Shown here: piece after piece, positions 1-64,000 of the stretch | How positions within the stretch are numbered: position 1 is the first letter of the stretch | Layout of the letters: each line of letters starts with the position of its first letter | Assembly (NCBI GenBank): GCA_902779845.1 | Contig: CACZCZ010000007.1 | Coordinates: 20,675 to 84,674 of the forward strand | From: an uncultured Bacteroidales bacterium | GTDB lineage: Bacteria > Bacteroidota > Bacteroidia > Bacteroidales > Bacteroidaceae | Reading direction: 5' to 3' | Length of the DNA: 64,000 bases | Notes under the pieces: generated by a model | Seen by the model: only the letters and a program-made list of their open reading frames with translations | Told to the model about the DNA's origin: nothing | Databases searched by the model: none | Position numbers and translations under genes: made by a program

Positions 1-1023
1 ATCTTCGACCCGGGAAGTCCCGAGAATCGTGCCTTCATCTGTCAGGTGGCAGCAGACATCGTGCAACGCTACGACGTGGACGGATTCCATATTGACGACT
101 ATTTCTACCCCTACCCTGTCGCCGGCGTGCCCATCCCCGATGATGCCACCTACTCGGCTTACGGCCAAGGCCGCGACCGTGGTGACTGGCGCCGCGAAAA
201 CGTGAACACCTTCATCCGCGAATTGTCGGAAACCGTCCACAGCGTGAAGCCTTGGGTAAAGTTCGGTGTGTCTCCCTTTGGCATATACCGCAACCAGCGG
301 TCATGGGCTGAAGGCTCTGCCACCAATGGTCTGCAGAACTACGACGACCTCTATGCCGACGTGCTGCTGTGGGTCAATGAGGGGTGGGTAGATTATAACA
401 TTCCGCAGATTTACTGGGAGATAGGCAACAAGGCCGCGGACTACGACACGCTCATCCGCTGGTGGAGTGCCCACGCCAACGCGCGTCCTTTATATATCGG
501 TCAGGATGTAGAGCGTACGGTGAAGTTCCCTGACCGTCAGAACCCGACACAGAACCAGCTACCAGCCAAGATGGCACTGCAACGCGGGCTACCCGGGATC
601 TACGGTTCCTGCCAATGGTATGCCCGAGCAGTGGCTGACGATACAGGCAGTTACGGAACAGCACTACGCACGACCTACCACCGCACACTCGCATTGCAAC
701 CTGAGATGCCATGGCTGGACAAGAAAGCACCAGGCAAACCGCGCAAGGTGAAGCCCGTGTGGACCGACGACGGCTACATCCTCTTCTGGACAGCACCACG
801 CGCTAAGAAACCGCTGGACGAGGCTCGGTTGTACGCCGTATATGTCTTTCCCAAAGGCATGAAGGTGGACCTCAACAACAGCAACCAACTCATCGCCATC
901 ACCTCCAACACGTTCTTGAAACTGCCCTATACCGACGGCACCACGCAATGGACCTACGTCGTCACCGCCCTCGACCGCTTGCAAAACGAGAGCAAAGGTG
1001 CGAAGAAGAAAGTGAAACTATAA
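1..1023 (+). CDS. Glycoside hydrolase-like GHL10 family protein, 5' end outside window
   Basis: The reading frame is open from base 1, so the start lies upstream of the window; 340 residues and the stop are visible. The visible part begins in the barrel: RYDVDGFHIDDYFYPYP (residues 23-39 of the fragment) is the characteristic strand of the GHL10/DUF187 family (YngK-like), thought to be secreted or surface glycosidases. Further conserved features are KFGVSPFGIYRN and the VNEGWVDYNIPQIYWE-type segment. After the barrel (about residue 245 on) comes a fibronectin-III-like domain ending in a basic tail. The substrate cannot be read from the sequence. It converges on the aquaporin gene with a hairpin terminator between them. 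Confidence 0.85.
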   Translation: MFDPGSPENRAFICQVAADIVQRYDVDGFHIDDYFYPYPVAGVPIPDDATYSAYGQGRDRGDWRRENVNTFIRELSETVHSVKPWVKFGVSPFGIYRNQRSWAEGSATNGLQNYDDLYADVLLWVNEGWVDYNIPQIYWEIGNKAADYDTLIRWWSAHANARPLYIGQDVERTVKFPDRQNPTQNQLPAKMALQRGLPGIYGSCQWYARAVADDTGSYGTALRTTYHRTLALQPEMPWLDKKAPGKPRKVKPVWTDDGYILFWTAPRAKKPLDEARLYAVYVFPKGMKVDLNNSNQLIAITSNTFLKLPYTDGTTQWTYVVTALDRLQNESKGAKKKVKL

Positions 1024-1029
1024 AGAAAG

Positions 1030-1052
1030 AAGCCCGCCAGACCGGCGGGCTT
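1030..1052. terminator. Bidirectional hairpin terminator between GHL10 gene and aqpZ
   Basis: GCCCGCC (1032-1038) pairs with GGCGGGC (1044-1050) around a 5-base loop, flanked by AA on the left and TT on the right. It lies 9 bases after the stop of the rightward gene and about 20 bases after the stop of the leftward aquaporin gene, so it can serve both. Confidence 0.8.
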
Positions 1053-1072
1053 CATTCTTTATGGTAGTTTGC

Positions 1073-1747
1073 TTACTTCTCACAAGGTGCTATCACCTTC
1101 CAGCAACCTGCTGCCAAGGCCGCACCAACGAAGGGACCTACGATGAAGACCCAGAGCTCTGAGAGAGCCTGACCGCCTGCAAAGAGAGCAGGACCGATGC
1201 TGCGGGCAGGATTCACGCTCGTACCTGTGTAGTGGATGCCGACGAGGTGGATGAGAATCAGGGACAGACCGATGGCCAGACCGGCAAAGTTGTTGGTAGC
1301 GCCGTTGGTCTTCGAGGTGGCGCCGAGAACGACGAGCACGAAGATGAACGTGAGCACGATCTCAACAATCAGACCGTTGACAACGCCATAAGTGCAGGCG
1401 TTAGCACCGGTAGCTGTCGTGATGACGATGGCAGGATCCATGCTGACGATGCCATAGAGCACAGCAGCAGCGATGATGGCGCCGATGACCTGGCCGCAGA
1501 TATAACCGCAAGCATCCTTCGCAGAGATGCCGCCGTTGAGGAGCACACCAAGCGTGATGGCGGGGTTGATGTGGCAGCCGCTGATGCCACCGATGGTGTA
1601 GGCCATGGCAATGACAGACAAGCCAAAGGCGATGGCTGTGCCTACAATCGCGGAAGTGTCAGCACCACATCCTAAACTAACGGCAGTGCCGCATCCTAAC
1701 AAGGTGAGTACGAATGTACCAACCATTTCAGCAAGATACTTTTTCAT
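1073..1747 (-). CDS. aqpZ: Aquaporin Z-type water channel (MIP family)
   Basis: The 224-residue protein has the size and six-helix pattern of the MIP family. Both half-helix motifs are intact: HINPAITLG (NPA at 61-63) and TSVNPARSIG (NPA at 179-181). The aromatic/arginine filter residues expected for a water-selective AqpZ are present at the matching spacing: F41, H167 and R182. It would let water cross the inner membrane. The start ATG at 1747 gives a normal N-terminus (MKKYLAEMVG) that leads directly into helix 1. It is a single-gene unit: the next leftward gene upstream (uvrA) ends 80 bases away and the intergenic space holds short repeats. Confidence 0.93.
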   Translation of the reverse strand: MKKYLAEMVGTFVLTLLGCGTAVSLGCGADTSAIVGTAIAFGLSVIAMAYTIGGISGCHINPAITLGVLLNGGISAKDACGYICGQVIGAIIAAAVLYGIVSMDPAIVITTATGANACTYGVVNGLIVEIVLTFIFVLVVLGATSKTNGATNNFAGLAIGLSLILIHLVGIHYTGTSVNPARSIGPALFAGGQALSELWVFIVGPFVGAALAAGCWKVIAPCEK

Positions 1748-1788
1748 ACAGTTTTAGTTTTTAAAGGGTTAATAAATAAGGTAACTAA

Positions 1789-1808
1789 AAGTTCAATGTT
1801 CAATGTTC
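1789..1808. repeat. Short AAGTTCAATG-type tandem repeat between uvrA and aqpZ
   Basis: Three near-copies of GTTCAAT in tandem. Similar AAGTTCAA units recur at 1908-1920 and at 6759-6795. The following bases fold as small hairpins (TCAGC-TTC-GCTGA at 1807-1819; CTTCA-AGTG-TGAAG just after). Confidence 0.7.
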
Positions 1809-1826
1809 AGCTTCGCTGACCATTCT

Positions 1827-4800
1827 TCAAGTGTGAAGCGTCGCAAGCGCCGAGCGGTCACGACTCGGCAATTCAAGCAAGCTTGATTGCTCTCGCTGCT
1901 CCAAAAGTTCAAAGTTCAACTTCTGCCGCAGGAATTGTCCTGTATAGCTTTGTTCGCAGGCGATGATTTGCTCGGGAGTACCAGCACAGACGACATTGCC
2001 GCCCGCAGCACCACCCTCGGGACCGAGGTCGATGATGTAGTCGGCCATCTTGATGACATCCATGTTATGTTCGATGACCACGATGGTGTGGCCACGCTCG
2101 ATAAGCGCATCGAAGGACTGCAGGAGGCGACGGATGTCATGGAAATGAAGACCTGTTGTGGGCTCATCGAAGATGAAGAGTGTCGGTTCCTGCTTTTCCA
2201 TCCCGATGTAGTAAGCCAACTTCACACGCTGGTTCTCACCACCTGAGAGCGTTGAGGAGCTTTGGCCAAGCTTGATGTAACCGAGGCCTACGTCCTGCAG
2301 GGGCTTCAGACGCTTGACAATCTTCTTCTCGCCATGCTCCGCAAAGAACTCCATGGCCTGATTGACGGTCATGTTCAGCACATCGTTGATGTTCTGCTCG
2401 TGGAAACGCACGTCGAGGATGTCGCTCTTGAAGCGCTGTCCATGACAGCTCTCACACTCCAACACCAAGTCAGCCATAAACTGCATCTCGATGGTCACAG
2501 TGCCTTCGCCCTTACACTCCTCACAGCGACCGCCGTCGGTGTTGAACGAGAAATGGCTGGCCGTGAAGCCCATCTGCTTGGCCAAGGGCTGATCGGCGAA
2601 GAGACGACGGATCTCATCGTAGGCCTTCACGTAGATGACGGGATTCGAGCGCGAACTCTTGCCGATGGGGTTCTGATCCACGAACTCCACCGCCTTGATG
2701 GCACGCATATCACCCTCCAGGCCCGTGAACTCACCTGGGCGATCACAAGCCTCATCCAGCCGCCGCTTCATGGCACGGTAGAAGATGTCGCGCACCAGCG
2801 TGCTTTTGCCCGAGCCGCTGACACCCGTCACACATGTCATCACATTCAGCGGGAACTTCACATCAATGCCGCGCAGGTTATTGGCGCGTGCACCCTTGAC
2901 CTCAATATATCTGTTCCATGGGCGGCAGACTCTCCCCACTCCGAGGACCCTCTCCCCTGCCCCTCCCTTGTAGAGAGGGGAGTATATGCCAAGGAGCCAT
3001 TGAAGGGTGTGTGAGCGCTCAACTGTTTCTTGAGGGATTCCTATACTTGATAGGTAATCACTCCCCTCCCTACAAGGGAGGGGCAGGGAGGAGGGGTCTC
3101 CACTCCACACCACTTCTCCTCCTAAGCGTCCGGCCTCCGGACCGATATCGATGATATAGTCGGCTGCACGGATGATGTCTTCGTCATGCTCCACGACAAC
3201 CACTGTGTTGCCGAGATCCACCAGCTGACGCAGCACCTTGATGAGACGTTGTGTGTCGCGGCTATGCAGACCGATGCTGGGTTCGTCCAGGATGTAAAGG
3301 CTACCTACGAGGGAACTGCCCAATGATGTCGCCAGGTTGATGCGCTGGCTCTCACCGCCACTGAGGCTGTTGCTGCGACGCCCCAGCGTCAAGTAGCCAA
3401 GACCTACATCCAAAAGGAACTGCAGGCGGCTTTCAATCTCTGTGAGCAGGCGCTTGGCAACCTCTAAATCGTGGGAGCTCAGCTTTAGCCCCTGTATCCA
3501 TTTCATCAACTCCGTGATCGGCATGTCCACGAGTTCCGTGATGGCCTTGCCTTCCACTTTCACATAGGTGGCTTCCTTGCGCAGACGTGTGCCGTGGCAG
3601 TCCGGACATTCTGTCTTACCCGTATAGCGTGCCAGCATCACACGGTTCTGTATCTTGTAGCGTGCCTCACGCAGGTAGTCAAAGAAGAGGTCGATGCACA
3701 CGTCGCCACGATACCACCGGTCATCGAGCGAGAGTTCCGGATGGCGGCCATGCCACAGGATATTCTTTTCCTCCTGCGACAGCTCGTAATACGGCTTGAA
3801 GATGGGGAAACCGTTGCGTTCAGCATTTCGGATGAACTCCGTCTTCCACTCGCTCAGCTTCTCGCCGCGCCAGCATTGCACACAACCCTCATACACGCTC
3901 TTGCTGCTGTCCGGGATGACCAGGTGCGGGTCTATGCCCTGCACACTGCCCCACCCTTCACAGGTCGGGCAGGCTCCCATGGGTGAGTTGAAGGCAAAAA
4001 GCTGGTCGGAAGGTTCCTCGAACGTCATCCCGTCGGCTTCGAAACGTGTGGAGAATACATGCACGATACCGGCAGGCAGGAACTTCAGCATCATCTCCCC
4101 ATGGCCCTCAAAGAACGCAGTCTCCGTGGAATCGGTAAGACGGGAATAGGGAGACTCTCCCCCCGCCCTCCCTATAAGGGAGGGAGTGGTTTGTATTTGA
4201 GCGGTCGGCGTTTCAGGCACCGATAATCGGTCTATGAGAAGATAGAGAGGATTCTTTGAGAAATTGGAATTATGAGATTCCTTAGAAAGTTCTGCTATAT
4301 AATCCTCAATGCGCCAAATGCCATTGGTATCTGCTCCCTCCCTTATAGGGAGGGCGGGGGGAGAGTCTGTTACCACCCTCGTATATCCCTCCTGCAGATA
4401 TGCCTTCAGCTGGTCTTCGAGCGTGCGGCCCTCCGGCAGGCGGATGGGACACAGGACGAGGAAACGGGTGCCGGGGGAGTATGAGAGTGCCGTCGCTATC
4501 ACGTCCTCCGTGGTGTGCTTCTTCACCTCCTGACCACTGATAGGGCTATAGGTGCGACCGATGCGGGCGTAGAGCAGGCGCAGGTATTCGTAGATCTCGG
4601 TGCTGGTGCCTACGGTGGAGCGCGGGTTGCGCGAGATGACCTTCTGCTCGATGGCGATGGCGGGCGGGATGCCGCTGATGTAGTCGCATTCGGGCTTACT
4701 CATGCGCCCAAGGAACTGACGCGCATAAGCATTCAGGCTCTCCACATAGCGACGCTGACCCTCGGCATAGAGAGTGTCGAAGGCCAACGAGCTCTTTCCC

Positions 4801-4913
4801 GAACCGCTCAAGCCAGTGATGACCACCAACTTGTTCCTCGGGATGTCCACCGTCACATTCTTCAGGTTGTTGACGCGGGCTTTCTCAATATGTATTGACT
4901 CACCTGTTGGCAT
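1827..4913 (-). CDS. uvrA: Excinuclease ABC subunit A, carrying four in-frame repeat inserts
   Basis: UvrA is the damage-recognition ATPase of nucleotide excision repair. Two ABC modules are visible: Walker A GLSGSGKSSLAF and GVSGSGKSTLV, signature LSGGESQRINLA and LSGGENQRVKLA, and zinc-binding pairs (CPTCEGWG, CVQC, CPDCHG, CEECKGEG, CESCHG). I place the start at ATG 4913 (MPTGESIHIEKARVNN), which overlaps the rfbB stop by 14 bases; the longer open frame upstream is antisense-like rfbB sequence. At 1028 residues the protein is longer than the usual 940 or so. The excess is mostly peptide encoded by four GC-palindrome copies in two loops (4367-4153 and 3098-2946), reading DSPPALPIREG, TTPSLIGRAGGESP, SLPLPCREG and YSPLYKGGAGE. 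The last 30 or so residues also look repeat-derived. All conserved motifs remain in frame, so the protein is probably functional. Confidence 0.95.
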   Translation of the reverse strand: MPTGESIHIEKARVNNLKNVTVDIPRNKLVVITGLSGSGKSSLAFDTLYAEGQRRYVESLNAYARQFLGRMSKPECDYISGIPPAIAIEQKVISRNPRSTVGTSTEIYEYLRLLYARIGRTYSPISGQEVKKHTTEDVIATALSYSPGTRFLVLCPIRLPEGRTLEDQLKAYLQEGYTRVVTDSPPALPIREGADTNGIWRIEDYIAELSKESHNSNFSKNPLYLLIDRLSVPETPTAQIQTTPSLIGRAGGESPYSRLTDSTETAFFEGHGEMMLKFLPAGIVHVFSTRFEADGMTFEEPSDQLFAFNSPMGACPTCEGWGSVQGIDPHLVIPDSSKSVYEGCVQCWRGEKLSEWKTEFIRNAERNGFPIFKPYYELSQEEKNILWHGRHPELSLDDRWYRGDVCIDLFFDYLREARYKIQNRVMLARYTGKTECPDCHGTRLRKEATYVKVEGKAITELVDMPITELMKWIQGLKLSSHDLEVAKRLLTEIESRLQFLLDVGLGYLTLGRRSNSLSGGESQRINLATSLGSSLVGSLYILDEPSIGLHSRDTQRLIKVLRQLVDLGNTVVVVEHDEDIIRAADYIIDIGPEAGRLGGEVVWSGDPSSLPLPCREGSDYLSSIGIPQETVERSHTLQWLLGIYSPLYKGGAGERVLGVGRVCRPWNRYIEVKGARANNLRGIDVKFPLNVMTCVTGVSGSGKSTLVRDIFYRAMKRRLDEACDRPGEFTGLEGDMRAIKAVEFVDQNPIGKSSRSNPVIYVKAYDEIRRLFADQPLAKQMGFTASHFSFNTDGGRCEECKGEGTVTIEMQFMADLVLECESCHGQRFKSDILDVRFHEQNINDVLNMTVNQAMEFFAEHGEKKIVKRLKPLQDVGLGYIKLGQSSSTLSGGENQRVKLAYYIGMEKQEPTLFIFDEPTTGLHFHDIRRLLQSFDALIERGHTIVVIEHNMDVIKMADYIIDLGPEGGAAGGNVVCAGTPEQIIACEQSYTGQFLRQKLNFELLEQREQSSLLELPSRDRSALATLHT
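2946..2983 (+). repeat. GC-palindrome element copy 1 (inside uvrA, pair with copy 2)
   Basis: A GACCCTCTCCCC flank is followed by the CCCTCCC-TTGTAG-AGAGGGGAGT core. It is read in uvrA as part of YSPLYKGGAGE. 'Plus' here means the GACTC flank is on the left. A second GACTCTCCCC lies at 2928-2937, so the copy may begin there. Confidence 0.85.
3060..3098 (-). repeat. GC-palindrome element copy 2 (inside uvrA)
   Basis: Inverted partner of copy 1, 76 bases away: ACTCCCCTCCC-TACA-AGGGAGGGG core and a flank ending in GGGGTC. It is read in frame in uvrA as DPSSLPLPCREGS. The inner side carries TTGATAGGTAATCA, which also flanks copy 6 and, degenerate, copy 10. Confidence 0.88.
4153..4187 (+). repeat. 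GC-palindrome element copy 3 (inside uvrA, pair with copy 4)
   Basis: GACTCTCCCCCC flank, CCCTCCC-TATA-AGGGAGGGAGT core, then an inner arm GGTTTGTATTTGAGCGGT that resembles the inner arm of copies 5 and 13. Read from the minus strand in uvrA it gives TAQIQTTPSLIGRAGGESP. Confidence 0.9.
4333..4367 (-). repeat. GC-palindrome element copy 4 (inside uvrA)
   Basis: Near-exact inverted copy of copy 3, 145 bases away. It is read in uvrA as DSPPALPIREGA. The segment between copies 3 and 4 encodes what looks like native UvrA sequence (RIEDYI...YLLIDRLSV), so the two copies flank host sequence. Confidence 0.9.
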
Positions 4914-6090
4914 ACATATTCTCGTAGTACTTCTGGTAGTCACCGCTGGTGACATTGTCCATCCAGGCCTCGTTGTCGAGATACCAGCGGACGGTGCGCT
5001 CGATGCCCTCCTCGAACTGGAGAGAAGGTTCCCAGCCGAGTTCGCGCTGCAGCTTGCGGCTGTCGATGGCATAGCGCAAATCATGACCGGCACGGTCAGT
5101 GACATAGGTGATGAGGTCCATGTCCTCGCCTTCCTTGCGACCGAGCAGGCGATCAACGGTGTTGATGACGACCTTGATGATGTCGATGTTCTTCCACTCG
5201 TTGAAGCCGCCGATGTTGTAGGTCTCGGCTATCTGTCCCTTATGGAAGATGAGATCGATGGCACGGGCGTGGTCCTCAACATAGAGCCAGTCGCGCACAT
5301 TCTCACCCTTACCATAGACGGGCAACGGCTTGCGATGACGGATGTTGTTGATGAACAGCGGTATCAGTTTCTCGGGGAACTGATAGGGGCCGTAGTTGTT
5401 GGAGCAGTTGGTGACGATGGTCGGCAGGCCGTAAGTGTCGTGGAAGGCCCGCACGAAATGGTCGCTCGAAGCCTTGGAAGCGCTGTAGGGGCTGTGGGGC
5501 TGGTACTTCAGGTCCTCGGTGAAGAACTTCTCGCCGTAGGCCGGATGGGCGTCGGCAGAAGCCTTCGTGGTGAAGGGCGCCGGAACGCCTTCGGGATGTG
5601 TCATCTCCAAGGCGCCATACACCTCATCGGTGGAGATATGGTAGAAACGTTTGCCCTCGTACTTCTCAGGCAGCGACTCCCAGTAGAGTTTGGCGGCCTG
5701 CAGCAGGGAGAGGGTGCCCATCACATTAGTCTGTGCGAAGGTGAAGGGGTCCTTGATACTGCGATCCACATGGCTCTCGGCGGCGAGGTGGATGATGCCG
5801 GTGACGTGCTCCTCCTGCATCAGTTTGTAGAAGGCGTCGAAGTCGCAGATGTCCATCTTCACGAACTTATAGTTCGGCTTATACTCGATGTCCTTCAGGT
5901 TGGCGAGGTTGCCGGCGTACGTCAGCTTGTCGAGGTTGATGATACGATACTCAGGGTATTTGTTCACAAAGAGGCGGACGACATGGCTGCCAATGAAGCC
6001 GGCGCCGCCAGTGATAACGATAGAGGGAGACTCTCCCCCCGCCCTCCCTACAAGGGAGGGAGCAGTATGAACTTGAGCAGTAGTATTCAT
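4900..6090 (-). CDS. rfbB: dTDP-glucose 4,6-dehydratase
   Basis: RmlB/RfbB converts dTDP-glucose to dTDP-4-keto-6-deoxyglucose, the second step toward dTDP-rhamnose for surface polysaccharide. Visible features are the Rossmann motif ITGGAGFIG (residues 26-34), the catalytic STDEVYG (T154, D155, E156) and YSASK (Y202, K206). The protein has 396 residues; about 20 N-terminal residues (TAQVHTAPSLVGRAGGES) come from GC-palindrome copy 5, placed between the start codon and the first beta strand SIVITGGAG. The native start appears lost, so translation from ATG 6090 through the repeat is needed. rfbC lies 118 bases upstream in the same direction; uvrA overlaps the 3' end. rfbA and rfbD are not in this window. 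Confidence 0.95.
   Translation of the reverse strand: MNTTAQVHTAPSLVGRAGGESPSIVITGGAGFIGSHVVRLFVNKYPEYRIINLDKLTYAGNLANLKDIEYKPNYKFVKMDICDFDAFYKLMQEEHVTGIIHLAAESHVDRSIKDPFTFAQTNVMGTLSLLQAAKLYWESLPEKYEGKRFYHISTDEVYGALEMTHPEGVPAPFTTKASADAHPAYGEKFFTEDLKYQPHSPYSASKASSDHFVRAFHDTYGLPTIVTNCSNNYGPYQFPEKLIPLFINNIRHRKPLPVYGKGENVRDWLYVEDHARAIDLIFHKGQIAETYNIGGFNEWKNIDIIKVVINTVDRLLGRKEGEDMDLITYVTDRAGHDLRYAIDSRKLQRELGWEPSLQFEEGIERTVRWYLDNEAWMDNVTSGDYQKYYENMYANR
6029..6063 (+). repeat. GC-palindrome element copy 5 (5' end of rfbB, pair with copy 6)
   Basis: GACTCTCCCCCC flank, CCCTCCC-TACA-AGGGAGGGAGC core, inner arm AGTATGAACTTGAGCAGTAG. It encodes residues 5-21 or so of RfbB. Confidence 0.9.
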
Positions 6091-6165
6091 AATCTATTAG
6101 AATTAGTTTATATGATTCTCGTTGTAGCTTATATATTTAGACTATTCTATTCCTGAAAGGTAATC

Positions 6166-6200
6166 ACCCCCTCCCTTATAGGGAGGGCGGGGGGAGAGTC
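6166..6200 (-). repeat. GC-palindrome element copy 6 (rfbC-rfbB intergenic)
   Basis: Inverted partner of copy 5, 102 bases away: CCCTCCC-TTAT-AGGGAGGG core and GGGGGGAGAGTC flank. The inner side carries TTCCTGAAAGGTAATCA. It ends 9 bases downstream of the rfbC stop, so it could also act as an RNA hairpin there. Confidence 0.9.
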
Positions 6201-6208
6201 TGGTGAGT

Positions 6209-6757
6209 CTAAAATGGGCTCTCGAAGTCCTTGAGGAAGGGTTGTTTTGTATCTTTCTCGCTGAGGATGGCCTCGTCGAAGGGAATGCGCCAGTCGATGC
6301 CGAGAGACGGGTCGCAGAGCTGGATGCCACCGTCGGCCTCGGGGTGGTAGAACTCGTCGCACTTATACTGGAACACCGCCTCGTCCGAGAGCACGGCGAA
6401 GCCATGGGCAAAGCCCTTGGTGATGAAGAACTGACGATGGTTCTCCCCTGTCAGCTCCACGGCGACATGCTGCCCGAAGGTCGGCGACCCCTTGCGGATA
6501 TCCACGGCCACATCGAGGACGGCACCACGGACACAGCGCACGAGCTTCGTCTGTGTATAGGGTGGGCGTTGGAAATGCAGGCCACGCATGACGCCACGCA
6601 CGCTCATACTCTCGTTGTCCTGCACGAAGGTGACGGGAAACACCTTCTCGTCGAACTCACGCTGCGAGAACGACTCGAAGAAGTAGCCGCGCGTGTCTTT
6701 GAAGATACGCGGCTCAATGATGAGCAGGCCCTCTATCGGTGTCTTGATAACTTCCAT
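6209..6757 (-). CDS. rfbC: dTDP-4-dehydrorhamnose 3,5-epimerase
   Basis: RmlC/RfbC performs the 3,5-epimerisation of dTDP-4-keto-6-deoxyglucose after RfbB. The 182 residues match the family length. Conserved motifs are GVMRGLHFQRPP (catalytic His 61) and HGFAVLSDEAVFQYKCDEFY, the cupin strand with the catalytic Tyr region. It starts at ATG 6757 (MEVIKTPIEG) and precedes rfbB in the same direction, with a repeat element between them. Upstream lie AAGTTCAA tandem repeats, so the promoter is not evident. Confidence 0.95.
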   Translation of the reverse strand: MEVIKTPIEGLLIIEPRIFKDTRGYFFESFSQREFDEKVFPVTFVQDNESMSVRGVMRGLHFQRPPYTQTKLVRCVRGAVLDVAVDIRKGSPTFGQHVAVELTGENHRQFFITKGFAHGFAVLSDEAVFQYKCDEFYHPEADGGIQLCDPSLGIDWRIPFDEAILSEKDTKQPFLKDFESPF

Positions 6758-6758
6758 A

Positions 6759-6795
6759 AGAGTTCAAAAGTTCAAGAGTTCAAAAGTTCAAGAAG
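6759..6795. repeat. AGTTCAAAAGTTCAAG tandem repeat between rfbC and the DUF4738 gene
   Basis: Four tandem AGTTCAA(A/G) units fill the whole space between the rfbC start and the stop of the lipoprotein gene. This is the same unit type as at 1789-1808 and 1908-1920. Confidence 0.85.
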
Positions 6796-7344
6796 CTATA
6801 CGCCGTCCCCGTCGTCTTCCAACTCTGCTTCACCGCGTTCGTCGCGTGTGATGACGATGCCGCCATTGGTATCGACCTTCATCAGCAGCGGCTCGAACAT
6901 ATCGCTCTGAGGCAGGCTAACGCTCACTGCGAAACGCAGTCCCGGGAGGGACTTGTCACACATCATCCCGTCGAGAAGTCCTTTCTTTTGGAACTCCTTC
7001 GAGAGGTATGAGCTGAAGGTCGCCTTCGTGAAACGGCGCTGAAAGACGGTCGTGCCGCCCGAACGAATGGTCAGCGTATAGACATTGTCTGCGAAGCGGT
7101 TGCCTTCGTCATCAATGATGAGCGGCAGACTGTCCGAAGACTCTCGGTGAACGGTGTAGATGAAGGTCTTGCCATCTGTGCGGAGCGTGTCGGTGAAGTC
7201 ATATACCGTCATGCGCTGGATACCGTCGGCAGGTTCCTCGCTATCTGTAACGTTGGTGTTACCTGTCGCTTCAGAGGTTTTTCCTCCGCCACAGGAAATC
7301 AGCATGGCGAGCGCACATATCCAAGCAAAAGAGAAATGTTTCAT
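6796..7344 (-). CDS. DUF4738-type lipoprotein
   Basis: Start ATG 7344 gives MKHFSFAWICALAMLISCGGG, a lipoprotein signal peptide with lipobox LISC. An in-frame ATG five codons upstream is possible but would weaken the signal peptide. The mature part, about 160 residues, contains YDFTDTLRTDGKTFIYTVHRE and LRFAVSVSLPQSDMFEPL, which I recognise as the DUF4738 family of Bacteroidales. Its function is unknown. The C-terminus is acidic (ELEDDGDGV). It is an exported lipid-anchored protein, and its co-direction with rfbC may be incidental. Confidence 0.8.
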   Translation of the reverse strand: MKHFSFAWICALAMLISCGGGKTSEATGNTNVTDSEEPADGIQRMTVYDFTDTLRTDGKTFIYTVHRESSDSLPLIIDDEGNRFADNVYTLTIRSGGTTVFQRRFTKATFSSYLSKEFQKKGLLDGMMCDKSLPGLRFAVSVSLPQSDMFEPLLMKVDTNGGIVITRDERGEAELEDDGDGV

Positions 7345-7417
7345 TGTTTGATAGGGCAATGGGGTTAAGGGTTTAAGGAGTTTAAGATTCAGGATTCAAG
7401 AGTTCAACGATAACGAC

Positions 7418-7453
7418 ATTCGTCATTCATCATTCGTCATTCATCATTCGTCA
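7418..7453. repeat. ATTCGTCATTCATC tandem repeat at the end of the HAD gene
   Basis: Two and a half tandem copies of a 14-base unit CATTCGTCATTCAT. On the minus strand it reads ATGAATGACGA; the HAD protein ends inside it (residues TNDE and stop). The same unit recurs at 11969-12035 and near 61580. Confidence 0.88.
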
Positions 7454-8339
7454 GGATGGAATCGAGGTTGTCGGCGAGTGCCTGCATGGAGGGGAAGAGC
7501 CAGCTGGCGCCCTCGTTGAGCAGGAGCTGGGGGTCAAGCGGTCCGGTGTTGACGGCTATCGTCTTGATGCCCGCAGCCACAGCAGCACGCACGCCCAAGG
7601 GTGCGTTCTCCACGACGAGTGCTTCGTCGGCGGTGATGCCGGCTTTCTGCAGGGCCATGAGATAGGGTTCGGGGTTGGGCTTTCCATAGCGCACATCGTC
7701 GCCCGTCACCATGAGCTCTGGCGTGAATTGCCCCGGGTAGTGCTTCTCAAGCCGCGTGAGCAGCGACTGTTGAGCCGAGCCCGTCACCAGCACGCGCATC
7801 AGTCCTCGCGCGCGTACCTTATTTAATACATCCCCTGCTCCGGGCATCTCAGGAGCCTCGCCACCTCGCTTTGACATGTACTCGTTGAAGACGATGGTCT
7901 TCTTGTGGTACAGCTCGCGTGCCTCTTCCTCTGTGGCATCACGATTCCAGTAGCGGCGCGTGAAGATGCTGATGGTGCCAATGCCGGTGCGCCCTTCATG
8001 CTCAAAGGCATCGGACTCCTTCATCGGCAACCCATAGGCTGTCATCACCTTGGCCCAAGCATAGGCATGGCCCGGCATACTGTCAAACAGTACGCCGTCC
8101 ATGTCAAAGAAAATGGCGCGAACAGGAGACCCACCCCCAGCCCCTCCCGTTAGGGAGGGGAGTGGCTGGCGCGAAGTGTGTTTCTCTATTTTAGAAGTTG
8201 GAGGATTCAATATATAATTCTTTATAGTTTGTACTACATATTCTATCTGATTCCGCACCTCATCATTACTGAAGCGAAGGACGCTGAAGCATAGATCCTG
8301 AAGACGTTGGGGTCGGCCTTCGTCATATTCGATCTGCAC
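7437..8339 (-). CDS. HAD-superfamily phosphatase/phosphomutase, N-terminally fused to a DUF559 remnant
   Basis: From residue 74 on this is a HAD-IA hydrolase of the beta-phosphoglucomutase type: nucleophile loop FFDMDGVLFD (D79, D81), motif II VTGS, motif III GKPNPEPYL and motif IV VVENAPLGVRAA. It probably acts on a small phosphorylated sugar. The native start is absent: no ATG or GTG lies just before RAIFFDMDG, so translation must begin in inserted DNA. From GTG 8339 residues 1-49 (QIEYDEGRPQRL...VLRFSNDEV) match the C-terminal end of DUF559 Vsr-like nucleases. Residues 57-73 come from GC-palindrome copy 7. It lies just downstream of pgi, the usual position of a HAD gene in related genomes. 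Confidence 0.8.
   Translation of the reverse strand: MQIEYDEGRPQRLQDLCFSVLRFSNDEVRNQIEYVVQTIKNYILNPPTSKIEKHTSRQPLPSLTGGAGGGSPVRAIFFDMDGVLFDSMPGHAYAWAKVMTAYGLPMKESDAFEHEGRTGIGTISIFTRRYWNRDATEEEARELYHKKTIVFNEYMSKRGGEAPEMPGAGDVLNKVRARGLMRVLVTGSAQQSLLTRLEKHYPGQFTPELMVTGDDVRYGKPNPEPYLMALQKAGITADEALVVENAPLGVRAAVAAGIKTIAVNTGPLDPQLLLNEGASWLFPSMQALADNLDSILTNDE
8128..8163 (+). repeat. GC-palindrome element copy 7 (inside HAD gene, pair with copy 8)
   Basis: GACCCACCCCCAG flank and CCCTCCC-GTT-AGGGAGGGGAGT core; the inner side carries GCGAAGTGTGTTTC, related to the arm of copies 3, 5 and 13. It is read in the HAD gene as QPLPSLTGGAGGGSP. Confidence 0.88.
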
Positions 8340-8343
8340 CAGC

Positions 8344-8381
8344 CTCCCCCCTCCCTTTACGGGAGGGGTTGGGGGTGGGTC
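8344..8381 (-). repeat. GC-palindrome element copy 8 (between pgi and HAD gene)
   Basis: Inverted partner of copy 7, 180 bases away: CCCTCCC-TTTAC-GGGAGGGG core and GGGGGTGGGTC flank. It starts 5 bases after the pgi stop. The DUF559 fragment lies between copies 7 and 8. Confidence 0.88.
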
Positions 8382-8386
8382 TTTAA

Positions 8387-9718
8387 TTACAGCCTTGCTT
8401 TGATGGTGAGGGTTTCCTGCTCGTAGCCGGGCTTACCCAACAACGCGAACATATTCTTCTTGTAGGCTTCCACACCGGGCTGGTTGAAGGCGTTGACGCC
8501 GAGGAGCTGGCAGTGGATGCCGCAAGCCTTCTCGAAGAAATAGATGAGCTGTCCAAGGTGGTAAGCGTCCAGACGCTCGATAGCAATGCGGATGTTGGGC
8601 ACGCCGCCATCCACGTGAGCCAGCTGTGTGCCCAGCTCGGCCATCTTGTTCACCTCATCCACACGCTTGCCGGCGAGGAAGTTGAGGCCGTCGAGGTTCT
8701 CCTCGTCGCTGGGGAACAGCATCTTGTGCTCGGGGTTCTCCACGCTGATGACCGTCTCGAAGATGGTGCGTTCGCCATCCTGAATCCACTGACCCATGGA
8801 ATGCAGGTCGGTGGTCAGGTCCACGCTGGCGGGATAGATACCCTTCTTGTCCTTACCTTCGCTCTCGCCAAAGAGCTGCTTCCACCATTCTGCCATGAAG
8901 TGCAGCTTCGGCTGATAGTTGGCCAGGATCTCTATCTTCTTACCCTTGGTGTAGAGGGTATAGCGGGCCGCGGCATACTGAGCAGCAGGATTCTCTGCCA
9001 GCGGCAGTGCTGCAGTCTTCTCCATATCCTGTGCGCCCTTCACCAGCTGATCGATGTCGAAGCCGGCAACAGCAATCGGAAGCAGACCCACGGGAGTCAG
9101 CACGCTGAAGCGACCGCCCACGTTGTCAGGAATGATAAAGCTCTTGTAGCCTTCCTTGTCAGCGCAGGTGCGGGCAGCGCCACGCTTGGCATCCGTGATG
9201 GCCACAATCACTTTCTTGGCCGTCTCCTTGCCCATCTGCTCCTCGCACTGCTTCTTCAGCAGACGGAAAGCGAGGGCTGTCTCGGTGGTCGTCCCGCTCT
9301 TGGAGATGTTGATCACGCCGAACTTCTTGCCCTTGAGGTAAGAGGTGAGTTCGCAGAGATAGTCCTCAGAGATGTTGTTGCCAGCGAAAAGAATCACGGG
9401 GTTCTTGCCATCGTTCAAGAGCCACTGGAAGCTGTTCGAGAGGGCTTCGATGACGGCCTTGGCACCCAGGTAACTGCCGCCGATACCGGCCACGACAACT
9501 GCATCGCACTCCTGGCGAAGCGTGGCGGCTACGGCCTTGACTTCTGAGAGGAAGTCTGCTGTGATGCTGGAAGGCAGATGGAGCCATCCCAGGAAATCGT
9601 TACCGGGACATGTGCCCTCTTCCAATGCTTTCTGTGCCTCAGCCACACGGGCTGCAAGGCCATTTACTTCTGCGGCGCTCACCACAGGAGCGATCTTTGC
9701 TAAATCAAGTTTTGTCAT
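8387..9718 (-). CDS. pgi: Glucose-6-phosphate isomerase
   Basis: Pgi interconverts glucose 6-phosphate and fructose 6-phosphate. With the start at ATG 9718 ([11 protein letters not shown]) the protein has 443 residues, the length of the short Bacteroidales/Gram-positive form; the open frame 35 codons further upstream overlaps the GH89 gene and is not native. Motifs are [15 protein letters not shown] (phosphate binding), [26 protein letters not shown] (Pgi signature) and [12 protein letters not shown]. It starts 7 bases after the stop of the GH89 gene and is probably co-transcribed with it. Confidence 0.96.
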
Positions 9719-9725
9719 AATAGTG

Positions 9726-11978
9726 TTATTGTTTAAGATATTTATCGTATAGTTCTTGTGCAATCTGTATCTCGTCGCCATCCGGCGCAGCCTTGAAGGT
9801 GTCGTAGGGCAGCGAAGTGCCATTCACAAAAGGCCACTCGTAGTCGGCAAACCACTGCTGCGACGTGCAGCCATTCGCGAAGAAGGCTTTCCAGCGGGGA
9901 TAGTAGTAGGCTGCCAGGAGGCCCTGCCACTCGCGGTTGGCGTAGTCGTGCAGACCGCCGTTCTCGCACTGGGCACGGTCGCCCCAAGTCGTAAGAAGCA
10001 TCCGGGCGTTCTTCTCATAGAGGTCTTTCTCGGCAAGAGAACTGCCGAGCGCACGGGCCGCCTCTGTCCAACGCCCGAGTCGCAACGCGCGGCGTGTGCC
10101 CAGCAACCTATCTTGATCCAGAATGAGTCCAAGGAACTCTTCCATTTTTACCTTTTCATTTTTTATTTTTAATTCATCCAACAGTTCCTTACCGTAGTCG
10201 GCCAGGCACTGACGGGTGATATCGACGAGGTCATAGCGATAGTTGTCGTTGTCCTTCATCGCAGCGCTCACGGACAGCATCTCACGCAGCGCTGTGCGCA
10301 GGTCGGCGAAGTCCCAGTACCACGTGGAGTTCGCCCAACTGCTGACGGTTCCAGGCGTCAGCGACGGACGCATCAGGAATACGCTCTCCGTGGTGCCTTG
10401 CTGGGCGTCGTTAGGACAATTGTATATGCCAGAGGCCAGTCTCTGCCAAACAGAGAGCAAAGTCTTGAAACTTGAATCCTGAAACTTGAAACGACCAAGC
10501 CCATAGCGCATCTTCACATAATCTGCAATCCATGTGGCACGGGTGTAGTCGGTATTGGTCCAAGGCAGCGCGTAGAGCAAGTCATAGAGCATGGCGTTGT
10601 TCTCGATGCCTTCGGGGAGGGCACCAATGCCCACGAGCCGGTTCTCTGCCTTGTTGTTGCGAGCCGCGTAGAAGCAATCGATCAGGCGATCCACACGACC
10701 AAACAGACCTACATTGCCGCCAAAGTTCGACACCTGTCCCCACACCCAGTCATGGGAAGACCCCTCATGGTCGGGGGTGAATCCTGTGTGATGACCGCTG
10801 CACGAGGTGTCAGCGTATTGGTCGCCATGCAAATCAAGGATGATGAGCCTGCCACACGGAACGGTGTGGGTGACAAGGGTCGTGGGGTTCTCCTGCCAGT
10901 GCTGCACCACCCACACGGCCTTCGGGTCGTAAGCCTGCAGGGCCTCCCACATCCCAGCCACCGAGGCCTTAGCATCGGTAGCGCCACGCGGCACACCACC
11001 TTCATGGAAGGGATCTATGGCCCAATGGTGGGGCGTGCAGACATCGCCGTACAGGGCGTTGAAGGCAGCGTAGTACTTCGCCGCGAACTCCTGCAGACGT
11101 TCCGTATTGTTGACGAAGGCGGGACGTGCGAAAGAGCACCAGCTGCCGCTATCTACGATGTCCGAGGGCTGCCATGCTGCCACCTGCGAGGCTTTGGCCT
11201 GCAGCAGGAACTCCTTGGGAATCATCCCGACATAGCCCGGCACCACGGGCGACATCCCGAACTCCGTCATACGACGGAAGATCTGACGTGCCAGCTTACG
11301 CCGCTGCGTGTACCAGCTCTGGGGCTGCGGTCCGCCCCAGGCGGTGAGGTTGTTCATGAAGAACCAGCCGTAGTAGGCGCTGCCCGAGACGAAGGTGTTG
11401 ACGGCCTCGGGCGTATAGCCGTAGCCCTTCTCCAGCACCTCTTTCCACACACACTCCATCCCGGCGACGGCCAACGGCATGTTCACGCCATGCAGCGCCA
11501 TCCAGTCGAGTTCCTGCTGCCAACGTTCCCAGCCCCAGAAGGCCATGGAGTAGCTGTAGGTACAGAAGTTGAGGTAGTAGCGCCAAGGGACACTGGCGGT
11601 GTGGGTCTCTCCGGCACAAGCGGGTAGTGAAGACGGGAGTGTGGCCGTGGGGCTGTTCCATGAGATGTCGATGCCGGCATAGTGCTGCAGGTACCAGTTG
11701 ATGCCGGTGGCAATGGCGATAGGGTCTGAACCGATGACGCGAACCTTGCAACCGTCGCAGGACAGCGTGAACTGTTGTGCCTCGCCGCTTGTGATGCTCC
11801 ATTCAAACTTCTTGGCATCACCGTTGTGGGGCAGAACACGCGAGAGCAGCCCGCCGATGGGGTCGGCAGCTACACAAATGAAAAATGAAAAATGAAAAAT
11901 GAAAAAAAAGAGAGCCCTGCGCCAAGAAAAACCTACTTGACGTAAGAGAAGTTGCTGTTGGTAATCCTTATTCATCAT
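9726..11978 (-). CDS. Alpha-N-acetylglucosaminidase, GH89 (NAGLU-like)
   Basis: GH89 enzymes remove terminal alpha-linked GlcNAc, for example from mucin O-glycans or heparan sulfate. The 750 residues show the family architecture: small N-terminal domain ([12 protein letters not shown]), barrel with [39 protein letters not shown] and IDPFHEGG (probable acid/base Glu), and the C-terminal helical domain. A signal peptide is likely; its hydrophobic core ([14 protein letters not shown]) is encoded by a tandem ATGAAAA repeat. The ATGATGAAT start codons lie in another tandem repeat (11969-12035). Near residue 615 [11 protein letters not shown] again looks repeat-derived. It sits between gpsA and pgi, which are neighbours in many Bacteroidales, suggesting later insertion. 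Confidence 0.92.
11876..11911. repeat. AAATGAAA tandem repeat coding for the GH89 signal-peptide core
   Basis: Four tandem AAATGAAA-type heptamers followed by an A-run. On the minus strand it is read as phenylalanine-rich [10 protein letters not shown] related TTTTCATTTTTTATTTTT stretch occurs inside the same gene near 10155-10172. Confidence 0.85.
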
Positions 11979-12035
11979 TCGTCACTCGTCATTCATCATT
12001 CGTCATTCGTCATTCATCATTCGTCACTCGTCATT
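11969..12035. repeat. ATTCGTCATTCATC tandem repeat between gpsA and the GH89 gene
   Basis: About five units of the ATTC(A/G)TC type fill the space between the gpsA stop and the GH89 gene and contain the GH89 start codons. Same family as 7418-7453. Confidence 0.88.
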
Positions 12036-12037
12036 CT

Positions 12038-13033
12038 CTACCTAAAGCTATCCGTCAGCAGTTTGATTTCCACCATCGGTGCTATGCGCTCATAGAGGAT
12101 GTTATATACCGCATCAAGAATGGGCATATTGACGTGCAGGTGTCGGTTGATCTCCTTCATACACTTGGCACCGAAGTAACCCTCGGCTATCATCTCCATC
12201 TCGATCTGTGCACTCTTCACGCTGTACCCCTGCCCTATCATCTGTCCGAAGACACGGTTGCGCGAGAACTGGCTGTAGCCCGTCACGATGAGGTCACCCA
12301 TGTAGCAGCTCTCAAAGATGCTGCGCTGGATGGGATGCACGGTGGCCAGGAAGCGGTTCATCTCCTGCAGGGCGTTAGACATGAGCACGGCCTGGAAGTT
12401 GTCGCCGTACTTCAAGCCCTTGCAGATACCCGCTGCGATGGCATAGACGTTCTTCAGCACCGAGGCATATTCGATGCCGATGACATCGCGCGAGGTCTTC
12501 GTCTTCACGTAGCTCGATGCCATCATGTCCGCGAAGGCCTGCGCCTTCTCCTCGTTGGAGCACCCCACGGTGAGGTAGGTCAGACGCCCCAGCGCCACCT
12601 CCTCGGCGTGCGAGGGGCCGGCGATGACGGCGAGGTTGTCGTCGGGTACATTATAAACTTGATGAAAGAACTCCGAGACACAGAGGTTCTCGTCGGGCAC
12701 AATACCCTTGATGGCGGTGACGTTGAACTTATCGCGCAGGCGTACCTTCAGTTTCTTCAGATGGCCCTTGAGATAGGGCGAAGGCGTCACCCAGATGAGC
12801 GCATCGGCGTGCTCCACGACCTCGTTGATGTCGCTGGAGAAATGGATACGGCTGACATCGAAGTGTACGCTGGTGAGGTAGGCCGGGTTGTGACTCAGGC
12901 GCATGAAATCATCGATACGGTCCTGACGACGCAAGTACCACCAGATGCTGTCGTTCTTCTCCAGCATCATCTTAGCGATGGCCGTAGCCCACGAGCCGCC
13001 GCCCATGATAGCTATGGTTCCTATGCTGTCCAC
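12038..13033 (-). CDS. gpsA: Glycerol-3-phosphate dehydrogenase [NAD(P)+]
   Basis: GpsA reduces dihydroxyacetone phosphate to sn-glycerol 3-phosphate for phospholipid synthesis. The nucleotide-binding loop [15 protein letters not shown] is at the N-terminus. Further motifs are [32 protein letters not shown], and the catalytic lysine region [20 protein letters not shown]. The protein has 331 residues, normal for the family. The start is GTG 13033 and overlaps the lysS stop by 13 bases, indicating translational coupling. The C-terminus ends just before the tandem repeat at 11969. Confidence 0.95.
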
Positions 13034-14805
13034 TGTGCGATGGCGTCCTGTGAGGGACGTTCGATTTCCAACTTATATTTCTTGACAATCTCGATGATCT
13101 GCTGCTGGAGCTTGGCAGGGGCTACGCCTTTCAGCGTGGCTACGAGGTTGTAGCCGGCCTTGCGCAAGATGGGGATGATGTCGGCGGGCACGCCCAGGGC
13201 TTGGAAGGCCTCGTCCTTGTCGCGCGGCGCCTTCACCTCGGGTTTCATCTGCGGGAAGAGCATCACCTCGCCGATGGCGAACTTGCCTGTGAGCAGCATC
13301 ACCAGACGGTCGATGCCGATGCCGATACCGAAGGTGGGGGGCATTCCGTACTGCAGGGCGCGCAGGAAATCCTGATCGATGATCATGGCCTCGTCGTCGC
13401 CCTTGTCGGCAAGCTTCATCTGCTCGATGAAGCGCTCCTCCTGATCGATGGGGTCGTTGAGCTCGGAGTAGGCGTTGGCCAGCTCCTTGCCGTTGACCAT
13501 CAGCTCGAAGCGCTCGGTGAGGCCGGGCTTCGAGCGGTGCATCTTCGTCAGCGGCGACATCTCCACGGGGTAGTCGGTGATGAAGGTAGGCTGGATGAAG
13601 GTGCCTTCGCACGTCTCACCGAAGATTTCATCGATGAGCTTGCCCTTGCCCATGGTCTCATCCACCTCGATACCGAGTTTCTTGGCCACGGCGCGAATCT
13701 CGTCCTCATTCATGGGATAGAGGTCGTAGCCGGTCTTCTCCTTGATGGCATCGAGAATGGGCAGACGACGGAAGGGGGCCTTGAAGGAGATGACCTGACC
13801 GTCGATCTCCACCTCGGGCTTGCCATTCACAGCCGTGCAGATCTGCTCCAGCATCCGCTCAGTGAAGCCCATGCCCCAGTTCAGGTCCTTGTAGCTCACG
13901 TAGAGCTCCATGCAGGTGAATTCGGGATTGTGGGTCTTGTCCATTCCTTCATTGCGGAAGTTCTTGCCCATCTCATAGACGCCCTCGAAGCCGCCCACAA
14001 TGAGACGCTTCAGGTAGAGCTCCGTGGCGATACGCATATACATATCCTGGTTCAGGGCGTTGAAATGGGTCATGAACGGACGTGCCGAAGCGCCGCCGGG
14101 GATGTTCTGCAGGATGGGAGTATCGACCTCCGTGTAGCCGGCCTCGTCGAGGATGCGGCGCATCGTGCGGATGATGGTGGCGCGCTTCAGGAACGTCTCC
14201 TTCACACCGGCGTTGACGACCAGATCCACATAACGCTGACGATAGCGCAGCTCGGGGTCGTCGAAGCTGTCATAGACATTACCCTCGGCGTCCGTCTTCA
14301 CCACAGGCAGCGGCTTCAGGCTCTTGCTCAGCAGCGTCATCTCCATGACATGCACGCTGATCTCACCGGTCTTCGTGCGGAAGACATAACCCTTCACGCC
14401 GATGAAGTCGCCCAGGTCAAGGAGTTTCTTAAACACCACGTTGTACAGATCCTTGTTCTCGTCCGGACAGATGGCATCGCGCTGCACATACACTTGAATC
14501 CTTCCCTTACTATCCTGCAACTCCGCGAAGCCGGCCTTGCCCATGATGCGCTTTCCCATGACGCGCCCGGCGATGCTCACGACGGGACTGTTCTCGGGTG
14601 TCGCGGTCTCACGTACATCATTGCCCTCCTCGTCCTTGCCGACGATGGGCAGGTCCACGAAGCTGTTGATGATATCCGTGCTCCAAGCAGTGACGGGGAA
14701 CTCGGCGGCAGGATAAGGCTCTATGCCCATATCGCGCAGCGCCTGCATATTCTGACGGCGAACGATTTCCTGTTCGCTCAACTCAAGTACTTTCAAGTCC
14801 AACAT
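13021..14805 (-). CDS. lysS: Lysyl-tRNA synthetase, class II
   Basis: LysRS charges tRNA-Lys. The 594-residue protein has an OB-fold anticodon domain ([29 protein letters not shown]) and a class II catalytic core with motif 1 around the VDTPILQ strand, motif 2 [15 protein letters not shown] and motif 3 [17 protein letters not shown]-terminal tail (residues about 520-594, [19 protein letters not shown]...) is longer than in E. coli LysS and is common in Bacteroidales. It starts at ATG 14805, about 44 bases after a -7 box. It is the first gene of a lysS-gpsA unit. Confidence 0.96.
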
Positions 14806-14848
14806 ATATGATTCTGCAATTTGACGATTTCTATTTTATTATTCGCGG

Positions 14849-14856
14849 CAAAGATA
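14849..14856 (-). promoter_or_regulatory. lysS promoter -7 box
   Basis: On the minus strand TATCTTTG matches the Bacteroidota TAnnTTTG -7 element; it lies 44 bases upstream of the lysS start. No clear TTTG -33 box is seen at the expected spacing. Confidence 0.7.
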
Positions 14857-14927
14857 CAACAAAAAATCGAGAGCAAGGGCAAGGAAATTCTTAAAAATGG
14901 TTGAAAGAAGCGAGTTTCAGGCATCAC

Positions 14928-14964
14928 GGACAAAAAGTTCATGCTTTCGGTCAAAAAACATAGC
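14928..14964 (+). promoter_or_regulatory. Putative rhamnose-regulator operator of rhaA (two direct half-sites)
   Basis: GGACAAAAA (from 14928) and GGTCAAAAAACATAGC (14949-14964) form two direct half-sites exactly 21 bp apart. The same pair with the same spacing lies upstream of rhaB (61501-61537). The distance from the second half-site to the -7 box is 37 bp in both. This geometry is typical of AraC-family activators. Confidence 0.75.
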
Positions 14965-14985
14965 CTCCGCACACCGTAAAGCACG

Positions 14986-14993
14986 TAACTTTG
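14986..14993 (+). promoter_or_regulatory. rhaA promoter -7 box
   Basis: TAACTTTG matches TAnnTTTG and lies 72 bases upstream of the rhaA ATG. No TTTG -33 box is seen, which fits an activator-dependent promoter. Confidence 0.75.
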
Positions 14994-15064
14994 TGCCCGA
15001 AATCATCACCCATCCTAAATCTTTACACAAGAAACGCTAAACATTAAACGAATAATCATATCGT

Positions 15065-16315
15065 ATGAAAGAATCCCTTATCCAGCAGTCTTACGAGATT
15101 GCACGTGAACGTTATGCCGCCATCGGAGTGGACACCGACAAGGCGATTGAACAACTGGAAAAGACACCCATCAGCCTGCATTGCTGGCAGGCCGACGACG
15201 TAGTAGGCTTCGAGCGCAACGAAGCCCTCAGCGGCGGTATTCAGACCACCGGCAACTACCCGGGTCGTGCACGTAATATAGAAGAGGTACGCGCCGACGT
15301 GGCCTTCGCCAAGAGCCTCCTCGCCGGCAACCACCGTCTGAACCTGCACGAGATCTACGGCGACTTCGGCGGACAGTTCGTGGATCGCGACCAGGTGGAG
15401 ATCAAGCACTTCGAGAGCTGGATACAGTGGGCCAAGGAGCAGGGCATGAAACTCGACTTCAACAGCACCAGCTTCTCACACCCCAAGAGCGGCAACCTCA
15501 CCCTCAGCAACCCCGACCCCGCCATCCGCGAGTTCTGGATTGAGCACACCAAGCGCTGCCGCCGTATCGCCGACGCCATGGGTAAGGCTCAGGGCGACCC
15601 CGCCATCATGAATATCTGGGTGCACGACGGCTCGAAGGACCAGACGGTAGAGCGCAAGCGCTACCGCGAGATCTTCGCCGAGAGCCTCGACGAAATTCTG
15701 AAGGAGGACCTGCCCGGCATGAAGACCTGCCTCGAAGCCAAGCTCTTCGGCATCGGCCTCGAGAGCTACACCGTTGGTTCCCATGACTTTGTCGCCGGCT
15801 ACTGCGCCACCCGCAAGCTGATGTACACGCTCGACACAGGTCACTACGAGCAGACGGAAAACGTCTCCGACATGGTCGCCTCGCTGCTCCTCTTCGTGCC
15901 CGAACTGATGCTCCACGTCTCTCGCCCCATCCGTTGGGACAGCGACCACGTCACCATCATGAACGACCAGACGCTGGACCTCTTCAAGGAACTCATCCGC
16001 GCCGATGCCCTCAACCGTGCACACATCGGTCTCGACTACTTCGATGCCAGCATCAACCGCATCGGAGCATATATAATAGGTACGCGCGCTACACAGAAGT
16101 GCCTCCTCCAAGCCCTCCTCGAGCCCCTCGCCAAGCTGCGCGAATACGAGGATCGCGGCCAGCACTTCGAACGCCTCGCCCTCCTCGAGGAAGCCAAGTC
16201 CCTCCCCTTCGGCGCCGTCTTCGACTACTTCAACCTCAAGAACAACGTCCCCGTCGGCGAGTCCTTCATCCCCGCCATTCAGGAGTACGAAAAGAACGTT
16301 ACCAGCAAGAGGTAA
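15065..16315 (+). CDS. rhaA: L-rhamnose isomerase
   Basis: RhaA converts L-rhamnose to L-rhamnulose, first step of rhamnose use. The 416 residues match the family; the N-terminus (SYEIARERYAAIGVDTDKAIEQL), LHCWQADDVVGFE, NLHEIYGDFGG, LDFNSTSFSHP, WVHDGSKDQTVERKRYREI and LDTGHYEQTENVSDMV are family-specific, and metal-binding Glu/Asp/His residues are retained. It starts at ATG 15065. It is monocistronic here: rhaB and rhaD lie 46 and 11 kb away. Its promoter region shares an operator with rhaB, so the two are probably co-regulated. Confidence 0.96.
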   Translation: MKESLIQQSYEIARERYAAIGVDTDKAIEQLEKTPISLHCWQADDVVGFERNEALSGGIQTTGNYPGRARNIEEVRADVAFAKSLLAGNHRLNLHEIYGDFGGQFVDRDQVEIKHFESWIQWAKEQGMKLDFNSTSFSHPKSGNLTLSNPDPAIREFWIEHTKRCRRIADAMGKAQGDPAIMNIWVHDGSKDQTVERKRYREIFAESLDEILKEDLPGMKTCLEAKLFGIGLESYTVGSHDFVAGYCATRKLMYTLDTGHYEQTENVSDMVASLLLFVPELMLHVSRPIRWDSDHVTIMNDQTLDLFKELIRADALNRAHIGLDYFDASINRIGAYIIGTRATQKCLLQALLEPLAKLREYEDRGQHFERLALLEEAKSLPFGAVFDYFNLKNNVPVGESFIPAIQEYEKNVTSKR

Positions 16316-16386
16316 CCCGGAAGCCGCAAAGCTGCAACTGACCAGCCTCTCACGCGCGCACGCGCGATAAATTTTCCTCAAAATAA

Positions 16387-16458
16387 CCTACACACCGTCA
16401 CCCTTGAACGTAAGTTGCAGATTTGCAATGCGTTCAGAGGTGACGGTTTTGGTGTAGG
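16387..16458. repeat. 72-bp imperfect inverted repeat with CCTACACACCGTCACC ends
   Basis: The left arm CCTACACACCGTCACC pairs with GGTGACGGTTTTGGTGTAGG; further in, TTGAACG pairs with CGTTCAG and TTGCAGA lies opposite TTTGCAA. A third GGTGTAGG follows at 16469-16477. It lies 72 bases downstream of rhaA, in a region without genes. It has no T-run directly after the stem, so it is more like a repeat element than a simple terminator. Confidence 0.85.
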
Positions 16459-16675
16459 ATAGCTGAAAAGGTGTAGGTTTTAACACTTTTTTCTCATTCT
16501 CACGCCTCAGCTCATCCTTTTCGCCACCTCTCCCCTCCCCTTTCTCATCTTCAACCCCTCTTATCCTCCACCATCATTTCCCTACCCCCACAGCCATCTT
16601 CCTTATCCTCCGCTCCCTTCTCCCCCTTTCGCAGCTCCTCTCATGCCCATCTCCAACCTCACATATCAGCATCTT
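16459..16675. other. Gene-free C/T-rich stretch
   Basis: Between the 72-bp inverted repeat and the 22-bp repeats the plus strand is pyrimidine-rich (many CTCC, CCTC, CTTC runs). I see no coding frame with family resemblance, no tRNA fold and no promoter. Confidence 0.5.
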
Positions 16676-16681
16676 TTAATT

Positions 16682-16747
16682 ATTCCATGGCCTTGGAACA
16701 ATCATTCTATGGTCACGGAATAATCATTCCAAGGCCATGGAATAATC
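16682..16747. repeat. Three tandem 22-bp units, each a palindrome around GG(C/T)C
   Basis: Units at 16682-16703, 16704-16725 and 16726-16747 each read ATTC(C/T)A(T/A)GG(C/T)C followed by (A/T)(C/T)GGAA(C/T)AATC. Units 1 and 3 form perfect 20-base inverted arms (16679-16698 with 16727-16746). They lie 29 bases upstream of the HU-like gene's -33 box. Confidence 0.85.
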
Positions 16748-16775
16748 GCCAAATTGTGATTTATCGAGCAAAAGA

Positions 16776-16807
16776 TTTGGTTGTGTCGGGCAAAAGCATT
16801 ACCTTTG
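16776..16807 (+). promoter_or_regulatory. Promoter of the HU-like gene
   Basis: TTTG (16776-16779), a 20-base spacer and TACCTTTG (16800-16807) match the Bacteroidota primary-sigma consensus. The ATG follows 36 bases later. Confidence 0.85.
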
Positions 16808-16843
16808 CGGACGTTATGAATGCCTCTTTAAATATATGTCATT

Positions 16844-17461
16844 ATGGAGATAAAATTCACAATCGCTAAACGCGCCGCGACCCCTGCCGAGGGAGGCGAG
16901 ATTCGTCTGCAACCTCGTTTGGAGAAACGTCCTACCGTCAATGCCATTGAGTTCCAACGCAGCCCATCTCGTCTAAATTCCTCCATTTCATCGGGAGAAT
17001 TGGTACATGCTTTGGGCGATTTGCAGCGCATCATGCTCCACGAAATGGAGAAAGGCAACGCCGTCAACCTGCCAGGTATCGGCACCTTCCGGCTCTCCCT
17101 CAAAGGCGAGATCGAGGTGAAAGACGGCTACTATCACGGTCGCGATGTCCACGTCGTCGGCATCAACTTCCAGCCCGACCGCGAGCTGTTGTCTGAAGTC
17201 AAGAAATTCAAGGTCAGCCAGGTACCCTTCGGACAGGCATTCCACACGGAAGAGGATGACATCAACGAGCGCTTCACTGCCCTCTTTGCCGACCACGAGA
17301 CCATCACGCACAAAAACGTCCGTTATGCCTTCGAGCTGACCCTCACGCCCCACCGTGTCAGCTCCCTCCTCCAGCGCCTCGTCCGCGAAGGCCGCCTCAT
17401 CCGCATCGGCGACGGCTGCCAAACCCGCTATCGCCCCGCCCCCGGCCATTTCGGTCGCTGA
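16844..17461 (+). CDS. HU/IHF-related DNA-binding protein with C-terminal winged-helix-like domain
   Basis: The 205-residue protein begins with the strand and arm pattern of the HU-related (HU_rel) proteins of Bacteroidales: KFTIAKRA, LVHALGDLQRIMLHEMEKGNAVNLPGIGTFRLSLKG. The LPGIGTF element corresponds to the HU saddle. The last 80 residues or so (FTALFADHETITHKNVRYAF...SSLLQRLVREGRLIRIGDG) look like a helix-turn-helix or winged helix. It probably binds DNA in the nucleoid or near specific repeats; its target is unknown. It has its own consensus promoter and is flanked by gene-free DNA on both sides. Confidence 0.8.
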   Translation: MEIKFTIAKRAATPAEGGEIRLQPRLEKRPTVNAIEFQRSPSRLNSSISSGELVHALGDLQRIMLHEMEKGNAVNLPGIGTFRLSLKGEIEVKDGYYHGRDVHVVGINFQPDRELLSEVKKFKVSQVPFGQAFHTEEDDINERFTALFADHETITHKNVRYAFELTLTPHRVSSLLQRLVREGRLIRIGDGCQTRYRPAPGHFGR

Positions 17462-17803
17462 AAGCAGAGGGTGTTGAAACACAGACTACTGAAAGAAGAC
17501 TATCAAACGGTTACAAATTGTAACGCTTTCAAACCCCATGCATCTGACGGCAAGATGCGCCTGACCGACGTGGCTGATACAGAGCAGCAAACTCGGCCGC
17601 AGCATCATTTCAAAATCGAAGACCTGCGACCATCTGTTGCCTGACAAAACAATAGAGATGCCAAGATGATTATTAATGTTTACCTGCATCGGGAGCGGCA
17701 TTTTCCTAAATAATTGCACCAAGAATGTCACATTTCCGTAAAATAATTACGGAGTTTGAGCATTTTTCTATATATTTGCGGCGAAAATACTAAAAAAGTG
17801 CTT
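17462..17803. other. Gene-free region before the defence island
   Basis: Contains a near-perfect palindrome GTTACAAATTGTAAC (17510-17524) and, near the right end, a -7 box. I see no supported gene: an 81-codon minus-strand frame at 17486-17731 has no recognisable features. The base composition shifts from GC-rich to AT-rich here, marking the left edge of the island. Confidence 0.5.
17771..17778 (+). promoter_or_regulatory. Promoter -7 box of the AAA ATPase/TOPRIM operon
   Basis: TATATTTG matches TAnnTTTG and is 26 bases upstream of the ATG at 17804. It supports that start over the one 16 codons upstream. Confidence 0.7.
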
Positions 17804-18904
17804 ATGCTTATCAAATTTGCCGTAAAAAACTTCCGAGGCTTTGCTGAAAGGATTGAGTGGGACCTGTCGCATCCCAATAACTACACATTCAACACATACG
17901 CCATTAAAGAGGGCATCATCAAGAATGGTATTATCTATGGCCCTAACGGGTCCGGGAAGTCGAACTTTGCCCTGGCAATTTTCGATATAGAGAATCACCT
18001 GTCTGCCAAATGGAAGAAGACAGACTATTACACAAACTTTGTTTATACCGGCGCTCCCACTTCACCCGTTGAATTCGAATATCTGTTCAAATTCGGCAAT
18101 GATATTATTGAATATAGATACTCGAAGAATTCCGCCGGATTATTATTATCTGAGTCATTACGTGTGAATCAGAATCTGATTTTCAGGAAGGATGAGTCCA
18201 TCTTTGAGATTGACGAGAGCCAATTTAAAATAGAAGCAGCGATTAAAGAAAGCTTCAAACAAAATGTGAACAGTGTTTCTGTCATCAATTTTTTGACGGC
18301 TTCATTCCCTTTTTCACAGGATCACTATATCGTCAAACTCATTCTGTTTGTGAACTCCATGTTGTGGTTCAAGAACTTGGACAGCCGTGAATTCATTGGA
18401 TTAGAAACTGCCAGTTTTAACATAGAAGAATTTATTATTCAGAACAAGTATGTTGAAGACTTTACAGATTTCTTAGCAAAGGTAAGTGACCAGCATTTCA
18501 AGTTTGTAACACCCAAAGAAGGCGATAAGAATCTTTATTGTGAGATAGAGGGAAATACCATTCCCTTCCTTTTAATGGCATCTACGGGAACTCAAGCATT
18601 GGAATTACTTTATGTTTGGATTAAAAGGATGTCAGCAGCTTCGTTTGTCTTTATTGACGAGTTTGACGCCTTCTATCATTTCAAGTTGGCTTTCGAAGTC
18701 TGCAAACAATTGTTCCATCTCGATTGCCAAGTGTTCACATCTTCTCACAACACCTATCTGATGACGAACGATTTGCTTCGCCCCGATTGCAACTTTATTC
18801 TACAAAACAACAAGATTAAGCCCCTGCATGCTTGCACAGATAAAGAATTGAGATTCGGACATAATATTGAAAAACTATTCCGTGGAGGAGCATTTGAGGT
18901 ATGA
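17804..18904 (+). CDS. AAA15-type ATPase of a PARIS-like defence pair (AriA-like)
   Basis: With start ATG 17804 (MLIKFAVKNFRGFAERIEW) the protein has 366 residues. It has an ABC/SMC-like ATPase fold: Walker A GPNGSGKS (46-53), Walker B FVFIDEFDAF (281-290), and SSHNTYLM as the switch His region. The C-terminus ELRFGHNIEKLF is typical of AAA15 ATPases paired with TOPRIM partners. It overlaps the TOPRIM gene by 4 bases (ATGA). In PARIS, AriA forms a sensor scaffold that releases the AriB nuclease on phage trigger. I infer the same kind of role; other AAA/TOPRIM pairs are possible. Base composition is AT-rich, unlike flanking genes, which suggests horizontal transfer. Confidence 0.72.
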   Translation: MLIKFAVKNFRGFAERIEWDLSHPNNYTFNTYAIKEGIIKNGIIYGPNGSGKSNFALAIFDIENHLSAKWKKTDYYTNFVYTGAPTSPVEFEYLFKFGNDIIEYRYSKNSAGLLLSESLRVNQNLIFRKDESIFEIDESQFKIEAAIKESFKQNVNSVSVINFLTASFPFSQDHYIVKLILFVNSMLWFKNLDSREFIGLETASFNIEEFIIQNKYVEDFTDFLAKVSDQHFKFVTPKEGDKNLYCEIEGNTIPFLLMASTGTQALELLYVWIKRMSAASFVFIDEFDAFYHFKLAFEVCKQLFHLDCQVFTSSHNTYLMTNDLLRPDCNFILQNNKIKPLHACTDKELRFGHNIEKLFRGGAFEV

Positions 18905-19734
18905 TACTATTTATATTTGAAGGTAAGGACGACAAGACTTATTTTGAGTCTCTCAAACGACTTTTCTTCCCAGAGAAGTCGGAGACCTTCGTATGCACAT
19001 ATAATAGCAACATCTATTCGCTCTATACAAAGCTGAAAGCTCATGACGCGCTGAATGGCAAGTTAGAAGTAAATACTGTGTCCGTCTTCAAGGAAATCCT
19101 GACAGAAAAAGGTGACAACACATTAAAGGACATCAGAGAAGACGAGGTTTCTGAAATCTATCTCTTCTTTGACTACGATTTCCAGGAGAAACATAGAACG
19201 CTCGAAGAGAACAACAAACATCTGAGTGAGATGCTTGACTATTTCACAGACGAGACAGGCAACGGCAAGCTCTACATTAACTATCCTATGGTAGAATCTC
19301 TTCGCTACACCAAAGAATTGCCAGACGATAATTATTGGAGCTATACAGTAACTCGTCAGAAGTGCCAAGAGGAAAGTTTCAAGCATCAGGTTCACGAGTT
19401 CTCATTCTACAAGTCAAATCTGGAATATCTCGTGCTCACCATCAAACCTGCAGACGACGAAACCAAGATTCAGCAGAAGACAGATGCGGCCAAAACGAAT
19501 TGGCTTCATCTTGTCACAATGAACACAAGCAAGGCTAACTACATTTGCAATGACAAGGCCGAGCTTCCTGAAGAAGTTAATTCACAGAAAGAGATATACG
19601 ATAATCAACTTGCCAAGTATGTAGATACAGAAGAATGCAAGGTCGCCATCCTTAATGCGTTTCCGATATTCTTGTTCGACTACTTTGGCAAAAAGATTGT
19701 CAGTGACAGAAAAGAAACAGACAGAACCGAATAA
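18901..19734 (+). CDS. TOPRIM-domain putative nuclease, partner of the AAA ATPase (AriB/DUF4435-like)
   Basis: The 277-residue protein opens with a TOPRIM strand: ILFIFEGKDDKTYFE (E7), followed by the DxD motif in YLFFDYDFQEKH (D91, D93) and a YPMVESL motif (E132) that fits the DUF4435/AriB type, in which a conserved glutamate follows. These are the metal-binding residues expected for a nuclease. It overlaps the ATPase gene by 4 bases, so the two are co-translated. In PARIS the AriB toxin cleaves tRNA after activation. Whether this protein has the same target cannot be told from the sequence. A truncated GIY-YIG frame follows 2 bases after its stop. Confidence 0.7.
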   Translation: MILFIFEGKDDKTYFESLKRLFFPEKSETFVCTYNSNIYSLYTKLKAHDALNGKLEVNTVSVFKEILTEKGDNTLKDIREDEVSEIYLFFDYDFQEKHRTLEENNKHLSEMLDYFTDETGNGKLYINYPMVESLRYTKELPDDNYWSYTVTRQKCQEESFKHQVHEFSFYKSNLEYLVLTIKPADDETKIQQKTDAAKTNWLHLVTMNTSKANYICNDKAELPEEVNSQKEIYDNQLAKYVDTEECKVAILNAFPIFLFDYFGKKIVSDRKETDRTE

Positions 19735-19736
19735 AT

Positions 19737-19880
19737 ATGGAAAACAAAGAACCTGAATACGTTTACATACTCACTAATCCCAGCTTTCGCGATGATTGGG
19801 TGAAGATTGGCATAGAACCAAGTACTTTTCGTACATCTGAAAATGAAACATATACGCTTCAATCTGATATATTCAGCTAA
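19737..19880 (+). pseudogene. Truncated GIY-YIG (T5orf172/MUG113-like) nuclease, 47 codons left
   Basis: ATG 19737 opens MENKEPEYVYILTNPSF, then DDWVKIG, the first strands of T5orf172-type GIY-YIG domains (YVYILTN and VKIG are the GIY and YIG equivalents). The frame then diverges and stops at 19878-19880, before the Arg, Glu and Asn residues that complete the active site. The following 90 bases show no continuation in other frames that I can identify. It is probably a decayed accessory nuclease of the island; a functional short protein is unlikely. Confidence 0.65.
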
Positions 19881-19971
19881 GACCGGTGCTGTGAGACCAA
19901 AAAGTAGAACTAAATAATTAGTTTCAAGCAAAGTTCTTGAATGACAAAATGAACGTTTAATAACGACATGT

Positions 19972-21825
19972 ATGGAAGAGAAACAGATTATAGCAAATTC
20001 TATAATAGAAGAACCTTCGGTATTTCCGAACGTGCAATACTGGTGGCTAAATAACAGCTCAGAAATATGGGATATAGAAGAATGTGCAATTGGAGACGAA
20101 AAAACGCTTTTATCCGTTAACAAAAAATGGGATGGCAAGAATCTTAACAAGCGCGATATAGATTTTATAAAATGGTTAGATTGCTATCTTGTCAACACAA
20201 AAGACAATCCACGTATCGGGATTCCTATATCGCGCAGAGAAATGGCGACTTCTTTTCTCGACTACTGTGGTATCAAAGTTGACGAAAAGGGATTGAAGAC
20301 GGAGGCTTATCCCCGCTTTAAGGAGCTGTTACCAACGTACATTAAGGGGTCAACCTACGTGATGAATCCTGAGGTTGTGCTTTTATCGAAGAGCGATAAA
20401 GATAACAAGTTCAGACATTGTGCAGCATGGCAATATCCAAATAATCCAGATGGATCTATTCGAACAGACAAGAATGGCAACAGATTCCCCCGCGTACTAA
20501 CACCCAGCCTACGTTGTTATTACTTTTATCGCAAGACTGAAGTTCCTCGTTATTCCTACGACAAGAAACATATTGGCGATAAAGATTATGTGCAACCTGC
20601 GCCTAACAAAGATCCAGAGATTGGATACCCTGGCATTAAAAGTATTACTCCATCAAGTATGACAGCTTCTACAGATGTCCATAAAGGGGACTATGTCCTT
20701 TTATATGAACATGCTACTAAACAAATAACAGGCCTTCTGAAAATTGTAAATGTAAATAGCAATCAGATTACATTACAAATCACGGAAATATATGACGAAC
20801 CGGTATCTGTGGACAATACTGATGGAAACGAATATCTCTCTGAAGATTTAGATAGATTCATACCTTTAGACTATAAGGAATATAAAAACATTAGGAAAGG
20901 AATTGTATTAAAGAATCCGGAGTATGGTAATAGGAAGTATTCTCATGAAGATCTACTAAAAACAGCATTTATTGATAAGTCATTGTTAGATGATATCTAT
21001 CAAACATTGATGGAAAAAAAATGTGTCATTCTACAAGGTGCACCTGGTGTCGGAAAAACTTACCTTGCGAAACGAATTGCATATTCTCGAATGGGATTGA
21101 AAGATGACAGTCGAATAGAGTTCGTGCAATTCCACCCCAATTACACGTACGAGGATTTTGTCATAGGATACAAGCCTAATAATGAGTCTAAACAGAGCGA
21201 AGGGAAGAAAAACGACGGAAGCTTTATTTTAAGAGATGGCGTATTTAAGGCGTTTTGTGAAAATGCGAAAAAGGCTTCTAATTCAAAGAAAGATTATTAC
21301 TTCATTATTGACGAAATCAACAGAGGGAACACAAGCAAGATTTTTGGCGAGGTATTTTCTTTAATAGAAAAAAACTATAGAAACCAACGTATTAAATTAG
21401 CATACTCTCAAAAGTCATTCAGGATTCCCCAGAATGTTTATATCATCGGCTTGATGAATACTGCTGACAGAAGTCTAGCAATGATTGATTTTGCATTACG
21501 TCGTCGCTTCCGATTTATTACTATAAAACCTGCTTTCCAGTCTGACTCCTTTAAGAAATATCAAAAGGAAGTTAACAACAAGACCTTCGATAAAGTTATT
21601 GAGGGTATAGTAGTCCTTAATGAAACTATCAAAAAAGACCAGTCTCTAGGCGAAGGTTTCTGCATCGGACATAGTTATTTTTGTCTTAATCCCAAAGATG
21701 TCAATAAAGGAACATTGTATAGAATCCTAGAGTATGAAATAATTCCCATGCTTCAAGAATATTGGTTTGATAACGAAGGAAAATTCAATGAGGAAGCACG
21801 TAAATTACGAAACACTTTGAAATGA
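19972..21825 (+). CDS. mcrB: McrB-like GTPase with a split EVE/PUA-like reader domain
   Basis: The C-terminal half is the McrB AAA+ GTPase: Walker A GAPGVGKT (356-363), Walker B FIIDEINRGN (D447, E448), the McrB hallmark MNTADRS (495-501) and sensor ALRRRF. The N-terminal 290 residues start with VQYWWLNNSSEIWDI and continue, after about 190 residues, with KGDYVLLYEHATKQITGLLKIV. These are the two halves of an EVE/PUA-like modified-base reader, apparently with an insertion between them. McrBC-type enzymes cut DNA carrying modified bases and are powered by GTP. mcrC follows with a 4-base overlap. The gene is AT-rich like the rest of the island. Confidence 0.85.
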   Translation: MEEKQIIANSIIEEPSVFPNVQYWWLNNSSEIWDIEECAIGDEKTLLSVNKKWDGKNLNKRDIDFIKWLDCYLVNTKDNPRIGIPISRREMATSFLDYCGIKVDEKGLKTEAYPRFKELLPTYIKGSTYVMNPEVVLLSKSDKDNKFRHCAAWQYPNNPDGSIRTDKNGNRFPRVLTPSLRCYYFYRKTEVPRYSYDKKHIGDKDYVQPAPNKDPEIGYPGIKSITPSSMTASTDVHKGDYVLLYEHATKQITGLLKIVNVNSNQITLQITEIYDEPVSVDNTDGNEYLSEDLDRFIPLDYKEYKNIRKGIVLKNPEYGNRKYSHEDLLKTAFIDKSLLDDIYQTLMEKKCVILQGAPGVGKTYLAKRIAYSRMGLKDDSRIEFVQFHPNYTYEDFVIGYKPNNESKQSEGKKNDGSFILRDGVFKAFCENAKKASNSKKDYYFIIDEINRGNTSKIFGEVFSLIEKNYRNQRIKLAYSQKSFRIPQNVYIIGLMNTADRSLAMIDFALRRRFRFITIKPAFQSDSFKKYQKEVNNKTFDKVIEGIVVLNETIKKDQSLGEGFCIGHSYFCLNPKDVNKGTLYRILEYEIIPMLQEYWFDNEGKFNEEARKLRNTLK

Positions 21826-22862
21826 CAAAAGATAAGAACATACTCATTCACAATATTTATTATATGTTGACCTATGCTTTTAGAGATTTTAGGTTCAACA
21901 TAGATGAATATATTGCTGGTGAACATTTTGAAGAGATTCACGATTTGTTCGCCGAGATATTAATTCGTGGAGTTTCTTCTCTTCTCAAACATGGACTATT
22001 CAAAACATACAAGAACTGTGAAGGTGAACTATCTACTATCCGTGGTAAAATATACTTATATAAAACCTATGAGATAGGACGCACTAAACCTTATCAGGCA
22101 TATTGTTCTTATGACGAGCTCTCAGAGAACAATATTTATAATCAAATATTGAAAACAACGCTTCTGCATATATTACAATGTACTAATGTGAGTTCTTTCC
22201 GTAAAGATACCATTAGAAGTATGTTGAGATTTTTTCATGAAATAGATAATATCAATCTTCAAACGATTAGATGGAATATCATTAGCTTTGATAGAAGGAA
22301 TAAGAGCTATCAAATGCTTCTCCTTGTTTGTGAATTCATTCAAAAGAGTTTGTTAATGACAACGGAAAATGGGACATACAAAATGACATCTTTATCCGAC
22401 GATAATATGTGTCTTTTGTTCCAGAGGTTTGTCCTTGCATACTTTCAAAAACATTACCCTAAAACAAATGCTCGCTCCGAACAGATATCATGGAATTTCA
22501 AGAAAAAAGGGGACAATGACAGTATACTACCAATAATGCAGACTGATATCATGCTATCATTAGGTGAACGAACGTTAATTATTGACACGAAATATTATTC
22601 GCATGTTTTACAAACAAATTATAACAAATCAACAATTCATAGTTCACACTTATATCAACTTTACGCATATGTCAATAACTATGATACTGCGCACACAGGT
22701 AATGTAGACGGAATGTTATTATATGCTAAAGTAGAAGAAGATTTTTCACCAGATATTGAAAACGAGTTCTCGGAAGGCAATAAAATATATGTACGCACAC
22801 TTGACTTGTACCAAGACTTTCAAGGAATTTGCGCTCAACTTGAAAAATGTATCGACATATAG
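21822..22862 (+). CDS. mcrC: McrC-like restriction endonuclease subunit
   Basis: The 346-residue protein has the McrC pattern: N-terminal NILIHNIYYMLTYAF, the middle GELSTIRGKI and YDELSENNIYNQILK, and a C-terminal PD-(D/E)xK nuclease with MQTDIML (D242) and LIIDTKYY (D255, K257). It would be the nuclease that McrB delivers to modified DNA. It overlaps mcrB by 4 bases (ATGA), and the two share the low GC content. This is the last gene of the island; downstream 290 bases are AT-rich and gene-free. Confidence 0.85.
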   Translation: MTKDKNILIHNIYYMLTYAFRDFRFNIDEYIAGEHFEEIHDLFAEILIRGVSSLLKHGLFKTYKNCEGELSTIRGKIYLYKTYEIGRTKPYQAYCSYDELSENNIYNQILKTTLLHILQCTNVSSFRKDTIRSMLRFFHEIDNINLQTIRWNIISFDRRNKSYQMLLLVCEFIQKSLLMTTENGTYKMTSLSDDNMCLLFQRFVLAYFQKHYPKTNARSEQISWNFKKKGDNDSILPIMQTDIMLSLGERTLIIDTKYYSHVLQTNYNKSTIHSSHLYQLYAYVNNYDTAHTGNVDGMLLYAKVEEDFSPDIENEFSEGNKIYVRTLDLYQDFQGICAQLEKCIDI

Positions 22863-23149
22863 TTTTGAGGCCATGAATTTGAATATTCTATATTATAAAT
22901 ATGTGGACTTTTGCAATGTAAGTTAAAATAAACAATACCCTTGAACTTAAAGACTGAATTTATTGCAAATGAAAAAAGGTAATAACATAAATAATGAGAT
23001 ATGACATAAGAAAATAAAGACATACTAGTGAAGACAAGAAAAGAGTCTGAAGCAAATAGACATTGACATCCATCATACGGAGGAAATCAGAAGCATGGCC
23101 TTGAATATAGGGGGCTGTTGATATCATAAATGCCAAAGAAAGCTATCAT
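22863..23149. other. AT-rich gene-free DNA at the right edge of the defence island
   Basis: No reading frame of interest, no tRNA and no clear promoter. Composition stays AT-rich until about 23140 and then turns GC-rich at the transposase. I find no obvious direct repeat matching the left edge. Confidence 0.5.
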
Positions 23150-24454
23150 ATGACAGAAGACAAGCGAGAGAGGCTGTGGAGACCGGTGGATCCTACGCGG
23201 CACCATCGTGAAAAGAGATGGGACTACCGGGGGCGTGCCATCTATCACTTCACGCTGCCGGTGGAGGGGCGTTATCCGCTGTTTGGAACACTCGAGGGCG
23301 ATAGTGCTGAAACGGCGGCGGTAAGGCTCAATGCTTACGGGCGGCGGGTGTGTCAGATGCTCAGCGGACTGGCGCAGTTCTACAAGGGGAAAGGCTATGC
23401 GCTGAAAGTGCTGGCGCAGATGGTGATGCCGGACCATGTGCACCTGGTAATCCAGGTGCTGGAACCGCTCCCGCAAAGCATTGGAGCCGTGGTGCGGGGA
23501 TTCAAGAGCGCGTGCACCAAGGTGTACAAGGAGGAGTTCTATGGCAGCGGCGAAAACGCCGCTGAAGTGCACGGGGGAGAAAGGGACGCCGCTGAAGTGC
23601 ACGGGGGAGAAAGGGATGCAGCTGAAGTGCACGGGGGAGATGATGAAGTGCACAGAGGGGAAGAGAGCGGCGCGAGAGGGGATGAGGGCGGCGCGAGAGG
23701 GGATGAGGGCGGCGCGAGAGGGGATGAGGGCGGCGCGAGAGGGGATGAGGGCGGCGCCCCCGTGCATTTTGTCCGCATCTTTGCGGACAGGGGTAGTGTC
23801 TGGCAAAAAGACCCCGCCTACTACCACGAGCGCATCCTTCATGCACCGGGCCAGTTGCGCAGGATGATTGACTATGTGAAGGATAATCCGCGGCGGCTGT
23901 GGCTCAAGACCCACAACCCCGACCTCTTCAAACTGCACCGACGAACGGAGGCTGCCGGCCTGTCGTTCACGTCGATGGGTAATCATTTTCTCCTCAACTG
24001 GCCTGACGGCCAAACGGTGGAGATGTCACGCAGCGCCAACAGCGAACAGATACAAGAGCGCCTGCAAACGGTGCTGGCAGCGGCGCACAACGGAGCGATT
24101 ACCTATACTGCGGCTATCAGCAAAGGCGAGCAACACATTGCTCGTTCTTTACGCCAGCAAGGTTATCCGCTGGTAGTGCTGCTCAATGATGGTTTCCCCA
24201 AGGAAGGGTCACCTCATGAGCGATACTACAAACCTGGGGGTGTCTATTTCGAGGCGTGTTCGAAAGGGCAGTTATTGCTGCTGGAGCCCACCGAAGAGGC
24301 GTTCCTCGATGCTTCTATACAGGAGGCTGTGGAAGCGGCACTGCGCCGTAAAGCTGAAGAACGACATTACAGCTATACGCCCATTCCTGTCACCTCTCAG
24401 CGTTATCGCTTTATGGCGCTCAACGAGATGGCCAGGCGGTTGGCGAATCGATGA
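23150..24454 (+). CDS. REP-associated-type tyrosine transposase (Y1/HUH) with expanded internal repeats
   Basis: The core is a Y1_Tnp (IS200-like, RAYT-type) single-strand transposase: RAIYHFTLPVEGRYPLFG, the HUH motif VMPDHVHLVIQ (H96, H98) and the candidate catalytic tyrosine in MIDYVKDNPRR (Y242). Between them, at residues 138-201, is a low-complexity insert built of AAEVHGGERD repeats and four GARGDEG repeats, encoded by tandem DNA repeats. After residue 260 comes an additional domain (ISKGEQHIARSLRQQGYPLVVLLNDGF...GVYFEACSKGQLLLL) that I have seen as a C-terminal extension of Bacteroidota RAYTs and that recalls a DprA-like Rossmann fold. It is a lone gene next to the defence island. No flanking IS ends are seen; RAYTs typically act on dispersed palindromes. 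Confidence 0.75.
   Translation: MTEDKRERLWRPVDPTRHHREKRWDYRGRAIYHFTLPVEGRYPLFGTLEGDSAETAAVRLNAYGRRVCQMLSGLAQFYKGKGYALKVLAQMVMPDHVHLVIQVLEPLPQSIGAVVRGFKSACTKVYKEEFYGSGENAAEVHGGERDAAEVHGGERDAAEVHGGDDEVHRGEESGARGDEGGARGDEGGARGDEGGARGDEGGAPVHFVRIFADRGSVWQKDPAYYHERILHAPGQLRRMIDYVKDNPRRLWLKTHNPDLFKLHRRTEAAGLSFTSMGNHFLLNWPDGQTVEMSRSANSEQIQERLQTVLAAAHNGAITYTAAISKGEQHIARSLRQQGYPLVVLLNDGFPKEGSPHERYYKPGGVYFEACSKGQLLLLEPTEEAFLDASIQEAVEAALRRKAEERHYSYTPIPVTSQRYRFMALNEMARRLANR
23561..23752. repeat. Two tandem repeat arrays inside the transposase gene
   Basis: A 30-base unit (23561-23590, 23591-23620, partial to 23640) is followed by four 21-base units (23669-23689, 23690-23710, 23711-23731, 23732-23752). 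All units are multiples of three and encode AAEVHGGERD and GARGDEG. The 21-base copies 2-4 are identical, so the array is young or kept uniform. Confidence 0.93.
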
Positions 24455-24551
24455 TGCCTTCAGCGGAGGGTTCGTAGGGTTTTCCGCAAAAATAATTTTG
24501 AAAAAGTAGCGCATTTTTAGCTTTTCATTTCTCTCTTTTCTTTTTATAGTG

Positions 24552-24559
24552 TATATTTG
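24552..24559 (+). promoter_or_regulatory. Promoter -7 box of the MFS gene
   Basis: TATATTTG matches TAnnTTTG, 43 bases before the ATG. The rhaA/rhaB operator half-sites are not present upstream of it. Confidence 0.65.
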
Positions 24560-24601
24560 CAGGCGAAAAAGAAGAAATGATATTCAATTGAACGAAATAA
24601 C

Positions 24602-25954
24602 ATGGGTAAATCATCGTCTTTGAAGAGTACTATTGCAGTATCTCTCAACAACTATCTCGATGCGGGAGCTATCGTGGCAGGTGCCAGCGGCATCACGCTA
24701 TGGCAGAACTATCTTGGACTGAGCGAGATGCATCTGGGATGGCTGAATGCCATCAGCGCCAACGCACTTGGCGCAGCCATCGGGGCTATCATCGGCGGCT
24801 TCCTGGCCGACAAGTTCGGGCGTAAGTTCATCTTCACCTACAACCTGCTGGTGTATATGCTCGGCGTGCTCATCGTGATGCTGTCCGTGAACTTCCCGAT
24901 GCTACTGTGCGGTTTCCTCGTCACGGGCATCAGCGTGGGCGTCGGCGTGCCGGCATCGTGGACGTATATCTCGGAGAGTTCTGAAGTGAACAACCGCGGA
25001 CGTAACATCTGCATCTCGCAGATGTCATGGGGCTTGGGGCCCATGATTATCCTGCTGTTCGGGATGCTGTTTGCTCCCGGCGGTTACCTCTATGGCATTG
25101 TGGAATCTATTGCTCACGCCGTCATCGGTGCTGATGCTGCCGAAGCCGCTGTGCAGGTGTTCTCGTCGCGCGTGGTGTTCTTCACGCTGTTCGTGGTGGC
25201 CTTCATCGCTTGGAACCTGCAAAGGCAGTTGGAGGAGAGTAAGGAGTGGGAGGCCCCCCTGTCGTCCCTCGAGGGGGACACAACACCGTCTTCCAAGCCG
25301 TCGATAGCAGACAATATGAGGTTGTTGTTCACGAATAAGATTGCCGTGAAGACCGTCGTTTTCCTCGCCTCTATCTATCTGACATGGAACCTAGTGGCCA
25401 GCGTCATGGGCTTCTTCCAGCCTCACATCTATGAGACAGCAGGCGGGTTGAGCAACGAATATGCCAACATGATGAGCTGCGCAGGATGGCTCGTGGTGGT
25501 TGTGGTGACGTTCTGCCTCTCGTTCTTCATTGACCGACTGCCGCACAAGCTGTTCTATGTCCTTGGCCTCGTGGCCGCATTGGCAACGTGGGTCGTGATC
25601 ATCAACGGTGTCACGGGCGTTGGCAGCCTCTGGGCATTCGCCATCCTGTGGGGCGTCAATGGCGGCTTGAGCGTGCAGATCTTCTATGCCCTGTGGGGCA
25701 GCGAGTTGTTCCCCGCCAAGTTCCGTGCAGGTGCCCAGGGCCTGATGTTCTTCCTCGTGCGTGGTCTGTCCGCAGCGTGGGGCCTCATCTTCACCTTCAT
25801 CTATGGCGAGAACGGCGAAGGCTTCACGTTGGCAGCGTGGTGCATGATTGCCCTGCTGGCACTCTCGCTCATCATCGGCGTCATCGGTGCTCCCGACACG
25901 CGCGGCAAGAGCCTCGCTCAAATCACGAAGGAGCGCTACGGCGACAATATCTGA
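24602..25954 (+). CDS. MFS transporter, sugar-porter type
   Basis: 450 residues with about 12 hydrophobic segments in two halves. The MFS motif A GGFLADKFGRKFIF lies in the loop between helices 2 and 3, and SWTYISESSEVNNRGRN resembles the sugar-porter PESPR-type region after helix 4-5. Its half-repeat ends in FPAKFRAGAQGLMFFLVRG. The substrate is not certain; rhaD lies two genes downstream in the same direction, so L-rhamnose or a related deoxy sugar is plausible. The central cytoplasmic loop contains a small DNA palindrome (GTCCCTCGAGGGGGAC around 25264-25279) read as LSSLEGDT. Confidence 0.8.
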   Translation: MGKSSSLKSTIAVSLNNYLDAGAIVAGASGITLWQNYLGLSEMHLGWLNAISANALGAAIGAIIGGFLADKFGRKFIFTYNLLVYMLGVLIVMLSVNFPMLLCGFLVTGISVGVGVPASWTYISESSEVNNRGRNICISQMSWGLGPMIILLFGMLFAPGGYLYGIVESIAHAVIGADAAEAAVQVFSSRVVFFTLFVVAFIAWNLQRQLEESKEWEAPLSSLEGDTTPSSKPSIADNMRLLFTNKIAVKTVVFLASIYLTWNLVASVMGFFQPHIYETAGGLSNEYANMMSCAGWLVVVVVTFCLSFFIDRLPHKLFYVLGLVAALATWVVIINGVTGVGSLWAFAILWGVNGGLSVQIFYALWGSELFPAKFRAGAQGLMFFLVRGLSAAWGLIFTFIYGENGEGFTLAAWCMIALLALSLIIGVIGAPDTRGKSLAQITKERYGDNI

Positions 25955-26000
25955 GCAAGGCTCATTCTCATACGTCTCATCTTTTACACATCTATCGACT

Positions 26001-26156
26001 ATGTCATTCTTAAGAGCGCTCTTAGCTATCTTCTTCCCACCCCTTTCTGTCATCGACCGCGGTTGTGGCTCGGTGCTGATTGTGTTGATACTCACCCTCT
26101 GCGGTTGGGTGCCGGGCGTGATTGCCGCCCTGATCATCCTGAACAAGAACTCGTAA
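26001..26156 (+). CDS. YqaE/Pmp3-family small membrane protein
   Basis: A 51-residue protein starting at ATG 26001 with two hydrophobic helices: LRALLAIFFPPLSVI, then SVLIVLILTLCGWVPGVIAA. The FFPP and GWVPGVIAALI motifs are diagnostic for the Pmp3/YqaE (proteolipid 3) family, small stress-linked membrane proteins whose exact role is not settled. A longer in-frame ATG upstream lies in the MFS coding region and is unlikely to be used. It lies 46 bases after the MFS stop. Confidence 0.88.
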   Translation: MSFLRALLAIFFPPLSVIDRGCGSVLIVLILTLCGWVPGVIAALIILNKNS

Positions 26157-26179
26157 GCCAACAGGAAGGAATGAAGCCA

Positions 26180-26210
26180 TTAAACTTTTAAACTCTTAAA
26201 CTCTTAAACC
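26180..26210. repeat. TTAAACTC tandem repeat upstream of rhaD
   Basis: Four TTAAAC(T/C)-type units in tandem, just before the rhaD start. Similar TTTAAAG units occur between leuC and leuD. Confidence 0.75.
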
Positions 26211-26216
26211 AAACAT

Positions 26217-27029
26217 ATGAAAAGTATCTTAGAGGGGCGCGAGGCGCTCAAAAAAGCCGTGGGCGACGTAGCAGAAGTTGCCGGTTACCTATGGCAGAAG
26301 GGTTGGGCCGAGCGCAACGGCGGCAACATCACGGTAAACATCACGGAGCTGGTGGACGATGCCATTCGCGCGCTGCCCGCCATCTCACCCGTCTATCAGA
26401 TCGGCACTACCCTGCCCCATCTGAAGGGCTGCTATTTTTACTGTAAAGGAACACAGATGCGCATGCGCGACTTGGCACGCTGGCCGATGGACAACGGCAG
26501 CATCATCCGCATCCTTGACGGCTGCGCCAGCTATGTCATCATCGCCGACAATCCTGTGAAGCCCACGAGCGAGCTGCCCTCACACCTGGCCGTCCATGAC
26601 TATCTGCTGGCCAAGGGCTCGCCCTACCGCGCCAGCCTCCACACCCACCCCATCGAGCTGGTGGCGCTGACCCACAACAAGACATTCATGGAGAAAGACG
26701 TGGCCACGAAGATGCTGTGGTCGATGATTCCCGAGACGAAGGCGTTCTGTCCGCGCGGACTGGGTATGGTGCCTTACATGCTGCCTTCGAGCGTAGAACT
26801 CGCCGACGCCACCATCAAAGCCATCGATGATGACTACGACGTGGTGATGTGGGAGAAGCATGGGGTGTTCGCCGTCGATACGGACATCATGAGTGCCTTC
26901 GACCAGGTCGATGTGCTCAACAAAGCCGCTCTCATCTACATCGCCGCCAAGAACATGGGCTTCACGCCCGACGGCATGACAGACGCGCAGATGCAGGAGC
27001 TCAGCGATGTCTTCGGACTGCCGAAGTAG
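26217..27029 (+). CDS. rhaD: Rhamnulose-1-phosphate aldolase
   Basis: RhaD cleaves L-rhamnulose 1-phosphate to dihydroxyacetone phosphate and L-lactaldehyde, third step of rhamnose use after RhaA and RhaB. The 270-residue class II aldolase has GWAERNGGNIT at the N-terminus, KGCYFYCKGT, the zinc site HTHPIELVALTH (first two His plus a later one in WEKHGVFAVD) and a Glu in SELPSHLAVH. All fit the family. The gene stands apart from rhaA and rhaB, and its upstream region lacks their operator. Confidence 0.94.
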   Translation: MKSILEGREALKKAVGDVAEVAGYLWQKGWAERNGGNITVNITELVDDAIRALPAISPVYQIGTTLPHLKGCYFYCKGTQMRMRDLARWPMDNGSIIRILDGCASYVIIADNPVKPTSELPSHLAVHDYLLAKGSPYRASLHTHPIELVALTHNKTFMEKDVATKMLWSMIPETKAFCPRGLGMVPYMLPSSVELADATIKAIDDDYDVVMWEKHGVFAVDTDIMSAFDQVDVLNKAALIYIAAKNMGFTPDGMTDAQMQELSDVFGLPK

Positions 27030-27066
27030 GACTCTCCCCCGACCCCTCCCTAAACAGGGAGGGGCG
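27030..27066 (+). repeat. GC-palindrome element copy 9 (between convergent rhaD and ATPase genes)
   Basis: GACTCTCCCCCG flank and CCCTCCC-TAAAC-AGGGAGGGG core. It begins on the base after the rhaD stop and ends 3 bases before the stop of the leftward ATPase gene, filling the whole space. It is unpaired. As RNA it would form a hairpin in both directions. Confidence 0.9.
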
Positions 27067-27069
27067 TAT

Positions 27070-29646
27070 TTACCTGGACTTTAGCCAACGGATTGCCTCA
27101 CCCACCAACAGGACGGGTGAGGTGATTGCTATAATGATGAGCCAGTCGAGAGGACGGAGGGGGACGACATTGAACATCGGACCGCCGACCTCAACAATAA
27201 AGATCTGGCCGAAGAAGATGAGGGCAGCGATGGTCAGGAAGCCTTTGCAGCCACGCAACTGCAGGGCGCTCTGTCCCGTGAGGAAAGCGCGGGCATTGAA
27301 AAGGTTCCAGAACTGCAGCATCACAAAGGCGGTGAAGAAAAGCGTATGCTCGCGCGGTGTGAAACCGTCACGCTCCAACCACCACAGCAGAGCGGTCATC
27401 AACAGGAAGAAGAGGCCGCCGACACTGAGGATGAACCACCACATGGGGGTAGAGATGATGAACTTACGACGGTCGCGCGGACGCTCGTGCATGACAGCCG
27501 GGGAAGGCGGCAGCGAAGCCAAAGCCATCGCGGCGAAAGTGTCCATGATGAGATTGACCCACAGCATCTGGGTGACAGTGAGCGGTGCCTCGGTGCCCAT
27601 CATCGCACCGGCGAGGACGGTGAGGCAGGCACAGACGTTCACCGTGAGCTGGAACAGGATGAAGCGCTGGATGTTGCGGTAGAGAGAACGTCCCCAGAGA
27701 ACAGCACGCCCGATGCTGGTGAAGGAGTTGTCGAGGATGGTGATGTCCGAAGCTTCCTTGGCGACGGCGGTGCCATCACCCATGGAGAGCCCTACATGGG
27801 CAGCGTGAAGGGCTGGTGCATCATTGGTGCCGTCGCCCGTGACAGCGACGACTTCACCGCGTGCCTGCAGCGCCTGAACCAACCGTTTCTTGTCCATGGG
27901 CCGGGCACGCGCGATGATGACGATGTCACCCGCCCGCTCACACAGTTCCTCATCAGAGAGCGCTGCGATTTCAGGGCCAGTGAAAACATGTCTTTCACTT
28001 GCCGACACATCATCCCCCACCTCCATCAATCCGATTTGGCGGGCTATCTCTGTGGCGGTAGCAGGTGTATCGCCTGTAACAATCTTCACGGCGATGCCTG
28101 CTTCCAGACATTCCTGCACGGCTGCCGGGACATCCGCACGCACAGGGTCAGCGATACCGACGAGCGCGTCGAGGACGGGCGTAGCAGCATCCTCAGCATG
28201 AGCGAGGGCGAGGGTGCGAAGGCCGCGCTGCTGCCAAGCGGTCAGGGTGTTAGCGAGTTCCTCATGAGCGGATCTGGCTATCGCACACATCTCCATGACT
28301 ATCTCCGGAGCCCCCTTTATATAAAGGAACGCGCGCGAGGAGGCATCAGGAGTCGGTGCCGCGATGCGCGTAGCCATATATTTACGCTCGGTGGTGAAGG
28401 GGACCTCCTCGACAATGGACGCGGCAGCACGCAGGGCGGCATAGTCCTGTCCCTGAGCCCGCAGCCACAAGAGGAGTGCGCCCTCGGTGGGATTACCCAG
28501 AACACGGTCACCATCAAGGGATGCCGTGCTATTGAGGGCGATGTTGTCAAAGATGAAATGCCGTTCACTCTTGACAACCATCTCTGCTACCTTCATCTGG
28601 TTCTGCGTGAGTGTGCCGGTCTTATCCGTACATATCACAGTGGTGGCACCCATTGTCTCGCAGGCGTGGAGCCGACGCACGAGGTTGTTGGTCTTCAACA
28701 TTCTGCGCATGGAATATGCCAGCGAGAGGGTGACGGCCATCGGAAGGCCCTCGGGAACAGCCACAACGATGAGCGTGACAGCAAGCATCAGAGACTGGAG
28801 GAGGTAGGCTAGGAATGTGACGAACTGGAAATCGGAAGTATCCTCTGTGATGAACCATAGGGCGATGCGGGCTACGACAACGAGGGCAGCAACGGCATAG
28901 CTGAGTCGTGCGATGAGCGCCCCGAGGCGGTCGAGCTGTTCGTTGAGCGGTGTGCGAACACTGTCGTCAATCTGCACTTCGGTGAAGAGGCGCCCATTCT
29001 CGGTGGCGTCGCCAACGGCAGTTACGCGCATCACGCCGTGCCCCTCAAGGAGCTTTGTGCCACGCAGCACCGTGTTGGAAGGGAAGGTAGCATCGCAGTC
29101 CTGCTCCTCAGGGAGCACACTCTTGGCACAGACAGGCTCGCCGGTAAGCGTGGATTCATCCACCTGCATCAGCGTAGCCTCCAGGAGGAGACCATCGGCA
29201 GGAATCTCATCGCCCGTGGCCAGAAGCACAATGTCATCGACAACGATGTCGCGGCGCGGCACCTGAGTCTCCTTACCATCACGGATGACGCGCACGGGCT
29301 CGAGGTCGTTCTGCTGGCTGAGCAGCTGGAACTCGCGACCCGCCTTTTGCTCAAACCAGAAGGCCAACACGGTAGCCAGGAGAATGGCCACGATGATTCC
29401 CACAGGTTCGAAGAAAGCCTGGCTGCCGGCATCGAGCTGGAAATACTCATAGCAAGAGATGCCGATGCTGAGGACCGCGGCCACAAGGAGGATGACGATA
29501 AGAGGATCTGTGAATTTCTCTGCAAGCTTTCTCCACCAAGGCAATCGCTCGCGCGGTGTAAGAACATTGGTGCCGTGGGCAACGCGGCTGGCCTCCACCT
29601 GCTGCTGTGAGAGACCAACGTATCGGAGTGTCGAGTTTTCGTTCAT
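27070..29646 (-). CDS. Calcium-type P-type ATPase (PMCA/SERCA-like, P2)
   Basis: With start ATG 29646 (MNENSTLRYVGLSQQQV) the protein has 858 residues. It has the P-type core: actuator domain TGDEIPADGLL and TGEPVCAK, phosphorylation site ICTDKTGTLTQNQ (D341), nucleotide-binding KGAPEIVM, and hinge VTGDGTNDAPALHAAHVG. PEGLPMAVTLSLAY in helix 4 is the cation-site signature of calcium pumps of this group. It is an inner-membrane exporter, probably of Ca2+. The -7 box at 29653-29660 leaves almost no 5' leader. It converges on rhaD with a palindromic element between. Confidence 0.9.
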   Translation of the reverse strand: MNENSTLRYVGLSQQQVEASRVAHGTNVLTPRERLPWWRKLAEKFTDPLIVILLVAAVLSIGISCYEYFQLDAGSQAFFEPVGIIVAILLATVLAFWFEQKAGREFQLLSQQNDLEPVRVIRDGKETQVPRRDIVVDDIVLLATGDEIPADGLLLEATLMQVDESTLTGEPVCAKSVLPEEQDCDATFPSNTVLRGTKLLEGHGVMRVTAVGDATENGRLFTEVQIDDSVRTPLNEQLDRLGALIARLSYAVAALVVVARIALWFITEDTSDFQFVTFLAYLLQSLMLAVTLIVVAVPEGLPMAVTLSLAYSMRRMLKTNNLVRRLHACETMGATTVICTDKTGTLTQNQMKVAEMVVKSERHFIFDNIALNSTASLDGDRVLGNPTEGALLLWLRAQGQDYAALRAAASIVEEVPFTTERKYMATRIAAPTPDASSRAFLYIKGAPEIVMEMCAIARSAHEELANTLTAWQQRGLRTLALAHAEDAATPVLDALVGIADPVRADVPAAVQECLEAGIAVKIVTGDTPATATEIARQIGLMEVGDDVSASERHVFTGPEIAALSDEELCERAGDIVIIARARPMDKKRLVQALQARGEVVAVTGDGTNDAPALHAAHVGLSMGDGTAVAKEASDITILDNSFTSIGRAVLWGRSLYRNIQRFILFQLTVNVCACLTVLAGAMMGTEAPLTVTQMLWVNLIMDTFAAMALASLPPSPAVMHERPRDRRKFIISTPMWWFILSVGGLFFLLMTALLWWLERDGFTPREHTLFFTAFVMLQFWNLFNARAFLTGQSALQLRGCKGFLTIAALIFFGQIFIVEVGGPMFNVVPLRPLDWLIIIAITSPVLLVGEAIRWLKSR

Positions 29647-29652
29647 GATGTG

Positions 29653-29660
29653 CAAAGGTA
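29653..29660 (-). promoter_or_regulatory. Promoter -7 box of the P-type ATPase gene
   Basis: TACCTTTG on the minus strand ends only 6 bases before the ATG, so transcription should start at or next to the start codon (leaderless or nearly so). Confidence 0.65.
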
Positions 29661-29788
29661 CAACAAAAGTTTCCACAGCACGCCGTTTACAACCAACTTT
29701 CTTGACTTTGGAGCCTCTTTTTTGTCATATTTGTCCTTTCGAAGGAAAAAAATCTACAAAGCATGTCCGTTATCCGAAGAATTCTTAT

Positions 29789-29796
29789 TATCTTTG
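29789..29796 (+). promoter_or_regulatory. Promoter -7 box of the coiled-coil gene
   Basis: TATCTTTG, 20 bases before ATG 29817. It lies inside the longer open frame that starts at 29763 and so argues for the downstream start. Confidence 0.7.
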
Positions 29797-29816
29797 CACA
29801 TCACTTTAAGAAAGTC

Positions 29817-32513
29817 ATGACCGAGACATATCCGACCTCAGCTATCCGCCCAGAGACAATGGAGAATACGCTGCGCCAGTGGTGGCAGGAGCGTTTTGAA
29901 ACGCCGCTGCCAGACGACGTGCGCGAATGGTTGCACAATTTTTTCCGTCAGGAGATTTCCCGTGCACGCCTCCATGAACAGCTGCTGGACGATGCTACGA
30001 TACAATCCATTCACGAGGGGCGCCGCCTCTGCCAGACCAAGCTGGCACATTTGGAAGACACCGCCATACAGCTGAAGCGCCAATTGGAACAGCTGCACCA
30101 ATACCTGAAGGTGAACACAGAGATGACGGAACAGCGCGATCGCCTGTACCGTCTCAACAAAGAGTTGGCCACCATCCAGACCGAGCGCCAGGAGCTGGAA
30201 CGTTTTGAAGCTTTTGAGCCGGTGAACGGCCAGGTGCAACGCATCCATCTGTTGGCACAAGACATCGAGAGAACACGTCAGGCCAGCAGCCGCCAAGCAC
30301 TTGAGATAGATCAGGCACAGAAAGAAGCCGACACCGCCGAACAGCAGATGACCATTGAAAAAGAGAACGTGGCCGATGCCTTGCAAAGGCTGCTCTCATC
30401 TGCCGTGAAGATGGCTGATGGCGAACGTTTGGGAGCCGAAGTGGAAGAAGGACGGCAACACGCAAGCGAAGTAGATGCGAACCTCAAGCTGCTACGTGAG
30501 CGCGACAGCATCCTTCAAAAGAACATCCGCGAGAACAGCCTTGAGGAAGAACGCATACAAAAAGAACTCTCAGAACTACGCGTGCAACTACAGGCTCTCG
30601 ATGTGCATCAGCAGATGCTGGTACGCAGCGACGCGGTGAAGATGATGATAGACGAGTTGGTGCTCGCCGATCAGCAGCGTACGGAGCTCACCCGCGAGCT
30701 GGATCTGGCCATGCGCCGACAAGAGGAGCGCGACGAACACCTCGGACGTCTCTTCTCTGAAAACCAGAAACTCGGTGCCACCATCAAATCCAAGCAGGAA
30801 GAGGCCGACGGCCACCGCCGAGGCATCGCCGGAAAGGACAGTTACAACCTGCAGCGGCGCGCGCTGGAACTGCGCAGCCGCATGCTCATGTTGAAGATGA
30901 GCGCCACACTGTGGCACGGCATCGCCATGGGCTATGACCTCATCGAACAGAAAGAGGAAAGCATCACACGCCTGCGTCTGCACGCCGACCACCTGAATCG
31001 CGACATTGACATGCAGGACCATGACGTGCGGCAGTTGACACAGCAACTGGAGCATAAGATCTATCATCTGACGCTGTCGAAGAGCCAGAATGTCATAGAG
31101 CTGCGCGGCGACCTGGAAGAAGGAACGCCCTGCACTGTCTGCGGTGCCACACACCATCCCTGGCAAGGCGAGACTATCGTGGAACAGAACGCGCTAATAG
31201 CCACGCTGAAGGCAGACTGTGAGACATTGCACCGCGACCTGGAAGCGAAGCAGCGGCAGCTGGAAGAATCCAAGCAGGACCTGACGCGCACGCTGTCGCG
31301 GCTGGACACCGAGAACGAGCACCTAAGTACACTGCGCCAACGCCAGCACGCCGACGTGGAGGAATGGAAGAACTTCCGCAACCTGGACCCGTCATTCTCC
31401 GACTGCTCACCCTCCACCAACCGCGAGGCACGAACTACGCTCATACAACTGCTCATCGAAAAGGCGTCCGTGGATGCCGAGACAGCAGAGAAAGAGCTGG
31501 AAGCCTTTACCTTCCACTTGGATGCCATCTCCAACATCGGCATCGCCATACAAAAATTACAACAACAGGCCGACGACCTGTCCATCCGTCTCAACGAAGC
31601 CAACACAGCCTGCCAAGTCATGGCCGGACAGGTGGAGCGCCTCAACAAACGCCTGGAGCAGACCACGAACACCTACCGCCAACGCTACGATGCTCTGGAG
31701 CTGGTCATCACGCTACCCGAGTGGTCGTCACAGTGGAAGACTTCACCCGAAAACCTCAAGCAACGCATTCAAGGGATGCGTGACCGCAGGGAAGACATCA
31801 ACAGCAAGTTGCGTGAAGCCGAATTAGATGCCATGCGCCTGAAGACCGATGGTCTGCGCCTGCAAGAGAGTCGCCAGCAGCTGCTGACCGACATCGCATC
31901 ACTGGAGTCCTACACCAACAAGCTCCACGAGCACATAGACAAGTCCGAGAATGCATGGAAGAAGCTCATTCCTGAAGGCGACAACAAACAACCCTTCGAA
32001 CAAGCACGTGCCCAACACGCCACGCAAACCGAACTGCTGGAAAAAGCCCGCAAGGAATACGAGAAAAGACTGTGGCAACAGTTGTCTGCCGTAGCCCTGA
32101 AGGAGGCGCTGGACAGCCATGCGCACGACTTCGAGCAAGAGATTGCACAGCAACACCGCAGCCTTGACCTGTGGATGAACCGCTACAATGCCAACCACCC
32201 GCCGGTGCAGATTCAAGAGCTGGAACGCGTGCTGGCCGGCGAGAAGGATTGGAGTGAGCTACGCGAACATGTGCGTAAAGTGCAGGATGAGCAGTCCATG
32301 ACGGAAGCCCGCGTCGATTACCTGCGCGCTCAAATTATCGCACTACAAGCCGAAGGGTTGCGCTCCCTCACGGATGACGGCGATGCCGAACGCAAGGCGC
32401 TGCAAGCGAAGCTCGCCGAGTTGGAGCAGCAGCAACGCGAACTGCTGAAACAAATCGTACAATACGACTTGCGCCTGCAGACACACGAACAAGCGAAGGC
32501 TTTTGTTTCTTAA
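29817..32513 (+). CDS. Long coiled-coil protein with SbcC/Rad50-like zinc hook, no ATPase heads
   Basis: 898 residues, start ATG 29817 (MTETYPTSAIRPETMENTL) chosen from the -7 box. Almost the whole chain is heptad-like and rich in Glu, Gln, Arg and Leu. Near the middle EGTPCTVCGATHHPW (C439, C442) matches the zinc hook at the apex of SbcC/Rad50 coiled coils. There is no Walker A at the N-terminus and no signature or Walker B at the C-terminus, so the ATPase heads are absent. The N-terminal 100 residues (WWQERFETPLPDDVREWLHNFF) may be a small folded domain. Its function is unknown: a structural or tethering role in DNA or surface assembly is possible. It is flanked by single-gene units. Confidence 0.6.
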   Translation: MTETYPTSAIRPETMENTLRQWWQERFETPLPDDVREWLHNFFRQEISRARLHEQLLDDATIQSIHEGRRLCQTKLAHLEDTAIQLKRQLEQLHQYLKVNTEMTEQRDRLYRLNKELATIQTERQELERFEAFEPVNGQVQRIHLLAQDIERTRQASSRQALEIDQAQKEADTAEQQMTIEKENVADALQRLLSSAVKMADGERLGAEVEEGRQHASEVDANLKLLRERDSILQKNIRENSLEEERIQKELSELRVQLQALDVHQQMLVRSDAVKMMIDELVLADQQRTELTRELDLAMRRQEERDEHLGRLFSENQKLGATIKSKQEEADGHRRGIAGKDSYNLQRRALELRSRMLMLKMSATLWHGIAMGYDLIEQKEESITRLRLHADHLNRDIDMQDHDVRQLTQQLEHKIYHLTLSKSQNVIELRGDLEEGTPCTVCGATHHPWQGETIVEQNALIATLKADCETLHRDLEAKQRQLEESKQDLTRTLSRLDTENEHLSTLRQRQHADVEEWKNFRNLDPSFSDCSPSTNREARTTLIQLLIEKASVDAETAEKELEAFTFHLDAISNIGIAIQKLQQQADDLSIRLNEANTACQVMAGQVERLNKRLEQTTNTYRQRYDALELVITLPEWSSQWKTSPENLKQRIQGMRDRREDINSKLREAELDAMRLKTDGLRLQESRQQLLTDIASLESYTNKLHEHIDKSENAWKKLIPEGDNKQPFEQARAQHATQTELLEKARKEYEKRLWQQLSAVALKEALDSHAHDFEQEIAQQHRSLDLWMNRYNANHPPVQIQELERVLAGEKDWSELREHVRKVQDEQSMTEARVDYLRAQIIALQAEGLRSLTDDGDAERKALQAKLAELEQQQRELLKQIVQYDLRLQTHEQAKAFVS

Positions 32514-32551
32514 TTATTTTTAAAATGTATGGTTATTTCCCAGCTTATTCA

Positions 32552-32559
32552 TACTTTTG
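32552..32559 (+). promoter_or_regulatory. Promoter -7 box of the HTH gene
   Basis: TACTTTTG, 44 bases before ATG 32604. No TTTG -33 box at the expected distance. Confidence 0.65.
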
Positions 32560-32603
32560 TACCCAAAATTCAATAGCAACACAAACTACGAACATTTCAA
32601 ACT

Positions 32604-33071
32604 ATGTCAAAGTACAACCTTCGCGAGAGAAAGGACGCACCGGCTCTCTATCGCACAGCTATCAAGCGTGAAGTCATCGATGAAATCTGCGAGCAAATCC
32701 TCCGCAAGATGATTGTCGAGAAGCGCTATCGTGACCCACAGTACAATGCCCAGAAGTTGGCACAGGAAATCCAGACGAATGCACGCTATGTGAGCGCGGC
32801 CGTGAGTTTACGTTTCCAATCCAACTTCCCCACGCTCATTGCCGGTTATCGCCTGCGCGATGCTATCGCCATGATGACTGACAAACGTACACGCGACCTG
32901 ACCATGGCCGAGATTTCCAGTGCCAGCGGCTTCGCAAACCGTCAGTCCTTCTATTCATCGTTCTTCAAAGCCTACGGGAAGAGCCCCAAGCAATATCAAA
33001 AAGATTTCTTTTCCAAGGTCAGAACTCCCAAAGGCAGCAAGAACAAAACCACTTCTGTAAATGAATCTTAA
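32604..33071 (+). CDS. Small AraC-type helix-turn-helix protein
   Basis: 155 residues. The C-terminal two-thirds carry an AraC/XylS-type DNA-binding domain: QKLAQEIQTNARYVSAAVSL (first HTH) and MAEISSASGFANRQSFYSSF with FKAYGKSPKQYQKDF (second HTH and signature). There is no sensor domain, only a basic N-terminus. It probably regulates a gene set not visible here. The last 11 bases overlap the next gene, a DPP III-like peptidase, so the two may be co-transcribed. The C-terminal tail is basic (KGSKNKTT). Confidence 0.75.
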   Translation: MSKYNLRERKDAPALYRTAIKREVIDEICEQILRKMIVEKRYRDPQYNAQKLAQEIQTNARYVSAAVSLRFQSNFPTLIAGYRLRDAIAMMTDKRTRDLTMAEISSASGFANRQSFYSSFFKAYGKSPKQYQKDFFSKVRTPKGSKNKTTSVNES

Positions 33072-35112
33072 ACACTTTACAACCGGAATGCTCATTGCAG
33101 CAACAACCCTCGCCACGTCCTGTGGCACCCAAAAAGAAGAAACGGAATTCGAGTACAACGACGAACGCTTTGCCGACCTGCAGATGCTACGCTACAAGGT
33201 CGAGGGCTTCGAGGATCTCTCGCTGCGCCAGAAGACGCTCGTCTATTACCTCTCACAGGCAGCCCTCAGCGGCCGTGACATCCTGTGGGACCAGAACGGG
33301 CGCTACAACCTGCGCATCCGTCAGCTGCTGGAGTCCATCTATACCGACTATCAGGGCGACCGCGAGAGCGAGGACTTCAAGCAGTTTGTCGTCTATCTCA
33401 AGCGCGTCTGGTTCTCCAATGGCATCTACCACCACTACGGCTGCGACAAGTTCCAGCCCGGCTTCTCCGAGGACTTCCTGCGCACTGCCATGAAGGACGT
33501 GGCAGCCGAGAAACTCCCCTTTGACACCGAAGAGCTCTTCCCCGTCATCTTCGACCCCACGGTACTGCCCAAGCGCACCAACCAAGCCGACGGAGAGGAC
33601 CTGGTGGTCACCAGCGGAGGAAACTACTACGGGCAGGGCGTGACACAGGCCGAGGCCGAGGACTTCTACCTGAAGATGAAGGAAGCCGATCCCGACCCTG
33701 AGCACCCCATCATGTTCGGCATGAACAGCCGTCTGGTGAAGGAGAACGGCGTGCTGAAGGAGAAGGTGTGGCGCAGCGGCGGCCTCTACGGCGAGGCCAT
33801 CGACCGCATCATCTACTGGCTGGAGAAGGCCAAGACGGTTGCCGAGGGCGACAAGCAGGTCGCCGTCATCGACAAGCTCATTGAATACTACCGCACAGGC
33901 GACCTGAAGACCTTTGATGCCTACAGCATCCTCTGGGTCGAGGACACCGAGGGCGACGTCGATTTCACCAACGGCTTCACCGAGAGCTACGGCGACCCGC
34001 TGGGCATGAAAGCCAGCTGGGAAGGCTATGCCAACTTCAAGGACAAGGCAGCCACCGAGCGCACCGAGAAGCTCTCCGCCAACGCACAATGGTTTGAGGA
34101 CCACTCCCCCGTAGATCCCCGTTTCAAGAAGCAGAACTGCAAGGGCATCACCGCCAAGGTCATCGTCGCAGCCATCCTCGGCGGCGACCTCTACCCCAGC
34201 ACCGCCATCGGCATCAACCTGCCCAACAGCAACTGGGTACGTGCTGAGCACGGCTCCAAGAGCGTGACCATCGGCAACCTCACCGATGCCTACAACAAGG
34301 CAGCCCGCGGCAACGGCTTCCAAGAGGAGTTCGTCATTGACCAGGACACACGCCAGTGCATCAACGACTACGGCGACGTGTGCGACGACCTCCACACCGA
34401 CCTCCACGAATGTCTGGGCCACGGCAGCGGCAAGCTGCTGCCCGGCGTGGATGCCGACTCGCTGAAGGCCTACGGCAGTGCCATCGAGGAGGCACGCGCC
34501 GACCTCTTCGGCCTCTACTACATCGCCGACCCGAAGCTCGTGGAGTTAGGTCTCACGCCCAATGCCGATGCCTACAAGAGCCAGTACTACACCTATATGA
34601 TGAACGGCCTGATGACGCAGCTCGTGCGCATCGAACCGGGCAACAACATCGAGGAAGCACACATGCGCAATCGCGCCCTCATCGCCCACTGGGTCCTCGA
34701 CCATGCGAGCCCTTCAGCGGACGCTGAGGGAGCTGTGGCAGCCGTCGAACTGGTCAAGCGCGATGGAAAGACCTACGTGCAGATCAACGACTACGCCGCC
34801 CTACGCACACTCTTTGGCGAACTGCTGGCTGAAATCCAGCGCGTGAAGAGCGAGGGCGACTTCGAAGGTGCCCGCCGCCTCATCGAGCAGTACGGCGTGA
34901 AAGTAGATGCCGACCTGCACCAGGAGGTCCTCGCCCGCTACAAAGCCCTCAACTTGGCTCCCTACAAGGGCTTCATCAACCCTGAGTACGTGGTCACAGA
35001 GGACAAGGACGGCAACATCACCGATGTGCAGATCCGCTACGGCGAGGCCTATGACCACCAGATGCTGCGCTACAGCCAAGAGTACAAGACACTCCCCTTC
35101 ATCAACGAATAA
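33061..35112 (+). CDS. Dipeptidyl-peptidase III-like lipoprotein (M49)
   Basis: M49 metallopeptidases release dipeptides from the N-terminus of oligopeptides. The 683-residue protein has the zinc site HECLGH (449-454) and the third-ligand motif EEARAD (476-481), the counterparts of HELLGH and EECRAE of classical DPP III, plus SNWVRAEHGSKSV and YIAD. The N-terminus GMLIAATTLATSCGT is a lipoprotein signal with lipobox ATSC, so it is membrane-anchored and periplasmic or outer-membrane facing. It overlaps the upstream HTH gene by 11 bases. Confidence 0.9.
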   Translation: MNLKHFTTGMLIAATTLATSCGTQKEETEFEYNDERFADLQMLRYKVEGFEDLSLRQKTLVYYLSQAALSGRDILWDQNGRYNLRIRQLLESIYTDYQGDRESEDFKQFVVYLKRVWFSNGIYHHYGCDKFQPGFSEDFLRTAMKDVAAEKLPFDTEELFPVIFDPTVLPKRTNQADGEDLVVTSGGNYYGQGVTQAEAEDFYLKMKEADPDPEHPIMFGMNSRLVKENGVLKEKVWRSGGLYGEAIDRIIYWLEKAKTVAEGDKQVAVIDKLIEYYRTGDLKTFDAYSILWVEDTEGDVDFTNGFTESYGDPLGMKASWEGYANFKDKAATERTEKLSANAQWFEDHSPVDPRFKKQNCKGITAKVIVAAILGGDLYPSTAIGINLPNSNWVRAEHGSKSVTIGNLTDAYNKAARGNGFQEEFVIDQDTRQCINDYGDVCDDLHTDLHECLGHGSGKLLPGVDADSLKAYGSAIEEARADLFGLYYIADPKLVELGLTPNADAYKSQYYTYMMNGLMTQLVRIEPGNNIEEAHMRNRALIAHWVLDHASPSADAEGAVAAVELVKRDGKTYVQINDYAALRTLFGELLAEIQRVKSEGDFEGARRLIEQYGVKVDADLHQEVLARYKALNLAPYKGFINPEYVVTEDKDGNITDVQIRYGEAYDHQMLRYSQEYKTLPFINE

Positions 35113-35134
35113 GCCCCATAAGTCTTTAAGTCCC

Positions 35135-35695
35135 ATGAGCCCCATCCAAGCCATCAAAGCTGACCTGCGCGCTGCCATGAACGGCGTGGCATCGAAGACT
35201 ATTCGCGAAAGCGGCATGGGCTACAAGCTGGTCTTTGGCGTGGAGCTGCCCCGTCTGCGCGAGATTGCTGCCGGCTACGATGCCGACCGCCGTCTCGCCC
35301 TGGATTTGTGGCAGGAGGACATCCGTGAGTGCAAGATGCTGGCTATCATGCTCTACCCACAGGAGGAATTCGACCGCGACATTGCCGACATGTGGATCAG
35401 CAGCCTGCACCCGGAGCAGGCCGAATTGGTACAGCTCATGGCCTTGGACCGTCTCTCAAAGATGAGCGATGCCTCCGAACTGGCCTTCCTGTGGATGGCT
35501 GACGAGCGCCCTCTCTTTCAGCTCTGCGGTTTCCTCATGGTCAACCGTTTGCTGATGCAAGGTGCACAGCTCTCTCCCGATGCCGAAGCGGAATTCCAGG
35601 ATCAGGCGGCCGCCACCCTGCCCTCCCCTTTTCTGCCACTGCGGAAAGCCGTACAGAACGCCCTCGTTCGCCTCGAAGAAAGCAAGAATGGTTGA
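35135..35695 (+). CDS. DNA alkylation repair (AlkD-like/HEAT) family protein
   Basis: I start it at ATG 35135 (MSPIQAIKADLRAAMNG), giving 186 residues; the longer open frame upstream overlaps the peptidase gene and is low-confidence. It is alpha-helical with HEAT-like pairs: GVELPRLREIAAG, LALDLWQEDIRECKMLAIML, ELVQLMALDRLSKMSD, LAFLWMADERPLFQLCGFLMV. This is the Bacteroidales small form annotated as DNA alkylation repair enzyme. I cannot confirm the catalytic residues, so a glycosylase function is only inferred from family naming. It follows the peptidase by 22 bases. Confidence 0.65.
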   Translation: MSPIQAIKADLRAAMNGVASKTIRESGMGYKLVFGVELPRLREIAAGYDADRRLALDLWQEDIRECKMLAIMLYPQEEFDRDIADMWISSLHPEQAELVQLMALDRLSKMSDASELAFLWMADERPLFQLCGFLMVNRLLMQGAQLSPDAEAEFQDQAAATLPSPFLPLRKAVQNALVRLEESKNG

Positions 35696-35710
35696 AAACT
35701 GGAGCCATCC

Positions 35711-35742
35711 TTTGGTCATTTCGGAGAAATATAGTACTTTTG
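35711..35742 (+). promoter_or_regulatory. fur-purA promoter
   Basis: TTTG (35711-35714), a 20-base spacer and TACTTTTG (35735-35742) match the consensus. The fur ATG begins at 35750, so the leader is only a few bases at most. Confidence 0.85.
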
Positions 35743-35749
35743 TGCCCGT

Positions 35750-36265
35750 ATGAGCGATCAGACAAGCCTACAAGCCAAGGTGACAGCGCAGTTCAGGGAC
35801 TTCCTCATTGCCCACCAACTCCGACAGACCCGCGAGCGGTTTGCCATCTTAGAAGCGATCTATGATATGGAAGGAACCTTCACGATAGAAGACCTTCAAC
35901 AGACGATGCAGGACCGTCGTTTTCCTGTGGGCATCGCCACGCTCTATCAGACCACACAGCTCATGGTGCAGGCGAACCTACTCATCCGCCATCCCTTCCT
36001 GTCGTCGGCAGCAGTCTTTGAGCGCATCGCAGACGACCGCCCACACAGCTACCAGATTTGCAGCAACTGCCATCGTATCACGCGCATCAAAAGCAAGGAA
36101 CTCGCATCCAGTCTGGAAAGCTACCACACACGGAGCTTCCACATCACACACCGCATCGTCTATGTCTATGGCATCTGCGTCTCCTGTCAGCGACAGGCTC
36201 GCAAGCAACTGAAAATCCATCTGCAACTCTCTGAAAACAAACCAAAAAAACATAGTAAAAAATGA
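35750..36265 (+). CDS. Fur-family transcriptional regulator
   Basis: 171 residues. The N-terminal winged helix is recognisable: LRQTRERFAILEAIYDMEGTFTIEDL and FPVGIATLYQTTQLMVQANLL. The C-terminal dimerisation domain carries metal ligands: DDRPHSYQICSNCHRI with a CxxC and a second pair ICVSCQ. The family includes iron, zinc, manganese and peroxide sensors; the specific metal cannot be read here. It overlaps purA by 4 bases (ATGA), an arrangement common in Bacteroidales, so Fur-like regulation and purine synthesis share one transcript. Confidence 0.88.
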   Translation: MSDQTSLQAKVTAQFRDFLIAHQLRQTRERFAILEAIYDMEGTFTIEDLQQTMQDRRFPVGIATLYQTTQLMVQANLLIRHPFLSSAAVFERIADDRPHSYQICSNCHRITRIKSKELASSLESYHTRSFHITHRIVYVYGICVSCQRQARKQLKIHLQLSENKPKKHSKK

Positions 36266-37533
36266 AACAAGGTCATGTTGACGCCCTCTTAGGAATCGTC
36301 TTCGGCGACGAAGGAAAAGGAAAGGTCGTTGATGTCTTCACCCCCAAATACGACGTTGTAGCCCGCTTCGCAGGCGGTCCCAACGCCGGTCACACCATCA
36401 TCTTCGATGGCAAGAAGTTTGTGCTCCGCTCCATCCCCTCCGGCATCTTCGACGAGGGTAAGCTGAACATCATCGGCAACGGCTGTGTCATCGCCCCCGA
36501 CCTCTTCATGAAGGAGGCACGCGAGCTGGAAGCAGCCGGCTACGACCTGAAGAGCCGCCTGCACATCAGCACCCGCGCTCACCTCATCCTGCCCACACAC
36601 CGCGTCCTCGACCGCGCCTACGAAGCTGCCAAGGGCAAGAACAAGGTTGGCACCACAGGCAAGGGCATAGGCCCCACCTACAGCGAGAAAGCCAGCCGCA
36701 CCGGTCTCCGCGTGGGCGACATCCTCGAGGGCTTCATGGAGAAATACCAGGCGCTGAAAGCACGCCACGAACAGATCCTGCGCGACCTCAACTACACCGA
36801 CTACGACATCGCCGACGAGGAACAGCAGTGGCTGCAGGGCGTGGAATACATGCGACAGTTCCCCCTCACCGACACCGAGATAGAAATCAACCGCCTGCTG
36901 GCCGAAGGCAAGAACGTGCTGGCCGAAGGCGCACAGGGAACGATGCTCGACATCGACCACGGCACCTACCCCTTCGTGAGCTCCAGCAACACCACCACAG
37001 GCGGTGTCTGCACAGGCCTCGGCGTAGGCCCCAACAAGATCCGCGACGTCTTCGGCATCTTCAAGGCCTACAGCACGCGCGTCGGCGCTGGACCTTTCCC
37101 CGTCGAGCTCTTCGACGAGACGGGCGACAAAATACGCGAGATAGGCAATGAGTATGGCGCCGTGACAGGCCGCAACCGCCGCTGCGGATGGGTGGATCTC
37201 GTGGCGCTGAAGTACGCCATCATGATCAACGGCGTCACACAGCTCATCATGATGAAGAGCGATGTCCTCGACGGCTTCCCCACCATCCGCGCCTGTGTGG
37301 CCTACGAGAAGGACGGCGTGCAGGTCACCGACATGCCCTTCGACACCGAAGGTTGGAGCGCCGTCTATCGCGACCTGCCAGGCTGGAGCGAAGACCTCAG
37401 CACCATGACCTCCGAGGATCAGTTCCCCCAGGCCTTCAAGGACTACATCACATTCCTCGAGACCGAACTGCAGACGCCCATCTGCATCCTTTCGGTCGGT
37501 CCCGATCGCGCGCAAACCATTATAAGGAAATAA
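36262..37533 (+). CDS. purA: Adenylosuccinate synthetase
   Basis: PurA joins IMP and aspartate using GTP, first step toward AMP. The 423 residues match the family: GDEGKGKVVD P-loop with catalytic Asp, NAGHTI (catalytic His), TTGKGIGPTYSEKASRTG, QGTMLDIDHGTYPFV, and GRNRRCGWVDLVALKYA. The start ATG 36262 overlaps the fur stop. The transcript ends at a strong hairpin terminator 4 bases past the stop. Confidence 0.97.
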   Translation: MKQGHVDALLGIVFGDEGKGKVVDVFTPKYDVVARFAGGPNAGHTIIFDGKKFVLRSIPSGIFDEGKLNIIGNGCVIAPDLFMKEARELEAAGYDLKSRLHISTRAHLILPTHRVLDRAYEAAKGKNKVGTTGKGIGPTYSEKASRTGLRVGDILEGFMEKYQALKARHEQILRDLNYTDYDIADEEQQWLQGVEYMRQFPLTDTEIEINRLLAEGKNVLAEGAQGTMLDIDHGTYPFVSSSNTTTGGVCTGLGVGPNKIRDVFGIFKAYSTRVGAGPFPVELFDETGDKIREIGNEYGAVTGRNRRCGWVDLVALKYAIMINGVTQLIMMKSDVLDGFPTIRACVAYEKDGVQVTDMPFDTEGWSAVYRDLPGWSEDLSTMTSEDQFPQAFKDYITFLETELQTPICILSVGPDRAQTIIRK

Positions 37534-37536
37534 GAA

Positions 37537-37573
37537 AATCAGGCTGCAAGGACATTGCAGCCTGATTTTTTTT
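37537..37573 (+). terminator. Intrinsic terminator of fur-purA
   Basis: AATCAGGCTGCAA (37537-37549), loop GGACA, then TTGCAGCCTGATT (37555-37567), followed by a run of T. A perfect 13-bp stem. Confidence 0.95.
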
Positions 37574-37639
37574 CAGCTCATGATTAAACCCTTTTGAGAA
37601 TACTGTGTCATACCATTGCCAACCGGAAATGATTGACAC

Positions 37640-40576
37640 ATGAATTTGAGACAATTGATGGCGGTGGGTCTTGCACTCATCGCCATCGCTTTTTTCCCGA
37701 ACACTGCTGTTGCACAGTGGTTTAACGTACGTGGGACCGTCTATGAGAGTTCCACGCTAAAGCCATTGCCCGGTGCCAACGTGCAGGTGAACGATTCAAC
37801 GGGAAAAATGGTAGCGGGCAGACAGAGCCGCGACAACGGACAATTCATGATTCCAGGTGTGCCCGTGGGCAACTACACCCTGAAGGTGTCTTTTATGGGT
37901 TTCAAGACGCAGTCGTTCCAGCTCACCCTGAAAGGTAAAGGCGGCAACAAGAAAGTACAGGACATCCTGCTGAAGGAGGATGCTACGCTCATGGCAGAGG
38001 CCGTCGTGGAAGGGAAGATGCCAGAAATGGTGGTCGTGGATGACACGGTGATGTACAACGCCTCGGCCTTCTCGCTGCCACCGGGGTCGATGGCTGAAGA
38101 CCTGCTGAAGAAGTTGCCGGGCATCGTCATTGACGAAGACGGCAAGATTACGCACAACGGCAAAGAGGTAAGACAGATACTGGTGGATGGCAAGACCTTC
38201 TTCAACAACAACCGCGAGCTGGTGCTGAAGAACATCCCCGCAGAAATCATTGACAAAGTGAAGGCATACGACAAGCAGAGCGATCTGGCACGCATCACCG
38301 GCATTGATGACGGCGAAGAGCAGACGGTGCTGGACCTGGAAATCAAGAAAGACAAGAACCGAGGGTGGTTCGGTCAGGTCATGGGCGGCTACGGCACCGA
38401 GAAGCGCTACCAAGGGCGTGCCAACGTAAACCGCTTCCTGGACAAGCAGAAAGCCAGCGTCGTGGGCAATGCCAACAACACCAACGGCAATGGCATGCAA
38501 GACAACCAGGACGCAGCAGCGAGCCTGAATCTGGAATGGGACAAGCTGGAACTGAACGGCGGCGTGACAGGGCGCTTCAACCAAGCACATGGCAGCTCGT
38601 GGAGCAACTCACAGAATTTCGAGAACCGCAATGCCGCCTATAGCAATCGCGCCAGCAACAACAACAGCCACAGCAATGCCTTCGAGACACGATGGATGAT
38701 TGAATGGAAACCCGACTCGATGACGAACATCATCGTGCGCCCCCAGTTCAACCTCAACCACAGCGGCAGCGACAGCCGAAGCGAAAGCGCCACCTTCAAG
38801 GAGAACCCCTACAACTATGTCAGCGACCCGCTCAAGCAAATCGAAGCGCTACGCCACATCGGCGTGAACCACAATCTAAACGGCAACGGCAGCCACAACA
38901 AAAACATCAGCGGATCTATGTCCATCCAAGTGAACCGCCGTTTGAAGAAGCCCGGGCGCAACATCACCTTAAACCTGAGCGGCGGCCTCAACGAGAGCAA
39001 GGGAAACAGCAGCAGCTACTCGCAAATCGACTACTACCAGCTGCTGGCATACACTGGCGGCGACAGCATCTATCACAAAGTCCAGTACGATGACTCGCGG
39101 AACATAGGCAAGAACTGGTCAGCGCGCTTCTCCTACACCGAGCCCTTGGCCACTGGTCAGTTCCTGCAGTTCTCGTACAACTACTCATGGCGCTACAACG
39201 ACCGCGACCGCACCGTTGCCAGCATCTTTGACCCGAGAGTCGCAGCCAACGCCCTGAACATGGACAACTACGACGGCCATCAGGATTTGGCTACACCAGA
39301 CACCGCTCAGTGCAACTACACGAAAAATCTCTATCAGAATCACGACCTGCGCCTGCAGTACCGCATCATCAACTCGAAGCTGCGCCTGAACGTTGGCCTC
39401 AACCTGCAGCCACAGGTGAACAGCGTCGATTACACAAAGGGCTGGAAGCACTACGACCTCTCGCGCACCATCGTGAACTGGTCGCCGACGGTGAACTTCC
39501 GCTACCGCTTCACCCGGCAGCACCAGGTAGAGGCGCGCTATGGCGGGCAGAGCGGACAGCCCTCCATCACAGACCTCATCCCCGACACGCTCTCCAATGC
39601 CAACCCGCTGAACATCCGTCTGGGAAATCCAGCCCTAAAGCCCTCCTTCACCCACACGCTGCGCGCCGAATGGCGCCTGTCGCAGCCCGACATCCAGCGG
39701 ACCTACAACTTCAACATCGAAGGGCGAGCCACGCAGAACGCCACCGCCAGCCGCACTGAATACAATGACAATACGGGCGGACGTGTGACAATGCCCGTGA
39801 ACATCAACGGCAACTGGAACGGCCGTGCCAACTTCAACTTCAACACCGCCTTCCGCGACCAGCGCTTCCGCATCAACACAAACACTTCCTATAACCACAC
39901 CACCAGCAACGGCTACGTCTATCAGTCGACAACAAAGGAAACGGTGAAGAACGTGACCAACTCAGACAACATCAACCAAACGCTGCGTCTCTCCTACCGC
40001 GAGACCTACGACAACGAGAACACCCTGGAAGTCAACATCCGCGGTTCGGGAGCCTATCACCGCGCACGTTCCACAGCCACTTCGGCCAGCAACCTGGACA
40101 CGTACACCTACTCCTACGGTCTCAGCGCCATCATGAACTTCTGGTTCGGCCTGAACCTCTCCACCGACCTGAACCAAAGCAGCCGTCGCGGTTATGCAGA
40201 CGAGGCCATGAACACCAATCAATGGATTTGGAATGCCCAAGCCTCCTACTCGTTCCTGAAACAGCGTCAGGCCACAGTGACACTGCGCTGGAACGACATC
40301 CTCAGGCAGCGTGATATGGTCAACCGCTCCATCTCTGCCACCTCACGCACTGACTCTGACAGCGAACGCGTGGTGTCCTACGTGATGCTGTCCTTCACCT
40401 ATCGCTTCCATGTCTTTGGTGGACGCAATATGAATGGAGACCGCCAGCGTCGAGGCCGCAACCGCGATGAAGACTTCGACGGCGGCGACCGTGGCTCCCG
40501 TGGCGACGGTGGCGGATTTGGTGGCGGTCGCGGCGGCTTCGGAGGACCTGGAGGCGGTCGCGGCGGAGAGATGTAA
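37640..40576 (+). CDS. Outer-membrane beta-barrel protein with CarboxypepD-regulatory-like domain (TonB receptor-like)
   Basis: 978 residues. Signal peptide MNLRQLMAVGLALIAIAFF ends at VAQ; then a carboxypeptidase-regulatory-like domain (VRGTVYESSTLKPLPGANV...MIPGVPVGNYTLKVSFMGF), a plug-like region with GSMAEDLLKKLPGIVIDEDGKI and RQILVDGKTFF, and an OMP_b-brl_3 type barrel of about 700 residues. No TonB box is obvious. The last 45 residues are a Gly/Arg/Asp-rich tail (DRGSRGDGGG, GGRGGFGGPGGGRGG) after the last barrel strand. This group is widespread in Bacteroidota; the ligand is unknown. It is a single gene between two terminators or promoters. Confidence 0.85.
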   Translation: MNLRQLMAVGLALIAIAFFPNTAVAQWFNVRGTVYESSTLKPLPGANVQVNDSTGKMVAGRQSRDNGQFMIPGVPVGNYTLKVSFMGFKTQSFQLTLKGKGGNKKVQDILLKEDATLMAEAVVEGKMPEMVVVDDTVMYNASAFSLPPGSMAEDLLKKLPGIVIDEDGKITHNGKEVRQILVDGKTFFNNNRELVLKNIPAEIIDKVKAYDKQSDLARITGIDDGEEQTVLDLEIKKDKNRGWFGQVMGGYGTEKRYQGRANVNRFLDKQKASVVGNANNTNGNGMQDNQDAAASLNLEWDKLELNGGVTGRFNQAHGSSWSNSQNFENRNAAYSNRASNNNSHSNAFETRWMIEWKPDSMTNIIVRPQFNLNHSGSDSRSESATFKENPYNYVSDPLKQIEALRHIGVNHNLNGNGSHNKNISGSMSIQVNRRLKKPGRNITLNLSGGLNESKGNSSSYSQIDYYQLLAYTGGDSIYHKVQYDDSRNIGKNWSARFSYTEPLATGQFLQFSYNYSWRYNDRDRTVASIFDPRVAANALNMDNYDGHQDLATPDTAQCNYTKNLYQNHDLRLQYRIINSKLRLNVGLNLQPQVNSVDYTKGWKHYDLSRTIVNWSPTVNFRYRFTRQHQVEARYGGQSGQPSITDLIPDTLSNANPLNIRLGNPALKPSFTHTLRAEWRLSQPDIQRTYNFNIEGRATQNATASRTEYNDNTGGRVTMPVNINGNWNGRANFNFNTAFRDQRFRINTNTSYNHTTSNGYVYQSTTKETVKNVTNSDNINQTLRLSYRETYDNENTLEVNIRGSGAYHRARSTATSASNLDTYTYSYGLSAIMNFWFGLNLSTDLNQSSRRGYADEAMNTNQWIWNAQASYSFLKQRQATVTLRWNDILRQRDMVNRSISATSRTDSDSERVVSYVMLSFTYRFHVFGGRNMNGDRQRRGRNRDEDFDGGDRGSRGDGGGFGGGRGGFGGPGGGRGGEM

Positions 40577-40606
40577 GCAAAGAGAATGCAAAAAAATCGC
40601 GTTTTA

Positions 40607-40638
40607 TTTGCACGAATAAGCAGAAAACCGTACTTTTG
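40607..40638 (+). promoter_or_regulatory. Promoter of the leu operon leader
   Basis: TTTG (40607-40610), exactly 20 bases, then TACTTTTG (40631-40638). The predicted start of transcription is near 40643, about 25 bases before the leader-peptide ATG. Confidence 0.88.
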
Positions 40639-40666
40639 CCCCCGATTTTAAAACATCTCCGCGAAT

Positions 40667-40747
40667 ATGCATTATTCAAACGTCATTATTCTGGCTATTC
40701 TGGACATTCGACTGCGTACAGCAATCGGAAGTGTGGTCAGTGCCTGA
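40667..40747 (+). CDS. leu operon leader peptide (Ile/Leu/Val-rich, 26 residues)
   Basis: A 27-codon frame starting at ATG 40667 and ending at TGA 40745-40747. Eleven of the 26 residues are Ile, Leu or Val, concentrated in NVIILAILDIRL (residues 5-16) with a second VV at 23-24. It lies between a consensus promoter and an intrinsic terminator, upstream of leuA. The codons for residues 20-23 form one strand of an antiterminator. This is the layout of amino-acid attenuators such as those of ilv and leu operons in Enterobacteria; a function as a protein is unlikely. Confidence 0.82.
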   Translation: MHYSNVIILAILDIRLRTAIGSVVSA

Positions 40748-40815
40748 CGCGAAGGTCAAATAGAGCAACGAAACAAAAGAGCCTTTCACACTTCCGAGTG
40801 CATGAAAGGCTTTTT
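40726..40815 (+). promoter_or_regulatory. Transcription attenuator of the leu operon (antiterminator and terminator)
   Basis: Terminator: AGCCTTTCA (40780-40788) pairs with TGAAAGGCT (40803-40811), an inner CACTT/AGTG stem, then TTTTT. Antiterminator: CGGAAGTGTG (40726-40735), within the leader codons, is a perfect 10-bp complement of CACACTTCCG (40787-40796), the loop-side half of the terminator. A small hairpin GTCAG-TGC-CTGAC (40736-40748) sits over the leader stop. A ribosome waiting on the Ile/Leu/Val codons leaves 40726-40735 free and prevents termination; one at the stop codon covers it and permits termination. Confidence 0.82.
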
Positions 40816-40864
40816 CTGTTTTAAATGATAAATGACAATCATTAAATGATAACTATTAAATAGC

Positions 40865-42361
40865 ATGAGCGACAGACTTTTTATTTTCGACACAACACTG
40901 CGCGACGGCGAACAGGTGCCCGGTTGTCAATTGAACACGGTAGAGAAAATCCAGGTTGCAAAAGCACTGGAGCAGCTGGGCGTGGACGTCATCGAAGCGG
41001 GCTTCCCCATCAGCAGCCCGGGCGATTTCAGCAGTGTCATTGAGATCTCCAAGGCTGTAACATGGCCCGTCATCTGTGCACTAACCCGTGCCGTAGAACG
41101 CGACATTGATGTGGCATTTGAGGCTTTGAAGTATGCCAAGCACAAACGTATCCACACGGGCATCGGCACCAGCGATGAGCACATCCTCTATAAGTTCAAC
41201 TCTACGCGCGAGGAGATCCTGGAGCGCGCCGTGGCTGCCACGCGCTATGCCAAGAAATATGTGGATGACGTGGAATTCTACTGCGAGGACGCCGGACGCA
41301 CCGACAACGAGTACCTGGCGCGTGTCGTGGAGGCCGTCATCAAGGCCGGTGCCACCGTGGTGAACATCCCTGACACCACGGGCTACTGTCTGCCACAGGA
41401 GTATTTCGAGAAAATCAAATACCTGAAAGAGCATGTAGATGACATCGACCGCGCCATCATCTCCACTCATTGCCACAACGACCTCGGAATGGCTACGGCC
41501 AACACCTTCAACGGCGTGATGGCTGGCGCCCGACAAGTGGAAGTGACCATCAACGGCATCGGAGAGCGCGCTGGTAACACCTCTCTGGAAGAGATTGCGA
41601 TGATCCTGAGATGCCACAAGGGATTAGGCATTGAGACCAATATCAACACACAGAAGATCTACCCGACCTCGCGACTCGTCTCATCGCTCATGAACATGCC
41701 GATTCAACCGAACAAAGCCATCGTGGGGCGCAATGCCTTTGCGCACAGCAGCGGCATACATCAGGACGGCGTACTGAAAAATGTGCAGACCTACGAGATT
41801 ATGGACCCCAAGGACGTTGGCATTGACGACAACAGCATCGTGCTCACCGCACGCAGTGGTCGCGCGGCCTTGAAACATCGCCTGCACATGAACGGCGTGG
41901 ACCTCGAGGATGAGAAGCTGGACAAGATTTATGAGAAGTTCCTGAATCTGGCCGACCAGAAGAAGGAGGTGACAGACGCCGACGTGCTGATGCTGGCAGG
42001 TGCCGACACCGCCGATGCCCATGCCGTGCGCCTGGATTTCCTGCAAGTGACAACAGGTAAGGGCGTGAAGAGTGTGGCCTCCATCGGTTTGGACATCAGC
42101 GGACAGAAGTTCGAGGCCGCCGCCAGTGGCAACGGCCCTGTAGATGCAGCCATCAAGGCGCTCAAAAAGATTATCATGAAGCAGATGACCCTCAAGGAGT
42201 TCACCATCCAGGCCATCTCCAAAGGCTCCGACGACGTGGGAAAGGTACACATGCAAGTGGAATACGACGGCCAGCTCTACTATGGTTTCGGTGCAAACAC
42301 CGACATCGTGACCGCCAGCGTCGAGGCATATATTGACTGTATCAACAAGTTTAAGAAGTGA
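40865..42361 (+). CDS. leuA: 2-isopropylmalate synthase
   Basis: LeuA condenses acetyl-CoA with 2-ketoisovalerate, first committed step to leucine. 498 residues: [17 protein letters not shown] (metal Asp and catalytic Arg), [28 protein letters not shown] (HxH metal site), [25 protein letters not shown], and the C-terminal LeuA regulatory domain ([20 protein letters not shown]...[10 protein letters not shown]) that binds leucine for feedback control. It starts at ATG 40865 after the attenuator and is followed directly by leuC. Confidence 0.96.
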
Positions 42362-42366
42362 AGGCC

Positions 42367-43779
42367 ATGAAGACTTTATTCGACAAGATATGGGACGCTC
42401 ATGTGGTGCAGGACATCCCCGACGGCCCTACACAACTCTATATCGACCGCCTCTACATGCACGAGGTGACTTCTCCGCAGGCATTCGACACACTGCGCGA
42501 CAAAGGCATCAGCGTGCTACGCCCACAGCAGATCTTTGCCATGCCTGACCACAACATCCCATCGGCGTTGCCGACGGAAAATGAAAAAGGCATTTCACTC
42601 TCGATCGATGATGAGAAGGGTCGGAAACAGGTTGATGCACTAAAGCGCAACTGTGCGGAGTTCGGAATAAAGCATTTCGACATGGGCACAAAGGACAATG
42701 GCATCATCCATGTTGTAGGACCCGAGAAGGGGCTGTCGCTGCCGGGCATGACGATTGTCTGCGGCGACTCGCACACCAGCACCCACGGTGCTGTCGGCGC
42801 ATTGGCGATGGGCATCGGCACGAGCGAGGTGGCACAGGTGCTGGCCTCACAGTGTATCCTGCAGCAGAAGCCTAAGACCATGAGAATCAATATCGAAGGC
42901 GCACTGGGCGCAGGGGTTACTGCCAAGGACGTAGCCCTCTACATCATGGCACAGATGGGCACAGGCGGTGCCACAGGCTATGCCGTGGAATACGCAGGCA
43001 GCGTCATCCGCGAGATGTCAATGGAGGGACGCCTGACACTCTCCAACCTCTCAATAGAAATGGGCTCGCGCGCCGGCCTCATCGCTCCCGACGAGACCAC
43101 CTTTGCTTATCTGAAAGGGCGAGAATATGCGCCGAAGGGCGAGGCGTGGGACAAGGCAGTGGCAGCATGGAAACAGCTGCGCAGCGATGACGACGCCCTC
43201 TTCGACAAAGAGGTGACCTACCACGCCGAGGACATCGCGCCCCGCATCACCTACGGCACGAATCCGGGGGCAGGCATCGCCATTGACGAATGTATCCCTG
43301 CCCTGTCAGCGGCTTCAGAAGGCGTTGCCAGCGCGGCCGATCTGGCCTACATGGACTTCAAGCCTGGGCAGAAGTTAGAGGGCGTGCCTGTGGACTATGC
43401 CTTCCTGGGCGCCTGCACAAACGGACGCATTGAGGACTTCCGCGCCTTTGCCTCTATCGTAAAAGGCCGCACGAAAGCGCCCGACGTGGTGGCGTGGCTT
43501 GTGCCTGGCTCATGGGCTGTGCGCCAGCAGATTATTGATGAGGGCATCGACAAGATCTTGGAAGAGGCAGGCTTTGAGCTTCGCCTACCCTCATGCTCCG
43601 CCTGCCTGGCCATGAATGCAGACAAGGTGCCCGCCGGCAAGTTGTGCATCAGCACCTCCAACCGCAACTTCGTGGGTCGCCAAGGTCCTGGAGCTCGCAC
43701 CATCCTGGCAAGCCCGCTGACAGTGGCCGCTGCCGCGGTTACGGGCGTAATTACAGATCCGCGGGAGTTCATCGTTTAA
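42367..43779 (+). CDS. leuC: 3-isopropylmalate dehydratase large subunit
   Basis: LeuC with LeuD isomerises 2- to 3-isopropylmalate via a 4Fe-4S cluster. I take ATG 42367 ([14 protein letters not shown]) as the start, 5 bases after the leuA stop; a GTG at 42358 is less likely. 470 residues with [21 protein letters not shown], and the cluster cysteines in [12 protein letters not shown] and [11 protein letters not shown]. The stop codon lies at the beginning of a TTTAAGG tandem repeat. Confidence 0.95.
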
Positions 43780-43810
43780 GGTTTAAAGTTTAAGGTTTAA
43801 AGTTTAAAGA
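43774..43810. repeat. GTTTAAGGTTTAAA tandem repeat between leuC and leuD
   Basis: Five GTTTAA(A/G)G-type units. The first provides the leuC stop codon (TAA 43777-43779). It ends 11 bases before the leuD start. Confidence 0.88.
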
Positions 43811-43821
43811 ATTTATTGTCC

Positions 43822-44448
43822 ATGATGAACAAGCAATTCAATACCATCACCTCCACCTGTATCCCCATCGCCATCGACAACTGCAACACGGATCTCATCA
43901 TCCCTGCCCGCTATCTGGCCAGCACCACACGCGACCCCAAGTTCTTCGGCGATGCATTCATGCACGACTTGCGCTACGATGCCAGCGGCAACGCGGTTCA
44001 TGATTTCGTCATGAATAAGAAAGAATTCTGCGAAGCTCCCCATGAGGGCGTTCACGAGATCATTGTGGCAGGCAAGAACTGGGGCAGCGGTTCCTCGCGC
44101 GAACACGCCGCTTGGGCCATCGCCGGCTACGGTGTGCGCGTGGTCATCAGCAGCAGTTTTGCTGATATCCACCGCAATAACCTGCTGAACTGCTTCGTGC
44201 TGCCCGTCATCGTCAGCCCCGCCTTCCAGCAGGAACTCTTCGACAGCATCGCTGCCGATCCGCAGACGCAGGTGTGCGTAGATCTGCCCGCACAGACCGT
44301 CACGAACCTCGCCACCGGCCACTCCGAACACTTCGACATCAACGGCTACAAGAAGTACTGTCTGATGAACGGCTTGGATGATATTGATTTCTTACTAAAG
44401 AACGTGGGAACCCTCCCCCCTGCCCCTCCCTTGTATGGAGGGGAGTAG
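43822..44448 (+). CDS. leuD: 3-isopropylmalate dehydratase small subunit, with a repeat-derived tail
   Basis: LeuD supplies the swivelling substrate-binding domain. About 208 residues from ATG 43822 (an ATG one codon later is equally possible). Motifs: NCNTDLIIPARYL, KNWGSGSSREHAAWAI, and ADIHRNNLLNCFVLPV. The final residues GTLPPAPPLYGGE are encoded by GC-palindrome copy 10, so the protein has a tail not found in the family. It partners with leuC, directly upstream, and is followed by the second synthase gene. Confidence 0.94.
   Translation: MMNKQFNTITSTCIPIAIDNCNTDLIIPARYLASTTRDPKFFGDAFMHDLRYDASGNAVHDFVMNKKEFCEAPHEGVHEIIVAGKNWGSGSSREHAAWAIAGYGVRVVISSSFADIHRNNLLNCFVLPVIVSPAFQQELFDSIAADPQTQVCVDLPAQTVTNLATGHSEHFDINGYKKYCLMNGLDDIDFLLKNVGTLPPAPPLYGGE
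44408..44446 (+). repeat. GC-palindrome element copy 10 (3' end of leuD, pair with copy 11)
   Basis: GAACCCTCCCCCCTG flank and CCCTCCC-TTGTAT-GGAGGGGAGT core. It supplies the leuD C-terminus and stop (TAG 44446-44448). The inner side carries GTCACCTGTCAAGAATAG, the reverse complement of the arm at copies 2 and 6. Confidence 0.86.
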
Positions 44449-44470
44449 TCACCTGTCAAGAATAGCTTAT

Positions 44471-46153
44471 ATGAACGATAGCAAACAGTCAACACATTTC
44501 ACGCCCTCCATAGGCAAGGCGGGGGGAGCGTCTATCGAAATCATGGACACGACCCTGCGGGATGGTGAGCAGACCAGCGGCGTGAGCTTTATGCCACATG
44601 AGAAACTGCTGATATGCAAGGCGCTGCTGGAAGAGCTGCACGTGGATCGTGTGGAGGTGGCCTCAGCGCGCGTCAGCGATGGCGAGCTGGAGGCCGTGCA
44701 GCGCATCACACGCTGGGCCGGCAGCAAGGGTCTGCTGGACCGCGTAGAAGTCCTCGGCTTCGTCGATAACGGCAAGAGTCTCGACTGGATCGAGCGTGCC
44801 GGTGCCCGCACCATCAACCTCCTCTGCAAAGGCTCCCGCCGCCACTGCGAAGGACAACTCGGAAAGACGCTCGAAGAGCACGCCGCCGACATCCGTCGTA
44901 ATGTGGAGATGGCAGCCCAGCGCGGCATCGCCGTGAACCTGTATCTGGAAGATTGGAGCGGGGGGATGAAGACTCTCCCCCATACCCCTCCCTATCAAGG
45001 AGGGGAGTATATACCTTCTGAGACAGAGAACAATTATGTTTTCCAACTCTTAGATTCCATCAAAGATCTCATTACTCAAACACATACTACTCCCTCCCTA
45101 CAAGGGAGGGCGGGGGGGGGGGCCGCGGTCTCCAGAATCATGCTGCCGGACACCCTCGGCATCCTGAACCCGTTGGAGACGTTGGAGTACATGAAGCAGA
45201 TGGTGGCGCGCTACCCTGGCGTACACTTCGATTTCCACGCTCACAACGACTACGACCTGGCCGTGAGCAACACCCTCGCAGCCGTCCTCGGAGGGGCTCA
45301 GGGACTGCACACCACCATCAACGGATTGGGTGAACGGGCAGGCAACGCACCGCTTGCCAGCGTGCAGGCCATCTTAAAGGATCACTTCAACGCAAATACA
45401 AATATCAATGAGAATCAGCTCTATAAGATAGCACACCTTATAGAGAGTTACAGCGGTATTGCCATTCCACCCAACAAACCCATCACGGGTTCAGCAGTCT
45501 TCACACAGGTGGCCGGTGTCCACGCCGACGGCGACAACAAACAAGGCCTCTACCAAAACGCGCTGAAGCCAGAGCGCTTCGGCCGACGTCGCGAATACGC
45601 CCTCGGCAAAGCCAGCGGCAAGGCCAACATCCGCATGAATTTGGAGGAGCTGGGACTGGACCTCAGCGACGAAGACATGAAGAAAGTCACCGACCGCATC
45701 ATTGAGCTGGGTGACAAGAAGGAACACGTGACACAGGAAGACCTCCCCTTCATCATCCGCGATGTGCTGAAGCATAGCGAGGAGGAAGAGCGTGTGCGTC
45801 TGCTCTCCTACATGGTCTCCACGGCCTACGGTCTGCGACCGATGGCACAGGTACGACTACAAATTGAAGACCAGATCTACGAGGAGAGCGCACAGGGCGA
45901 CGGTCAGTACGACGCCTTCGTGCGCGCCGTGCGCCACATCTACCGCGACCGCCTCAACCGCCATTTCCCCTGGCTCTCCAACTATGCAGTAACCATCCCG
46001 CCAGGAGGCCGCACTGACGCACTCGTGCAGACTACCATTGAATGGGTATTCGAGGAGAAGACCTACCGCACTCACGCACTCGATGCTGACCAGACGGAGG
46101 CCGCCATCAAAGCCACCATCAAGCTCCTCAACATCATCGAGCCACTTTATTAG
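44471..46153 (+). CDS. cimA: Second LeuA-type synthase (citramalate/2-isopropylmalate synthase-like) with repeat inserts
   Basis: HMGL-like synthase: [51 protein letters not shown] (HxH metal site), GERAGNAPLASV, VAGVHADGDNKQG, and a C-terminal LeuA regulatory domain (RVRLLSYMVSTAYGLRP...HALDADQTEAAIKATIK). 560 residues from ATG 44471. It belongs to the group that Bacteroidales carry next to leuCD and that may make citramalate for isoleucine; the substrate is not certain. Three GC-palindrome copies are translated: FTPSIGKAGGAS (N-terminus), TLPHTPPYQGGEY and TTPSLQGRAGGG, the last two flanking a native helix NNYVFQLLDSIKDLI. An 11-G run (45112-45122) lies inside the gene. leuB is not present downstream. 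Confidence 0.85.
   Translation: MNDSKQSTHFTPSIGKAGGASIEIMDTTLRDGEQTSGVSFMPHEKLLICKALLEELHVDRVEVASARVSDGELEAVQRITRWAGSKGLLDRVEVLGFVDNGKSLDWIERAGARTINLLCKGSRRHCEGQLGKTLEEHAADIRRNVEMAAQRGIAVNLYLEDWSGGMKTLPHTPPYQGGEYIPSETENNYVFQLLDSIKDLITQTHTTPSLQGRAGGGAAVSRIMLPDTLGILNPLETLEYMKQMVARYPGVHFDFHAHNDYDLAVSNTLAAVLGGAQGLHTTINGLGERAGNAPLASVQAILKDHFNANTNINENQLYKIAHLIESYSGIAIPPNKPITGSAVFTQVAGVHADGDNKQGLYQNALKPERFGRRREYALGKASGKANIRMNLEELGLDLSDEDMKKVTDRIIELGDKKEHVTQEDLPFIIRDVLKHSEEEERVRLLSYMVSTAYGLRPMAQVRLQIEDQIYEESAQGDGQYDAFVRAVRHIYRDRLNRHFPWLSNYAVTIPPGGRTDALVQTTIEWVFEEKTYRTHALDADQTEAAIKATIKLLNIIEPLY
44501..44532 (-). repeat. GC-palindrome element copy 11 (5' end of cimA), degenerate
   Basis: CGCCCTCCATAGGCAAGGCG core with GGGGGGAGCGTC flank. 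Inverted relative to copy 10, 54 bases away. It is read in frame as TPSIGKAGGAS. Confidence 0.7.
44971..45008 (+). repeat. GC-palindrome element copy 12 (inside cimA, pair with copy 13)
   Basis: GACTCTCCCCCAT flank and CCCTCCC-TATCA-AGGAGGGGAGT core. Read as TLPHTPPYQGGE. Confidence 0.88.
45089..45130 (-). repeat. GC-palindrome element copy 13 (inside cimA)
   Basis: ACTCCCTCCC-TACA-AGGGAGGGC core; the outer flank has become an 11-G run followed by CCGCGGTC instead of GGGGGGAGAGTC. The inner arm TACTCAAACACATACT matches copies 3 and 5. Inverted relative to copy 12, 80 bases away. Confidence 0.85.
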
Positions 46154-46154
46154 C

Positions 46155-47090
46155 ATGAGTCCCCCCGTCATGGTTTATTTAGGTGAACTAATTTCTATAG
46201 GCGTCGCGTTCTCATGGACGGCAACGGCGCTGCTGAGCGAGTTCGGCTCCAAGCGGCTGGGCAACCTCACGCTGAACGTGCTGCGAATGGCGCTGGCGCT
46301 GCTGTTCTCGCTGGTGCTGTTCGGCGTTGTCACGGGCTCTCCCCTACCCTCCGGGGCTTCGACGGAGGCGGCAGGATGGATGCTGCTGTCGGGACTTGTG
46401 GGCTATGTCATCGGCGACTTCTGCCTGTTTCAGTGCTATATCATCATCGGTTCGCGCTTCGGCCAGCTCTTCATGACGCTGGCACCGCTGTCGGCAGCGC
46501 TGATGGCCTGGCTGACGTTAGGGCAGAAAATGACGGCCATGAGCATCATAGCGATGCTGGTAACGCTCTTCGGCATCGGCATCTCGGTGCTGGGACGCGG
46601 CGAGCATCATAAGGTCTCCCTGAAACTGCCCCTGAACGGCGTGCTCTTCGCCATCGGGGCCGCTGTCTGCCAGGGTGTAGGGTTGGTATTGAGTAAGATT
46701 GGCATGAACCATTTTGAGGTTACTGCCGACACGCCCGAATGGCTCATACCCTTCAGCGCCAACTTCTACCGCTGCATCGCCGGCGTCGCAGGCTTCCTGC
46801 TGCTGCACTGGCTGCGCGACGGCATGGCACCGCTGCGCGAGGCGCTGCACGACCGCAAAGGCCTAATCGCCGCCATCGCCACTACCGTCTTCGGTCCCTT
46901 CGTCGGCGTCGGATTCTCACTGATGGCCGTGCAATACACGGGTGCCGGCATCGCCTCCACGCTGATGGCGATGACGCCTATCATCATCATCCTACCCTCC
47001 TACTGGCTCTTCCACGAGAAGATTACCTGGCGTGCCGTCCTCGGCGCCGTCATCTCCGTCCTCGGTGTCAGTCTGTTTTTCCTGATTTAA
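46155..47090 (+). CDS. EamA/DMT-family transporter
   Basis: 311 residues from ATG 46155, one base after the cimA stop codon, so it is probably part of the leu transcript. It contains about ten hydrophobic helices in two EamA halves: ELISIGVAFSWTATALLSEFG to ITWRAVLGAVISVLGVSLFFL. WLTLGQKMTAMSIIAMLVTLFGIGISVLGRG closes the first half. Family members export or import amino acids or other metabolites. Its place after branched-chain genes makes amino-acid efflux possible, but this is inference. Confidence 0.85.
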   Translation: MSPPVMVYLGELISIGVAFSWTATALLSEFGSKRLGNLTLNVLRMALALLFSLVLFGVVTGSPLPSGASTEAAGWMLLSGLVGYVIGDFCLFQCYIIIGSRFGQLFMTLAPLSAALMAWLTLGQKMTAMSIIAMLVTLFGIGISVLGRGEHHKVSLKLPLNGVLFAIGAAVCQGVGLVLSKIGMNHFEVTADTPEWLIPFSANFYRCIAGVAGFLLLHWLRDGMAPLREALHDRKGLIAAIATTVFGPFVGVGFSLMAVQYTGAGIASTLMAMTPIIIILPSYWLFHEKITWRAVLGAVISVLGVSLFFLI

Positions 47091-47166
47091 CCATGAACGG
47101 CGTGAGTTAAACCGCGTAAAAAGGGGCGAAGAGGGCTCCATTTATCACAAAAAAGCACAGAATAGC

Positions 47167-47205
47167 ACAAATAGTTGGTCTTGTCAGCAACTATTTGTAC
47201 ATTTG
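47167..47205 (+). promoter_or_regulatory. Promoter with overlapping operator-like inverted repeat
   Basis: ACAAATAGTTG (47167-47177) and CAACTATTTGT (47188-47198) are perfect 11-base inverted arms around a 10-base spacer. The right arm runs into the -7 box TACATTTG (47198-47205). A dimeric regulator bound here would block the promoter. Confidence 0.65.
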
Positions 47206-47237
47206 CAGCGTCATATTAGCAGAAGCCCAAAAGTAAT

Positions 47238-47348
47238 ATGTATATGGAACATTTTTCTGAATTTATGGATGCGGCATTTCCGTGGATTGTCATGGCATTG
47301 TTACTTGCCATCTTCTTCGCATTCTATGCAAACCGCAAAAAGGAATAG
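47238..47348 (+). CDS. Small single-pass membrane peptide (36 residues)
   Basis: ATG 47238 to TAG 47348: a short acidic N-terminus (MEHFSEFMDAAF), one hydrophobic helix (PWIVMALLLAIFFAFYA) and a basic end NRKKE, giving an N-out/C-in single-pass topology by the positive-inside rule. It is the first frame after the promoter at 47198-47205 and lies 29 bases upstream of the M28 peptidase gene. I do not recognise a family; small membrane subunits or regulators have this form. Confidence 0.55.
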   Translation: MYMEHFSEFMDAAFPWIVMALLLAIFFAFYANRKKE

Positions 47349-47377
47349 ATTATGTCAAAACGTACACAGAAGTCGCT

Positions 47378-48634
47378 ATGAGAAGAAATCTCCCACTCAT
47401 GCTGCTGTTAGCTTTAACCCTGCAGATACATGCTCAGGATCTGGCTCATTACAAACACGTGGTGAAGACGTTGAGCTCCGCCAAGTATCAAGGTCGAGGC
47501 TATGCCAAGGGCGGTGCCAACAAAGCTGGTAAGTTCTTGCAGAAAGAATACCTGAAGGCGGGGGTGGATGAAGTGACCCTGCAGCCCTTCACCATCGACA
47601 TCAACACCTTCTGCGGCAAGATGGAGATGCGGGCCGACGGCAGGAAGCTACAGGCTGGCGTGGATTTCTCCATGAGGGAGTACTCGCCAGGTGTTCACGG
47701 CGAGTTCCCTGTCTATCATGTGGACACGCTGAACTTCGATGCCGACCGCATGTATGCCGACCTGCAGAAGCCCGAATATGCCAACGCCCTGGTGTGCTGT
47801 GATTTCTGGTTCTCCTACAAGCACAAAAAGGACTTCGCCCGTCTGCAGAAAGCTGGTGACTGCAGCAATGCGGGACTCCTACAGACCTGGGCCTCGCCCA
47901 TCAAGTTCTTTAAGGCGTATGGCGAGAAAGTCGTGGACAAACCGATTATCTGGGTGACACCCGAGGCTATCCAAGGCGTGAAGCGCGTCCGCGTGGATGT
48001 GGACAACCAATTCCTAAAGGGCTATGAGCTGTTCAACGTGATTGCCAAGGTTTCAGGCGAGCGGCACGATAGCTGCTACGTCTTCACGGCACATTATGAC
48101 CATATGGGCAATTTGGGTAAGAAGATCTTCTATGCCGGTGCCAACGACAATGCCTCGGGGACAGCCGCCATCGTCACGCTGGCTGCCTATTATGCCAAGC
48201 ACTGTCCGCCATACGACATGTATTTCCTGTCGTTCTCGGGCGAGGATGCCAATTTGCGCGGCTCGGAGTTCTTTGCCGAGCATCCCGTCGTACCGCTGGA
48301 ACAGATCAAATACCTCTTTAACATTGACATGATTGGCGACAACAACCCTGTGCAGTACTGCGAGGTGAGCGACGAGGGTATGCGCGGCTACAAGCTCTTT
48401 GAGCAAATTAACGGCGAGAAGCGTTATTTCAAGGCACTCAACCGTGGCGACCTGGCAGCCAACAGCGACCACTACCCCTTTGCCACACGTCATGTGCCCT
48501 GCATCTTCCTGGAGAACGAGGAGGGTGATGCCTTCAAGTATTACCATACCATCTATGACGACTGGCAGCACGCCGTCTTCGACAGCTACGAACCCGTCTT
48601 CCGTCTGGTGACCGATTTCGTAGAGAGGTATTAA
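47378..48634 (+). CDS. M28-family zinc aminopeptidase, secreted
   Basis: 418 residues from ATG 47378. Signal peptide MRRNLPLMLLLALTLQIHAQ. The M28 zinc site is complete: FTAHYDHMG (His, Asp region), NDNASGTAAI (bridging Asp), SFSGEDANLRGSEFF (catalytic Glu pair), NIDMIGD and NSDHYPFA (last His). A PA-like insertion is present around residues 100-200. It would release N-terminal amino acids from peptides in the periplasm or outside. The longer open frame upstream covers the small membrane peptide in another frame and is not used. Confidence 0.9.
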   Translation: MRRNLPLMLLLALTLQIHAQDLAHYKHVVKTLSSAKYQGRGYAKGGANKAGKFLQKEYLKAGVDEVTLQPFTIDINTFCGKMEMRADGRKLQAGVDFSMREYSPGVHGEFPVYHVDTLNFDADRMYADLQKPEYANALVCCDFWFSYKHKKDFARLQKAGDCSNAGLLQTWASPIKFFKAYGEKVVDKPIIWVTPEAIQGVKRVRVDVDNQFLKGYELFNVIAKVSGERHDSCYVFTAHYDHMGNLGKKIFYAGANDNASGTAAIVTLAAYYAKHCPPYDMYFLSFSGEDANLRGSEFFAEHPVVPLEQIKYLFNIDMIGDNNPVQYCEVSDEGMRGYKLFEQINGEKRYFKALNRGDLAANSDHYPFATRHVPCIFLENEEGDAFKYYHTIYDDWQHAVFDSYEPVFRLVTDFVERY

Positions 48635-48678
48635 CACAAAGCCGGTGGTAATGATTCGTCAAAAGAGAAACTAAGGAA

Positions 48679-49203
48679 ATGGAATCAGAAAGGATCTTAT
48701 TGCGACCATGGTTGGAGAGCGATGCCGAGACGCTGTTTAAATACGCCAGCGACCCTGATGTAGGGCCTCGTGCCGGCTGGGCACCGCATCAATCCGTAGA
48801 GGAAAGCTGTAATATTATTAAAACGGTATTCAACAAAGAACCAACTACTTGGGCTATTTCGATTAAAGATACGAATGAAGTCATTGGAGCGATAGGATAC
48901 GGCGCTTCGTGCGACTGCAAAATGCCCTGTCGCGAGGGTGAACCCATCGTGGGCTACTGGGTAGCGAAGCCCTATTGGAATCAAGGAATCTGCACAGAGG
49001 CCTTGCAGCTGATGCTGGACCATATCCGCAAAACGACCTCACTCGCTTCCCTGCTCTGCGGCCATTTTGTGGACAACCCCGCCTCTGGTCGCGTGATGGA
49101 GAAATGTGGTTTCGTTCCTACAGGCGAAGTCTGTTACGATGAATCACAATATATGGGCCAGGGCAGGCCTATTCGTGTATTAAGATTGGATTTGAAACGA
49201 TGA
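48679..49203 (+). CDS. GNAT-family N-acetyltransferase (RimJ/RimL-like)
   Basis: 174 residues. ERILLRPWLESDAETLFKYASDP opens the fold; EVIGAIGYGA, GEPIVGYWVAKPYWNQGICTEALQLML is the acetyl-CoA binding motif A, and VDNPASGRVMEKCGFVPTGE the motif B. This resembles the acetyltransferase_3 group that modifies N-termini or small amines. The substrate is unknown. It is a single gene, convergent with the AraC regulator. Confidence 0.88.
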   Translation: MESERILLRPWLESDAETLFKYASDPDVGPRAGWAPHQSVEESCNIIKTVFNKEPTTWAISIKDTNEVIGAIGYGASCDCKMPCREGEPIVGYWVAKPYWNQGICTEALQLMLDHIRKTTSLASLLCGHFVDNPASGRVMEKCGFVPTGEVCYDESQYMGQGRPIRVLRLDLKR

Positions 49204-49247
49204 GACTTCCTTCTGCAAAGGTACAGAGCGTTACAAAAGGAAGCCCC

Positions 49248-50129
49248 CTATTTGAAGGTTAATCTGAAAGCAGAAGGGTTCTGGTTGGTATTGCGCTTAA
49301 AGAAAGTGCCGAAGTGGGATTGATTCTGGAACCCCAGGCGTTCTGCGATTTGCTGAACGGAGAGTGAGGTTGAAGATAACAGTGACTTGGCTTGTCGTGT
49401 GAGGGCTTTGTCGATGCAAACGTTAGGAGATGTTTGAATCGTTTGCTTCAGTATGTTGGAGAGATATTTGGCTGACAAGTGCATTTGGTCGGCATACCAC
49501 TCCACGCTGTGCTGTCTGCGACAATGGATTTCAACCAGTGAAAGGAATTGTCCACAGATCTGTTCTGGCCGCGTGAGCGAGTGGGTCTGTTGAGGATTCA
49601 GCGCCGCTTCCTCACCCAAGAAATCAATCAGCGAACGTAGCAAGTCCAGAACAGACGCGGTTCTGTCGTCTTCAATGAGCACACGTAGCAGCCTGATATA
49701 CTGCTGTACGACGGCCATTTGACGATCGGACAGAGGTCGCACAGGATGCATGATGAACTGTGCCAGCTGAGCGTGTGGAATGCTGAGATTAAGAGCTTCG
49801 GCGAAGGTCGTGGTAAATCCGATGACATAGTATTCAGCATCGGGGCTTACGTTCACGTCCTTGTGGATATGGTCCGCGATGACAAAAAAAGCATCATTAG
49901 GCTTCAGAGCAACAAACTTGTTGTTCACTTTGCCGGTAATACTCCCCCGCACAAGGAACTCCAGGGCATAGGATGGCGGAATATACTTTTCCGGCAAAGA
50001 ATGTGAATTGCCCTCAATCTTGGACAGCGAGAGCAATTCATACCCGTTCTTCTTCAAAGAACAATGCCATGCAAATTGGTTGAAATCCAACAACTTCAGG
50101 ACTTCTAGGATAGGCATTGAATGGAGCAT
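49248..50129 (-). CDS. AraC-family transcriptional regulator
   Basis: The C-terminal AraC domain is clear: YADQMHLSAKYLSNILKQ (first HTH), VCIDKALTRQAKSLL, VQQIAERLGFQNQSHFGTFF and RNTNQNPSAFR. The N-terminal 180 residues are a cupin-like sensor (VKLN...NDAFFVIADHIHKDVNVS). I choose ATG 50129 because a promoter (TTTG, 20 bases, GACCTTTG on the minus strand) overlaps the ATG at 50159; ATG 50117 is also possible. It is divergent from the GH-A gene and may regulate it. Confidence 0.82.
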   Translation of the reverse strand: MLHSMPILEVLKLLDFNQFAWHCSLKKNGYELLSLSKIEGNSHSLPEKYIPPSYALEFLVRGSITGKVNNKFVALKPNDAFFVIADHIHKDVNVSPDAEYYVIGFTTTFAEALNLSIPHAQLAQFIMHPVRPLSDRQMAVVQQYIRLLRVLIEDDRTASVLDLLRSLIDFLGEEAALNPQQTHSLTRPEQICGQFLSLVEIHCRRQHSVEWYADQMHLSAKYLSNILKQTIQTSPNVCIDKALTRQAKSLLSSTSLSVQQIAERLGFQNQSHFGTFFKRNTNQNPSAFRLTFK

Positions 50130-50246
50130 ATCATGATGATTTCTTGGTGCAAAGGTCATGTTTTTTTATGATATGTGCAAATAAAAATGTGAAAAATCGA
50201 ACAATTTTCATGAATTCGGTGTAACGTGCACATGAAAAAATCGTAG

Positions 50247-50254
50247 TACTTTTG
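50247..50254 (+). promoter_or_regulatory. Promoter -7 box of the GH-A/outer-membrane gene pair
   Basis: TACTTTTG, 37 bases before ATG 50291. Confidence 0.7.
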
Positions 50255-50290
50255 CGCCGATTTTGGAAGAACAAACAAAACAATATGATT

Positions 50291-51994
50291 ATGAGAAAAT
50301 TCCTTTGTCTCTCCCTGCTGTCTCTTGTCTGCTTCTTTGCTGCGGCACAGGACAGCCTCTATTTGGTGAAGAACTATCCCAATCCGTTCTGCGGAACAAC
50401 GAATGTGCAACTCGCGGTAGAAGAAGCCGGCGAGGTGACGCTGGTAGTCGCAGATGTCTATGGCAACAGCCGAACCCGATGGACTCGAAGCATGGAGTCT
50501 GGGGTGCATGAGCTACGAGTCACGTTGCGGTCCAAAGGCTACTATGTGCTGGGCGCTCATCAGAATGGCCGCCGCTCGTCTCTTCTGATGCTCTGTAATG
50601 CTGGCGGAGGCGCTGACCGCATCGAGTATCTGGCTCGGATTGGGGATTTCCCAAAGGCGGAACAGGAGCCGACCACGGAAGCCGTTGAAGAGGAGCGCGA
50701 GGAGGAAAGCAATGACGAGGGTCAGGAGGAAACTTCCCAGAAGAAAGCCCCCAAGACCCGTGCTCTGGACGATAGCACGCCCGAGCCCTTCCGTGTGGCG
50801 CTGTCATTGAGTCCGTTCACGCAGAACCAGTTTGACCAGGGCTATACGTTCATCGTAGGCGACCGAACCGCCACCACTCCTGCCGAGTTGCAACAGATAT
50901 ACAGAGACTTAGGCTCGACAGAGATGTACGTCCGTCTGGCTACAAAGCGCCACGTCACCTACAATGCAGATGGAAGCCTCGACAATACCACGGACGGTGA
51001 AGAGGACGAGAATGCCAACGTGCACACATTTGACCAGGTGATAAAGACCTGCAAGCTGGCAGCATCACTGAATATCCCAATTAACCCCGAGGTAATGTGT
51101 GCATACACATACATGGATATGGACAAAGCGCAAGCACCTCGTTTCGAGGAATATCCCGAGATATATGCCTTACAGCACGGCAAGAAATGGGAGGAGCTGA
51201 CGATGGAAGAGATCTGCACGGTCCTGGAGGCCTACGGGGAGTTCGTGGGTCGCGCCATATTGGCCACGGGCTGCACGGTGAATGACTGGAATATCGGTAA
51301 CGAAGCGAACTTCGGTTTCGCTGGAATAGGGATGGGACAGCCCAACTCCTTCGACCAGAAGTTGGCCAAGGCCGGCGTGTTGAGGCGCTACCTATCTCCG
51401 CTGTTTGGCGTCTGGTGGCTGAAAAAACATGTATGGCGCTACGAGGCACTGGCAATGGCAGCTGTGAAGAGTGGCATCCTAAAGGCTTATGAGAAGATGG
51501 GCAAAGACGCGTCAAATGTGAGGTTTTCCACACATATCGCCACCGTCGTCTCTACGCCGAGGTGCAGTGCAGCATTCTTTAAATACATGAACCAACACGG
51601 TTATGAGATGCAGACAGCGGGTATCAGCTATTATCCGAGTGCTCCGGCCATGAGCCTGAACAAGAAAAGAATGCTCAAGAAGACCGTGACACGCATTAAG
51701 AAGAAAAGCGGCCTGCCTGTGTTTATCGGCGAATTCTCCTATCCTTCGGGTGAGATGGAAGGCCCTTTTTCGGGCTGGAACAAACAGCTAAGCGGATATG
51801 CCAAAGACCAACAGGGACAAGCCGACATCTACAAAGATGTGATTAAGTGGGGCAAGACCCACGGGGTCGCAGGTATTCGCTACTGGGCTCCCGACTACAA
51901 AGGCTGGTATGCGATGTCCATGTTCGAGTTTGACAAGAATAAGGTAGGGACAGCAAAGATGATATTGACCAACCATAAGGAGCTCGTGAAATGA
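50291..51994 (+). CDS. GH-A clan glycosidase (GH53-like) with N-terminal sorting-type Ig domain
   Basis: 567 residues from ATG 50291. Signal peptide MRKFLCLSLLSLVCFFAAAQ. Residues about 25-110 (NYPNPFCGTTNVQLAV...GYYVLGAHQNGRRSSLLML) look like the FlgD/type-A sorting-domain beta sandwich, normally C-terminal in T9SS substrates but here N-terminal. Then an acidic linker (EEEREEESNDEGQEE) and a TIM-barrel: DWNIGNEANFGF (acid/base Glu), GISYYPSA and PVFIGEFSYP (nucleophile Glu). This pattern resembles GH53 beta-1,4-galactanases, but the assignment to a family is tentative. The next gene overlaps by 4 bases. Confidence 0.7.
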   Translation: MRKFLCLSLLSLVCFFAAAQDSLYLVKNYPNPFCGTTNVQLAVEEAGEVTLVVADVYGNSRTRWTRSMESGVHELRVTLRSKGYYVLGAHQNGRRSSLLMLCNAGGGADRIEYLARIGDFPKAEQEPTTEAVEEEREEESNDEGQEETSQKKAPKTRALDDSTPEPFRVALSLSPFTQNQFDQGYTFIVGDRTATTPAELQQIYRDLGSTEMYVRLATKRHVTYNADGSLDNTTDGEEDENANVHTFDQVIKTCKLAASLNIPINPEVMCAYTYMDMDKAQAPRFEEYPEIYALQHGKKWEELTMEEICTVLEAYGEFVGRAILATGCTVNDWNIGNEANFGFAGIGMGQPNSFDQKLAKAGVLRRYLSPLFGVWWLKKHVWRYEALAMAAVKSGILKAYEKMGKDASNVRFSTHIATVVSTPRCSAAFFKYMNQHGYEMQTAGISYYPSAPAMSLNKKRMLKKTVTRIKKKSGLPVFIGEFSYPSGEMEGPFSGWNKQLSGYAKDQQGQADIYKDVIKWGKTHGVAGIRYWAPDYKGWYAMSMFEFDKNKVGTAKMILTNHKELVK

Positions 51995-52539
51995 GAAGGC
52001 ATCTTGTAATAGCTATCGCACTGGTGTTGAGCGCGGTAGCCTGCGCTCAAAAGACAGAGCGCGACTATTCGACGTTGAAAGGCATTAGCTTCGGCGTTGG
52101 CATTCCGTTTGAGTGCCGCGATCTACCCGGTGCTGGTGCCACGCTGAACGTAGGTTTCGACCGCACCTACCGCATGACGGGCCGCTGGGCGCTGGGCTTC
52201 TACCTGACAGGCGGTGGCGGCTTCTGGGGAGAATACAAAAAGTTTAGTGACGACGATCACCTTCACGTTGCCTTTCGCTTAGCAGCTGGCATCATGATGC
52301 AGATAGGGGACCTGTCGGGAAAACCTTATCTAGTAGGTATTGCGCCCTGCACGGGATTCGGCTTTTACGACATGGACTTGGTATTGCCTGTAGAACTTCG
52401 CTTCGGCAGGTACCTCACCAACAGATGGTATCTGATGGGAGAACTGACCTACCACGTATCTTTGGCCAATGAGACAGCCTGCATCGAACCCGCTATCCGA
52501 ATAGGCTATAATTTCGGGCGAAAGGTGAAGCGGCCCTAA
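51991..52539 (+). CDS. Small outer-membrane beta-barrel protein, unknown function
   Basis: 182 residues with signal peptide MRRHLVIAIALVLSAVACAQ and alternating hydrophobic strands ending in aromatic or glycine turns (WALGFYLTGGGGFWGEY, YLMGELTYHV, PAIRIGYNFG). This is the pattern of an eight-strand barrel. It overlaps the GH-A gene by 4 bases (ATGA), so they are translated together. The partner could be an accessory for the glycosidase or a surface protein. No family recognised. Confidence 0.65.
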   Translation: MRRHLVIAIALVLSAVACAQKTERDYSTLKGISFGVGIPFECRDLPGAGATLNVGFDRTYRMTGRWALGFYLTGGGGFWGEYKKFSDDDHLHVAFRLAAGIMMQIGDLSGKPYLVGIAPCTGFGFYDMDLVLPVELRFGRYLTNRWYLMGELTYHVSLANETACIEPAIRIGYNFGRKVKRP

Positions 52540-53015
52540 AAACGCCTCGTGTGACGACAGTAAGCGTCGTATTCCTCGCCGAAGTCACGGCGCAAGCGAC
52601 GCTCCTCGCTGGACACTTGCACCAGCATAATGACGAAGAAGACTGCCAGCACCAGCCAAGCCTGCCAACGCCACAACCACACCCCCACCCCAGTGAGGTA
52701 GGCAAGCGTGCCTGTCAGCATCGGGTTGCGGTTGATGCGATAAGGGCCGTCAGTCATCAGGTGCTGCGTGCGAGGTGCCACCTCATGACCGAAGGCATCC
52801 ATCGGGTTGCCCCTGCCCCACCGCTTCATATAGACGATGGTCCAAATGCTCAGTGCCAATCCCCCCAGCATCAACAGCCCCGTCAGCGAGGCCCTTGGAG
52901 CCCCGATGTGCTCTAATTGCGGCATCCCAGATGCCAGCCACATCAACGTTGGCATCAGCCCTACAAAGAGAAAACCGCCCAGGACATACCCCGCAATCTC
53001 TCTTAATCGTTTCAT
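52536..53015 (-). CDS. Isoprenylcysteine carboxyl methyltransferase-like (ICMT/PEMT) membrane protein
   Basis: 159 residues with four or five hydrophobic helices and the ICMT/PEMT signature: DGPYRINRNPMLTGTL and SSEERRLRRDFGEEYDAYC (the EE..L...FG..Y..Y motif). Family members methylate lipids or prenylated groups using S-adenosylmethionine; the bacterial substrate is usually unknown. It overlaps the end of the convergent barrel gene by 4 bases. The CDF gene ends 21 bases upstream, so these two may be one leftward transcript. Confidence 0.82.
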   Translation of the reverse strand: MKRLREIAGYVLGGFLFVGLMPTLMWLASGMPQLEHIGAPRASLTGLLMLGGLALSIWTIVYMKRWGRGNPMDAFGHEVAPRTQHLMTDGPYRINRNPMLTGTLAYLTGVGVWLWRWQAWLVLAVFFVIMLVQVSSEERRLRRDFGEEYDAYCRHTRRF

Positions 53016-53036
53016 ATCTAAGATGTTTAAAGGATA

Positions 53037-53921
53037 TTATTTGATGGGCTCCATGTGAAGGGTGACATGGGTCCAGATGCCGAAGCGGTCTTTCAGCTTG
53101 CGCTCGATGGTAGTGGCCCGCTCATGAACCGTGTTCAGCGGTAGGTGGCCGTCCATCCGCACATGTGCTTCGATGGCGATGCGGCTGCCGATGCGGCGGG
53201 TGCGAAGATTGTGAGGCTCCTGCACATCGGGGAAGGATTGGATGATCTGCACAATCTCCTGCTCCGTGGCTGCCGGTAATGATTCTTCCGTCAGTTCGCC
53301 CACACTGGACTTCAACAGCTGCCACGCCACGCGTACCAGCATCAGCCCCACGATGATGGAGGCCAGTGGGTCAAGCACCGTCCAGCGGCTGCCAAGCCAG
53401 ATAGCGCCGCCAATTCCCACTGCCGCGCCTATCGAAGAGAGAGCATCGCTGCGGTGGTGCCAGGCGTTGGCCACCATCACCTGAGAGGCCAACAGCCTCC
53501 CCTTGCGGACTGTATATTGATAGAGCAGTTCCTTGACGGCGATGGACAGTAGGGCAGCCCACAGCGCAATCAAACCGGGAGCCTGCAGCTCCGAACCGTT
53601 CCACCAAGCCAGCAGTTTCATCCCTCCTGACACTACAATGCCCGTAGCAGCTGCCACCAGCGTCAGAGCTATGAGGAACGAAGCAATGGTCTCGAACTTA
53701 CCGTGACCGTAGTCGTGTGACTCATCCTGCGGTTTTGCGCTGATGTGCACAAACACCAACACCACGACATCCGTCAGAAAGTCCGAGAGCGAGTGTACGG
53801 CATCGGCCACCATCGCCGAGCTATGCCCAAGCACACCAGCAACAAATTTGAAGGTCAACAGCACCATGTTGCCAATGCTGCCAACCAGTGTCGCCTTGGT
53901 GATTTCTTTTTCGCGTGTCAT
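53037..53921 (-). CDS. Cation diffusion facilitator (CDF) transporter
   Basis: 294 residues from ATG 53921 (MTREKEITKATLVGSIGNM), chosen because the -7 box at 53949-53956 lies downstream of the longer start at 53972. Six helices, the metal site HSSAMVADAVHSLSDFLTD (HxxxD) and HHRSDALSS, and a C-terminal cytoplasmic domain (VQEPHNLRTRRIGSRIAIEAHVRMDG). CDF proteins export Zn2+, Fe2+, Mn2+ or Co2+ in exchange for protons. The metal cannot be assigned. Confidence 0.92.
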   Translation of the reverse strand: MTREKEITKATLVGSIGNMVLLTFKFVAGVLGHSSAMVADAVHSLSDFLTDVVVLVFVHISAKPQDESHDYGHGKFETIASFLIALTLVAAATGIVVSGGMKLLAWWNGSELQAPGLIALWAALLSIAVKELLYQYTVRKGRLLASQVMVANAWHHRSDALSSIGAAVGIGGAIWLGSRWTVLDPLASIIVGLMLVRVAWQLLKSSVGELTEESLPAATEQEIVQIIQSFPDVQEPHNLRTRRIGSRIAIEAHVRMDGHLPLNTVHERATTIERKLKDRFGIWTHVTLHMEPIK

Positions 53922-53948
53922 TTGACTCAGAAACGTGATTTCTGCGTG

Positions 53949-53956
53949 CAAAGATA
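53949..53956 (-). promoter_or_regulatory. Promoter -7 box of the CDF gene
   Basis: TATCTTTG on the minus strand, 27 bases before the ATG at 53921. Confidence 0.7.
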
Positions 53957-54043
53957 CGAATTCTAACGACAACTTATATCAGTTTGAACAACTTTTCTTA
54001 AAGAAATTGTCCGTTTTATTGTCGAAAAGTCAAGAAATAGTTG

Positions 54044-54051
54044 TAACTTTG
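54044..54051 (+). promoter_or_regulatory. hisS promoter -7 box
   Basis: TAACTTTG, 30 bases before the hisS ATG. Confidence 0.72.
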
Positions 54052-54081
54052 CGCCGCAATTTCAAAAAAGCAAGATAAACA

Positions 54082-55446
54082 ATGGCTCAAAAACCCAGTA
54101 TTCCCAAAGGTACACGCGACTTCGGTCCCGCTGAAATGGCACGCCGCAACTATATCTTCGACACCATCCGCAGCGTCTATGCCCTCTACGGCTTCCGCCA
54201 GATTGAGACGCCCGCCATGGAGAATCTATCCACGCTCATGGGAAAGTACGGTGAAGAAGGCGACAAACTGCTGTTCAAGATTCTGAACAGTGGCGACTTC
54301 CTCAGAGGCATCGACGCCAACGAACTGACGGGAGGAGGTTCCCCGAAGCTGGCCGCACAGCTATGCGAGAAAGGCCTGCGCTACGACCTCACAGTGCCCT
54401 TCGCACGCTATGTAGTGCAGCACCGCGAAGAGCTGACACTGCCGTTCCGACGCTTCCAGATTCAGCCCGTATGGCGCGCTGACCGCCCACAGAAGGGACG
54501 CTACCGCGAGTTCTACCAGTGCGATGCAGATGTCGTGGGCAGCGACTCGCTGCTCAACGAGGTGGAGCTGATGCAGATTGTCGATGAGGTGTTCCGCCGT
54601 TTCGGCATCCGCGTATGCATCAAGATTAACAACCGCAAGATCCTCTCCGGCATTGCCGAGATGATTGGGCAGGCTGACAAAATCGTGGATATCACCGTGG
54701 CTATCGACAAGCTCGACAAGATTGGTCTCGACAATGTCAATGCCGAACTCGCTGAAGCCGGCATACCAGCCGATGCCATCGAGAAGCTGCAACCCATCAT
54801 ACAGCTCAGCGGCAGCAATGAAGAGAAGATTGCCACGATGCGCAACGTGCTGAAAGAGTCTGAAATCGGACTCAAGGGCTGCGACGAAGTGGAATTTGTC
54901 CTCTCTAAACTCTCAACCCTCAACTCTCAACTCGAATTCGACCTCACCCTCGCACGCGGCCTCAACTACTACACGGGCTGTATCTTCGAGGTGAAGGCGC
55001 TCGACGTGGAGATCGGCAGCATCACAGGCGGTGGCCGCTACGACAACCTTACAGGCATCTTCGGCATGCCGGGACTCTCCGGCGTCGGCATCTCCTTCGG
55101 TGCCGACCGCATCTACGATGTCCTGAACCAGCTGGACCTCTATCCCAAGGAGGTGAGCACGGCCACGCAACTGCTCTTCGTGAACTTCGGCAATGCCGAG
55201 GCCGCTTACGCACTGCCCGCCGTGGCGGCCTGCCGCCGTGCCGGCATACGCTCCGAGATTTACCCCGATGCCACGAAGATGAAGAAGCAGATGGCCTACG
55301 CTAACGCCCGCGAGATTCCTTTCGTGGCACTGGCCGGCGAAAGCGAGATGGCTGAAGGCAAGTTCACGCTGAAGAACATGACCACGGGCGAGCAGAGCGC
55401 CGTGACCGTGGAGGAGCTGATAGCAATAATCAGCGAGACTCTTTAA
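54082..55446 (+). CDS. hisS: Histidyl-tRNA synthetase
   Basis: HisRS charges tRNA-His. 454 residues with class II motifs: motif 1 around [10 protein letters not shown], motif 2 [20 protein letters not shown], the histidine-specific [15 protein letters not shown], motif 3 [14 protein letters not shown], and a C-terminal anticodon domain ([20 protein letters not shown]...). Residues around 275-285 ([12 protein letters not shown]) are encoded by a CTCTCAAC tandem repeat just before the conserved FDLTLARG. The enzyme frame is intact. Confidence 0.96.
54909..54933. repeat. ACTCTCAACCCTCA tandem repeat inside hisS
   Basis: Four CTCTCAA/CCCTCAA units in a row, in frame, replacing family sequence just before the FDLTLARG motif. 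Confidence 0.82.
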
Positions 55447-55471
55447 AGACTTTAAATATTAAAACGTATAT

Positions 55472-57127
55472 ATGAAAAAACAGGTATTCTTGGTTGCGAT
55501 GACATGGATGTGGGGGCTCTCAACCGTATCAGCACAACAGGTGCTGACGCTGGACAGCTGCCGCGCATGGGCCATCCGCAACAACAAAGAACTGAAAATG
55601 AGCGCCCTGAAACAAGAGGCCGCTCATTGGCAGCGAAAGAGTGCACTCACGAACTACTTCCCCAGAATTAACGCTGTGGGCACATATCAATACACTTCGA
55701 AAGAGATTTCGCTGCTCAATGATGAACAGAAGAATAAGCTTTCGCATCTGGGAACGAACATTTCCAACGCTGCCACCAATGGTTTCCAGAATGGCTTACA
55801 GCAGGGTGCTGAAGCACTGCAGCAGCGCTACAACGCATTCTTGCAGAGCCCCGAGTTCGCCCAACTGATGCAGAACCCGGCCATCCAGCAGATTCTGGCT
55901 CAGAACCCGCAACTGATGCAGATTCTGACGAACCCGCAACTGATCCAGCAGATGGCGCAACCTGCCATCCAACAGGCTACCACAGCCTTTAGCAGTTTGT
56001 TGAGCAACATGGCATCCTTGCTAGATGCCGAAGGACAGAGCATCGTAGATGCCTTCCGCACCGACACGCGTAACCTGATGGGCGCCACCGTGATGCTGAC
56101 ACAGCCCCTGTACATGGGCGGCAAGATCCGAGCCTATGACAAGATTACGCGTCTGGCAGAAGAAGCCGCCGGCGAACAACACTCCATCGAGGAACAGGAC
56201 TTGCTGGTGAGCGTGGATGAAGCCTACTGGCGCATTGTGGCACTGCAGAGCAAGAAGAAGTTGGCCGAGAGCTTCCTCAACACAGTGAAAAAATTTGATG
56301 AGGACGTGGAAAAAGTCATCGCTGAAGGGATGGCCACAAAAGCCGACGGCCTCTCTGTGAAGGTGAAGTTGAACGAGGCCGAGGTCGCTGTCATTCAAGT
56401 GGATAACGGCCTCACCCTTTCGCGCATGGCATTGGCACAGATTTGTGGCCTACCCCTGGACGGCAACTTCATCCTGCGCGAAGAGCTCATTGATAACGAC
56501 GCTCCGCAAGGCAGCGCTGCCGGCCACGACATCATCAGTGCAAACATAGACGACGAGGAGGCCGTGAGCATCGCCATGCAAAACCGCCCCGAACTTAAAG
56601 CCCTGGACATCGCCGCTCAGGTGAAAGACCAGCAGGTGAAGGTGGCACGATCGGAGTATTTGCCCAACCTGGCTCTGACAGCAGGCTATCTGGCAACCAA
56701 CCCCAACCTCTATAACGGTTTCCAGAAGAAGTTCGGAGGTATGTGGACAGTAGGTGTGGTGCTGAAGGTTCCCATCCTCACCTGGGGTGACCGCATCTAC
56801 AAGGTGCGTCAGGCAAAGGCCGAAGCCGCCATCGCACACACACGTGCAGAGGAGGTTCGGGAGAAAATCACGCTGCAGGTGAACCAAAACCGCCAAAAAC
56901 TGCAAGAGGCCCAGCACCGCCTGGCCACGGCTCAGCGCAGTCAGGATCAGGCCGACGAGAACCTGCGCATGGCAACGTTGGGAATGAAAGAGGGGGTCAT
57001 CCCCGTCTCCAATGTGCTGCAGGCACAGACGGCGTGGCTCTCGGCTCACTCCACGCTCGTGGATGCGGAAATCGACGTCTGTCTGGCAAGCCTCTACCTA
57101 CAGAGAGCAAAAGGTGTGATTCGTTAA
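55472..57127 (+). CDS. TolC-family outer-membrane efflux protein
   Basis: 551 residues, longer than the usual 430-480. Signal peptide ends at VSAQQ. TolC features: LTLDSCRAWAIRNNKELKM, QPLYMGGKI, ALQSKKKLAESFL, AMQNRPELKALDIAAQVKDQQVKVARSEYLPNLALTAGY. The extra length is a Gln/Asn/Pro-rich stretch with NPAIQQILAQNPQLMQIL and NPQLIQQMAQPAIQQ near residues 128-170. It forms the outer-membrane channel for the pump encoded by the next three genes, 27 bases downstream. Confidence 0.88.
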   Translation: MKKQVFLVAMTWMWGLSTVSAQQVLTLDSCRAWAIRNNKELKMSALKQEAAHWQRKSALTNYFPRINAVGTYQYTSKEISLLNDEQKNKLSHLGTNISNAATNGFQNGLQQGAEALQQRYNAFLQSPEFAQLMQNPAIQQILAQNPQLMQILTNPQLIQQMAQPAIQQATTAFSSLLSNMASLLDAEGQSIVDAFRTDTRNLMGATVMLTQPLYMGGKIRAYDKITRLAEEAAGEQHSIEEQDLLVSVDEAYWRIVALQSKKKLAESFLNTVKKFDEDVEKVIAEGMATKADGLSVKVKLNEAEVAVIQVDNGLTLSRMALAQICGLPLDGNFILREELIDNDAPQGSAAGHDIISANIDDEEAVSIAMQNRPELKALDIAAQVKDQQVKVARSEYLPNLALTAGYLATNPNLYNGFQKKFGGMWTVGVVLKVPILTWGDRIYKVRQAKAEAAIAHTRAEEVREKITLQVNQNRQKLQEAQHRLATAQRSQDQADENLRMATLGMKEGVIPVSNVLQAQTAWLSAHSTLVDAEIDVCLASLYLQRAKGVIR

Positions 57128-57154
57128 TTTTGATAATAGATAATACAAAATACT

Positions 57155-58141
57155 ATGGCTAAAAGAAGTAAACTGAACAATCTGCTGATCATCGCCATTG
57201 TGATTGTGGCTGTGATTCTTGTAGTGATTATCATGGGCGTCTTCATGCCCCAACCCAAAGAGGTGCTGCAGGGCCAGGCCGAGACCACGGACTATCGCAT
57301 CTCCAGCAAAGTCCCCAGCCGCGTCAAGGAACTACGCGTGAAAACGGGCGATAAAGTAAAGGCCGGCGACACACTCGTCATCATGGACTCCCCCGAGGTA
57401 CGTGCCAAGATGATGCAGGCCGAAGCCGCCGAAGCCGCCGCTAAGGCCATCGAGCAGAAGGCACAAAACGGAGCTCGCCAGCAGGAAATCCAAGGAGCCT
57501 TTGAACTCTGGCAGAAGGCCAAGGCTGGCCTGGAGGTCTGCGAAAAGACATACAGCCGCGTGAGCCGACTCTTCGACGAGGGCGTCATTCCCGCACAGAA
57601 ACGCGATGAGGCCGAGGCACAGCTGAAGGCAATGCAAGCCACCGAGAAGGCTGCCAAGAGTCAGTATGAGATGGCGTGCGAGGGTGCCCGCCGCGAAGAC
57701 AAGGCAGCAGCTGCCGCACAGGTGGCACGTGCCCAGGGCGCTGTCACCGAAGTGCAGGGCTACATCAACGAGACTGTATTGCTGGCCACTGCCGACGGCA
57801 CCGTCACCGAGATTTTCCCCAAGGAGGGCGAGCTCGTGGGCACCGGTGCTCCCATCATGAACATCGCCAAGGACAATGACATCCGATTCATCTTCATGGT
57901 ACGCGAGGACTACCTCCCCGGCATGACCCTCGACACCGAACTCAACTGCTACGTCCCCGCTATCGACCGCGAACTCAAAGTGAAAATCACCAGCATGAAC
58001 GTCATGGGCAGCTATGCCACGTGGAAGGCCACGAAGGCACTTGACCAGTACGACCTGAAGACCTTCGAGGTCACCGGCCGTGCCGTGAACGATGCCGACC
58101 TGAAGGGCATTCTCGCTGGCATGACCGTTGTCATCAAGTAA
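57155..58141 (+). CDS. HlyD/EmrA-type membrane fusion protein
   Basis: 328 residues: one N-terminal transmembrane helix (LLIIAIVIVAVILVVIIMGVF), lipoyl-like half (YRISSKVPSRVKELRVKTGDKVKAGDTL), a coiled-coil hairpin (residues about 85-200), the second lipoyl half and a beta barrel (EGELVGTGAPIMNIAKDNDIRF). It links the inner-membrane permeases to the TolC protein. Gene order TolC-HlyD-permease-permease supports an export system. Confidence 0.88.
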   Translation: MAKRSKLNNLLIIAIVIVAVILVVIIMGVFMPQPKEVLQGQAETTDYRISSKVPSRVKELRVKTGDKVKAGDTLVIMDSPEVRAKMMQAEAAEAAAKAIEQKAQNGARQQEIQGAFELWQKAKAGLEVCEKTYSRVSRLFDEGVIPAQKRDEAEAQLKAMQATEKAAKSQYEMACEGARREDKAAAAAQVARAQGAVTEVQGYINETVLLATADGTVTEIFPKEGELVGTGAPIMNIAKDNDIRFIFMVREDYLPGMTLDTELNCYVPAIDRELKVKITSMNVMGSYATWKATKALDQYDLKTFEVTGRAVNDADLKGILAGMTVVIK

Positions 58142-58150
58142 CACACTGCA

Positions 58151-59326
58151 ATGCTAAAAGCATTAAATAACATCTGGAAAATCACGAAGCGTGAGCTGCG
58201 CGCTTTCAGCCGCCGCCCCATCTTCCTGATGATCATGTTCGTGGCGCCACTGGGTTTCCTGTGGCTGTTCACGAGCCTCATGGACGCGGGTCTTCCCACG
58301 AAGCTGCCCGCAGCGCTGGTCGATGAAGATGACACCCATGTCACCCGTCAGCTCACGCGTATCCTTGGGACGATGCAGGAGACGAACTTCGTCATCACGA
58401 CCAAGAGCTTCACCGAGGCACGCCAGGCCATGCAGCGCGGCGAAATCTACGCCATCTTCCGCATCCCCAAAGGCACCACCGAGGCTGCTCTCACGCAACG
58501 GCAACCCGTCATCTCATTCTACACAAACGACACATACTATGTGGCCGCGTCCTTGCTGATGAAGGATATGCGTAAGATGAGTGAGATGGCCGGCCTGGCC
58601 ATGACACGCGCCACGATGCGCGCCCGTGGCTTCCGCGACGACCAGATCATGGGCACACTACAGCCCATCGTCATCGAAAGCCACCCCCTCGGCAACCCCC
58701 ATCTGAACTACTCCGTGGTACTCACGAACCTCATTGTGCCCGGCCTGCTGATGCTGGTCATCATGCTGACCACCAGCTACTCCTTTGGCAATGAATGGAA
58801 GCGTGGACAGCAGAAGCACCTCTACGAGATGGGCAACGGCAATATGGTCGCTATCGTGACGGGAAAGCTGCTGCCCCAAACCGTCATCTACACCATCCTC
58901 TTCTGGCTCTTCGACATCATCTTCTACAACTACCTCGAGTTCCCCTGCGCCTGTGGCATCCCCCGCATGATGCTATGGGGGTTCCTCGCCGTGCTGGCAT
59001 CACAGGGCTTTGGACTTCTGATGTTCATAGCCTTCCCCGGACAGATGCGCATGGCCATGTCGGCCTGCTCGTTGCTGGGCGTGATGCAGTTCTCGCTCGC
59101 GGGATTCTCCTTCCCCGTGTCGGCCATGGACCTGCCATTCCAATGGCTGGCCAACATCTTCCCCTTGCACCATTATTTCGTCACCTACGTCAATCAGGCC
59201 CTCAACGGCTATGCCATCCATTACGTGTGGACCAGCGTCGTGGCCCTCATGGTCATCTTCCTGCTGCCGCAACTCTTCTTCTGGCGCCTGAGAGATGCCT
59301 TCCTTCATAAAGACTATAAAGAATGA
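58151..59326 (+). CDS. ABC-2 type permease (YhhJ/YbhS-like)
   Basis: 391 residues: one N-terminal helix, a large periplasmic domain (VDEDDTHVTRQLTRIL...), then five helices from LIVPGLLMLVIML to VVALMVIFLLPQLFF. FSLAGFSFPVSAMDLPFQWLANIFPLHHY is a conserved ABC-2 segment. It would form half of a drug or lipid exporter. It follows the fusion protein by 9 bases and overlaps the second permease by 4. No ATP-binding gene is seen in the operon. Confidence 0.86.
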   Translation: MLKALNNIWKITKRELRAFSRRPIFLMIMFVAPLGFLWLFTSLMDAGLPTKLPAALVDEDDTHVTRQLTRILGTMQETNFVITTKSFTEARQAMQRGEIYAIFRIPKGTTEAALTQRQPVISFYTNDTYYVAASLLMKDMRKMSEMAGLAMTRATMRARGFRDDQIMGTLQPIVIESHPLGNPHLNYSVVLTNLIVPGLLMLVIMLTTSYSFGNEWKRGQQKHLYEMGNGNMVAIVTGKLLPQTVIYTILFWLFDIIFYNYLEFPCACGIPRMMLWGFLAVLASQGFGLLMFIAFPGQMRMAMSACSLLGVMQFSLAGFSFPVSAMDLPFQWLANIFPLHHYFVTYVNQALNGYAIHYVWTSVVALMVIFLLPQLFFWRLRDAFLHKDYKE

Positions 59327-60510
59327 GAAAGCCTAAGTTCCCCATCCTTCATGTATGGCTCGACGAGCTCAGCGAGATAGTGAAAGACGAGGGCATCCTC
59401 ATCTTCATCATCCTACTCCCCCTCGCCTACCCCCTCCTCTACGCCATGATCTACAACACCGAGACGCAGCGCCAACTGCCCATCTGTGTCGTGGATGACA
59501 ACATGAGCGACCGTAGCCGTGATTTCATCCGTCGCATTGATGCCACCCCCGAGGTGAAGATAGCCACCCATTGTACCAATATGGAGGAGGCCAAGGAGCT
59601 CATGCGCCAGCGCCGCGTCTATGGAATACTTCACATCCCGCGTGAGTTCAACGAACGTCTGTGGCGCGGACAGCAAACCGTGGTGGGTCTCTACAGCGAC
59701 CTCACCTCCATGCTCTACTACAAGGTCGAGTATCTGGCAGTGATTAACGTGGCACAGGAGCTCAACCGCAACATCAAAGTCCTTGAGCGTCAGGGCAATG
59801 CCACTACAGCCCGCGAAGAAAGCGTGGCACGCTGGCCCATACGCTTCGAAGAAGTCAAGCTCTACAACTCCGCAGGCGGCTTCGCGGCCTTCCTCATCCC
59901 GCCCGTCCTCATGCTCATCCTCCAGCAAGCCCTCTGCCTCGGCGTGGGAATGTCCATGGGACGCTCGCGTGAGCACTTCCGCGGCCTCGTCATCCCGCCC
60001 AACAAGCACTACAAGAATGCCCTCGCCGTCGTCCTTGGCAAGGGGCTCGTACACTTCCTCATATTTCTGCTCATGGGCATTTATATGTCCGTCTGTGTCA
60101 CACGCTGGTTCGGCTTGCCTAACCTCGGACATTTCTGGGAGATTGTGGGCTTCCTTGTGCCCTATCTGGCTGCCAGCACCTTCATGGCCATGTTTTGGTC
60201 CAGCTTCATCTATCGTCGTGAGGACTGCATCCTCCTCTTCGTCTTCATGTCCATCCCATTGCTCTTCCTGAGCGGTGTCAGCTGGCCCGGTGCCTCCATC
60301 CCGCCCTTCTGGCAGGCTGTCGCCGGTATCTTCCCCTCCACGTATGGCGCCAACGCCTACGTGCGCATACAGAGCATGGGAGCCTCCATGGGCGACTGCC
60401 ACTATGAGTTGACCCGTTTGTGGATTCTCACCGGCGTTTACTTCCTTCTCTCCTGGTTCGTCTATCTCTTCGAGATTCGCAGGTCAGTGGGTCGCACCAT
60501 CCTCAAATAA
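59323..60510 (+). CDS. ABC-2 type permease, second subunit
   Basis: 395 residues with the same layout as the preceding gene: N-terminal helix (ILIFIILLPLAYPLLYAMIYN), extracytoplasmic domain and five C-terminal helices. FLSGVSWPGASIPPFWQAVAGIFPSTYG is the ABC-2 motif. The two permeases would form a heterodimer. An ATPase must come from elsewhere, or the proteins work without one. It ends 20 bases before a strong terminator. Confidence 0.86.
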   Translation: MRKPKFPILHVWLDELSEIVKDEGILIFIILLPLAYPLLYAMIYNTETQRQLPICVVDDNMSDRSRDFIRRIDATPEVKIATHCTNMEEAKELMRQRRVYGILHIPREFNERLWRGQQTVVGLYSDLTSMLYYKVEYLAVINVAQELNRNIKVLERQGNATTAREESVARWPIRFEEVKLYNSAGGFAAFLIPPVLMLILQQALCLGVGMSMGRSREHFRGLVIPPNKHYKNALAVVLGKGLVHFLIFLLMGIYMSVCVTRWFGLPNLGHFWEIVGFLVPYLAASTFMAMFWSSFIYRREDCILLFVFMSIPLLFLSGVSWPGASIPPFWQAVAGIFPSTYGANAYVRIQSMGASMGDCHYELTRLWILTGVYFLLSWFVYLFEIRRSVGRTILK

Positions 60511-60530
60511 CATCCTATCCATTCCATACG

Positions 60531-60562
60531 CAGGCCGCCAGGGATTCTTCCCCGGCGGCCTG
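60531..60562. terminator. Bidirectional terminator between the export operon and the AraC gene
   Basis: CAGGCCGCC (60531-60539) pairs with GGCGGCCTG (60554-60562), with an inner GGGA/TCCC stem. It lies 20 bases past the permease stop and 7 bases from the end of the leftward AraC gene. Confidence 0.85.
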
Positions 60563-60569
60563 TGTTGTA

Positions 60570-61439
60570 TTAGGAGCTACGGAACTCACTCGGTCTCATG
60601 CCTGTCCGCTTCTTAAACAGTGTAGCAAAGTATTCGGGATTCTCAAAATGCAGGCGGAAGGAGATTTCCTTGATACTCTCGTCAGTCGAGCGCAGCAACT
60701 GCTTGGCACGGTGCAGTCGCAGGTTGATGAAGTACTGCGAAGGTGCTAAACCCGTATAATGCTTGAACAAGCGGCGAAAAGTAGTGTAGGAAACGTTGAG
60801 TGCGGAAGCCACATTGGGCATGGTAATATCCTCTTCTATGTGCTGCTGCATATATGTACGAGCATGATTGATGAGTTCGGGTACATCACCTTCATCGCCG
60901 TAGTCCATATTGATACTGGTCATAAACATCAGTCCCAGCAGATGGTTGACGATTCCGCACAACAGCTGTTGGAAGTAGGCCTCCTGACGCATAGCCACAT
61001 GAAGGGCGTCGCGATAGAGGCCCACAGCAGTCTCTAGATTACCTACATGATATACAGGATGCTCGGCCGAGAAGAAGCCCGCCGCAACGCGCTGGTCAAT
61101 ATTCGGGCCCTTGAAACCTATCCAGTACTCGTCCCAACCTGTCTCCGGATTTGGCTGATACGTGTGCCACTCACCGGGGAAGATAAGGAACATAGTCCCC
61201 GCCTCTATGGGAACTTCACCGGCATGTTCGGTCCTCAGCACTCCGCGCCCTTTCACGACATACAAAAGCTGGTATTCCTGCAGAACACGTCCCGCCACTG
61301 GATTAAAGAGATAATTCTCCGCATGGTGATGCGGAGGATAAGGTGCGCCGGGCTCAACGCTCTGATATCCAACGGAACAGACCGACAGCCCCCAACGAAG
61401 ATCACGCTCGCTCTCCGTGATATATTGAATAGGATTCAT
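60570..61439 (-). CDS. AraC-family regulator, candidate rhamnose regulator
   Basis: 289 residues. N-terminal cupin sensor (YPPHHHAENYLFNPVAGRVL, LLYVVKGRGVL, IEAGTMFLIFPGEWHTYQP), C-terminal AraC DNA-binding domain with ITMPNVASALNVSYTTFRRLF, GLAPSQYFINLRLHRAKQLL and IKEISFRLHFENPEYFATLF and KKRTGMRPSEFR. It is divergent from rhaB, sharing a 177-base intergenic region that holds the paired operator half-sites also found upstream of rhaA. I infer it is the activator of both genes. A -7-like box TATCTTCG lies at 61463-61470 on its strand. Confidence 0.82.
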   Translation of the reverse strand: MNPIQYITESERDLRWGLSVCSVGYQSVEPGAPYPPHHHAENYLFNPVAGRVLQEYQLLYVVKGRGVLRTEHAGEVPIEAGTMFLIFPGEWHTYQPNPETGWDEYWIGFKGPNIDQRVAAGFFSAEHPVYHVGNLETAVGLYRDALHVAMRQEAYFQQLLCGIVNHLLGLMFMTSINMDYGDEGDVPELINHARTYMQQHIEEDITMPNVASALNVSYTTFRRLFKHYTGLAPSQYFINLRLHRAKQLLRSTDESIKEISFRLHFENPEYFATLFKKRTGMRPSEFRSS

Positions 61440-61500
61440 AACACATTTCTGGCTTGATGCGGCGAAGATACACGAACTTTTGCAGAGAAAAAAACTTTTT

Positions 61501-61537
61501 GGACAGAATCTACAGGCGAAAGGTCAAAAAACATAGC
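61501..61537 (+). promoter_or_regulatory. Putative rhamnose-regulator operator of rhaB (two direct half-sites)
   Basis: GGACAGAAT (from 61501) and GGTCAAAAAACATAGC (61522-61537), 21 bp apart. The second is identical over 16 bases to the rhaA copy, and the half-site spacing and the 37-bp distance to the -7 box are identical. Confidence 0.78.
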
Positions 61538-61558
61538 TCACGTCACACGTAACGACCT

Positions 61559-61566
61559 TATCTTTG
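61559..61566 (+). promoter_or_regulatory. rhaB promoter -7 box
   Basis: TATCTTTG, 50 bases before the rhaB ATG. The leader contains an ATTCGTCACTC-type short repeat (about 61580-61612). Confidence 0.75.
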
Positions 61567-61616
61567 CACTGATAATACATCATTCGTCACTCCTTAACTT
61601 TTCACTCTTCACTCCT

Positions 61617-63053
61617 ATGACCCACTATCTTGCCGTTGACCTCGGCGCCACCAGCGGCCGCACGGTCATCGCCTCCTTTGATGGCGAGCGCGTAACCATG
61701 CGCGAATTCACCCGCTTTGAGAATCCTCAACTGCCGCTTGCTGGCCATATCTTTTGGGATTTGCCACACCTCTACAATGAGATATTGCGCGCTCTAAGGC
61801 TGGTAAAAACCGAAGGCCTTCAACTCCAGAGCATCGGCATAGACACCTGGGGCTGTGATTTCGCCTTCTTCGACAAAAGCGGACAGCTGCTGGGACTCCC
61901 ATACTGCTACCGCGACCCGCACACAGACGGCACGATGAAACACTACTTCACCGAGCAGATGCCGCAACATGAGGTCTATGAGCGCACGGGCATCCAGTTT
62001 ATGCCCTTCAACTCACTCTTCCAGCTCGACACGCTACACCGCGCTGGCAGCACAACCCTTGCAAACGCCAGCAAAATCCTCTTCATCCCCGATGCCCTCA
62101 TCTATATGCTCACCGGTGAAGCCGTCTGCGAATACACGGTGGCTTCCACATCGCAGATGCTCAATCCCAACACAGGAGACCTTGACACAAAACTGTTACA
62201 GACCCTCGGTCTCACACGCAACCACTTCGGACGCCTGGTGCAACCCGGCGAGCGCGCAGGAGTACTCACACCACAGGTGCAGGCTGCTACAGGGCTCGCC
62301 GCCATCCCCATCGTAGCCGTAGCTTCCCATGACACCGCCTCCGCCGTCGCTGCCGTGCCCGCCGAGGATGCCAACTTCGCCTATCTCAGCTGCGGCACAT
62401 GGAGCCTTTTGGGCGTGGAATCCCCTACCCCAATCATCAACAAGGACAGCTACGCCAACAACTTCACCAACGAAGGCGGCCTTGACCACACCACCCGCTT
62501 CCTCAAGAACATCACAGGGCTCTGGATTTTCGAGCAATGCCGAAAGGAGTGGACTGTAAGTAACGAAGGGGTCAAGAGTGGGAAATATGTTGTACCCTCA
62601 GACGTCAACGAGCTGAACGCCCTCTCCCTCACCTCCACCTGCGATAGTCTCATCGCACCCGACGATCCACGCTTTGCACACCCCGCCTCCATGACCGCCG
62701 CTATATGCGACTACATGACAGAGACCGGACAGCTGCAGCCCGAGTCACCCGCCGACTACGTCCGCGTCATCTTCCGCTCACTGGCTGCCAGATATGCCGA
62801 GGTTATCAACATCCTACGCGACCTTACCGATGTCGATATCCGGCGCCTTCATGTCATCGGAGGTGGTTCTCGCAATGAATACCTCATGCAGTTCACGGCC
62901 AACGCCCTTGGCATCCCCGTCATTGCAGGACCGCAGGAAGGCACAGCCCTCGGCAATGCCCTTGTGCAAGTTCGCGCCCAAGGCCTCGTCAAGACACTCG
63001 CCGAGATGCGAGCCATCATCAAGAAAAGCATTGTACTAAATACTTATGAATAG
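61617..63053 (+). CDS. rhaB: Rhamnulokinase
   Basis: RhaB phosphorylates L-rhamnulose to the 1-phosphate, between RhaA and RhaD. 478 residues of the FGGY kinase fold: LAVDLGATSGRTVIASFDG (N-terminal phosphate loop), SIGIDTWGCDFAFFDKSG (catalytic Asp region), YCYRDPHTDGT, VASHDTASAVAAVPA, LSCGTWSLLG, and LHVIGGGSRNEYLMQFTANALGIPV (adenosine motif). AlphaDxWGCDF and the GTWSLLG are typical of rhamnulokinases. The nudix gene overlaps its 3' end by 8 bases. Confidence 0.95.
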   Translation: MTHYLAVDLGATSGRTVIASFDGERVTMREFTRFENPQLPLAGHIFWDLPHLYNEILRALRLVKTEGLQLQSIGIDTWGCDFAFFDKSGQLLGLPYCYRDPHTDGTMKHYFTEQMPQHEVYERTGIQFMPFNSLFQLDTLHRAGSTTLANASKILFIPDALIYMLTGEAVCEYTVASTSQMLNPNTGDLDTKLLQTLGLTRNHFGRLVQPGERAGVLTPQVQAATGLAAIPIVAVASHDTASAVAAVPAEDANFAYLSCGTWSLLGVESPTPIINKDSYANNFTNEGGLDHTTRFLKNITGLWIFEQCRKEWTVSNEGVKSGKYVVPSDVNELNALSLTSTCDSLIAPDDPRFAHPASMTAAICDYMTETGQLQPESPADYVRVIFRSLAARYAEVINILRDLTDVDIRRLHVIGGGSRNEYLMQFTANALGIPVIAGPQEGTALGNALVQVRAQGLVKTLAEMRAIIKKSIVLNTYE

Positions 63054-63663
63054 TCATAACTCCAAAGAAGCCACGCCCACCCTCACCGGGAGGGCGGAGG
63101 GAGAGTCTTCCATGGACTGGAAGACCCTGAAGAGCGAATACATCTTCAAACGCCCTTGGCTCACCGCCCGCCGCGACACATGCCAACTGCCTGACGGCCG
63201 CATCAACGATGAATACTATGTACTGGAATATCCCACATGGGTGCATGTTGTCGCCGTAACCAAAGATGGTGAGATGGTAATCATTCGACAATACCGCCAC
63301 GGCCTTGGCCGCACATGCTTCGAGATTGTGGCAGGCTGTGTCGAAGAAGGCGAAGACCCCTTGGAGGCAGCAAAGCGCGAACTCCTGGAAGAAACCGGCT
63401 ACTCCGGTGGCGAATGGCATGAGGCAATGCAGTTTTCCTGCAACGCCAGTACCATGAACAACATCACCCACAGCTACGTAGCCGTAGGTGTTGAGAAGAC
63501 TGCCGACCAGCACTTGGATGCAACAGAGGACATTGAGATCCATGCCTTCTCACTGGAGAAGGTAAAGGAGATGCTCCTTAACGGCGAATTCATGCAAGCC
63601 TCCATGCTTGCCGCACTCTACAAATTTTTCTCCTTTCAATCATATACGTCCTCGAGTTCCTGA
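63046..63663 (+). CDS. Nudix hydrolase (ADP-ribose pyrophosphatase-like)
   Basis: The Nudix box GCVEEGEDPLEAAKRELLEE followed by TGY is complete, with upstream VVAVTKDGEMVIIRQYRHG and downstream MNNITHSYVAVGVEK. This is the ADP-ribose/sugar-nucleotide group. The frame starts at ATG 63046, inside the end of rhaB; residues 9-21 (ATPTLTGRAEGES) come from GC-palindrome copy 14. The alternative start ATG 63112 (MDWKTLKSEYIFKRPW) is where family similarity begins. Either may be used; the upstream one couples translation to rhaB. Confidence 0.88.
   Translation: MNSHNSKEATPTLTGRAEGESSMDWKTLKSEYIFKRPWLTARRDTCQLPDGRINDEYYVLEYPTWVHVVAVTKDGEMVIIRQYRHGLGRTCFEIVAGCVEEGEDPLEAAKRELLEETGYSGGEWHEAMQFSCNASTMNNITHSYVAVGVEKTADQHLDATEDIEIHAFSLEKVKEMLLNGEFMQASMLAALYKFFSFQSYTSSSS
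63075..63107 (-). repeat. GC-palindrome element copy 14 (5' end of nudix gene)
   Basis: CGCCCACCCTCACCGGGAGG core and GCGGAGGGAGAGTC flank. Unpaired. Read as TPTLTGRAEGES. Confidence 0.83.
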
Positions 63664-63785
63664 AATACAGGATATGCTTCTGAACCTTCAGGTCGTCTAA
63701 CCAACTGTCTATACAACGAAACGATTTCGTATATTAACAGCTTTCGTATCAGTCCTACTTCTAAAATCTTGCTCACATAGCAGAC
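63664..63785. other. Gene-free spacer before the 5S region
   Basis: No open frame of note, no hairpin with a T-run; nothing recognised. Confidence 0.4.
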
Positions 63786-63790
63786 TCATC

Positions 63791-63854
63791 AGAACTGGGG
63801 AATGGTAGCGCATAGTAACGAATTACCACTCCCCGTGGGAGAGTAGGTGCCTGC
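63791..63854 (+). rRNA. Degenerate 5S rRNA-like 3' fragment (plus strand)
   Basis: CCCGTGGGAGAGTAGGT (63832-63848) is identical to the 3' part of the 5S rRNA on the other strand just to the right. The preceding AATGGTAG resembles its GATGGTA. The rest of a 5S molecule is not present. GGGGAATGGTA and TACCACTCCCC form a local hairpin. It is a remnant or an inverted copy, not a functional 5S gene. Confidence 0.55.
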
Positions 63855-63855
63855 T

Positions 63856-63907
63856 TTTACGAAGAGAGCCCCGACTCACATAGTGTGAATCGGGGCTTCT
63901 CGTAAAA
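63856..63907. terminator. Bidirectional terminator after the 5S rRNA gene
   Basis: AGCCCCGA (63867-63874) pairs with TCGGGGCT (63890-63897), extended outward by TTTTACGA and CGTAAAA. It lies immediately downstream of the minus-strand 5S gene, and the plus-strand fragment approaches from the other side. Confidence 0.85.
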
Positions 63908-63909
63908 GG

Positions 63910-64000
63910 GGCGGCTACCTACTCTCCCACGGGTGTGCAGTACCATCGGCGCAAGCGGGCTTAACTTCTCTGTTCGGGATGGGAAGAGGTGGAACCCCGC
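63910..64000 (-). rRNA. rrf: 5S ribosomal RNA, 3' part (continues beyond window)
   Basis: On the minus strand the sequence contains GAACAGAGAAGTTAAGCCC, GCGCCGATGGTACTGC and CCCGTGGGAGAGTAGGTAGC, the conserved loops of bacterial 5S rRNA. About 91 bases are in the window; the 5' end lies to the right. The rRNA operon therefore runs leftward into this region. Confidence 0.93.

Follow-up and report, generated by a model that had tools for sequence, protein, structure and literature searches.

Palindromic repeats of a Bacteroidales genome as probable ends of a mobile element around a DUF559 nuclease gene

The GC-rich palindromes dispersed in this uncultured Bacteroidales genome are probably the two ends of a mobile element that surrounds a DUF559 nuclease gene and settles mostly between the genes of operons, a reading to which we give a probability of about 0.78. 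In the source genome (G000; 2.92 Mb in 47 contigs) the element would be about 490–530 bp long and would consist of an upstream end (B), the DUF559 nuclease gene, a short leader with an ATG, and a downstream end (A). It would settle where a stop codon is followed by the start of another gene in the same direction, and it would supply or enclose a start codon that often overlaps the end of the nuclease gene. From this start codon, translation of the next gene would run through the A end and add an N-terminal extension, and the operon would stay readable. Most copies are short, MITE-like inverted pairs without the nuclease gene, and the element has apparently also left in-frame remnants inside ordinary proteins.

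The window, that is the whole stretch of DNA that was analysed, is 64 kb of contig C7. A covariance model of the ends, run unfiltered, marked 14 ends in it, 13 of them at E ≤ 2.7e-7 (the model was built from 13 window copies and hence is not independent of them) and one at 6.8e-4 (44490–44532). The exact arm pair CCCTCCCT..AGGGAGGG occurred seven times in the window and not once in 100 dinucleotide shuffles, and a pattern allowing three mismatches had 74 matches genome-wide versus none for the reversed control pattern. These searches bear out the 14 copies reported in a first-pass annotation. Its count of eleven translated copies was also correct, since reading frames cover 11 of the 14 ends wholly or in part (uvrA has four, cimA three, and rfbB, a HAD gene, leuD, and a nudix gene have one each). 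In the whole of G000, the covariance model search found at least 150 ends, and this is a lower bound because scoring covered 150 of the 1250 first-look candidates.

The 14 window ends formed six inverted pairs and two singles, and in every one of the six pairs the GACTCTCCCC flank pointed outward. Genome-wide, 44 neighbours lay less than 400 bp apart, and they were ordered '+-' in 41 cases, '++' in three, and '-+' or '--' in none. In the clear cases (some ends could not be typed), the inner flank of the B end was AGTRATTACC / AGTRATTACCTTTCAAG and that of the A end was AGTGGTTTGTATTTGAGC. Pair order and inner-flank types rule out one palindrome inserted in two orientations. The two peptide types, which had been taken for one element read in both orientations, are instead two distinct ends: DSPPALPIREG-type peptides are B ends and TTPSLIGRAGGES-type peptides are A ends. 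The conserved inner arms noted beyond the palindrome do exist, but they are really the inner flanks of these two ends. The first-pass annotation had also regarded the palindrome itself as a small mobile element inside proteins. It is dispersed, lineage-specific, and tolerated in frame as proposed, but it is only one end of a pair, and such pairs are found around DUF559 nuclease genes; most of the 42 pairs of G000 (29) were at the junction of two genes, not within a protein. Twelve of the others were inside one gene, and one had no gene call. Genes around the pairs and the nuclease loci were called with a simple codon-score caller.

Ends within a pair were more alike than ends across pairs (42 pairs, 0 of 10,000 permutations), indicating a shared subfamily, and the loops were identical in 13 of 31 pairs versus 3.3 expected. 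Averaged over the 42 pairs, the GC content was 0.37 in the interior and 0.58 outside; for the in-gene pairs alone, it was 0.49 versus 0.58. Pairs without a nuclease gene were short (107–271 bp). Five compact in-gene pairs of 114–147 bp (C17:4423, C20:54581, C20:115971, C27:30590, and C13:21381) look like a separate miniature form. By eye, four of these five carry an internal GCGGAYGCCYGCTCA-like motif, and the pairs at C20:115971 and C27:30590 are antisense to the gene call; no uniform sense orientation of in-gene pairs is claimed.

A genome search found four DUF559 (PF04480) genes in G000, one of which is a remnant. All four were enclosed by an inverted palindrome pair, one pair being of a variant palindrome type. 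The remnant lies in the window, where the C-terminal part of a DUF559 nuclease gene is at 8217–8339 (−) within the pair 8128/8381. Its A-side end (8128–8173, +) is at the start of the HAD gene and its B-side end (8338–8381, −) is 5 bp past the pgi stop codon, both found by the covariance model, and the remnant is now read as part of the N-terminal extension of the HAD gene. For relatives of the nuclease, the two 400-bp flanks were compared for their best inverted repeat, which was scored against control flanks. The sample was the best 80 of at least 512 confirmed DUF559 loci, and 79 of them were testable (L106 was dropped, its 3′ flank being 49 bp). The nearest nuclease relatives among the loci listed were from Prevotellaceae/Bacteroidaceae MAGs, mostly of ruminant gut; one DUF559 protein (L146) is from an isolate, Xylanibacter brevis ATCC 19188. 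The median score was 63 in the 79 relatives and 20 in the controls; 72 of the 79 nuclease loci scored at least 40, versus 3 of 203 controls, and the remaining seven scored 30–39. In a 60-genome panel, 29 DUF559 loci were looked at and four were dropped for short contigs. Seventeen of the 25 scored loci reached 35 and eight were below it, while none of 50 controls was above 31; the sequence types of the flanks varied by lineage. At one locus (L119, flanks of 3001–3363) both arms, about 130 nt each, contain the same long insertion, suggesting arm-to-arm copying.

Nuclease and palindromes are inherited jointly across sites. Over the 79 loci, nuclease protein similarity correlated with palindrome similarity (r = 0.52, 0 of 2000 permutations), and after exclusion of the 97 of 3081 pairs that share a host junction (33 junction groups) the correlation was r = 0.50 (0 of 2000 permutations). 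In 71 of the 79 cases, the most similar nuclease from a different junction had a palindrome more similar than average. Paralogues within a genome had different palindromes (scores 15–24; 12 comparisons in 8 genomes), and for those paralogues the closest nuclease in another genome usually, though not always, had the better palindrome match (15–42). Co-variation across different junctions and the differing palindromes of paralogues argue for nuclease and palindromes travelling as one moving unit, not as independent repeats around a passenger. Part of the co-variation could come from descent of whole loci, though it persists across different junctions. Alternatively, the palindromes might be REP-like and move singly by another enzyme, and DUF559 might be a homing-type passenger that enters palindrome-bracketed places. 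We regard this as unlikely, since nuclease and palindrome types co-vary across different junctions, 72 of 79 nuclease loci are clearly flanked, and other families and phyla have lineage-specific flanks; some of the observations on UvrA, CimA, and palindrome-rich genomes given below do fit it.

The position of the proposed nuclease-bearing element is also regular. In 78 of the 79 nuclease loci (the exception is L129), both neighbours were co-directional with the nuclease; the background in the window was 37 of 47 neighbours. The upstream stop was at most 5 bp from the outer edge of B in 46 of 78 nuclease loci, and in 68 of 78 the first ATG of the next gene was between the nuclease end and A, with the frame open through A. 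An ATG at the nuclease stop (at most 15 nt before the stop) was present in 53 of 77 loci, versus 6 of 21 window genes for which a slightly wider interval was used. The 29 junction pairs of G000 were all between co-directional genes. Their upstream stop fell between 10 bp outside and 3 bp inside the outer edge in 18 cases, the upstream frame read into the first end in eight, and the stop was farther away in three; in 26 of the 29, the downstream frame started inside and read through the second end. Two such junctions of the window, with ends located by the covariance model, are rfbC–rfbB, where the B end (6155–6200, −) is 8 bp past the rfbC stop codon and its partner A end (6029–6081, +; MNTTAQVHTAPSLVGRAGGES) is just past the rfbB start codon, and leuD–cimA. 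At the latter, the B end (44411–44456, +) is read as a C-terminal extension of leuD and a weak A end (23.3 bits; 44490–44532, −; THFTPSIGKAGGAS), which is also seen in the CimA alignment, as an N-terminal extension of cimA. The same model found the two single ends. One (27030–27077, +) directly follows the stop of the gene at 26217–27029 and sits in a convergent junction, unlike the co-directional rule, and no partner was found for it. The other is an A-like end (63062–63107, −; EATPTLTGRAEGES) that forms an N-terminal extension of the nudix gene, with nothing nearby as a partner beyond a 5.9-bit match at 62620. In G000 the leuA–leuC junction is empty, its stop and ATG being 5 bp apart; seven other genomes have it filled. 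This comparison of one empty with seven filled junctions, from different species, gave no clear target duplication, and the start-codon region was replaced or enclosed.

The in-frame inserts were examined in alignments, with the ends again placed by the covariance model. For UvrA, the G000 protein was compared with 29 orthologues in an alignment. Its inserts, at site 1 (A end 4153–4205, +, TAQIQTTPSLIGRAGGES, also assigned by its inner flank; B end 4322–4367, −, DSPPALPIREGADT) and at site 2 (A-side end 2948–2993, +, YSPLYKGGAGERV; partner B end 3050–3095, −, PSSLPLPCREGSDYL), sit in variable loops. They are shared or decayed at the same places in a few relatives of the same genus: G019 has A at site 1 without a visible B, and G015 has both ends at site 2. 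The inserts were absent from both other-genus orthologues aligned (G038 and G057). It had been argued beforehand that finding these peptides at identical sites in distant genera would mean ancestral protein sequence; UvrA of these other genera, two only, is without the inserts. The GC3 of uvrA site 1 was 0.35 in G000 and 0.30 in G019 versus 0.71 elsewhere in those genes, with low values also in some insert-free orthologues (0.44 in G017 and 0.48 in G027). For CimA, a motif filter left 15 of 30 loci usable, and G000 was aligned with the 14 others. Within cimA there is a B end at 44973–45018 (+; TLPHTPPYQGGEYIPSETE) and an A end at 45078–45123 (−; TQTHTTPSLQGRAGGGA). The A end is common to G018 and G000, and a clear B was present only in G000 among the usable sequences, the cimA gene of G018 having A without a visible B. 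CimA of G010 has longer sequence at both insert places, and these stretches may be decayed ends.

All three in-gene pairs examined (two in uvrA and one in cimA) bracket native protein. Therefore, a single insertion of B-x-A is ruled out for these pairs, and so is the possibility that the interior of every pair is element DNA. Native protein between the ends is the sole feature that a model of one moving unit leaves unexplained, and it fits palindromes that move singly, as does an A end without B in G019 and G018. Stepwise insertion of A and then B, hinted at by G018 and G019, is countered by the common subfamily of paired ends, although the two ends of the cimA pair differ in subfamily. Our guess for the uvrA and cimA pairs is that a short stretch may have been nicked once on each strand, with each nick priming the copy of one end. 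The inserts also bear on a further explanation, in which the palindromes are immobile RNA hairpins selected as terminators, translational couplers, or mRNA-stability elements. The junction position, the co-direction, and the strong hairpins would fit such a regulatory role, but in-frame inserts in conserved proteins that are missing from most aligned orthologues, joint inheritance with the nuclease across different junctions, and a window in which 5S rRNA is the only Rfam family at gathering score make it improbable; a regulatory effect is possible as a by-product of the element. The 5S rRNA gene is at the right edge of the window (63906–64000).

Among 37 genomes of the genus, 26 had palindromes and 22 had DUF559. 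DUF559 was found in 20 of the 26 genomes with palindromes versus 2 of the 11 without (Fisher p = 0.002, rho 0.54, both uncorrected for relatedness and incompleteness). The other six of the 26, including G018 with 99 palindromes and G026 with 27, had no DUF559 match, though these MAGs are 77–80% complete; such palindrome-rich genomes again fit palindromes moved by another enzyme. Of 24 other genera, nine had DUF559 but only one had palindrome matches, which were weak, and this fits lineage-specific palindromes. For other phyla (Cyanobacteria, Deinococcota, and Pseudomonadota), 18 loci on plasmids or chromids were taken from 30 of 54 records, and the flanks scored at least 35 in 11 of the 18 versus 1 of 108 controls. 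These loci are not all independent: one Sphingomonas strain contributes three of them, one Synechocystis strain two, and the hpa clusters of Deinococcus another three. Two Synechocystis loci were below 35, and palindromes were present in them by eye. The flank test gave no convincing inverted pair in Azospirillum brasilense, Sinorhizobium K101, Methylobacterium, Photobacterium, or Shinella. The Sphingomonas copies separate sufB from sufC or one transhydrogenase subunit gene from another. The loci of three Deinococcus plasmids (relative to the hpa genes) and of one Sphingobium are antisense, and thus co-direction is not universal. The flanks in S. meliloti are 114 nt and may be linked to the rhizobial RIME repeats.

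Several known systems resemble parts of this arrangement. According to PMC3733652, REPtrons (REP + RAYT) also have GC-rich, high-copy palindromes, inverted pairs, a flanked enzyme gene, and some copies in genes, and CGTC repeats are reported there to lack a transposase partner. The palindrome-plus-enzyme logic is shared with REPtrons, but the enzyme and the operon-junction design differ: DUF559 is a nuclease of the PD-(D/E)XK type, whereas REPtrons have an HUH tyrosine transposase, and the present element contains or provides the start codon used by the following gene. No GTAG/CGTC tetranucleotide was seen by eye at the outer ends of 84 ends, most of which had GACTC or GACCC, and no Y1/HUH tyrosine transposase gene flanked by palindromes was found in G000. 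REPs moved by the RAYT-like tyrosine transposase gene of the window (23150–24454), which matches Pfam Y1_Tnp and weakly NCBIfam REP_Tyr_transpos, were considered first, as REPs form inverted pairs too, but this is very improbable because the gene reaches 33.6 bits where the NCBIfam cut-off is 80, is the sole Y1_Tnp match in G000, and is unflanked by palindromes, the nearest being about 2.6 kb off. The middle of this gene contains repeat arrays with units of 21 and 30 bp, which are in frame and seem to be expanding within the protein. Arrays of CATTCGT/CATTCAT-type units occur near gene ends in at least two places of the window (7414–7467 and 11952–12040), and two adjoining genes at 19972–22862 resemble what we take to be an McrB-type GTPase and McrC restriction pair.

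The analogy to Rickettsia palindromic elements, drawn in the first-pass annotation, holds for the outcome, with the two set side by side by description. In PMC3733652, those elements are palindromic repeats in frame in protein genes, and the palindromes here are in frame in uvrA and cimA and missing from most aligned orthologues. It does not hold for the arrangement, since the repeats here come as the two ends of a pair, are also found on either side of a nuclease gene, and are mostly at gene junctions. As with bacterial MITEs, the short (107–271 bp) nuclease-free pairs are non-coding copies that share their terminal inverted repeats with a coding, putatively autonomous nuclease element; the parent differs in not being a known transposase element.

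The DUF559 proteins match PF04480, and the nuclease profile matched PDB 3hrl (5.4e-22) and 3r3p (1.8e-5), the latter titled in Foldseek as the catalytic domain of homing endonuclease I-Bth0305I. With an AlphaFold2 model of the nuclease (pLDDT 88, 21 sequences), these two were the only Foldseek matches at E ≤ 0.001, I-Bth0305I at 2.1e-4. The matches relate the nuclease, in sequence and predicted fold, to this EDxHD/Vsr-like homing endonuclease, and homology to the EDxHD catalytic domain is found in the DUF559 proteins. A residue pair, E68/D70 in L038 numbering, is invariant. The Caulobacter DUF559 protein VsrA has been studied as a Vsr-like nuclease (PMC12907096), and a DUF559 gene is placed within the EDxHD family (PMC9403480). 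The present genes differ from EDxHD homing genes in having palindromic ends and many sites, with at least 150 ends in G000. In the loci read (by reading, not by a model search), no intron or intein hosting the nuclease was seen. The same host junctions recur in several genomes, possibly by shared descent.

We infer that movement is driven by the DUF559 nuclease. As a PD-(D/E)XK / EDxHD-type endonuclease, it may nick or cut the hairpin ends, the target, or both, which would lead to copying of the unit, and host polymerase and repair would do the rest of the copying. The loci compared gave no defined target duplication, and the element was not seen to move. The literature covered, which included few subscription-journal papers and bioRxiv preprints, contained no account of a DUF559 gene with palindromic repeats on both sides.

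There is perhaps an even chance that these elements represent a widespread unrecognised class in several phyla, which would move by a single Vsr/EDxHD-type nuclease without a transposase, integrase, or reverse transcriptase, enter operons from stop to start, and re-supply the start codon. Its ends would also be placed around host DNA and add peptides to native proteins on both sides, and several orphan GC-rich palindromic families would be its remnants. On the preferred reading, DUF559, a family on which the literature covered has little, is given a definite function at the heart of a probable mobile element, and a class of palindromic repeats is tied to an enzyme other than a transposase. Housekeeping proteins such as UvrA, CimA, RfbB, and LeuC would have a route by which to acquire peptide extensions and internal inserts, and the mover of transposase-less palindromic repeats becomes a testable question.
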